Origin: Solirubrobacterales bacterium
GTDB lineage: Bacteria > Actinomycetota > Thermoleophilia > Solirubrobacterales > Solirubrobacteraceae
DNA: 32,097 nt
Reading direction: 5' to 3'
Assembly (NCBI GenBank): GCA_025963905.1
Contig: JAOPZW010000238.1
Coordinates: 1-32,097 of the forward strand
Shown here: piece by piece, positions 1-32,097 of the stretch
How positions within the stretch are numbered: the stretch's first letter is position 1
Layout: every line of letters starts with the position of its first letter
Position numbers and translations under genes: made by a program
Notes under the pieces: model-generated
Databases searched by the model: none
What the model saw: the letters and a program-made list of their open reading frames with translations, nothing else
Told to the model about the DNA's origin: nothing

Positions 1-143
1 AGCAGGTCGCGCCGCCGGCTGATTCCACGACGGAGCGCCTTCCTCTTGCGGCCGCCGCGCAGCGCATCGGCATAGTCGCGAAGTCCGCATAGTTCGTCTA
101 CGCGCTGCTCGGCGCCGACCACGACAAGGCGACGAGACTGGGC

Positions 144-599
144 TCAGCGCGTGACCCAGGACTCCGGCTCGCGCGCGAGCGTCGCGATGCGCTTCGGGAG
201 GCGCCGGTTGGCGAGATCGGCGAGCGTGACGCCCTCGAGGACCGAACGGATGTTGGTCCGCAGCGCGATCCACACGTCCTGCAACGGCTCAGCAGAGCCG
301 ATGTAGTGAATCGATTCCGGCGACTCACCGCGCACGTCGGCGAGCGGGCCTTCGATCGCGCGCAGCACGTCGGCGACTGAGATCTGGTCGGCGGGCCGTG
401 CAAGGCGGTGCCCGCCCTCGCGGCCCCGCTGGCTGACGACCAGCCGGGCGCGGCGAAGCTCGTGGAAGATCTTCTGAAGGAACTGCACCGGGATGTTCTG
501 TCGCGCGGCGACCACCTCGGCCGTCAGCGACTCGTCACCCGCGGTGGCGAGCTCGACGGCGGCTCGGACCGCGTAATCGGCCTTCGCAGAGATGCGCAC
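144..599 (-). CDS. Rrf2 family transcriptional regulator (no cysteines)
   Basis: MRISAKADYAVRAAVELA...IPVQFLQKIFHELRRARLVVSQRGREGGHRLARPADQISVADVLRAIEGPL is the typical Rrf2 winged-helix N-terminus. The C-terminal loop has no Cys ligands. Divergent from the sulfur/flavin genes. Confidence 0.92.
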   Translation of the reverse strand: MRISAKADYAVRAAVELATAGDESLTAEVVAARQNIPVQFLQKIFHELRRARLVVSQRGREGGHRLARPADQISVADVLRAIEGPLADVRGESPESIHYIGSAEPLQDVWIALRTNIRSVLEGVTLADLANRRLPKRIATLAREPESWVTR

Positions 600-645
600 A
601 CCGCCATTCTGTCCGATCCGGTGGCGACCCCGCTGACCAAGCGGA

Positions 646-678
646 TCTGGATGGTATTATCGAGTAAGTTGATCCAGA
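646..678. promoter_or_regulatory. Candidate operator: 7-bp perfect inverted repeat TCTGGAT-N19-ATCCAGA containing TATTAT and TTGATC
   Basis: Read directly in the intergenic region between the divergent Rrf2 gene and the flavin reductase gene. Confidence 0.5.
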
Positions 679-1169
679 ATAGCCACATCTCTGGGGAGCG
701 TCTCCGCCAAGCGATGAGCCACTTCGCCACGGGTGTCGCTGTGGTGACGTCGCGCGGTGCATCCGGCCAGCCCGTCGGCACCACGGCGAACGCCGTCACA
801 TCGCTATCGCTCGATCCCCCCCTGATCCTCGTCTGCTTCGCGCACGCGAGCCAGACGCTCGCTGCGTTGCGCGATCACGGCGCGTTCGCCGTCAACGTGC
901 TCGGCGCCCAGCACCGCGACGTGTCCTCGGCGTTCGCGCGGCGCGGGTCAGACGGCGCGTGGGACGGCATCGACCACCACGCGGGCCACACAGCGAGTCC
1001 GCGGCTGAGCGACGCGCTAGCCACGCTGGACTGCGCCGTCGAGGAGACGTTCCCGGGCGGCGACCATCAGATCGTCGTGGGCCGCGTGCTCGAGATCGAC
1101 GTCAGCGAGCGGGACCGAGAGCCGTTGCTCTATTACCGCGGCGACTACGCGTCGCTCGGGGCGGGATGA
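651..1169 (+). CDS. Flavin reductase-like FMN-binding protein (HpaC/DszD-type)
   Basis: RLRQAMSHFATGVAVVTSRGASGQPVGTTANAVTSLSLDPPLILVCFAHASQTL...FAVNVLGAQHRDVSSAFA is a typical flavin reductase motif series. Start uncertain (ATG 651 keeps the conserved N-terminus; ATG 714 would truncate it). Confidence 0.88.
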   Translation: MVLSSKLIQNSHISGERLRQAMSHFATGVAVVTSRGASGQPVGTTANAVTSLSLDPPLILVCFAHASQTLAALRDHGAFAVNVLGAQHRDVSSAFARRGSDGAWDGIDHHAGHTASPRLSDALATLDCAVEETFPGGDHQIVVGRVLEIDVSERDREPLLYYRGDYASLGAG

Positions 1170-2221
1170 ACAGCGTCGACGCCGCCCGCGAGCGCGTCGG
1201 AGACGACGGCGTCGTGCTCGTCGCGGACGAGCACGACGCGACGGTGTTCGTGGCCGCCGCCGCCGATCGCCTGACCCCCGCCACGCTCGAGGAGCTGTCC
1301 GAGCTGGGCGGCGGCAGGGTGATCCTCGCGCTCGAGGCGCAGATCGCCGATCGCCTCCGGCTCGGAGATCCGGGCCAGGAGCCGCTGCGGCGCGCTGCCT
1401 TGCCCTTCGTCGCGCCGATCGACGCCGCGCGCGGAATCCGCGGTGGCTGGTCGGCGACCGACCGCGCCCTCACGATGCGCGTCGCCGCCGCTCCGGAGAC
1501 CGTGCCAGAGGACCTCGCGATCCCGGGCCACGTGCACCCGGTCCGAATCCGACGTGCGGACCTGGCGGCGGGCGGCGGCGCCGCGGAGGCCGCGCTCGAG
1601 CTCGTGGCTGCCGCGGGGCGCCGAGAGGCCGTCGCGCTGTGCGCGATCGTCGATCGCCACGGGGCTCCGGTGCCGCTCAGCACGGCACGCGACGACCCGC
1701 GCCTGCGCGAGCTTCCGCTCGCGTCGACTGCGGCGCTGCGCGCCGCAGTCGAGGCACAGCGCGCCGAGGCACTCGCGGTGAGCTGTGCGCTGCCTGCCCG
1801 GTACGGCGAGTTTCGCGCCGTCGCCCACGCCGGGACAGATAGCGCCGTCACGCTCGCGATGGTGCACGGCGACATCCCGCCAGGCGCGCGCATCCGTGTT
1901 CACGCGCACACCGCGTGCCTCCTCGGCGACACGTTCGGGTCGCTGCTGTGCGACTGCGGCCGCGAGCTCGACCGCGCCCTCGAATCGATCGTCGCCGAGG
2001 GAGCCGGTGTCGTGCTCTACACGAAGCCCACCACCGCGCCGCCGACGCAGTGCGGGCGCGAAGTGTCCGCCGACATCTCGGCAGCGGCCGGCCTGCTGCG
2101 CCACATCGGCGTGCGGGCGCTGCGGCTTCGCGGCGGGACCGCTGGGCTCGGGCCGGCGCTCCGCAACCTGGGACTCGACGTCGAACAGGAGGACGCGGAC
2201 TTCGTCCGCGCGGCGGCATGA
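1166..2221 (+). CDS. Degenerate RibBA-like protein (DHBP synthase-like plus GTP cyclohydrolase II-like)
   Basis: C-terminal part HAHTACLLGDTFGSLLCDCGRELDRALESIVAEGAGVVLYTKP matches the GCH II zinc-site region, but the following GQEGRGIGL catalytic segment is absent. N-terminal part resembles RibB without the DDEDRENEGD acidic motif. Start ATG overlaps the previous stop. Confidence 0.75.
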   Translation: MNSVDAARERVGDDGVVLVADEHDATVFVAAAADRLTPATLEELSELGGGRVILALEAQIADRLRLGDPGQEPLRRAALPFVAPIDAARGIRGGWSATDRALTMRVAAAPETVPEDLAIPGHVHPVRIRRADLAAGGGAAEAALELVAAAGRREAVALCAIVDRHGAPVPLSTARDDPRLRELPLASTAALRAAVEAQRAEALAVSCALPARYGEFRAVAHAGTDSAVTLAMVHGDIPPGARIRVHAHTACLLGDTFGSLLCDCGRELDRALESIVAEGAGVVLYTKPTTAPPTQCGREVSADISAAAGLLRHIGVRALRLRGGTAGLGPALRNLGLDVEQEDADFVRAAA

Positions 2222-2733
2222 GCGAGTACGGACGAGTTCGGATTGTCGCCGTCGTCGGCAACCCGCGCGCGGCCTCGCGCACGCACGGCATCGCGCGCAC
2301 GCTCGCACGCGAGATGGCGGCCGTCCTCGGCGCCGGCGAGCCCGGGGAGGTCGACCTCGCAACGCTCGGGTCGAAGGTGCTCGAGCGCGAGGACCGCGAC
2401 GCGAGGGCGGCGGTCGAGGAAGTGCTCGCCGCCGACGTGCTCGTCGTCGCCAGCCCGACATACAAGGCCACGTACTCCGGGCTGCTGAAGGCCTTCCTCG
2501 ACCGCATCGGCACCGGGGGCCTGCACCGCACACGAGCCGTGCCGGTACTGCTCGGTGGCGCCCCCGACCACCGCCTCGCCGTCGACGTGCACTTCACGCC
2601 CCTGCTGCTCGAGCTCGGCGCGAGCGTCCCGGCGCGCGGGCTGTTCGTGCTCGAGTCCGAGCTCGACGACTTCGATGTCGCCGCGGCGGCCTGGGCACGC
2701 GACGCACGGGCCGCGCTGCTGGCCGCGAGCTGA
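2218..2733 (+). CDS. NADPH-dependent FMN reductase (SsuE/MsuE-like)
   Basis: VRIVAVVGNPRAASRTHGIARTLAREM...ADVLVVASPTYKATYSGLLKAFLDRIGTGGLHRTRAVPVLLGGAPDHRLAVD is flavodoxin-like FMN reductase; ATGA overlap with the upstream gene. Confidence 0.9.
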   Translation: MSEYGRVRIVAVVGNPRAASRTHGIARTLAREMAAVLGAGEPGEVDLATLGSKVLEREDRDARAAVEEVLAADVLVVASPTYKATYSGLLKAFLDRIGTGGLHRTRAVPVLLGGAPDHRLAVDVHFTPLLLELGASVPARGLFVLESELDDFDVAAAAWARDARAALLAAS

Positions 2734-2814
2734 CGGCGTCCTCGTCGAGGCGGCGAACCCACCGAGGCCGGGGGCCGGCATCGGCGCGCCCCCACTCGAT
2801 CCAATTCAATCGCG

Positions 2815-2852
2815 GGTATAAACCAGACTTTGTTGATCGACTTTGATAACTT
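2815..2852 (+). promoter_or_regulatory. AT-rich promoter/operator element with direct repeat GACTTTG (2826-2832, 2839-2845) and TTGATC (2833-2838)
   Basis: TATAAACCAGACTTTGTTGATCGACTTTGATAACTTG stands out in very GC-rich context upstream of the 2914 operon. Confidence 0.5.
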
Positions 2853-2913
2853 GCGGTCCCGGCGCGCCTCGAGGCCCGCCCCAGACCGTCCCACGTCCCC
2901 CGGAGGCGCACCC

Positions 2914-3729
2914 GTGTCCACGTCCCAAGCCCGCGAGAACCGACTGATCCTCAACGGCGACCCCGCCGGCCGAGCCTGGCGCGAGGCGCCCGTGGCCACG
3001 CTGCCGCTCGCCCGCCGGATCCGCAACGTCTTCAACGGCCGCACGATCGCCGACACGACCAGCGCGCTGATCGTCTTCGAGCACGACCACCTGCCGGTCT
3101 ACTACGTGCCGGAGGCCGACATCGACCTCTCCGCGCTCGTGCCCAGCGACAAGACCAGCACGTGCTCGCGCAAGGGACACGCCGGCTACTGGTCGATCGT
3201 CGTCGGCGACCGCACCGCGCCCGACGCGGTCTGGGGCTACGGCGAGCCGATCGAGGGCGCACCGGACCTGCAGGGCTACCGCGCCTTCTACTGGGACGCG
3301 CTGGACCACTGGTACGAGGAGGACGAGGAGGTCTTCGTCCACGCCCGCGACCCGTTCAAGCGCGTCGACGCGCTGCGCAGCTCGCGACACGTGCGCATCG
3401 AGATCGACGGCGTGACCGTCGCCGAGAGCCACCGCCCGACGCTGCTCTTCGAAACCGGCATCGCCACGCGCTACTACCTCCCGCGCGCCGACGTGCGCCT
3501 CGACCTCCTGCGCCCGACCGAGACGGTCACCGCCTGCCCCTACAAGGGCGAGGCCAACTACTACTCGGCGGTGGTCGGCGACCGCACCGTCGACGACATC
3601 GCCTGGACCTACACCATCCCGATCCCGGAGATCCCGAAGATCGAGCAGCTGGTGGCGTTCTTCGACGAGCACGTGGACACCTACGTCGACGGCGAGCTGC
3701 AGCCCCGCCCGCAGAGCCCGTGGTCATGA
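2914..3729 (+). CDS. Tandem DUF427 domain-containing protein
   Basis: Two DUF427 repeats: ...VYYVPEADIDLSALVPSDKTSTCSRKGHAGYWSIVVGD... and ...RYYLPRADVRLDLLRPTETVTACPYKGEANYYSAVVGDRTVDDIAWTY. GTG start at 2914 with GGAGG upstream preferred over TTG 2830. Confidence 0.85.
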   Translation: MSTSQARENRLILNGDPAGRAWREAPVATLPLARRIRNVFNGRTIADTTSALIVFEHDHLPVYYVPEADIDLSALVPSDKTSTCSRKGHAGYWSIVVGDRTAPDAVWGYGEPIEGAPDLQGYRAFYWDALDHWYEEDEEVFVHARDPFKRVDALRSSRHVRIEIDGVTVAESHRPTLLFETGIATRYYLPRADVRLDLLRPTETVTACPYKGEANYYSAVVGDRTVDDIAWTYTIPIPEIPKIEQLVAFFDEHVDTYVDGELQPRPQSPWS

Positions 3730-5999
3730 GCGGGACGCTGATCGAGAGCGTCCCGGACCCGGGCCCCCCGCCGCTCGACGCCGGGCCGCGGTTGGCGGCG
3801 GTCGAGCCGCCCCGCGAGCGCTTCGTCGCGGCTGACCGCGCCCCCCTGATCGCCGGCCTCGCCGCCGACGGCGCCTTCGCGCTGCCGCTCACGGGCGGCG
3901 GGATCGACTGGAGCGCCGCGGTACGGCGCTTGGACGACGTCGCCCGGCGTTCGCCCGACGTGGCGACGGCGCTGGCCGGCAATCTCGCGGCGGCGGCCGC
4001 CATCGTGCGCTTCGGCGAGGCGCCGCAGCGCGCGGCGGTTCGCCGCGGCGACGCGCTGGCGCTCGCCCGCGCCGATGGGACCGGCGCGCCCGCCGAGGTG
4101 GTGGACGGCACGCTCACCGCCTCCGGGCTCCGCGTCGACCACCTGCTGGATCCGAAGGCCTACCTCCTGGTCGCCCAGCGCGAGGACGGGACGCGTGGGG
4201 CCGTGCTGCTCGCCGCCAACGCTCGCGGCGTGCAGTACGACGGCGCCACCCTGGCCGTTGCCGGCACGCCGGTCGGCACGGCCGAGCTGCTGCCGACCTG
4301 GTCCGAGGAGTGGCTGCTCGGGGTCTCCGCCCTGCTCCATGGCGCGATCGCGCTCGGCCTCGCCGGCGGCCTGCTCGACGACGGCGGTGCCTTCGCCCGC
4401 GAGGATGCCACGCCGTGGCCCGGCCGCACGTACGCGAGCCTCATCCACGACCCGCACGTCATCCGTGGCTTCGGACAGCGCCGGGCCCGGCTCGACGCCG
4501 CTCGCACCGTGCTGCAGGAGGCCGTCGCCGCCTTGACCGCTGAACGCGACGACGCGGTGCTCGCCGCGCTGGCCGCCCAGGCCGAGGCCGCCGACGCCAC
4601 CGCGGAGATCGCTGCGACCCTGCCCGAGTTGCTCGGCCCCGCGGGGACCGACCACGCCCCGCTCTGGGTGGCGACGGAGGCCGCGCGCCGTCATACCCTG
4701 CGCGACCCGATCGCCTGGCGCCACTACGCGGTGGGGCAGCACCTGCTCGGTGCGAGCTGGAGCGATCCGGATCGCACGGGCGAGCTGCCCGAAGTGGCGC
4801 CGGCCGACGGATCCGTCCGCCCGATCACGGGCGATGACGAGGCGATCGCGGTCGCGCGGGCCTACGCGGCACACGCGAGCCTCGAGGCCGGCGACCGCGA
4901 CCGGGACCGCCGCCACGCCTTCGCCGAGCTGGACCTGCTGTCGCGCACGGGCCTCCTGGGCATCACCGTGCCGGCGGCCTACGGCGGGCCGGAGGCCGGC
5001 TGGGCGACGGTGGCCGAGGTCGTGCGCATCGTCGGCGCGGCCGACGGCTCGATCAGCCAGATCCTCCAGCCGCACTTCGCCGCGATCGAGGCGATCCACA
5101 CCGCCGGGACCGAGGCGCAACGGCGCTTCTTCTTCCGCCAGGCGCTGGACGGCGCGCGCTTCGGGAGCGCCAACGGCGAGCGCAACACCAAGGCCGCTGG
5201 GGACATCACCACGCGGCTGGTCCCGACGTTGACGGGCACGTATCGCGTCGAGGGCACGAAGTTCTATTGCACGGGGTCGCTGAGCGCGGACTGGGTCGTG
5301 GTCACCGCACGCGACCCCGCGGGCAGCCGCAGCTCCGCGCTCGTGCACCGCGATGCCGAGCACCTCGACCTTGCTGACGACTGGTCGGGCATCGGGCAGC
5401 GGACCACAGCCAGCGGCACGACGCGCCTGGGCGGCGTCGAGGTCCAGGAGCTCCACGTGCTGGCGATGTGGCGCATGGCCGAGGGCGCGCACCTGTCGGG
5501 CGCCAAGGCCAACCTCGTCCACGCCGCCGTCAACATCGGGATCGGCTTCGGCGCGCTGGCCGCCGGGCGCGACTACATCCTCACGCGCTCGCGGCCGTCC
5601 AAGGACCTCGGGCTCGAGTCGGTCATGGAGGATCCGCATCTCGTCCAGCGCTTCGGGCTCCTGCACGGGCGCCTGCGGTCGGCGCACGGCCTTCTGGTCC
5701 GCGCCGCGGAGGCGATCGACGCCGCCGCGGCCGACCCGAGCCCGGACGCGATCTCGGCCGCAACGATCGCGGTCGCCGAGGCGGAGGCCTACGGCGGGGA
5801 CGTCGCGCTGCAGATCGGCAGCGAGGTCTTCGCCCTGGCGGGCGCCGGCGCCAGCCGCAGCGAGGTCGGCCTCGACCGCTTCTGGCGCGACGTGCGCACG
5901 CACACGCTCCACGACCACGCCGTCTGGAAGTACCACCAGATCGGCGACTCGCTGCTCAGCGGCGCGCAGTACTTCGGCAATCGCCGCAACGTCATCTGA
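3726..5999 (+). CDS. Fused double acyl-CoA dehydrogenase-fold protein; C-terminal half is an SfnB/DszC-like flavin monooxygenase
   Basis: C-terminal half: LLGITVPAAYGGPEAGWATVAEVVRIVGAADGSISQILQPHF...FGSANGERNTKAAGDITTRL...GTKFYCTGSLSADWVVVTARD. N-terminal half ends ARRHTLRDPIAWRHYAVGQHLLGA, parallel to C-terminal VRTHTLHDHAVWKYHQIGDSLLSG. ATGA overlap with DUF427 gene. Confidence 0.85.
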   Translation: MSGTLIESVPDPGPPPLDAGPRLAAVEPPRERFVAADRAPLIAGLAADGAFALPLTGGGIDWSAAVRRLDDVARRSPDVATALAGNLAAAAAIVRFGEAPQRAAVRRGDALALARADGTGAPAEVVDGTLTASGLRVDHLLDPKAYLLVAQREDGTRGAVLLAANARGVQYDGATLAVAGTPVGTAELLPTWSEEWLLGVSALLHGAIALGLAGGLLDDGGAFAREDATPWPGRTYASLIHDPHVIRGFGQRRARLDAARTVLQEAVAALTAERDDAVLAALAAQAEAADATAEIAATLPELLGPAGTDHAPLWVATEAARRHTLRDPIAWRHYAVGQHLLGASWSDPDRTGELPEVAPADGSVRPITGDDEAIAVARAYAAHASLEAGDRDRDRRHAFAELDLLSRTGLLGITVPAAYGGPEAGWATVAEVVRIVGAADGSISQILQPHFAAIEAIHTAGTEAQRRFFFRQALDGARFGSANGERNTKAAGDITTRLVPTLTGTYRVEGTKFYCTGSLSADWVVVTARDPAGSRSSALVHRDAEHLDLADDWSGIGQRTTASGTTRLGGVEVQELHVLAMWRMAEGAHLSGAKANLVHAAVNIGIGFGALAAGRDYILTRSRPSKDLGLESVMEDPHLVQRFGLLHGRLRSAHGLLVRAAEAIDAAAADPSPDAISAATIAVAEAEAYGGDVALQIGSEVFALAGAGASRSEVGLDRFWRDVRTHTLHDHAVWKYHQIGDSLLSGAQYFGNRRNVI

Positions 6000-6039
6000 C
6001 CTTCACCACCCGCCAACCACGAGAAACAAGAACAGGACC

Positions 6040-7644
6040 ATGCACGCACGCAACAGAACGGACTCACGCTTCCCCCGCCGCCGACCGGCGGTGCTGGGCC
6101 TCGTCGGCGTCACCGCCACCCTGGCGCTGGCCGCGTGCGGCTCGACCAGCTCGGGAGGCTCCAACAACAACGATGCCACCGCGGCGTCGGCGACCCCGGT
6201 GGCCGACAAGATCGTCAAGGGCGGCACCCTGACCGTCAGCGGCGTCGACCCCGGCACCGCGGTCGACCCGCTCACCACCGCCAGCCCGGCCGGCACGGGC
6301 ATCGTGGCAGCGGTGGCCGAGCAGCTCACGCGGATCGCCGCCGACGGCAGCGCCCAGCCGGTGCTCGCCGACAAGTGGTCGGTCTCCGGCGACGGCAAGA
6401 CGTGGACCTTCCACGTCCGCCAGGGGGTCACGTTCCAGGACGGGACGCCGCTGACGCCCAAGGACGTCGTGGCGTCCTACGACCGCATCATCGCGCCCAA
6501 GAGCCCGTCGCCTGGCAAGTCCTCGTTCGCCGGGCTGCTCAAGGACGTCATCGCGGCGGCCGACGGCGAGAGCGTCGATTTCCACCTGGCGCGCCCGTTC
6601 TCCGACTTCCCGGCGCTGACCGCCGGCAGCAACACCTACATCCTGCCCGCCGACTACAAGGCCGGCAGCTGGGAGAAGCACCCGGTCGGCACCGGTCCGT
6701 TCGTGGTCAAGCAGTACAGCCGCGGCCAGTCGGTCCACTACGAGGCCAACCCGAGCTACTGGGACAAGGCCCACCTCTATCTCGGCGCGCTGGACTTCAA
6801 GCTGTACAAGGACGCGCAGGCCCGCGTGCTGGCCCTGCAGAGCGGCGAGATCGACTCGCTCATCGGCGAGCCGGTCGAGGCCAGCCTGACCGCGGCGCTC
6901 GACCCGTCGAAGTTCGAGGTGGCGACGGTGCCCAACGCCGGGTTCACGGCCTTCGCCTTGCGTGCCGACCAGGCGCCGTTCGACGACGTCAAGGTGCGGC
7001 AGGCGATCGCGTGGGCCCTGGATCGCGAGGGCATCGTCAAGACGGTCCTCGGCGGCGCCGGAACGCTCGGCAACGACACGGTCTACGGGCCCGTCTACCA
7101 GATCAAGCCGCGGGGCCTGGCACAGCGCCAGCAGGACCCGGCGAAGGTCAAGGAGCTGCTGGGCGGCAAGACCGTGTCCTTCACGATCACCGCCAGCCCG
7201 GCAGACGAGACGCTCGCCACGGTCATCCAGCAGCAGCTCAACCAGGTCGGCGGCTTCAAGGTCAAGATCAAGATCCTGCCGAGCTCGGAGTACTACGCCG
7301 ACGGCAACGACGCTCCGTGGCTCAGCGCTCCGGCGACGCTGACCTACTGGGCCAGCCGCCCATCGCCGTCGCAGTACAACAACTTCCTGTACTTCAAGTC
7401 GTCCGACTGGAACGCCTCGAAGTACTCGAACCCCGAGCTGGAGAAGCTCTCGGCGCAGTACGACGCGACGACCGACCAGGCCAAGCGCCAGGAGCTCGTC
7501 GACCAGATCGCCAAGATCGAATACGACGAGGTTCCGGTGATCGTGCCGGCGTTCGGCAAGAGCAAGACGTTCTCGTCCAAGAAGGTGCACGGCCTGCACC
7601 TGCTGCCGAGCAGCACGCTGTACACCGGCGTCTGGGTGGGCTGA
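6040..7644 (+). CDS. ABC transporter substrate-binding lipoprotein, family 5 (peptide/nickel type)
   Basis: Lipobox LALAACGS; ...LADKWSVSGDGKTWTFHVRQGVTFQDGTPLTPKDVVASYDRI...HPVGTGPFVVKQY...VRQAIAWALDREGIVKTVLGG is the SBP_bac_5 signature. Confidence 0.94.
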   Translation: MHARNRTDSRFPRRRPAVLGLVGVTATLALAACGSTSSGGSNNNDATAASATPVADKIVKGGTLTVSGVDPGTAVDPLTTASPAGTGIVAAVAEQLTRIAADGSAQPVLADKWSVSGDGKTWTFHVRQGVTFQDGTPLTPKDVVASYDRIIAPKSPSPGKSSFAGLLKDVIAAADGESVDFHLARPFSDFPALTAGSNTYILPADYKAGSWEKHPVGTGPFVVKQYSRGQSVHYEANPSYWDKAHLYLGALDFKLYKDAQARVLALQSGEIDSLIGEPVEASLTAALDPSKFEVATVPNAGFTAFALRADQAPFDDVKVRQAIAWALDREGIVKTVLGGAGTLGNDTVYGPVYQIKPRGLAQRQQDPAKVKELLGGKTVSFTITASPADETLATVIQQQLNQVGGFKVKIKILPSSEYYADGNDAPWLSAPATLTYWASRPSPSQYNNFLYFKSSDWNASKYSNPELEKLSAQYDATTDQAKRQELVDQIAKIEYDEVPVIVPAFGKSKTFSSKKVHGLHLLPSSTLYTGVWVG

Positions 7645-7648
7645 GCGA

Positions 7649-8860
7649 GTGGGCCCGACCCATCGGACCGTCTCCCCGGCGGAGGTGCGCGAGCGCCTCC
7701 GCGCGGGAAGCGAGCTGGCGCTGCTCGACGTCCGCACCCTCGAGGAGCACCGGGCCGGGCACCTGTTGTGGGCGGCGCACGTCGCCCCCGATCAGCTCGA
7801 CCGGGTGCCCGCGCTCGTGCCGCGCAGGGCCACGCCGATCGTCCTCGCCGAGGTGGCCGCCGACCGGGCGGCCACCGTGGCCGGCGAGCTCCACGCCCGG
7901 GGCTACTCGAACGTGTCGGTGCTGGCCGGCGGCAACGCCGGGTGGGTCGCCGACGGCGGCGCGCTGCACGCCAAGCTGTGCGTCCCGAGCAAGGGACTGG
8001 CCGAACAGGCGCGGCGCGTCTACGAGACCCCGGAGGTGTCGGCCGAGGAGCTGGCGGCGCTCCAGGACGGGCCCGCCGGCCCCCCGCTCGTCCTCGACGT
8101 CCGTACGGCGCCGGAGTACGCGCGCGGGACGATCCCGGGTGCGGTGAGCTGCCCGGGCGGAGAGCTGGTGCTCCGCGCCTTCGACCTCGTCGACCCGGAC
8201 CGGCCGGTCGTCGTCACGTGCGCCGGGCGGACACGCGCGATCTTCGGCGCGCAGTCGCTGATCGACGCCGGCCTGCCCAACCCGGTGTCGTTCCTGACCG
8301 GCGGCACGTCGGCGTGGACGGCGAGCGGCCGGGCGCTCGAGGTGGGCGCGCAGCGCCTGGCGCCCGAGCCGGGTCGTGCCGGCGCTGCGCTGGCACGTGA
8401 GGCCGCCGGCCGCCTGGCGGAGCGCTTCGCGCTGCGGATCGCCGACCGCGCCGGCCTCGTCGCGCTCCTGGCCGAGGCGACCGACCACACGACCTATCTC
8501 ATCGACCCGCGCACGCCGGCCCCGCCGACCGCGCACCCGCTGGCCCGCGCCGTCCCGGCCGGTCAGCTCGTGGAGGCCGTCGACGAGTTCCTCGGCGTGC
8601 TCGGCGCCCGGGTGGTGCTGCTCGACGACCCGCCGTTCACGCGCGCCGTCCCGATCGCCCGCTGGCTCGAACAGCTCGGCACCTTCGACGTCATCGTGGC
8701 GGCGGCGTCCGACGCCCCCGACCTGGCCGGCGATCCCGCCGCACCGCCGGTCGCCTTGGCCGGAGCCGAGGACGTCGAGGCCTGGAGCATCGCGCTCCCC
8801 GACCGCCTGGCGAGCGAGCCCGGCGTCGCCTTCCGCCACTTCCCGGCCCTCGTCGCGTGA
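7649..8860 (+). CDS. Multi-domain rhodanese-like sulfurtransferase
   Basis: LALLDVRTLEEHRAGHL...NVSVLAGGNAGW and LVLDVRTAPEYARGTIPGAVSCPGG...VVVTCAGRTRAIFGAQSLIDAGL are rhodanese domains, followed by a third degenerate one. Confidence 0.88.
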   Translation: MGPTHRTVSPAEVRERLRAGSELALLDVRTLEEHRAGHLLWAAHVAPDQLDRVPALVPRRATPIVLAEVAADRAATVAGELHARGYSNVSVLAGGNAGWVADGGALHAKLCVPSKGLAEQARRVYETPEVSAEELAALQDGPAGPPLVLDVRTAPEYARGTIPGAVSCPGGELVLRAFDLVDPDRPVVVTCAGRTRAIFGAQSLIDAGLPNPVSFLTGGTSAWTASGRALEVGAQRLAPEPGRAGAALAREAAGRLAERFALRIADRAGLVALLAEATDHTTYLIDPRTPAPPTAHPLARAVPAGQLVEAVDEFLGVLGARVVLLDDPPFTRAVPIARWLEQLGTFDVIVAAASDAPDLAGDPAAPPVALAGAEDVEAWSIALPDRLASEPGVAFRHFPALVA

Positions 8861-9831
8861 GGACGCGTTCCGACACGCGGCGGGTCGTCCTGCGTCGCGC
8901 GGCGCAGATCCCGTTCGTCCTGCTGGTCGTGTCGGTGCTCGTCTTCTGGCTGGTGGCCGTCGTACCGGGAAACCCCGGTCGCAACGCGCTAAGCCAATAC
9001 GCGAGCGCCGCCCAGGTCGCCGCGTGGAACGCCAGTCACGGCCTGGACGGCTCGACGCTGCATCGCTACTTCAGCTGGCTGGGCGACTTCGTCAGCGGCC
9101 ATTGGGGAACGTCGGTCATGCTCGACACGCCGGTCCTCGGGCTCGTGCTCGGCCGCCTCGTCAACTCCCTGCTGCTCGGGCTGCTGGCCTTCGTGCTGAT
9201 GACGCCGATCGCGGTCGCCGTCGGCTTCTACCAGGCGCACCGCGCCGGCCGGCCAAGCGACCGGGCGCTCACGATCGCGGCGGTGTCCCTCTCGTCGATG
9301 CCCGAGTTCGTCGTCGGCGTGGGGTTGATCATCATCTTCTCGGTCACCATCCGGTGGTTCCCCGTGCACTCGGAGATCGTGGGCGGCACCAGCTGGAGCG
9401 AGCGCCTGCGCGTCATGGTGCTGCCGGCGATCACGGTCGGCGCGGCGAGCGCGGGCTACGTCGCGCGCATGGTGCGCGCGGGCGTGATCGAGACGCTCGC
9501 CTCGGCCTCCTATCGCACCGCCGTGCTCAAGGGCCTGCCGCGCGGGCGGATCCTGCTCCGCCACGTGGCTCGCAACTCGCTGCTGCCGACGGTCGCTGTG
9601 CTCGGCACCCAGCTGGCCGCGATGCTCGGCGGGGTGGTCGTCGTCGAGACGCTGTTCAACTACCCCGGGATCGGCCAGCTGATCCTCGACGCCGTCCTCA
9701 AGAAGGACATCTTCGTCCTGGAGGCGGCGACCCTGGTGATCGCCATCGTCTCGATCGTCGTCCTCCTGGCCACCGACCTCGGGTACCTGGCCCTCGACCC
9801 GCGCGTGCGGCTGCGCGCCGAGCCGGCATGA
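8857..9831 (+). CDS. ABC transporter permease (DppB/OppB family)
   Basis: Hydrophobic permease with [30 protein letters not shown]...[52 protein letters not shown] (EAA-loop region). Confidence 0.93.
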
Positions 9832-10748
9832 GCTCGACCGCCGCCGAGGGCACGCTGCCGCTCCCCGCCGACGGCTCGGCGCGGTCGCGCGTCTCGTCCG
9901 ACGGCGCGCTGCTGGACCTCCGCGCTGTGCCGCCGGCGCGCCACGCGTGGCGGACGCTGCTGCGCCGCCCGACGTTCCTGGTCGGCGCGGGCTTCGTGGT
10001 CTTCTGGGTCGCCGCGGCCGTCCTGTGGAAGCCGCTGGGCTTCGACCCGCTCGGCCCGACGGGCCTGCCGCTGGAGGGCCCGAGCGGCGCGCACCCCTTC
10101 GGCACCGACAACCTCGGGCGCGACATGTTCGCGCGCGTCCTCGCCGGGGCGCAGCCGACGCTGGAGGTCGCGCCGCTGGCCACGCTCGTCGCGACCGCGT
10201 TCGGCACCGCGCTCGGGCTGGTCGCCGGCTACTTCCGGGGCGTCGTCGACGACGTGCTGATGCGGTCGTTCGACGTGCTGTACGCCTTCCCGCAGATCAT
10301 CTCGGTGTTGTTGGTGGCCTCGGCGTTCGGCCACTCGCTGCTGACGCTGGTGATCGCCATCGCGATCTTCTTCACGCCGATCATCGCGCGCACGGTGCGG
10401 TCGGCCGTGCTGGTGGAGACCAACCACCAGTACGTCGAGGCCGCACGGCTGCAAGGGGAGCGGCCCACCTGGATCCTCGCCCGCGAGATCCTGCCCAACA
10501 TCCTGCCGGTGGTCGTCGTCGAGGCGACGATCCGCCTGGCCTACGCCATCTTCGTCTCCGCGGGGCTCTCCTTCCTCGGCCTCGGCGCCCAGCCCCCGTC
10601 GCCCGACTGGGGACTGGTCGTCAGCCAGAACCGCATCTTCGTGCAGAACGCCTGGTGGTGCGCGGCGTTCCCCGCGCTGGGCATCGCGACGCTGGTCGTC
10701 TCGGTCAACCTCATCGCCGACAACCTGCGGGACGTGACGTCGCGATGA
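9828..10748 (+). CDS. ABC transporter permease (DppC/OppC family)
   Basis: [27 protein letters not shown]...[57 protein letters not shown]...[16 protein letters not shown]. Confidence 0.95.
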
Positions 10749-12694
10749 CGCCGGCGCTGCAGGTCGAGGACCTGTCGATCTCGTACGCCGCCTCGGGCCC
10801 GGTGGTCAAAGGGCTGAGCTTCGCCATCGCGCCGGGCGAGTCCTACGGGTTGGTGGGCGAGTCGGGCTGCGGCAAGACGACCGTCGCGATGGCCGTCGCG
10901 CGCTATCTGCCGGCGGCCGGCCGGATCACCGACGGGCGCTTGACCGTCGCGGGCCGCGACGTGTACGACCTGGACCGCGAGGAGTTGCGCACGCTGCGCT
11001 CCAGCGCAATGGCCATGGTCTACCAGGAGCCCGGACGCGCGCTGAACCCGACGATGCGCGTCGGGCGCCAGATCGGCGAGGTCTTCGAGCTGGCCGGCCT
11101 GAACGGCGATGTGGTGCGCGCCGAGGTCGAGCGCACGCTGCGCCGGGTGGGCTTCCACGAGCCGGCGGGCGTCGCGGTCCGGTATCCGCACGAGCTCTCC
11201 GGCGGCCAGCAGCAGCGCGTCGTCATCGCGATGGCGCTGGCCGTCCGCCCGGCGCTGCTGATCCTCGACGAGCCGACCACCGGCCTCGACGCCCGCGTCC
11301 AGGCCGGCGTGCTGGCGCTGATCGACGAGCTGCGCGGCGAGCTCGACGCCGGCGTGCTGCTCATCAGCCACAACCTGCCGCTGATCGCGGCGCACTGCGA
11401 TCGCGTCGGGATCCTCTATGCCGGCGAGCTGGTCGAGGAGGGCGACGCGCGCGAGGTCGTCGCCCAGCCGACCCATCCGTACACGCAGGGCCTGGTCCGG
11501 TCGCTGCCGTCCATCGACGAGTCGAAGGGGCTGCGCCGGCTGGAGTCCATTCCCGGATCGGTCGCCTCGGCGGCGGCGGTGCAGACCGGCTGCACCTTCG
11601 CGCCGCGCTGCGAGCTGGCGACCGAGCGCTGCCGCCAGGTGGCGCCGGAGCTTCTGCCGTTCTCGCCCGAGGGGGGCCAGGTCCGCGCGGTGAGCTGCCA
11701 CCGCGCCGGGTCGGCCCTGCCTGCTGCGCGCCCGCTGGCGCCCTCGCTCCACGAGGTCTCGCCGGATGGCGACCCGCTGCTGCGCGTCCAGGGCCTGACC
11801 AAGCGCTATGGGCCGGTCACCGCGGCGAGCGCCGTCGACCTCGACATCCGGCCCGGCGAGGTGCTCGGTCTGGTCGGCGAGTCGGGCAGCGGCAAGACCA
11901 CGCTCGGCCGCTGCATCGCCGGCCTCACCTCATACGAGGGCGAGATCGCGTTCACCGGGGCCGGCGCGGTGCAGATGGTCTTCCAGAGCCCCGATGCGTC
12001 GCTCAACCCGCGGCGCACGGTGCGGGCCGTGCTCGGGCGCGCGATCAAGCAGCTCGGCGGCGACACCTCCGTCGAGGCGCTGGCCGCGCAGGTGGGCCTC
12101 GGCGAGGCGCTGCTGGACCGGCTGCCCCGCGAGCTCTCGGGCGGGCAGAAGCAGCGCGTCGCGATCGCGCGCGCCTTCGCCGGGCCGGTCTCGCTGGTCG
12201 TCTGCGACGAGCCGGTGTCGGCCCTCGACGTCTCCGTCCAGGCCAAGATCCTGGACCTGCTGCACGACCTCCAGGTCGACCGTGGCGTCTCCTACCTGTT
12301 CGTCTCGCACGACCTTGCGGTCATCCGGCGCCTCGCCGACCGGATCGGCGTGATGTACCGCGGCGAGCTCGTCGAGATCGGCGCCGCCGACGACGTCTTC
12401 GCCGGTCCCCGCCACCCGTATACCGAGGCGATCCTGCGCGCCTCGATCGACGACCCGCGCGCCGGCCGTGGCAGCACCGCCGACGAGGCGCCCTCCGCCG
12501 CGCCGGCCGAGGAGATCGCGCCCGACCCGGTCGGCTGCGCGTTCGCCGGCTCGTGCCCGCAGGCCATCGCGGGCGTCTGCGCCGTGCAGGCGCCGCCCTG
12601 GCGCGAGCCGGCCGTCGGCCACACGATCCGCTGCCACCTGCCCGTCCCCGAGCTCCCCATCCGTTCGACCCCATCCCCACGAGGCCCAGCATGA
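10745..12694 (+). CDS. Fused DppD-DppF-type ABC transporter ATP-binding protein (two nucleotide-binding domains)
   Basis: Two Walker A motifs ([18 protein letters not shown]), two signatures ([18 protein letters not shown]), two oligopeptide C-terminal Cys regions ([31 protein letters not shown]). Confidence 0.95.
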
Positions 12695-13812
12695 GCATCG
12701 AGCTCCGTTCCTGGATCAACCCCCAGCCCTACGCGTTCGGCCTGTCGACCAGCGGCATCGACCGTCAGGCCGAGTACTTCAGCGCCGACCAGCCCGTCGT
12801 CTCCGTCGATCCGGTGCACATCGCCGCCGAGGCGCGCGAGTACGAGGCCAGCGGCTACGACTCGTCGATCATCCCGCAGAGCGCGTCGTGGCCCGACGTC
12901 TTCACGGTGGCCACGTGGGCACTCGCACACTCGCAGCGCCTGAAGCTGATCGCGGCCCACCGTCCCGGCGTGACGGCGCCGGCCGCCGCGGCCCGGGCGC
13001 TGGCCACCGTCGATCGCCTCTCGGGCGGTCGCGCGAGCGTCCACATCATCATGGGCCACCACGATCGCCAGGCTGACGGCGACCTGCTCGACCAGTCCTC
13101 GGTCTACGCGCGGGCGGGCGAGTACCTCGAGATCTTCAACCGCACGCTCGTCGAGCCCGAGCCCTTCGACTTCAAGGGCGACTTCTACGAGGTGCGCGGG
13201 GCATGGTCGGGCATCCGTCCCGTCCAGGCGCCGCGCCCCGTGCTCTCGCTGCCCGTCGGCTCGCCTCAGTCGATCGAGCTCGCCGCGCGCCATGCCGACG
13301 TCTTCGCCATCCGCGGCCAGACCCTCGACGAGGCCCGCGACCTGCTGGAGACGGTGCGAACCGCCGCCGACCGCCAAGGCCGTGAGCTGAAGGGCTGGGG
13401 CAACTTCAACGTCATCGTCGGTACCACCGACGACGAGGCCTGGGCGCGCGCCCGAGCGATCGAGACCGCCGCGCGAGCACTGGCCGAGCACCGAGCGCGC
13501 ACGCGGCCGCCATGGCGGCCCGACTTCAACGACGGGCGGCCTAAGCCCTATCCCGACGGCCCCGACGTCCGCGACCGCGCGCTGTTCGTGGGGCTGTCGC
13601 GACTGACCGGGACCGAGGTCGCGTTCGTGGGCTCCCCGACGACCGTCGCCGACGCGGTCCTCGAGTACCACGACCTCGGGATCGAGATCTTCACCCTGGG
13701 CAGCCACGTCACCAACCCGGTCGAGGAGGAGGCGCGGCGTGAGCTGCTGCGCCTGCTGCACGCCGCCGGTGCGGCACGGGAGCAGATCGCCGCCGTCGGG
13801 GGGGCGCACTGA
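12691..13812 (+). CDS. LLM class flavin-dependent oxidoreductase, alkanesulfonate monooxygenase (SsuD)-like
   Basis: [66 protein letters not shown] closely follows SsuD-type sequence; ATGA overlap with the ABC ATPase. Confidence 0.9.
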
Positions 13813-15140
13813 TGCCTCCGCCCCCGCTGCACTTCAACGCCTTCATCTGGCCCAACGGCTACCACGAGTCGGGCTGGCGGGTCGTCCCGGACGAGGCGCG
13901 CGGCGTGCTCGGCCTGCCGTACTACGCCGGGATCGCCCGGACCGCGGAGCGCGGCCTGCTCGACTCGGTGTTCCTGGCCGACAACATCGCAATCCCCGAG
14001 TACCGGGTCGAGCATCTGCCGCAGACGCAGTTCGACCCGATCTTGGTCCTCTCCGCCCTGGCCGGCCTCACCGAGCGGATCGGCCTGATCGGTACCGGGT
14101 CCACGACCTACAGCGCGCCGTGGGACCTGGCGCGGCGCTTCGCGACGCTCGACCACCTCAGCGCCGGGCGCGCGGGATGGAACATCGTCACGACCGGGTC
14201 GCCGCTCACTGCTGCGAACTTCGGCCTCACCGAGCACCCATCGCACGCAGACCGATACGCGCGTGCACACGAGTTCGTCGACGTGGTCCAGCGAGTCTGG
14301 GACGGATGGGAGGACGACGCCGTCGTCGGCGACAAGGCGGGGGCGTGGGCCGACCGCTCCAAGATCCACGCGCCGAGGTTCCACGGTGAGCACTACGACG
14401 TGGAGGGCATCCTCCCGTTTCCGCGCTCCCCCCAGGGCCACCCCGTGCTGGTGCAGGCCGGCCAGTCGCCGGCGGGGATCGCGCTGGCCGCGCGCTATGC
14501 CGAGCTCGTGTTCTCCGGGCCGCCGTCGCTGGAGGCGGCCGTGGAGTTCCGCCGCAAGCTGCACGCGCAGGCGATCGCCGGGGGCCGCTCGGCCGATCAG
14601 CTCAAGGTGCTGCCGGCGCTCACGTTCACGCTTGCGAGCACGGAGGCCGAGGCCAAGGACAAGTCCCAGCGCCTCGAGGACCTCGCCAGCCCCGAGTTCC
14701 GCTGGCAGAACCTGCTGTACGTGACGGGCCATGACCCGGACGACTTCGATCCCGACGTGCCCTTCCCACAGGAGCTCCTCGACGGCCCCGCGCCGACGAG
14801 CGGCGGCGAGCGGCTGTACGCCGCGGCGCGCGAGCGGCGGATCCCGCTCCGCGAGCTGGCGCAGGACCTGATCGGCGGCGCCTCGCAGATCCCGTTCGCC
14901 GGCACACCCGAGCAGCTGGCGGACTACATCCTCGCGTGGCACGACGCCGGCGCGATCGATGGGTTCACGCTCATGGGGACCACGCTGCCCTACGAGCTGG
15001 AGACGTTCGTCGACCACGTCGTGCCGATCCTCCAGGCGCGCGGGCGGTTCCGCACCGGGTACGAGGGCGCAACGCTGCGTGACCACCTCGGCCTGAACCG
15101 CCCGGCCGGGCACCAGACCGGGGTGGCGAGCCGTGCCTGA
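13812..15140 (+). CDS. LLM class flavin-dependent monooxygenase, NtaA/SnaA/DszA family (paralog 1)
   Basis: IGLIGTGSTTYSAPWDLARRFATLDHLSAGRAGWNIVTTGSPLTAANFGLTEHPSHADRYARAHEFVDVVQRVWDGWEDDAVV is diagnostic of NtaA/SnaA/DszA. Confidence 0.94.
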   Translation: MPPPPLHFNAFIWPNGYHESGWRVVPDEARGVLGLPYYAGIARTAERGLLDSVFLADNIAIPEYRVEHLPQTQFDPILVLSALAGLTERIGLIGTGSTTYSAPWDLARRFATLDHLSAGRAGWNIVTTGSPLTAANFGLTEHPSHADRYARAHEFVDVVQRVWDGWEDDAVVGDKAGAWADRSKIHAPRFHGEHYDVEGILPFPRSPQGHPVLVQAGQSPAGIALAARYAELVFSGPPSLEAAVEFRRKLHAQAIAGGRSADQLKVLPALTFTLASTEAEAKDKSQRLEDLASPEFRWQNLLYVTGHDPDDFDPDVPFPQELLDGPAPTSGGERLYAAARERRIPLRELAQDLIGGASQIPFAGTPEQLADYILAWHDAGAIDGFTLMGTTLPYELETFVDHVVPILQARGRFRTGYEGATLRDHLGLNRPAGHQTGVASRA

Positions 15141-16460
15141 GCGCCAGTTGCACTTCAACGTCCTGGTGATGGACTCGGGCTATCACGAGTCGGCCTGGCG
15201 GGTGCTCGAGGCCGACCCGCGTGCGGTGCTCGGCCTCGGCCACTACGCCGCGATCGCGCGGATCGCCGAGCGCGGTCTGCTCGATTCGCTGTTCTTCGCC
15301 GACTACCCGGGACTGGCGGAGTTCCGCGTGGAGTTCATGCCCCAGCCGCACTTCGACCCGATCGACCTGGTGTCGGCGCTCGCGCCGCTCACCACCCACA
15401 TCGGGCTGATCGCCACGGGCTCGACCACCTACAGCGCACCGTGGGACCTCGCGCGGCGCTTCGCCTCGCTGGACTTCCTCAGCAAGGGCCGCGCGGGGTG
15501 GAACGTCGTGACGACGGCGACCGCCGTCGCCGCCGCCAACTTCGGCACGGCGGCCCACCCTGACCCGGCCGCGCGCTACGCGCGGGCCGACGAGTACGTC
15601 GACGTCGTGCAGCGGGTGTGGGACGGATGGGAGGACGAGGCGCTCGTCGCCTCACGCGAGAGCGGCGTCTGGGCCGACCGCAGCCGCCTGCACCCGCCCG
15701 GGTTCCACGGCGAGCACTTCGACGTCGCGGGGATCCTGCCGTTCCCGCGCTCGCCGCAGGGGCATCCGATCCTGGCCCAGGCGGGCTCGTCGCCGGCCGG
15801 CATCGCGCTGGCCGCCAAATACGCCGATGTCGTCTTCACCGCGCAGCCGAATGTCGACGAGGGCGTCTCGTTTCGCCGCGAGCTGCGCGCTCAGGTCTCC
15901 GCCTCCGGCCGCTCGCCCGACGCGCTCCACGTCCGCCCGGCATCGCGTTCGTCCTGGGATCGACGGAGGCCGAGGCGCAGGAACGCCGGGACGAGCTCGA
16001 AGGGCTGGCGAGCTCCGAGTTCCGGTGGCGCAACCTCCTGCACCTGTCGGGGCTGAACCCTGACGGCTTCGAGCCCGACGCGCCGCTGCCCGCGGAGCTG
16101 CTCGCGGGGCAGGCGCCGACGAGCACCGGCGAGCGCGTCTTCGCCATCGCCCGCGCCGAGGGCATCGCGCTCCGCCAGATCGCCGATCGCTTCGCGGTCC
16201 TGCCCGGCCAGCACGAGTTCACCGGCACCCCCGAGCAATTCGCCGACGCCATCGCGGAGTGGTGGCACGCCGGCGCCGCCGACGGCTTCACGCTGCTGCC
16301 GACCACGCTGCCGCGCGAGCTGGAGACGTTCGTCGACCACGTGATCCCCATCCTCCAGCGGCGCGGACTGTTCCGCACCGAGTACGCCGGCACGACGCTG
16401 CGCGAGCACTACGGCAGCCCTCGACCCGCGAACCGCAACACGGTGGCCGCGCATGCCTGA
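15133..16460 (+). CDS. LLM class flavin-dependent monooxygenase, NtaA/SnaA/DszA family (paralog 2), apparent frameshift near 15938
   Basis: ORF 15133-16056 matches paralogs to LHVRPA, then continuation GIAFVLGSTEAEAQERRDELEGLASSEFRWRNLL lies in the next frame (ORF 15618-16460). One missing G at CCCGG(G)CATC restores it. Confidence 0.88.
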
Positions 16461-17781
16461 TCGCCCCGTCCACCTCAACACCTTCATCTCCGCCTCGGGC
16501 TACCACGAGGCGGCCTGGCGCGTCCAGGACAACGACCCGAAGGCCGTCCTCGCCGTCGATCACTCCGTGCACGTCGCGCGCGTCGCCGAGCGCGGGACGT
16601 TCGACTCGGTGTTCTTGGCCGATAGCCCGGGTGTCGACGAGTTCCGCACGCAGTTCCTGCCGCAGGCGGCCTTCGACCCGATCCAGGTGATCGCCGCGGT
16701 CGGGGCGGTGACCGAGCGCGTCGGCCTGATCGCCACCGCGTCGACGACCTACGGCGCGCCGTGGGACCTCGCCCGCCGCTTCGCCTCGCTGGACTTCCTC
16801 AGCGGCGGCCGCGCGGGCTGGAACATCGTCACGACGCGGATCCCGGGCGTGTCCGCCAACTACGGCCACCTCCACCACCCGGCTCACGCCGACCGCTACG
16901 CGCGGGCGACCGAGTTCGTCGAGGTCGTCCAGCGCGTCTGGGACGGCTGGGCCGACGACGCGGTCGTGGCCGACAAGGCCGCCGGTGTCTGGGCCGATCG
17001 CTCCAAGCTCCGCGCTCCCGACCATCACGGCGAACGCTTCGACGTCGCCGGCGTGCTGGGCTTCCCGCGCGCGCCGCAGGGCCATCCCGTGCTCGTCCAG
17101 GCCGGCTCGTCGCCTGCCGGGATCGACCTCGCCGCGCGCTTCGCCGAGCTCGTGTTCATCGGCCAGCCGAGCGTCGACGAGGCGGTCGCGTTCCGTCGGC
17201 GCGTGCACGACCGCGCCGCGTTCTACGGCCGTCCCGCGGACGCAGTGCGGATCCTCCCGGCACTGCCGTTCATCCTGGGGTCGACCGAGGCCGAGGCGCA
17301 GGGTCGGCGCGCGGCGCTGGAGGCCACCTCCAGCTCGGAGTTCCGCTGGATCAACCTCGCGGCGATGACCGAGATCGGCGTCGACGAGCTCGATCCCGAC
17401 GAGCCGCTGCCGGCGCGGCTGCTCGACGAGGGCCCGCGCACGTCGATCGCCAAGACGGTCTATGACATCGCCCGCCGCGAGCGCTCGACGACGTTCCGCG
17501 AGCTGGGCCTGCGGTTCGCCGTCCGGCCGGGCGCGCTGGACTTCACGGGCACGCCGGAGCAGCTCGCCGACCTCATCGAGACCTGGTGGCGTGCGGGCGC
17601 GGCCGACGGCTTCACGCTCATGCCGATGGTCCTGCCACGCGAGCTGGAGGACTTCGTCGACCACGTCGTGCCGATCCTGCGCCGCCGGGGCGTCGCCCGT
17701 ACCGAGTACGCGGGCACCACGCTACGCGACCATTACGGCCTCGCCCGGCCGGCCCGGGCGCCCCTCCGGCACGCCGCCTAG
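16453..17781 (+). CDS. LLM class flavin-dependent monooxygenase, NtaA/SnaA/DszA family (paralog 3)
   Basis: VGLIATASTTYGAPWDLARRFASLDFLSGGRAGWNIVTTRIPGVSANYGHLHHPAHADRYARATEFVEVVQRVWDGWADDAVV; intact, 442 aa. Confidence 0.94.
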   Translation: MPDRPVHLNTFISASGYHEAAWRVQDNDPKAVLAVDHSVHVARVAERGTFDSVFLADSPGVDEFRTQFLPQAAFDPIQVIAAVGAVTERVGLIATASTTYGAPWDLARRFASLDFLSGGRAGWNIVTTRIPGVSANYGHLHHPAHADRYARATEFVEVVQRVWDGWADDAVVADKAAGVWADRSKLRAPDHHGERFDVAGVLGFPRAPQGHPVLVQAGSSPAGIDLAARFAELVFIGQPSVDEAVAFRRRVHDRAAFYGRPADAVRILPALPFILGSTEAEAQGRRAALEATSSSEFRWINLAAMTEIGVDELDPDEPLPARLLDEGPRTSIAKTVYDIARRERSTTFRELGLRFAVRPGALDFTGTPEQLADLIETWWRAGAADGFTLMPMVLPRELEDFVDHVVPILRRRGVARTEYAGTTLRDHYGLARPARAPLRHAA

Positions 17782-17785
17782 CAGC

Positions 17786-19537
17786 GTGAAGCAGAGATCG
17801 GAGGGCGCCTGGCGCCTCCTCTGGTGCTGGTCGCGCCCACAGGGGCGCGAGGTGGGCTGGGCATTCGCGATGGGCATGGTCTGGTCCTTGACCGCGGTGG
17901 CCGTGCCGCTCGTCGCGCGCCGGGGCGTCGACTCGGCGGTGGCGGGCGATCACGCTGGCGCGCTGCTCGCGCTCACCGGCGCGCTGCTGCTGCTCGCAGC
18001 GTTGAAGGCCGGCGCGCTGCGCATCCGCCGCTACCTCGTCTTCACCGCATCCGCGCGCGTCGCCGGGCGGCTGCGCAGCCAGATGTTCGCGCGGCTGCAC
18101 GCGCTGGACGCCGGCTACCACGAGAGCACCACCAAGGGCCGCCTGCTCGGCTCCCTGTCGGACGACACCCAGCAGGTCGAGCAGTTCGGCGTCTCGATCC
18201 AGGTGTTGATGAACAACTTCGTCTGGGCCGCGCTGATCGCGATCGCGCTCGTGGCGCTGGATCCCGGCCTGGCCCTGCTGGCAGGCCTGCCGCTCCCGCT
18301 CGTGCTCGTGGCCTCCCGGCGCTTCACCGTGATGCTGGGACCGCCGACCGACCAGGTGCGGGGCACGACGTTCGCGCTCTCCTCGGCGGCGACCGACGTC
18401 ATCGACGGCATCGCCGTCGTCAAGGGTCTGGGCAGCGAGCGCCATCACCTCGCGGGCTACCGCGGATACAGCGCCCGGCTGTACGACGAGGCGATCGCGG
18501 CATCCGACATCCGTGCCTGGTACGCGCCGATGATCGAGTCGCTGCCGTCGGTGAGCCTCGTGCTGGTGCTCCTGGTCGGCGGCCTGAAGGTGGCGGACGG
18601 GACGATGTCGCTGGGCGACTTCACCGCGTTCAACTCCTACGTGGTGATGGCGGTGTGGCCGCTGCGGTTCACGGGCGTGATCGTCGGCCAGGCGTCGCGC
18701 GCGCGGGTGGCCGTGGAGCGTATCGACGAACTGCTGCGCGCGCAGCCGACGGTGGAGGCGCCGGCCGCCGCCGCTCCCGGGGCGCGCGGGGGAGCCGTGG
18801 CCCCGCCGGCGCTCGACTTCCACGCCGTGCGCTTCGGCTACGACCCCGAGGTCGCGGTCCTGGACGGCCTCGAGCTCCACGTCGCGCCCGGCGACCTGGT
18901 CGCGATCGCGGGCTCCACCGGGTCGGGCAAGTCGACGCTGGCCAAGCTGCTGACCCGCGTCTACGACGTGCAGGCCGGCACGGTCGCCGTCGGTGGCCAG
19001 GGCGTCCGCGACTGGGATCCGGCGGCGCTGCGCTCGGCGGTGTGCGCGGTGCTCGACGACAGCTTCCTGTTCTCGCGCTCGATCCGCGACAACCTGCTCC
19101 TCGCGCGTCCCGACGCCAGCGCGGAGCAGCTGGACCGGGCCGCGCGGCTGGCCGCGCTGCACGACGTGATCGCGGCGCTGGACGACGGCTGGCACGCGAC
19201 GGCCGGCGAACGGGGGACTCGCCTGTCGGGCGGCCAGCGCCAGCGCGTTTCGATCGCACGAGCGCTGCTGGCCGGCTCGCGCGCGCTCATCCTCGACGAC
19301 GTGACCAGCGCGCTGGACGCCCAGACCGAGCGTCAGCTCGTCGCCGCGCTGCCCGAGATCCGTCACGGGCGCACGGTCCTCGTCGTCAGCGATCGCGCGC
19401 CGGTCCTGGCCGCCGTCGACCGGGTGATCCTGATCGACGACGGCCGTGCGGTCGACGAGGGCTCGCACGCGCAGCTCCTCGCCCGCTCGGAGCGCTACCG
19501 CCGGCTGCTGTCGGGCCCGCTGGAGGCGGCGGTCTGA
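17786..19537 (+). CDS. ABC transporter, fused permease/ATP-binding half-transporter (type IV exporter subunit 1)
   Basis: TM region followed by GSTGSGKSTLAKLL, LSGGQRQRVSIARALLAGSRALILDDVTSALD; Walker B ends in D rather than E. Confidence 0.92.
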   Translation: MKQRSEGAWRLLWCWSRPQGREVGWAFAMGMVWSLTAVAVPLVARRGVDSAVAGDHAGALLALTGALLLLAALKAGALRIRRYLVFTASARVAGRLRSQMFARLHALDAGYHESTTKGRLLGSLSDDTQQVEQFGVSIQVLMNNFVWAALIAIALVALDPGLALLAGLPLPLVLVASRRFTVMLGPPTDQVRGTTFALSSAATDVIDGIAVVKGLGSERHHLAGYRGYSARLYDEAIAASDIRAWYAPMIESLPSVSLVLVLLVGGLKVADGTMSLGDFTAFNSYVVMAVWPLRFTGVIVGQASRARVAVERIDELLRAQPTVEAPAAAAPGARGGAVAPPALDFHAVRFGYDPEVAVLDGLELHVAPGDLVAIAGSTGSGKSTLAKLLTRVYDVQAGTVAVGGQGVRDWDPAALRSAVCAVLDDSFLFSRSIRDNLLLARPDASAEQLDRAARLAALHDVIAALDDGWHATAGERGTRLSGGQRQRVSIARALLAGSRALILDDVTSALDAQTERQLVAALPEIRHGRTVLVVSDRAPVLAAVDRVILIDDGRAVDEGSHAQLLARSERYRRLLSGPLEAAV

Positions 19538-21290
19538 TGGCGCGCTCCTGGACGGAGCCCGAGCGCCGCCACCTGCGGACGCTGCTGGCCGGGCAGCGCT
19601 GGCCGCTGGCCGCGCTCGCAGCGCTGCTGGCCGCCACGACCGCGTCGGTGCTCAGCGGCCCCGCGCTGATCGGGATGGGCGTCGACGGCGCGCTCGCGCA
19701 TGGCGGCCACGCCGGGCTCTACCTCGCCGCCGGCCTCTACCTCGCCATCAGCATCGCCGGCTGGCTGGCCACCGTCGTGCAGCTGCGGCTCTTCGGCCGC
19801 ATCACCGAGCGCTTCCTGCTGCGCCTGCGCGAGGCGGCGTTCGAGCACCTGCTCGGCCGCTCGCCGGCCTACTTCGAGGCGACGCCCTCGGGAACCCTGA
19901 TCACGCGGCTGACCGCGGACGTCGAGGCCGTGGCCACCTTCTTCCGCACGGGCCTCATCCCGCTGGTGACCAACGTCATCGTGCTGCTGGCAACGATGGT
20001 GTTCATGGCGGCGCTTTCGCCTTCGCTGTTCGCGATCGTCTTCGTGTGCGTCGGGCCGATCGCCGCCGGGCTGTTCGTGGTCTTCCTGCGGCGCTCGCGA
20101 CGCGCCTACGACGTGGCTCGCCTGCGGATCAGCGACGCGATGGGCGTGCTCAGCGAGGGCGTCGCCGGCATCGCCGTCGTCCGGGCCTTCGGGGCGGAGG
20201 AGCGCCAACGCCGGCACTTCGACGAGGCCAACGACGCGCAGGTCGGGGCGCTGACGAAGGCCAACCGCATCGGCGCGCAGTTCGCCGCGGTCGTCGACTT
20301 CGCCGGCGTGGCCGCCTTCGTGCCGGTCCTCGCCGGCGGTGCGTGGCTGTACGCGGGCCACCACGTCTCGATCGGGACCGTCGTCGCGTTCGTCGTCTAC
20401 GTCAGCGCGGTGTTCGACCCCGTCCAGCAGATCGGGCAGTTCCTCGGCCAGGCGACGTCGGCGCGCAGCGCGTTCGCCAGCCTGGTCGGTCTGCTGGAGG
20501 TCCGCGACGCGCTCGACCGGTGCGGTACCGGCGCCGCGGTCCCAGCGCGCGGCGCCGTCGTGCTCCGGACCGTTGGATTCGGCTACCCGCGCGGCGACCG
20601 CGAGGTGCTGTCGGGCTTCGACCTCGAGGTGCCGGCGGGGCAGCGGGTCGCACTCGTCGGTCGCAGCGGCGCCGGCAAGACACGGTCGCCAGGCTGATCG
20701 CGCGCACGGTCGACCCGGAGCGTGGCCAGGTGCTCTTCGGTGGCGTCGACCTGCGCGAGATCGAGTTGGAGGACCTGCGCCGCCGGATCGTCCTGGTCAG
20801 CCAGCACGCGCACCTGTTCCAGGGCACGGTGGCCGACAACGTCCGGCTCGGCCGCCCGGGCGCAGGTGACGAGGAGGTGCGCGCGGTCCTCGAGACGCTG
20901 CTGCCGGCCGGCGTCGTGTCCGAGCTGCTGGCGGGCCACGGCGGCGCGCTGGGCGGGCTCGCGCCCGCGCTCTCGGCGGGCCAGCGCCAGGTGGTCTCGC
21001 TGGCGCGAGCGCTCCTGCTCGACCCGGCGGTGCTGGTGCTCGACGAGGCGACCGCGCAGGTGGATCCATGGACGGCGGCCGCGATGGAGCGGATGCTCGA
21101 CCGCGCCGGCGTGGGGCGCACCACGATCGTCGTGGCCCACCGCGTCGCCACAGCGGAGCGCCTGGATCGCATCGTCGTCATCGACGACGGCCGGATCGTC
21201 GACGACGGCGCACCGGCCGAGTTGCTGCGCGACGGCGGGGCCTATGCCCGCCTGCGGGAGGCGATCGACGGCCAAACCACCGATTCTTGA
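19537..21290 (+). CDS. ABC transporter, fused permease/ATP-binding half-transporter (type IV exporter subunit 2), apparent frameshift in Walker A near 20681
   Basis: MARSWTEPERRHLRTLLAGQRW...VALVGRSGAGKT breaks; TVARLIARTVDPERGQVLFGGVDLREIELEDLRRRIVLVSQHAHLFQGTV...LSAGQRQVVSLARALLLDPAVLVLDEATAQVD continues one frame over. Confidence 0.88.
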
Positions 21291-21306
21291 TCAGATTTGT
21301 ATAGTT
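21287..21306 (+). promoter_or_regulatory. AT-rich promoter/operator element TTGATCAGATTTGTATAGTT
   Basis: Overlaps the stop of the exporter gene and precedes the TOBE-like gene; resembles TTGATCGACTTTGATAACTT at 2833-2852. Confidence 0.45.
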
Positions 21307-21367
21307 TCACGACGATGCCGAACTTCTCTCCCCCTGACCGGACGACGGCGACCGACAAGGAGCCGGC

Positions 21368-21667
21368 ATGTCGACGCTCGCCGCTCGCCCTCGCAGGTCA
21401 GCCCGCGTTCCGGTAGCGATCATCGACCCGCGCGAGCGCGGGCAGCGCGAGGGGGCGATCGAGCGGATCGAGCACCGAGCGCGGCGCGTCGACGTCAGGC
21501 TCGTGCTCGACGACGGCACGCGGGCCGAGGCCTGCCTCGCGCCCGTGGAGGCCGAATGGCTCGACCTTCGCCCGGGGGACATCGTCTGGGTGCGGCCGCT
21601 GGACGTGCTGCCGCTCTGCGACGGGCCGGGCGGGTCGTCGCTGCGGACGCTGTCGCTCAGCGGCTGA
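21368..21667 (+). CDS. Small standalone TOBE-like domain protein
   Basis: GAIERIEHRARRVDVRLVLDDGTRAEACLAPVEAEWLDLRPGDIVWVRPLDVL resembles the C-terminal TOBE-like domain of CysA/molybdate ATPases; AGGAG upstream of ATG. Confidence 0.65.
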   Translation: MSTLAARPRRSARVPVAIIDPRERGQREGAIERIEHRARRVDVRLVLDDGTRAEACLAPVEAEWLDLRPGDIVWVRPLDVLPLCDGPGGSSLRTLSLSG

Positions 21668-21832
21668 GGCGGGCTCGTCCTTCTGGGCCAGGGTCGTGAT
21701 CCGCTTGGGGCGGGCGCTGTTGTCAACTTGCCGTTCGCGGCGCCTGTTCTTCGAGCGCGATCGCGGTGGCGTAAAGCCGGTCAGTGCAACCTCGACGGCT
21801 GGGTAAGCCTGTGTTCCAGGGCCTTTTCGCGA

Positions 21833-21874
21833 TGGCGAGACCCGGACTCGAACCGGGGACACCACGATTTTCAG
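21833..21874 (-). tRNA. tRNA 3'-end fragment (anticodon loop through T arm and acceptor), likely an attachment-site remnant
   Basis: Minus strand reads CTGAAAATCGTGGTGTCCCCGGTTCGAGTCCGGGTCTCGCCA: a 5-bp T stem around TTCGAGT and an acceptor-like 3' strand. No matching 5' half is found upstream on that strand. Confidence 0.6.
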
Positions 21875-22219
21875 ACAAATGTACGCAGATCCCGAATCTG
21901 CCCGAAGTCCCTGCTTGGAAGCGGGTTTGGGCGTCGCCCGCGCGCAGGCCCAAAGTCCGCAAAGTGCATGGAATGGTTGGCGATGTGGGCCACGACATGA
22001 CGTTCGTGGCCCAATGGCGAGCCGCGCGATGGCGCCCGGCTGAGTGGCGCCTTTGGACCCGAAGGAACCCCGATGCACTGGCGGTCGCGGTAGTACCGGA
22101 TGTCGTCCGAAGCGGTAGCGGGCAGTGACCTCGCCGCGGGGCTCGGGCTGCCGGGGTTAGGGCCTCGGGAACCCGTAGCGGCCGAGACAAAGGCGCGGCT
22201 CTACGACCGGCCGTCCGCG

Positions 22220-23144
22220 TTAGGTGGCCTGCGCGTGGTCGTCGAGGATGGCGTCGATCTGGCGTCGGGTCAGATCCGACTCCGGCTCGTCGCGCTCAAG
22301 TTGTCCGACGAGGGTGATCAGCGCCTTCCACAGTGCCCAGCCGCGGCCGCGTGACCAGGTGTCGGGATCGACGTCGAGGGCGGCCCGGAACCTCGCCCGG
22401 CCTTGTTCTGGAGAGCAACGTCCAGGCGATCACGGTGTCGCACGTGGGGTCTGCGACGCCTGACGAGCCGAAGTCGATGACCGCGGCAAGCCGGCCATCG
22501 CGGACGAGCAGGTTGGTGGCGGCGGCGTCACCGTGAAACCAGACGGGCTCACCGTCCCACGAGCTGGCCGTGGCGTCATCCCAGACGCGGTTGACTGCGT
22601 CGCCGGGGATCTCATTCCCCAGCTTGTCGATCGCGTGGAGGGTCTCGTCCTCGTAGGTGGCCAGCGGTCCACCGCGGTAGAAGTTGTGTTGTCCGGGCGC
22701 GGGCCCGCCGGTGGTGTCGACGCGGCTGAGGGCGTTCAGGAACGTGGCCAAGGTCGTCGCGAAGGCGACCGGATCGCCGACGCCGACGGCCGCGGCGGGC
22801 TCTCCATCGAGCCAGCGGTACACAGACCACGGATACGCGAACCCGGCGTCGGGCTCGCCCTTAGCAACTGGGACCGGGACGGGCAGGGGCAGTTGCGGGG
22901 CGAGCACGGGCAACCATCGGTGCTCTTTGTCGACCTGCTGGGCGTACCAGTCTCCGGTTGGGAGCCGGACGGTGAGCTCGGATCCGAGGCGGAAGGTGCG
23001 GTTGTCCCAGCCGTCGAGTTCGACGCCCGCGATCGGCAGGTGCGACCACTGCGGGAACTGGCGCTCGATCAAGCGACGCGCCAAGGACGCATCGATCGCC
23101 GACCGATCCGGTGGCGCCGATGCAATGCGGTGGCCCTCGGTCAC
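22220..23144 (-). CDS. Aminoglycoside phosphotransferase (APH) family kinase, apparent frameshift near 22400
   Basis: WDNRTFRLGSELTVRLPTGDWYAQQVDKEHRWLPVLAPQLPLPVPVPVAKGEP...PVWFHGDAAATNLLVRDGRLAAVIDFGSSGVADPTCD; remainder (ARFRAALDVDPDTWSRGRGWALWKALITLVGQLERDEPESDLTRRQIDAILDDHAQAT) is in another frame. Confidence 0.85.
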
Positions 23145-23322
23145 TCAGTGCTGCAGTATGCGGCACGTGGCTTCAGTAGATCGCACCGCGGCGGCCGCAG
23201 CCAGGCTCCCGCTGCGGCTGGGCGGTCGGGGTTGGCCGGTGGCTTCAGCTCAAGCCGCGCGACGAGGCTGCGGCAGCCGCTTGTCGTCCGTTGCGCCAGT
23301 CAGGCCAGCGGGACGCTCGCCT

Positions 23323-23685
23323 TTAGCCCTTCGCGTATTCCTCGGCCGATCGCGACTCGAACTCGAATCCGACGAACCGCTGGTCGCCGACCACCCACGC
23401 GTCGTGGCCGGGCTCGATGACGTAGGCGTCGCCCGGACGGATCTCGACCTCGGTGCCGTCCTGGTGCTTGATGGCCAGCCGGCCGGAGTGGACAACGCCG
23501 ACATGGCGGGCCTGGCAGCTCTCAGTTCCGGCGACGGGCTTGACACATTCCGACCAGCGCCACCCGGGCTCGAAAGTCATCCGTGCGGCTGTCGTCACGC
23601 CCATACGCACCACATCCACCTGCGTCTTGTCCGGCGTCCTCGTCTCGTCAGGCGAATCGAAGTCGCGCGATTCCACACCGGCCAC
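23323..23685 (-). CDS. Cupin domain protein
   Basis: ARHVGVVHSGRLAIKHQDGTEVEIRPGDAYVIEPGHDAWVVGDQRFVGFEFES is a cupin core; GTG start with GAGAGGAG upstream. Confidence 0.8.
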   Translation of the reverse strand: MAGVESRDFDSPDETRTPDKTQVDVVRMGVTTAARMTFEPGWRWSECVKPVAGTESCQARHVGVVHSGRLAIKHQDGTEVEIRPGDAYVIEPGHDAWVVGDQRFVGFEFESRSAEEYAKG

Positions 23686-23746
23686 GGCCGTCTCCTCTCA
23701 TCGATCGCCGAAAGATCCTCGCGCTTTCAGGGTCAGCATTGCAAGC
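23683..23746 (-). repeat. Leader repeat copy 1 (upstream of the cupin gene)
   Basis: CACGGCCGTCTCCTCTCATCGATCGCCGAAAGATCCTCGCGCTTTCAGGGTCAGCATTGCAAGC, near-identical to 24083-24147. Confidence 0.8.
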
Positions 23747-23803
23747 ACCGCTGCACGCCCTGCGAGCAGCGGCACTCGCTCCTTCTCAAGCCACGACCGC
23801 GGT

Positions 23804-24085
23804 TTAGAGCTCGCGCTCGACCTTGAGCTCGCCCGTGTCCACCGAGACACGGCTGCCGGGTGTCTCTGACGGATCCATCGCGGCGAAGGTCTCGGCCCCG
23901 GCCCGCAAGTTCTCCTCGTTGTCGAAGTACTGGAGGACGACGGCTGTGCCCTGCGCTTCGTCGAAGACCAGTTGGAGGTTCTTGATCGGCACCCCGGGCG
24001 GCGGGCCGGTCTCGTCGATCCTGGCGACAAGCGACTCCACCCGCTCCGCCGTCACATCGGTGAACCGCACCACGCGAACGAACAC
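23804..24085 (-). CDS. Small conserved hypothetical protein, possibly dimeric alpha/beta-barrel fold
   Basis: MFVRVVRFTDVTAERVESLVARIDETGPPPGVPIKNLQLVFDEAQGTAVVLQYFDNEENLRAGAETFAAMDPSETPG; GTG start with the same leader/RBS as the cupin gene. Confidence 0.65.
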   Translation of the reverse strand: MFVRVVRFTDVTAERVESLVARIDETGPPPGVPIKNLQLVFDEAQGTAVVLQYFDNEENLRAGAETFAAMDPSETPGSRVSVDTGELKVEREL

Positions 24086-24147
24086 GGCCGTCTCCTCTCG
24101 TCGATCGACCCGAAGATCCTCGCGCTCTCAGGGATGACATTGCAAGC
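24083..24147 (-). repeat. Leader repeat copy 2 (upstream of the small hypothetical gene)
   Basis: CACGGCCGTCTCCTCTCGTCGATCGACCCGAAGATCCTCGCGCTCTCAGGGATGACATTGCAAGC. Confidence 0.8.
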
Positions 24148-24452
24148 GGGTGATCCAACACGTCGCTGACGGCCCGACGCTCGTGAGCACCGCGCGGTCG
24201 CAGCGGCCACCGCCTGCGGTCCCACTGCTCCTTTCCATGGAGGCTGTTGCGTAAAGGGTGCTCCGGCGTCCTGGCCGTCGTGATCTGGGCCAGCATCGCG
24301 TCGGCGTGCGCGGTGGCGTCGCTCGGGTCGCGGGCGGGGCCGGGTTTCGGGGGCCGGAAGGCGGGCCTGGCCGGCCCTGGCGCCCTTGCGCTTAGGGGCT
24401 TGCGAGTCGGAGTTGGTGGCGCTACCACGCCAACCGCGTCGCAGAGCGGCCC

Positions 24453-25037
24453 ATGCCGCGCTACCGCCCGGTCGTCGCGACCCTCACGCTCGCGGGTCTG
24501 CGCGTCAGCGAGCTGTGCGCGCTCAACTGCGACCACGTCGACCTCGCGCGTCGCGAGCTTCGCGTGCTCGACGCCAAGACGCCCGCGGGGGTGCGCCGCG
24601 TCGATATCCACGAAGAGCTCGCCGCGTACAAGGCAGCGCGCGGTGCTGCATGGGAGCCGGGCGAGCCGGCGTTTGTGAACGCGCGCAGCAAGCGTTGGAC
24701 GCGCAACGCCATCGCGCAGCACGTGATCCCGCCGGCCCTGGAAGAGGCCAACCGCCAGCGGGCCGAGGCGGGGCTCCCCGAGATCCGCGAGGAGGTCACC
24801 CCGCACACGTTGCGCTACACCTGCATCGCGTCGCTGTTCGCCGCAGGCGCCGATCAGGAGTACGTGGCCGACCAGGTCGGGCATGAGGACGTGACGACGA
24901 CCAACCGCATCTACCGGTACGTGCTGCAGCGGCGCCGACGGGGTGAGATCGGGCGCCGCCGCCAGTTGGCGATGCGCGAGTCTGCCGCCGACGTCGGGCG
25001 GTCGGAGCACTTGCCGACTCGCGCGCGAGAGCCATGA
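24453..25037 (+). pseudogene. Truncated tyrosine recombinase/integrase (C-terminal catalytic part only)
   Basis: VATLTLAGLRVSELCALNCDHVDLARRELRVLDAKTPAGVRRVDI...VTPHTLRYTCIASLFAAGADQEYVADQVGHEDVTTTNRIYRYV contains the R, HxLR, GH and Tyr motifs; the N-terminal arm-binding/core-binding region is absent and an in-frame stop lies upstream. Confidence 0.82.
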
Positions 25038-25562
25038 GCCCGTTCAATGCGGCTGGTCTGGCTGTGCATGCACCCGATACCGGTCTCGCAAAGCTTCGCC
25101 GTCGCCGCTGCATCTCACCGATGCGGTAGCGGCACGGCCTGAGATCGCGCGCCGCCGGGCGCCGGCTGCTCGTCCATCTGAGCAGCGCGATCGTCTATCG
25201 CCTGCGCTGCTCCTCGCAGAGACGAGGCAGGAGCGTGCTCCAGGACCTGCTATCCGCGCGAAGGGGGAAAAGCCGTTGGCGTCGGCGAGATGCTCGTGTC
25301 GCGACGGAAGCAGGAGCGCGGTGCGGTGCGCTTAACGCGCCTGCGTCTCGTCCGCAGCAGGCGCGCCGCGGACGGGCACTCCGGCGCTGGCATCTGGGAT
25401 GAAGCGGGCGCGCGCGCCATACTTTCCGCGCGGAGCGGGTGAGCGGAACGATCGGCGCTGAGTACCCGCGGAGCCGTATGCGGGTCTCGAGCCCTTGGCG
25501 CCCGGCGATACTCCGGCGCCCGGTCAGGGCGGCCGCCCGACGTCGGCAGCGCAGCGGCGCCG

Positions 25563-25944
25563 CTAGGCAGGCTGGAAGAGCGCGATGGTGTTGCCATCCG
25601 GGTCTTTGAACCACGCGGACCTGCCGACCGGCGTCGTGAGCACATGGTCGACCATCTTGAAATCGCCAAACTCCACTAGGTCGAACTCCACACCGCGCCC
25701 ACCGAGCTCGCTCGCGTCGGCGGCGACGTCCGCGCACCAGAAGCGCACCTGCGTGTGGTCGGCCAGATTGGGCGACGGGCAGCCCGTAGACCAGAAGCGT
25801 CGTGCCGTCTCCACCCTCGAACAGCAGATGGTTCGGGACCGTCTCCGGAGACAGGGTGAGGCCGACCTTTTGCTCGTAGAACTCGCGGCTGCGTTCGAGG
25901 TCGGTCGAGCTGACGACGGCCGAGATCCTGTTCTGAGCGACCAA
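25563..25944 (-). CDS. VOC family (glyoxalase/bleomycin resistance-like) protein, apparent frameshift near 25778
   Basis: ISAVVSSTDLERSREFYEQKVGLTLSPETVPNHLLFEGGDGTTLLVYG then, in another frame, SPNLADHTQVRFWCADVAADASELGGRGVEFDLVEFGDFKMVDHVLTTPVGRSAWFKDPDGNTIALFQPA. Confidence 0.85.
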
Positions 25945-26232
25945 CTTTGCCTCCTGAGGCCGGTATTCCGGCCGGTTTTCGCTTCGCGTCGGCGAGGCCG
26001 AGGCTGAGCCGTGACCGCCACCCTAATCGGGCGCGTGCCGAGCGTCCGGCAACCCCCGCAGAGCGGGAGGTCGCTGACGGCGAGCGGCTGCTCTCGCCAG
26101 CTCCAAAAGCAGGTCTTGCCGGACACGGAGCGAGCGGGTGCCTTGCAACAGAACCACGCGATAGATCGCCGCGGCGCGTCTGACCGCTGCGCGAACAGGC
26201 GGTCGCCCCCGGAGGCGAGGTAATCCGTGGCG

Positions 26233-27126
26233 TCAGTGCTTCTGGTTCGGCCGCACTAGTTCGTCGAGCCGCGACAGGAAGAGCTTGAGAATCGGCGAGG
26301 TGTTCGACTTGCTGTAGCCGACTGCTAGATCGATCTGTGCCTCGCCTTCGAGCGGACGGCTGACGACAGACGGCGGCAGCAGGTTCTTGGCATCGGCGGG
26401 CATCATTGCCAGCCCGGGGGTGGATGCGACGAGGGACAGGCGCATCGCCATGTTGTCCGCCCCGTGATCGAGTTTGATGTCGAGCCCTGAGCGGCGGAGG
26501 TAGTCTTCGGTGACGGCGCGCAGCACGGTGGCCTTGTTCGAGCCGCCGATGACATGCTCGCCCGCGAAATCTTGCGGGCGCACTGGTTCGCGCGCGGTGG
26601 GGCGATGGTCGCTGGGCATCAGGACGATGAGCGGCTCCCGGTCGACAACGTGGTACTCGAGGTCGTAGCCCGGCTCCACCCGCAGGAAGGCCAGGTCCAG
26701 CTGGGCGCGGGCGAGCGCTTCCGCGAGGTCCGGCGAGTTGTCGCTGGTGACCGTGACGTGGATGTTCTTGAGTTCGTCGTGCAGCACCTGCATCGCCTGC
26801 GGCAGCCAGTTCATCTCGTGCCCGGTTTGGAAGCCGATCGCGAAGGGGTTCTTTTTTGCGGGTTGCGCCGCGCTGCGTGCCGTTTCGACCGCGGCATCGA
26901 CATGCATCAGCGCCAGGCGGGCGTGGTCGAGAAAGGCTTTACCCGCGGCGGTCGGCTCGACGCCATGAACGCTGCGCGACAGCAGCTCGACCCCGACCTG
27001 ATGCTCCAGATCCCGGATCTGCCGGCTCAGCGACGGCTGCGAGGTGTGCAGCCGGCGCTTGGCCGCCTCCGTGAGGCTGCCGATTTCGGCGACGGCAATG
27101 AAATACCGCAGATGTCGCAGCTCCAT
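26233..27126 (-). CDS. LysR family transcriptional regulator
   Basis: MELRHLRYFIAVAEIGSLTEAAKRRLHTSQPSLSRQIRDLEHQVGVELLSRSVHGVEPTAAGKAFLDHAR is a canonical LysR HTH. Confidence 0.96.
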   Translation of the reverse strand: MELRHLRYFIAVAEIGSLTEAAKRRLHTSQPSLSRQIRDLEHQVGVELLSRSVHGVEPTAAGKAFLDHARLALMHVDAAVETARSAAQPAKKNPFAIGFQTGHEMNWLPQAMQVLHDELKNIHVTVTSDNSPDLAEALARAQLDLAFLRVEPGYDLEYHVVDREPLIVLMPSDHRPTAREPVRPQDFAGEHVIGGSNKATVLRAVTEDYLRRSGLDIKLDHGADNMAMRLSLVASTPGLAMMPADAKNLLPPSVVSRPLEGEAQIDLAVGYSKSNTSPILKLFLSRLDELVRPNQKH

Positions 27127-27138
27127 TGCGCTCCCATG

Positions 27139-27295
27139 CCTGTGAGGTATGCCACCAGCTTACAGAGGGGGTTCTTTTCAATTCCGCCACAAGCCCCTAG
27201 TATGTGGGCTGTGGCGGCCTCGTGCAGCCCGTCCGAGCGCCGGGCATTGGCGTGGCCGCTGGGCCGGCCATGCGCGACAAGGCATACCTCACAGG
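27139..27295. repeat. Perfect 15-bp inverted repeat (CCTGTGAGGTATGCC / GGCATACCTCACAGG) in the LysR-SDR divergent promoter
   Basis: Arms at 27139-27153 and 27281-27295, read directly; the arm on each strand sits just upstream of each divergent start codon. Confidence 0.9.
27184..27217. promoter_or_regulatory. Dyad CCGCCAC-a-AGCCC-(CTAGTATGT)-GGGCT-GTGGCGG, candidate operator
   Basis: 12 paired bases with one bulged A and a 9-nt AT-richer centre, between LysR and its divergent target. Confidence 0.7.
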
Positions 27296-27304
27296 AGGTG
27301 AAAA

Positions 27305-28050
27305 ATGGACAAGCCCGTCACTCTGATCACGGGAGCGCTCACCGGCATCGGCCGCGCCGCCGCCGTCGCCTTCGCCAAGAAGGGGGCGAAGGTGGTCGTT
27401 GCCGGTCGGCGCGATGAGGCCGGCAAGGCGCTCGTCAAGGAGCTGCGCCTTTTCGGTTCGGAGGCCGAGTTTATCAACGCGGACGTTCGCAAGGAGGATG
27501 ACGTCCGCAATATGGTCGACAAGACCGTCGCGCGGTTTGGGCGTCTCGATGTCGCCGTGAACAACGCCGCCACCGAAGGTGCGGTCGGCCCGATCACGGA
27601 CCAGACGGCGGAAAGCTTTGCCGCGACGTTCGAGACCAACGTTCTCGCGTGGTCCTGAGCATGAAGCACGAAGTGCGCGCCATGCAGGCCCAGGGGAGCG
27701 GCAACATCATCAACATCTCCTCGACCTACGGGCACGAGGGGGCGGCTGGAGCCTCGACCTACGTCGCCGCCAAGCACGCCGTCGAAGGCATCACCAAGTC
27801 GGTAGCGCTCGAACTGGCCAAGTCGGGAATCCGGGTGAACGCCGTGGCCCCTGGCCCGACGGACACCGGCATGCTGACCCGCTTTACCGGCACGGCGGAG
27901 AACAAGGCGGCTCTGGCGACTCAGGTGCCGCTGGGGCGTCTCGGCCTCTCCGAGGAAGTCGCCGACGGCATCGTCTTCATCGGATCGGACGAAGCCAGGT
28001 TCATCACCGGCCACATCCTCAACGTCGACGGTGGTCACAGCGCCAACTGA
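27305..28050 (+). CDS. Short-chain dehydrogenase/reductase (SDR), apparent frameshift near 27646
   Basis: VTLITGALTGIGRAAAVAFAKKGAKVVVAGRRDE...VNNAATEGAVGPITDQTAESFAATFETNVL then in another frame VLSMKHEVRAMQAQGSGNIINISSTYGHEGAAGASTYVAAKHAVEGITKSVALELA...NVDGGHSAN. AGGAGG RBS. Confidence 0.9.
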
Positions 28051-28088
28051 TCCTGTCCAGAGGGCATCCAGGGACCCAGGAGGCTACC

Positions 28089-28976
28089 GTGACGATCCAC
28101 ACTCACCAGACTGCGCCGACGCAGTTCGTCGAGGCCAAGGGCATCCGCTTCGCTTACCGGCGCTTCGGCAAACCGGGTGGCGAGCCGCTCGTCTTCAATA
28201 TGCATTTCACCGGCACGATGGATCACTGGGATCCACTCGTGACCGACGGCCTCGCGGCGACGCGGGAGGTGATCTTGTTCGACAATGCGGGCATCTCCAG
28301 CACGAGCGGCGAGACGCCGGCCTCGGTCGAAGAGATGGCGGCCAACGCGGCGGCGTTCATCAGGGCCCTCGGTCTGACGAGAGTGGACGTCCTCGGGTTC
28401 TCCATTGGCGGGACGGTCGCTCAAGCGCTGACGGTCGCCGAACCTGGTCTGGTTCGCCGCTTGATTTTGGTGGGCACCGGCCCGCGGGGCGGAGAGGGCA
28501 TGGCGAGCCTGACGCCTGAGGCCCAGGCCGTGTTCGGCGCGACCTATGCGAACCCAGACGAGGTGTGGCTGGGCGCGTTCTTCACGCCGTCCGAGGCAAG
28601 CCAGGCTGCTGGCCGCGCCTTCCTGAAGCGGTTTCGCCTGCGAACGGAAGGCCGCGATCCCGAAGTCGGCGAACAGGTCGCGCCAGCCCAGCTCGATGCG
28701 CTGGCGAAGTGGGGCGCGCCGCGCGCGGGCGCCCTCGACTATCTCCGAGAGATCACCCAGCCGACGCTGGTGATCAACGGCAGCAACGACGTGCTCGTCT
28801 ATTCCGTGAATTCATTCACTCTGCAGCAGAATCTGCCCAACGCCGAGCTAATCCTCTATCCGGACTCTAACCACGGGTCGCAGTACCAGTATCCGACGCT
28901 GTTCGTCGCCGACGTCGCCCGGTTCCTGGACGCCGACACGCCCTTCCCGACCCCCAAGGAGGCTCACAATGCCTGA
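28089..28976 (+). CDS. Alpha/beta hydrolase
   Basis: FAYRRFGKPGGEPLVFNMHFTGTMDHWDPLVTDGLAATREVILFDNAGISSTSGETP...VDVLGFSIGGTVAQALTVAEPGLVRRLILVGTGP: GFSIGG nucleophile elbow. Confidence 0.93.
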   Translation: MTIHTHQTAPTQFVEAKGIRFAYRRFGKPGGEPLVFNMHFTGTMDHWDPLVTDGLAATREVILFDNAGISSTSGETPASVEEMAANAAAFIRALGLTRVDVLGFSIGGTVAQALTVAEPGLVRRLILVGTGPRGGEGMASLTPEAQAVFGATYANPDEVWLGAFFTPSEASQAAGRAFLKRFRLRTEGRDPEVGEQVAPAQLDALAKWGAPRAGALDYLREITQPTLVINGSNDVLVYSVNSFTLQQNLPNAELILYPDSNHGSQYQYPTLFVADVARFLDADTPFPTPKEAHNA

Positions 28977-29376
28977 CCGGTCGATGAAGATTCCGGGTCC
29001 TGACCACCCGATCGAGATCCAGCCCAACGGGTCGCGCGTCGTCGTCACCGTAGGCGGCCAGATCATCGCCGACACGCGCGCGGCGCTGACGCTCAGCGAG
29101 GCGGCCTATCCGCCCGTGCAGTACATCCCGCGCCGGGATGTCGACATGGCCGCGCTCACGCGGAGCGATCACACGACCTACTGTCCGTACAAGGGCGACG
29201 CCTCGTATTTCAGCATTCCGGCCGGCGGCGATCGTGCGACGAACGCGGTGTGGACCTACGAAACGCCCTTCCCGGCGATGGCCGCGATCCGGGACTACGT
29301 CGCCTTCTACCCGGACCGCGTCGATGAAATCACGTCCAAGATCCTCGCCCCCGATCGACGGCCTGCGGTAGGCTAG
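28969..29376 (+). CDS. Single-domain DUF427 protein
   Basis: RVVVTVGGQIIADTRAALTLSEAAYPPVQYIPRRDVDMAALTRSDHTTYCPYKGDASYFSIPAGGDRATNAVWTYETPFPAMAAIRDYVAFYPDRVD; 8-bp overlap with the hydrolase gene. Confidence 0.9.
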   Translation: MPDRSMKIPGPDHPIEIQPNGSRVVVTVGGQIIADTRAALTLSEAAYPPVQYIPRRDVDMAALTRSDHTTYCPYKGDASYFSIPAGGDRATNAVWTYETPFPAMAAIRDYVAFYPDRVDEITSKILAPDRRPAVG

Positions 29377-29834
29377 GTCGTCCAGCAAGGGCGCCGTGAG
29401 GCCGGAAATCCCTTAATATCGGACACCCAAGGCGCCTTAGCGGCGCATCGGCTCGGACCTCGCACCCACCTTCCCTGCGGACTATCGAGGTGAGTTCGCC
29501 CCATCAGGCGTTTTGGAAGCCGTGTGAGCAATTGTGTCAGACCGAGCCCGACGGCTTCCGCCCCAGCGTTGGGGGCGCCGGTCCGCGGGCCTGTCCCAAT
29601 TGGAGGGATTTTCGACCTCACGAGGCCGCCGCCTGCTCGCATAGAGTCGTTGCGAGTAAGCGACTGTCTTGAGGTTCTACCGATGCTCGCTGGGGTTTGC
29701 TGACCAGCCTGCTGAACCCGTTGCTGCGGCGCTGGCAGGTCCGGCGAGCTTCGAAGGGGTTTCCAAAGCGCCCTCCAAGCCAGCGGTCTGGTCTCCGCGG
29801 GAGGCTGGAGGATACATCTCGGAGGACTGAAGCC

Positions 29835-30581
29835 ATGAACGAGCACGTCGTTCTGATTACCGGCGCGTTGACCGGCATTGGCCGCGCAACCGCATTGGCC
29901 TTCGCCGACGAAGGCAATCGAATCGTGATCGGTGGGCGCCACCAGGACGCCGGCGATGCGCTGATTTCGGAACTGCGCGGCAAGAACGTCGAGGCCGAGT
30001 TTCTATCGGCGGACGTCCGCAACGAAGAAGACGTGCGCGGCCTCGTCGACCGGACCGTCGCAAGGTTTGGCCGCCTGGACGTGGCCGTAAACGCAGCTGG
30101 CACCGAGGGCAAGCCCGGTCCACTCACCGAGCAGACCGCGGAAAGTTACGCCGCGACCTTCGACACCAATGTCCTGGGGACCATGCTCAGCATGAAGCAC
30201 GAACTGCGCGTGATGAAGGCGCAGGGCAAAGGCAGCATCGTCAACATCTCCTCGACCTACGGCCACCAGGGCGCCGCCCGCGCGCCGGTCTATGCCGCCA
30301 GCAAGCACGCTGTCGAAGGGCTGACCCGGTCAGCGGCGCTGGAGGCCGCAGGGGCGGGCGTCCGGGTCAACGCGGTCGCGCCGGGGCCGATCCAGACCGG
30401 GTTGCTCGACCGTTTCACCGGCACCGAGGAGAACAAGGCGACGCTGGCGTCAGGCGTGCCGCTCGGCCGGATCGGGACTCCCGATGAGATCGCCCGCATG
30501 ATCGTTTTTCTTGGATCGGAGGCGGCGTCGTTCCTGACCGGCCAGATCGTCACCGTTGATGGCGGCAAGACGGCGGGCTGA
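29835..30581 (+). CDS. Short-chain dehydrogenase/reductase, paralog of the 27305 SDR
   Basis: VVLITGALTGIGRATALAFADEGNRIVIGGRHQD...INISSTYGHQGAARAPVYAASKHAVEGLTRSAALEAAGAGVRVNAVAPGPIQTGLLDRF. Confidence 0.94.
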   Translation: MNEHVVLITGALTGIGRATALAFADEGNRIVIGGRHQDAGDALISELRGKNVEAEFLSADVRNEEDVRGLVDRTVARFGRLDVAVNAAGTEGKPGPLTEQTAESYAATFDTNVLGTMLSMKHELRVMKAQGKGSIVNISSTYGHQGAARAPVYAASKHAVEGLTRSAALEAAGAGVRVNAVAPGPIQTGLLDRFTGTEENKATLASGVPLGRIGTPDEIARMIVFLGSEAASFLTGQIVTVDGGKTAG

Positions 30582-30618
30582 ACGCGTTACGGACCCCAAA
30601 GATCGAGGAGGCGGCAAG

Positions 30619-31062
30619 ATGACCGCGCAGCGCGACATTGACCGAGACAAGTCCACAGTGGACGCTTTTTACAGACTGGGAGCGGAAGGCCGCCTTACGG
30701 ACTTTGCGTCGTACGTGCATCCAGACTTCAAGGTCACCGCGCCCAATTATTTGCCCTGGGGCGGCACGCACCTGGCCGCATTCTTTAACGGCGAAATCCT
30801 GCCCAATCTGCCGAAGGACCTAGATTTCTCGCGGTTCAGCTACGGCAGCGTGGCCGCGGAGGCGGGCCGGGTCGCCGTGTTGGCCAACATGGGCGTGACC
30901 GGCGCCGACGCAATGATCCAGATCGCCGACCACTGGACGGTTAAGGATGGAAGCGTCATGGCGCTCTGGGTCGCCTACTTCGAGCCCCAGGCCCTCCTGG
31001 ACAAGCTCGGCATCGTCCACGGTCTCGGACGCCGCGTGACGCAGACGGAACCCCAATTGTGA
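30619..31062 (+). CDS. SnoaL-like/NTF2-fold protein
   Basis: DKSTVDAFYRLGAEGRLTDFASYVHPDFKVTAPNYLPWGGTHLAAFFNGEILPNLPKDLDFSRFSYGSVAAEAGRVAVLANMGVTGADAMIQIADHWTVKDGSVMALWVAYFEPQ. Confidence 0.82.
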   Translation: MTAQRDIDRDKSTVDAFYRLGAEGRLTDFASYVHPDFKVTAPNYLPWGGTHLAAFFNGEILPNLPKDLDFSRFSYGSVAAEAGRVAVLANMGVTGADAMIQIADHWTVKDGSVMALWVAYFEPQALLDKLGIVHGLGRRVTQTEPQL

Positions 31063-31169
31063 TCGGTCTGGCCGGGAAAACGGCCCCCGTCACTTGAGCG
31101 CCCCGGCATCGGCCGGCCCAGCGCGTTGGCCCTTGCCCAGGTGGCAGGCCGGGAGAAGGAATACCGGAG

Positions 31170-31889
31170 ATGTCCGATCTGCTTCAGTTTGCGATTGAAG
31201 CGCACGGTGGCGAGGCCCGCTGGGCAACGGTCCGGTCCATCGTCGTCTCTTTCAACTTCTATGGCGCCCTCCTCGAACTAAAGGGCTTTCCGGGCCACCG
31301 ACGTCCGACGGTGTCGATCGATGCGCGAAATCCACGGACGGTAATCCAGCATCTCGAGGAGGGTGATGACCGGTGGATATTCACCCCCGATCGCGTCTGG
31401 ATCGAAAAACCGGACGGCTGGATCGAGCAGGAGCGATCGAATCCGCGCGGAGCCTTTGCCGGCCACGTCCGGACCACGCCATGGGATCGACTCCACCTCA
31501 CCTATTTCCTTGGCTATGCGGTGTGGAATTACCTCGCAGCTCCGTTCTTCTTCACCCGACCCGGGTTTTCAACGCGGGAGCTCGAAAATCACACCGAAAC
31601 CCGCGACGTGTGGCGGGTCCTTCAGGTCACCTATCCAGACGGCTTTCCGGCGCACACCAAGGTGCAGAAGCTGTACTTCGACGAGGCCGGTTTGCTGAAG
31701 CGGCTGGACTACGAAACCGATGTCCTAGGCGGTGTCGCAGCCCACTATTGCTATGACCCCCAGAACTTTGACGGTCTCATAGTTCCGACGCTTCGCCGGG
31801 TGGTGAGACGCACGCCCGAGGGTCCGATCCTCTCTGGCCCGACTTCATTTGCTCTCGACTACACCGATGTGCGGGTCGACAGGCTCTGA
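31170..31889 (+). CDS. Conserved hypothetical protein
   Basis: 239-aa ORF starting MSDLLQFAIEAHGGEARWATVRSIVVSFNFYGALLELKGFPG, complete with start and stop; no specific family recognised with certainty. Confidence 0.7.
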   Translation: MSDLLQFAIEAHGGEARWATVRSIVVSFNFYGALLELKGFPGHRRPTVSIDARNPRTVIQHLEEGDDRWIFTPDRVWIEKPDGWIEQERSNPRGAFAGHVRTTPWDRLHLTYFLGYAVWNYLAAPFFFTRPGFSTRELENHTETRDVWRVLQVTYPDGFPAHTKVQKLYFDEAGLLKRLDYETDVLGGVAAHYCYDPQNFDGLIVPTLRRVVRRTPEGPILSGPTSFALDYTDVRVDRL

Positions 31890-32097
31890 GAAGTCGTGTC
31901 CCGATGAACGCCAGGCTGCCACTCAGCGTGTTGTGCCGAACATCACGAAGAGGATGGTAGCAGGCCGATCGCCACGATTGCGCCGGACGTATCGCGTCGC
32001 CTGCTGGACCACGACGTCGCCTGCGTAAATGTGTCCTTGTGATGTTTCGCCTGCCTAATTCCGCTCAAGCTTGGGTCATCCACCCTTCGATGCCCAT

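Follow-up and report, generated by a model that had tools for sequence, protein, structure and literature searches.

A predicted organosulfur scavenging operon with a degenerate RibBA paralog in a Solirubrobacteraceae bacterium

The block at positions 144 to 21290 of a contig from a soil-dwelling Solirubrobacterales bacterium, whose family was taken as Solirubrobacteraceae, is probably an organosulfur scavenging operon under an Rrf2-family regulator, in which a degenerate paralog of the riboflavin biosynthesis protein RibBA would act as a non-catalytic partner of the adjacent flavin reductase. Organosulfur scavenging by two-component flavin monooxygenases is very probably its function and is of a type ordinary for the family; the apparently non-catalytic RibBA paralog is what sets this operon apart from the known kind. 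The operon would extend organosulfur scavenging to the largely uncultured Solirubrobacteraceae. Additionally, two-component flavin monooxygenases need free reduced flavin, and supplying them with FMNH2 before it is lost to oxidation is an unsolved practical problem for which a conserved but dead-looking flavin-biosynthesis enzyme that is repeatedly linked to reductases, and in one genus fused to them, is a candidate delivery or sensing part.

Gene organization of the block

The window, i.e., the whole stretch of DNA analyzed, is an entire contig of 32,097 nucleotides from a 4.7-Mb genome assembly of 512 contigs. Based on Pfam and NCBIfam searches, a tightly packed gene row runs on the + strand from 651 to 21290, divergently oriented from the Rrf2 gene (Table 1). 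The ATG at 651 was chosen as the start of the first flavin reductase gene by homolog length. The overlapping stops and starts claimed in the original prediction are genuine at most junctions (1166/1169, 2218/2221, 3729, 8857/8860, 9828/9831, 10745/10748, 12691/12694, 13812, 15133/15140, 16453/16460 and 19537), aside from two gaps, of which one (2733-2914, 180 bp) precedes the DUF427 gene and the other (5999-6040, 40 bp) the binding-protein gene. Transcription of the row 651-21290 as one operon is plausible. Rfam and tRNA scans across the window gave no matches. Near 21.7 kb, downstream of the row, the G+C content falls.

Most of the predicted gene content was recovered, namely the Rrf2 regulator, two flavin reductases (PF01613 and SsuE/MsuE-like types), an SfnB/DszC-like monooxygenase, a rhodanese-like protein, here found to have two domains, and a Dpp-type importer with the order SBP5-DppB-DppC-DppDF (6040-12694), DppD and DppF being one fused ATPase. 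Two of the three NtaA-type genes stand as predicted; the third is frameshifted as assembled, and so is the second gene of the ABC exporter pair, which makes the description of the locus as self-contained an overstatement. Single-base deletions at about 15918 and 20683 split these two genes, and assembly error may account for them as readily as real decay. The two frames of the interrupted NtaA-type gene are 65% and 58% identical to the product of 13812-15140. Both frameshifts, the RibBA paralog, the double DUF427 gene, the degenerate SfnB-like domain and the TOBE identity of the last small gene had escaped the earlier gene list.

Table 1. Features of the block and the evidence for each assignment.
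Position	Strand	Feature	Evidence
144..599	-	Rrf2-family regulator without cysteines	PF02082 119.9 bits; sequence
651..1169	+	Flavin reductase	PF01613, 150 bits
1166..2221	+	Degenerate RibBA paralog	PF00926/PF00925, alignment, survey, tree, model
2218..2733	+	SsuE/MsuE-like FMN reductase	TIGR03567 87.8 bits, below cutoff 164
2914..3729	+	Double DUF427 protein	PF04248, 209.8 bits
3729..5999	+	Fusion of degenerate SfnB-like domain and intact SfnB-type monooxygenase	TIGR04022 469 bits (C half)
6040..7644	+	Family-5 solute-binding lipoprotein	PF00496 262.9 bits
7649..8860	+	Two-domain rhodanese	PF00581 101.4 bits; sequence
8857..9831	+	DppB-type permease	PF00528/PF19300
9828..10748	+	DppC-type permease	PF00528 99.9 bits
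10745..12694	+	Fused DppD-DppF ATPase	Two ABC_tran and two oligo_HPY stretches
12691..13812	+	SsuD-like FMNH2 monooxygenase	TIGR03565 152.6 bits, below cutoff
13812..15140	+	NtaA/DmoA-type FMN monooxygenase	TIGR03860 476 bits, cutoff 279.7
15133..16460	+	NtaA/DmoA-type monooxygenase, frameshifted ~15918	Two frames matching preceding gene product
16453..17781	+	NtaA/DmoA-type FMN monooxygenase	TIGR03860 476 bits, cutoff 279.7
17786..19537	+	ABC exporter half-transporter 1 (membrane and ATPase)	PF00664/PF00005
19537..21290	+	ABC exporter half-transporter 2, frameshifted ~20683	PF00664 and PF00005 in different frames
21368..21667	+	Small TOBE-domain protein, possible operon member	PF03459 27.1 bits

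Evidence for organosulfur scavenging

The strongest single-gene evidence for sulfur is the SfnB membership of the C half of the 3729-5999 product, which passes the curated equivalog cutoff of TIGR04022 (430.9 bits). DszC and MsuC are its nearest solved relatives, and the cutoff of the DszC equivalog NF043015 is not reached (224 vs 850 bits). The 756-aa product is a fusion whose degenerate SfnB-like N half ends at about 4790. This half can be aligned over its own length with SfnBs at 23-29% identity, minus two segments that contribute to flavin binding in this fold, and had no match in the family, of which 146 genomes were searched. No DszB desulfinase gene is among those annotated in the block.

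The neighborhoods of Rrf2 orthologs are independent support. Matches to the Rrf2 protein were found in 87 of the 146 family genomes, and the surroundings of the gene were read in seven regions. In one of these (L157), the Rrf2 gene is neighbored by genes for CysT, CysA and a sulfate-binding protein, the last at 149.9 bits, just under its cutoff of 155.5; a second ortholog (L158) adjoins CysT, and a paralog in the same genome as the window (L159) adjoins CysA. The CysT and CysA matches are above their curated cutoffs. The neighbors of another copy (L155) are an NtaA-type monooxygenase gene and two MetN/MetQ-like genes that score below their cutoffs; L161 combines an Rrf2 copy with a flavin reductase and a transporter gene of similar kind. 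Since relatives of the regulator are located at sulfate import genes, a sulfur regulon fits, and the organosulfur scavenging originally proposed for the block is well supported by these orthologs together with the SfnB family membership. The Rrf2 protein of the window is not an Fe-S sensor, because it has no cysteines; it would be CymR-like and would control the block. On reading the regions upstream of the Rrf2 genes, no shared operator motif was demonstrated. AT-rich stretches were seen upstream of the monooxygenase-linked Rrf2 copies.

The genes 13812-15140 and 16453-17781 both pass the curated TIGR03860 subfamily cutoff; taken alone, NtaA/DmoA-type enzymes are ambiguous for substrate, as they also cleave C-N bonds. 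A catabolic cluster for nitrogenous chelators of the NTA/EDTA type, with NtaA-like C-N cleavage and chelates carried by the importer, would agree with the best solved match of both enzymes, 3sdo, annotated as nitrilotriacetate monooxygenase, with the EDTA monooxygenase also listed, and with the resemblance of the binding protein to nickel and peptide binders. Nevertheless, YtnJ and DszA, which with 3sdo are the nearest solved relatives of the 13812-15140 product, match almost as well, and SfnB, a rhodanese and an Rrf2 protein with sulfate-importer-linked orthologs would be unexpected in such a cluster, so that a chelator function is very unlikely. Riboflavin catabolism by an RcaE-type riboflavin lyase was also considered and set aside because the YtnJ, DszA and NtaA-type relatives score higher. 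As for the SsuD-like monooxygenase, its score lies far below the equivalog cutoff of TIGR03565 (518.2 bits), and it is thus called SsuD-like only: the likeness originally noted holds, with SsuD 1m41 and MsuD 7jv3 as nearest solved structures, and membership in SsuD does not. The second domain of the rhodanese has a Cys (CAGRTRA) at the active-site position.

The importer combines an SBP_bac_5 protein, two BPD permeases and ATPases with oligo_HPY, as is characteristic of the Dpp/Opp type. The nearest solved structure of its binding protein is 5u4o; other cargoes of family-5 binding proteins include nickel, opines and heme, and such relatives are among the structural matches. In the original prediction, the peptide-type importer was taken to indicate a larger or more varied substrate than taurine or alkanesulfonates. 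This argument is weak, given that a family-5 importer accompanies SfnB/NtaA-type genes in several Solirubrobacteraceae loci; as the usual companion in the family, it is alone no sign of an unusually large substrate. The gene-neighborhood comparison suggested at the time bears out the recurrence of the importer/SfnB/NtaA combination among Solirubrobacteraceae relatives. The six loci compared for gene content draw on a common repertoire of SfnB, a family-5 importer, monooxygenases of NtaA-type and SsuD-like kinds and the same flavin reductases, with composition and gene order differing between loci. None of them has a convincing counterpart of the exporter, the rhodanese, the DUF427 gene or the TOBE gene. 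The ABC exporter pair that closes the block might instead suggest that the cluster makes a natural product and pumps it out, but an importer is present, the sister clusters have no convincing counterpart of the exporter, and none of the genes annotated in the block encodes a synthetase, a PKS, a transferase or a ligase, which makes biosynthesis extremely unlikely.

The degenerate RibBA paralog

The RibBA paralog lies between the two flavin reductase genes, and a canonical RibBA copy is located elsewhere in the same genome. Based on an alignment with eight canonical RibBA proteins, the DHBP-synthase motifs DDEDRENEGD and GHTEA are absent from the paralog, and a deletion removes the EGRGIGL-to-DxRDY block of the GCH2 domain; the zinc cysteines are retained. 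The cutoff of the RibBA equivalog NF006803 is not reached (163 vs 569 bits), and a PHROGs search with the paralog gave no match. The AlphaFold model has a RibBA fold (pLDDT 81.5), with 6mnz (RibBX) as the third structural match.

A profile of the truncated domain run against 232 genomes of the order separated two populations: ten genes match about the whole profile at 153-225 bits, whereas canonical genes score about 85-105 bits, mainly over positions 3-89. Sampling 399 genomes from the class and 397 from the phylum added few further cases. A tree built from the 90 residues that the proteins share places ten of them, nine from Solirubrobacteraceae and one from an Acidimicrobiaceae MAG, in one clade that spans several genera and has support of 100/98; in the same tree, the proteins of Solirubrobacter soli, G493 and G490 have long branches, and their placement relative to the main clade is unsettled. 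Every member of this clade of ten has a fourth Cys, 11 or 12 residues past the conserved Tyr, and no canonical protein with a readable segment has it; for this tally the L108 segment was inspected visually, and L052 and L121 carry the usual EGRG segment. In the AlphaFold model, the zinc loop and the fourth-Cys segment have pLDDT <50, which leaves the proposed Cys4 site beyond judgement.

The truncated genes are linked to flavin reductases. A reductase gene lies within a flank of at most 1.5 kb, or is fused, at 8 of the 10 truncated loci and at 2 of the next 20 canonical-type matches, taken as the comparison set (hand-computed hypergeometric test, about 3e-4, for loci that are related and not independent). 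The two exceptions are G119, where the contig ends and an SsuE-type reductase is adjacent, and S. soli DSM 22325 (L064), whose row of importer, monooxygenase, reductase and truncated-RibA genes holds the flavin reductase gene about 6.4 kb from the truncated one. Fusions of the truncated domain with a flavin reductase occur in three genomes belonging to one genus, both domains being confirmed by Pfam in one of the three. Additionally, in G493 the truncated domain adjoins a flavin reductase and SsuE-like and luciferase-type genes.

It is conceivable, though unlikely, that the paralog is still an enzyme, an extra rib gene that boosts riboflavin for the FMN-dependent enzymes; in favor of this, G055 and G170 have a second RibBA, its motifs intact, next to flavin reductases. 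Against catalysis by the window protein stand the absence of both active-site motif sets and the deletion of the GCH2 block, which contains Y105, D126 and R128 (E. coli RibA numbering). Moreover, the related mycobacterial RibA1 is no replacement for RibA2 (PMC11302143). The intact G055 and G170 copies hint that RibBA was first recruited for flavin supply.

Given the loss of catalytic motifs and the two frameshifts within the operon, the paralog and the frameshifted genes could also be viewed as decaying remnants without function. We give this view little probability, as the truncated form and the extra Cys are kept in open reading frames across a multi-genus clade, and dN/dS values of 0.22-0.24 among three close relatives of the paralog (dN/dS mainly by NG86) indicate that the protein is under purifying selection there. 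For the window's own paralog, dN/dS is 0.46-0.59 in comparisons too distant to be informative.

From the linkage and the fusion, a flavin-handling or flavin-sensing partner is the most likely role of the paralog. As a non-catalytic reductase partner, it would hold or deliver flavin, or sense the flavin state via its putative Cys-rich zinc site. More tentatively, the truncated RibBA proteins might be a family in their own right, of non-catalytic and probably zinc-binding accessory subunits of PF01613 flavin reductases, which would store, channel or meter FMN/FMNH2 for C-S-cleaving monooxygenases and would have arisen by recruitment of a second RibBA and replacement of its active site by a fourth Cys of the zinc site; we hold this broader proposal to be somewhat less than even in probability.

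Proposed pathway and comparison with known systems

In the proposed pathway, an organosulfur compound resembling an amino acid or a peptide would enter through the family-5 ABC importer. The SfnB/DszC-type enzyme, assigned by family, would oxygenate its sulfur. C-S bonds would be cleaved by the NtaA/DmoA-type enzymes, as kin of YtnJ/CmoJ and DszA, and sulfite released by the SsuD-like enzyme. The two dedicated reductases would supply FMNH2 to all of the monooxygenases, and the rhodanese may handle sulfane sulfur.

Sulfur-starvation two-component FMN monooxygenase systems are exemplified by dimethyl sulfide (DMS) assimilation in Acinetobacter baylyi (PMC13352529). As in SfnB/MsuC/DszC and SsuD/MsuD systems, the block has SfnB, SsuD/MsuD-like and NtaA/DmoA-type enzymes and a dedicated reductase; unlike them, it has the RibBA paralog, a degenerate SfnB-like domain in fusion and as many as three NtaA/DmoA-type genes, and a family-5 importer takes the place of SsuABC. 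The ytm/yxe genes of Bacillus subtilis (YtnJ/CmoJ, YxeK) serve the salvage of cysteine S-conjugates (PMC10863075, PMC9706529). The block shares with them NtaA/DszA-type C-S monooxygenases, with YtnJ among the two nearest solved relatives, and differs in the presence of SfnB and in having no N-acetyltransferase or deacetylase among its annotated genes. In the literature searched, no paper reports a gene for GTP cyclohydrolase II within monooxygenase clusters for alkanesulfonates or sulfur starvation.

Proteobacterial RibBX and mycobacterial RibA1 are partial precedents for the RibBA paralog. RibBX has a non-functional GCH2-like X domain without zinc-binding residues and keeps RibB activity (PMC10012899). 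Like RibBX (6mnz), the paralog is RibBA-shaped and has a GCH2-like domain without catalytic motifs; it is otherwise the reverse of RibBX, with RibB motifs gone and zinc cysteines kept, and therefore cannot be classed as a RibBX. RibA1 (Rv1940), a second RibBA-like gene in the genome, as is the paralog, cannot substitute for RibA2 (PMC11302143). Unlike the window protein, the RibA1-like protein lies on a long branch outside the supported clade and has non-sulfur genes as neighbors. The paralog may nevertheless help to ask what the RibA1-like proteins of other actinobacteria do. In G490 (L122), the surroundings of a degenerate RibBA include a luciferase-type monooxygenase along with an SDR and an epoxide-hydrolase-like gene, an arrangement that resembles the M. 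tuberculosis RibA1 neighborhood, Rv1936-Rv1941.

Rrf2 genes and their upstream regions

The second Rrf2 protein of the same genome shares 60% identity with the window Rrf2, and its gene neighbours that of a CysA-type sulfate importer ATPase. AT-rich stretches lie 5′ of the monooxygenase-linked Rrf2 genes in the window and in two other Rrf2 regions (L155 and L161), with weak common elements, and the window upstream region also contains a 7-bp inverted repeat. These features mark a possible operator.

SfnB-like domain and RibBA copies

The degenerate SfnB-like domain, fused N-terminally to an intact SfnB, lacks two segments found in other SfnBs and had no match among the family genomes searched. 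Elsewhere, second RibBA copies with intact motifs immediately adjoin flavin reductases (L112 and L115), that of L115 also adjoining an NtaA-type monooxygenase; the copies of L109-L111 are partly degenerate. In another actinobacterial genome, the RibBA of the L122 gene row is degenerate and has a downstream Cys of its own.

The region beyond the operon

Past the operon, the G+C content drops from ~0.73 to 0.65; together with the gene content, this drop possibly marks an island boundary or an assembly junction. Both window ends carry a DUF427 protein.

Features of the window and of the compared loci
Feature	Location	Content
Rrf2 upstream region	window 600-700
Inverted repeat	window 646-652/672-678
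DUF427, double	window 2914-3729
Degenerate SfnB-like domain	window 3729-4790
Region beyond operon	window 21700-32097	APH-type kinase, phage-integrase fragment, LysR, alpha/beta hydrolase, DUF427, SDR
DUF427, single	window 28969-29376
Second Rrf2 locus (G000:C1)	L159 120-1864
Second RibBA	L112 2828-4111
Second RibBA	L115 8950-10374
Gene row	L122 3255-9907	luciferase-type monooxygenase, ferredoxin/oxidoreductase-like, epoxide-hydrolase-like, degenerate RibBA, SDR
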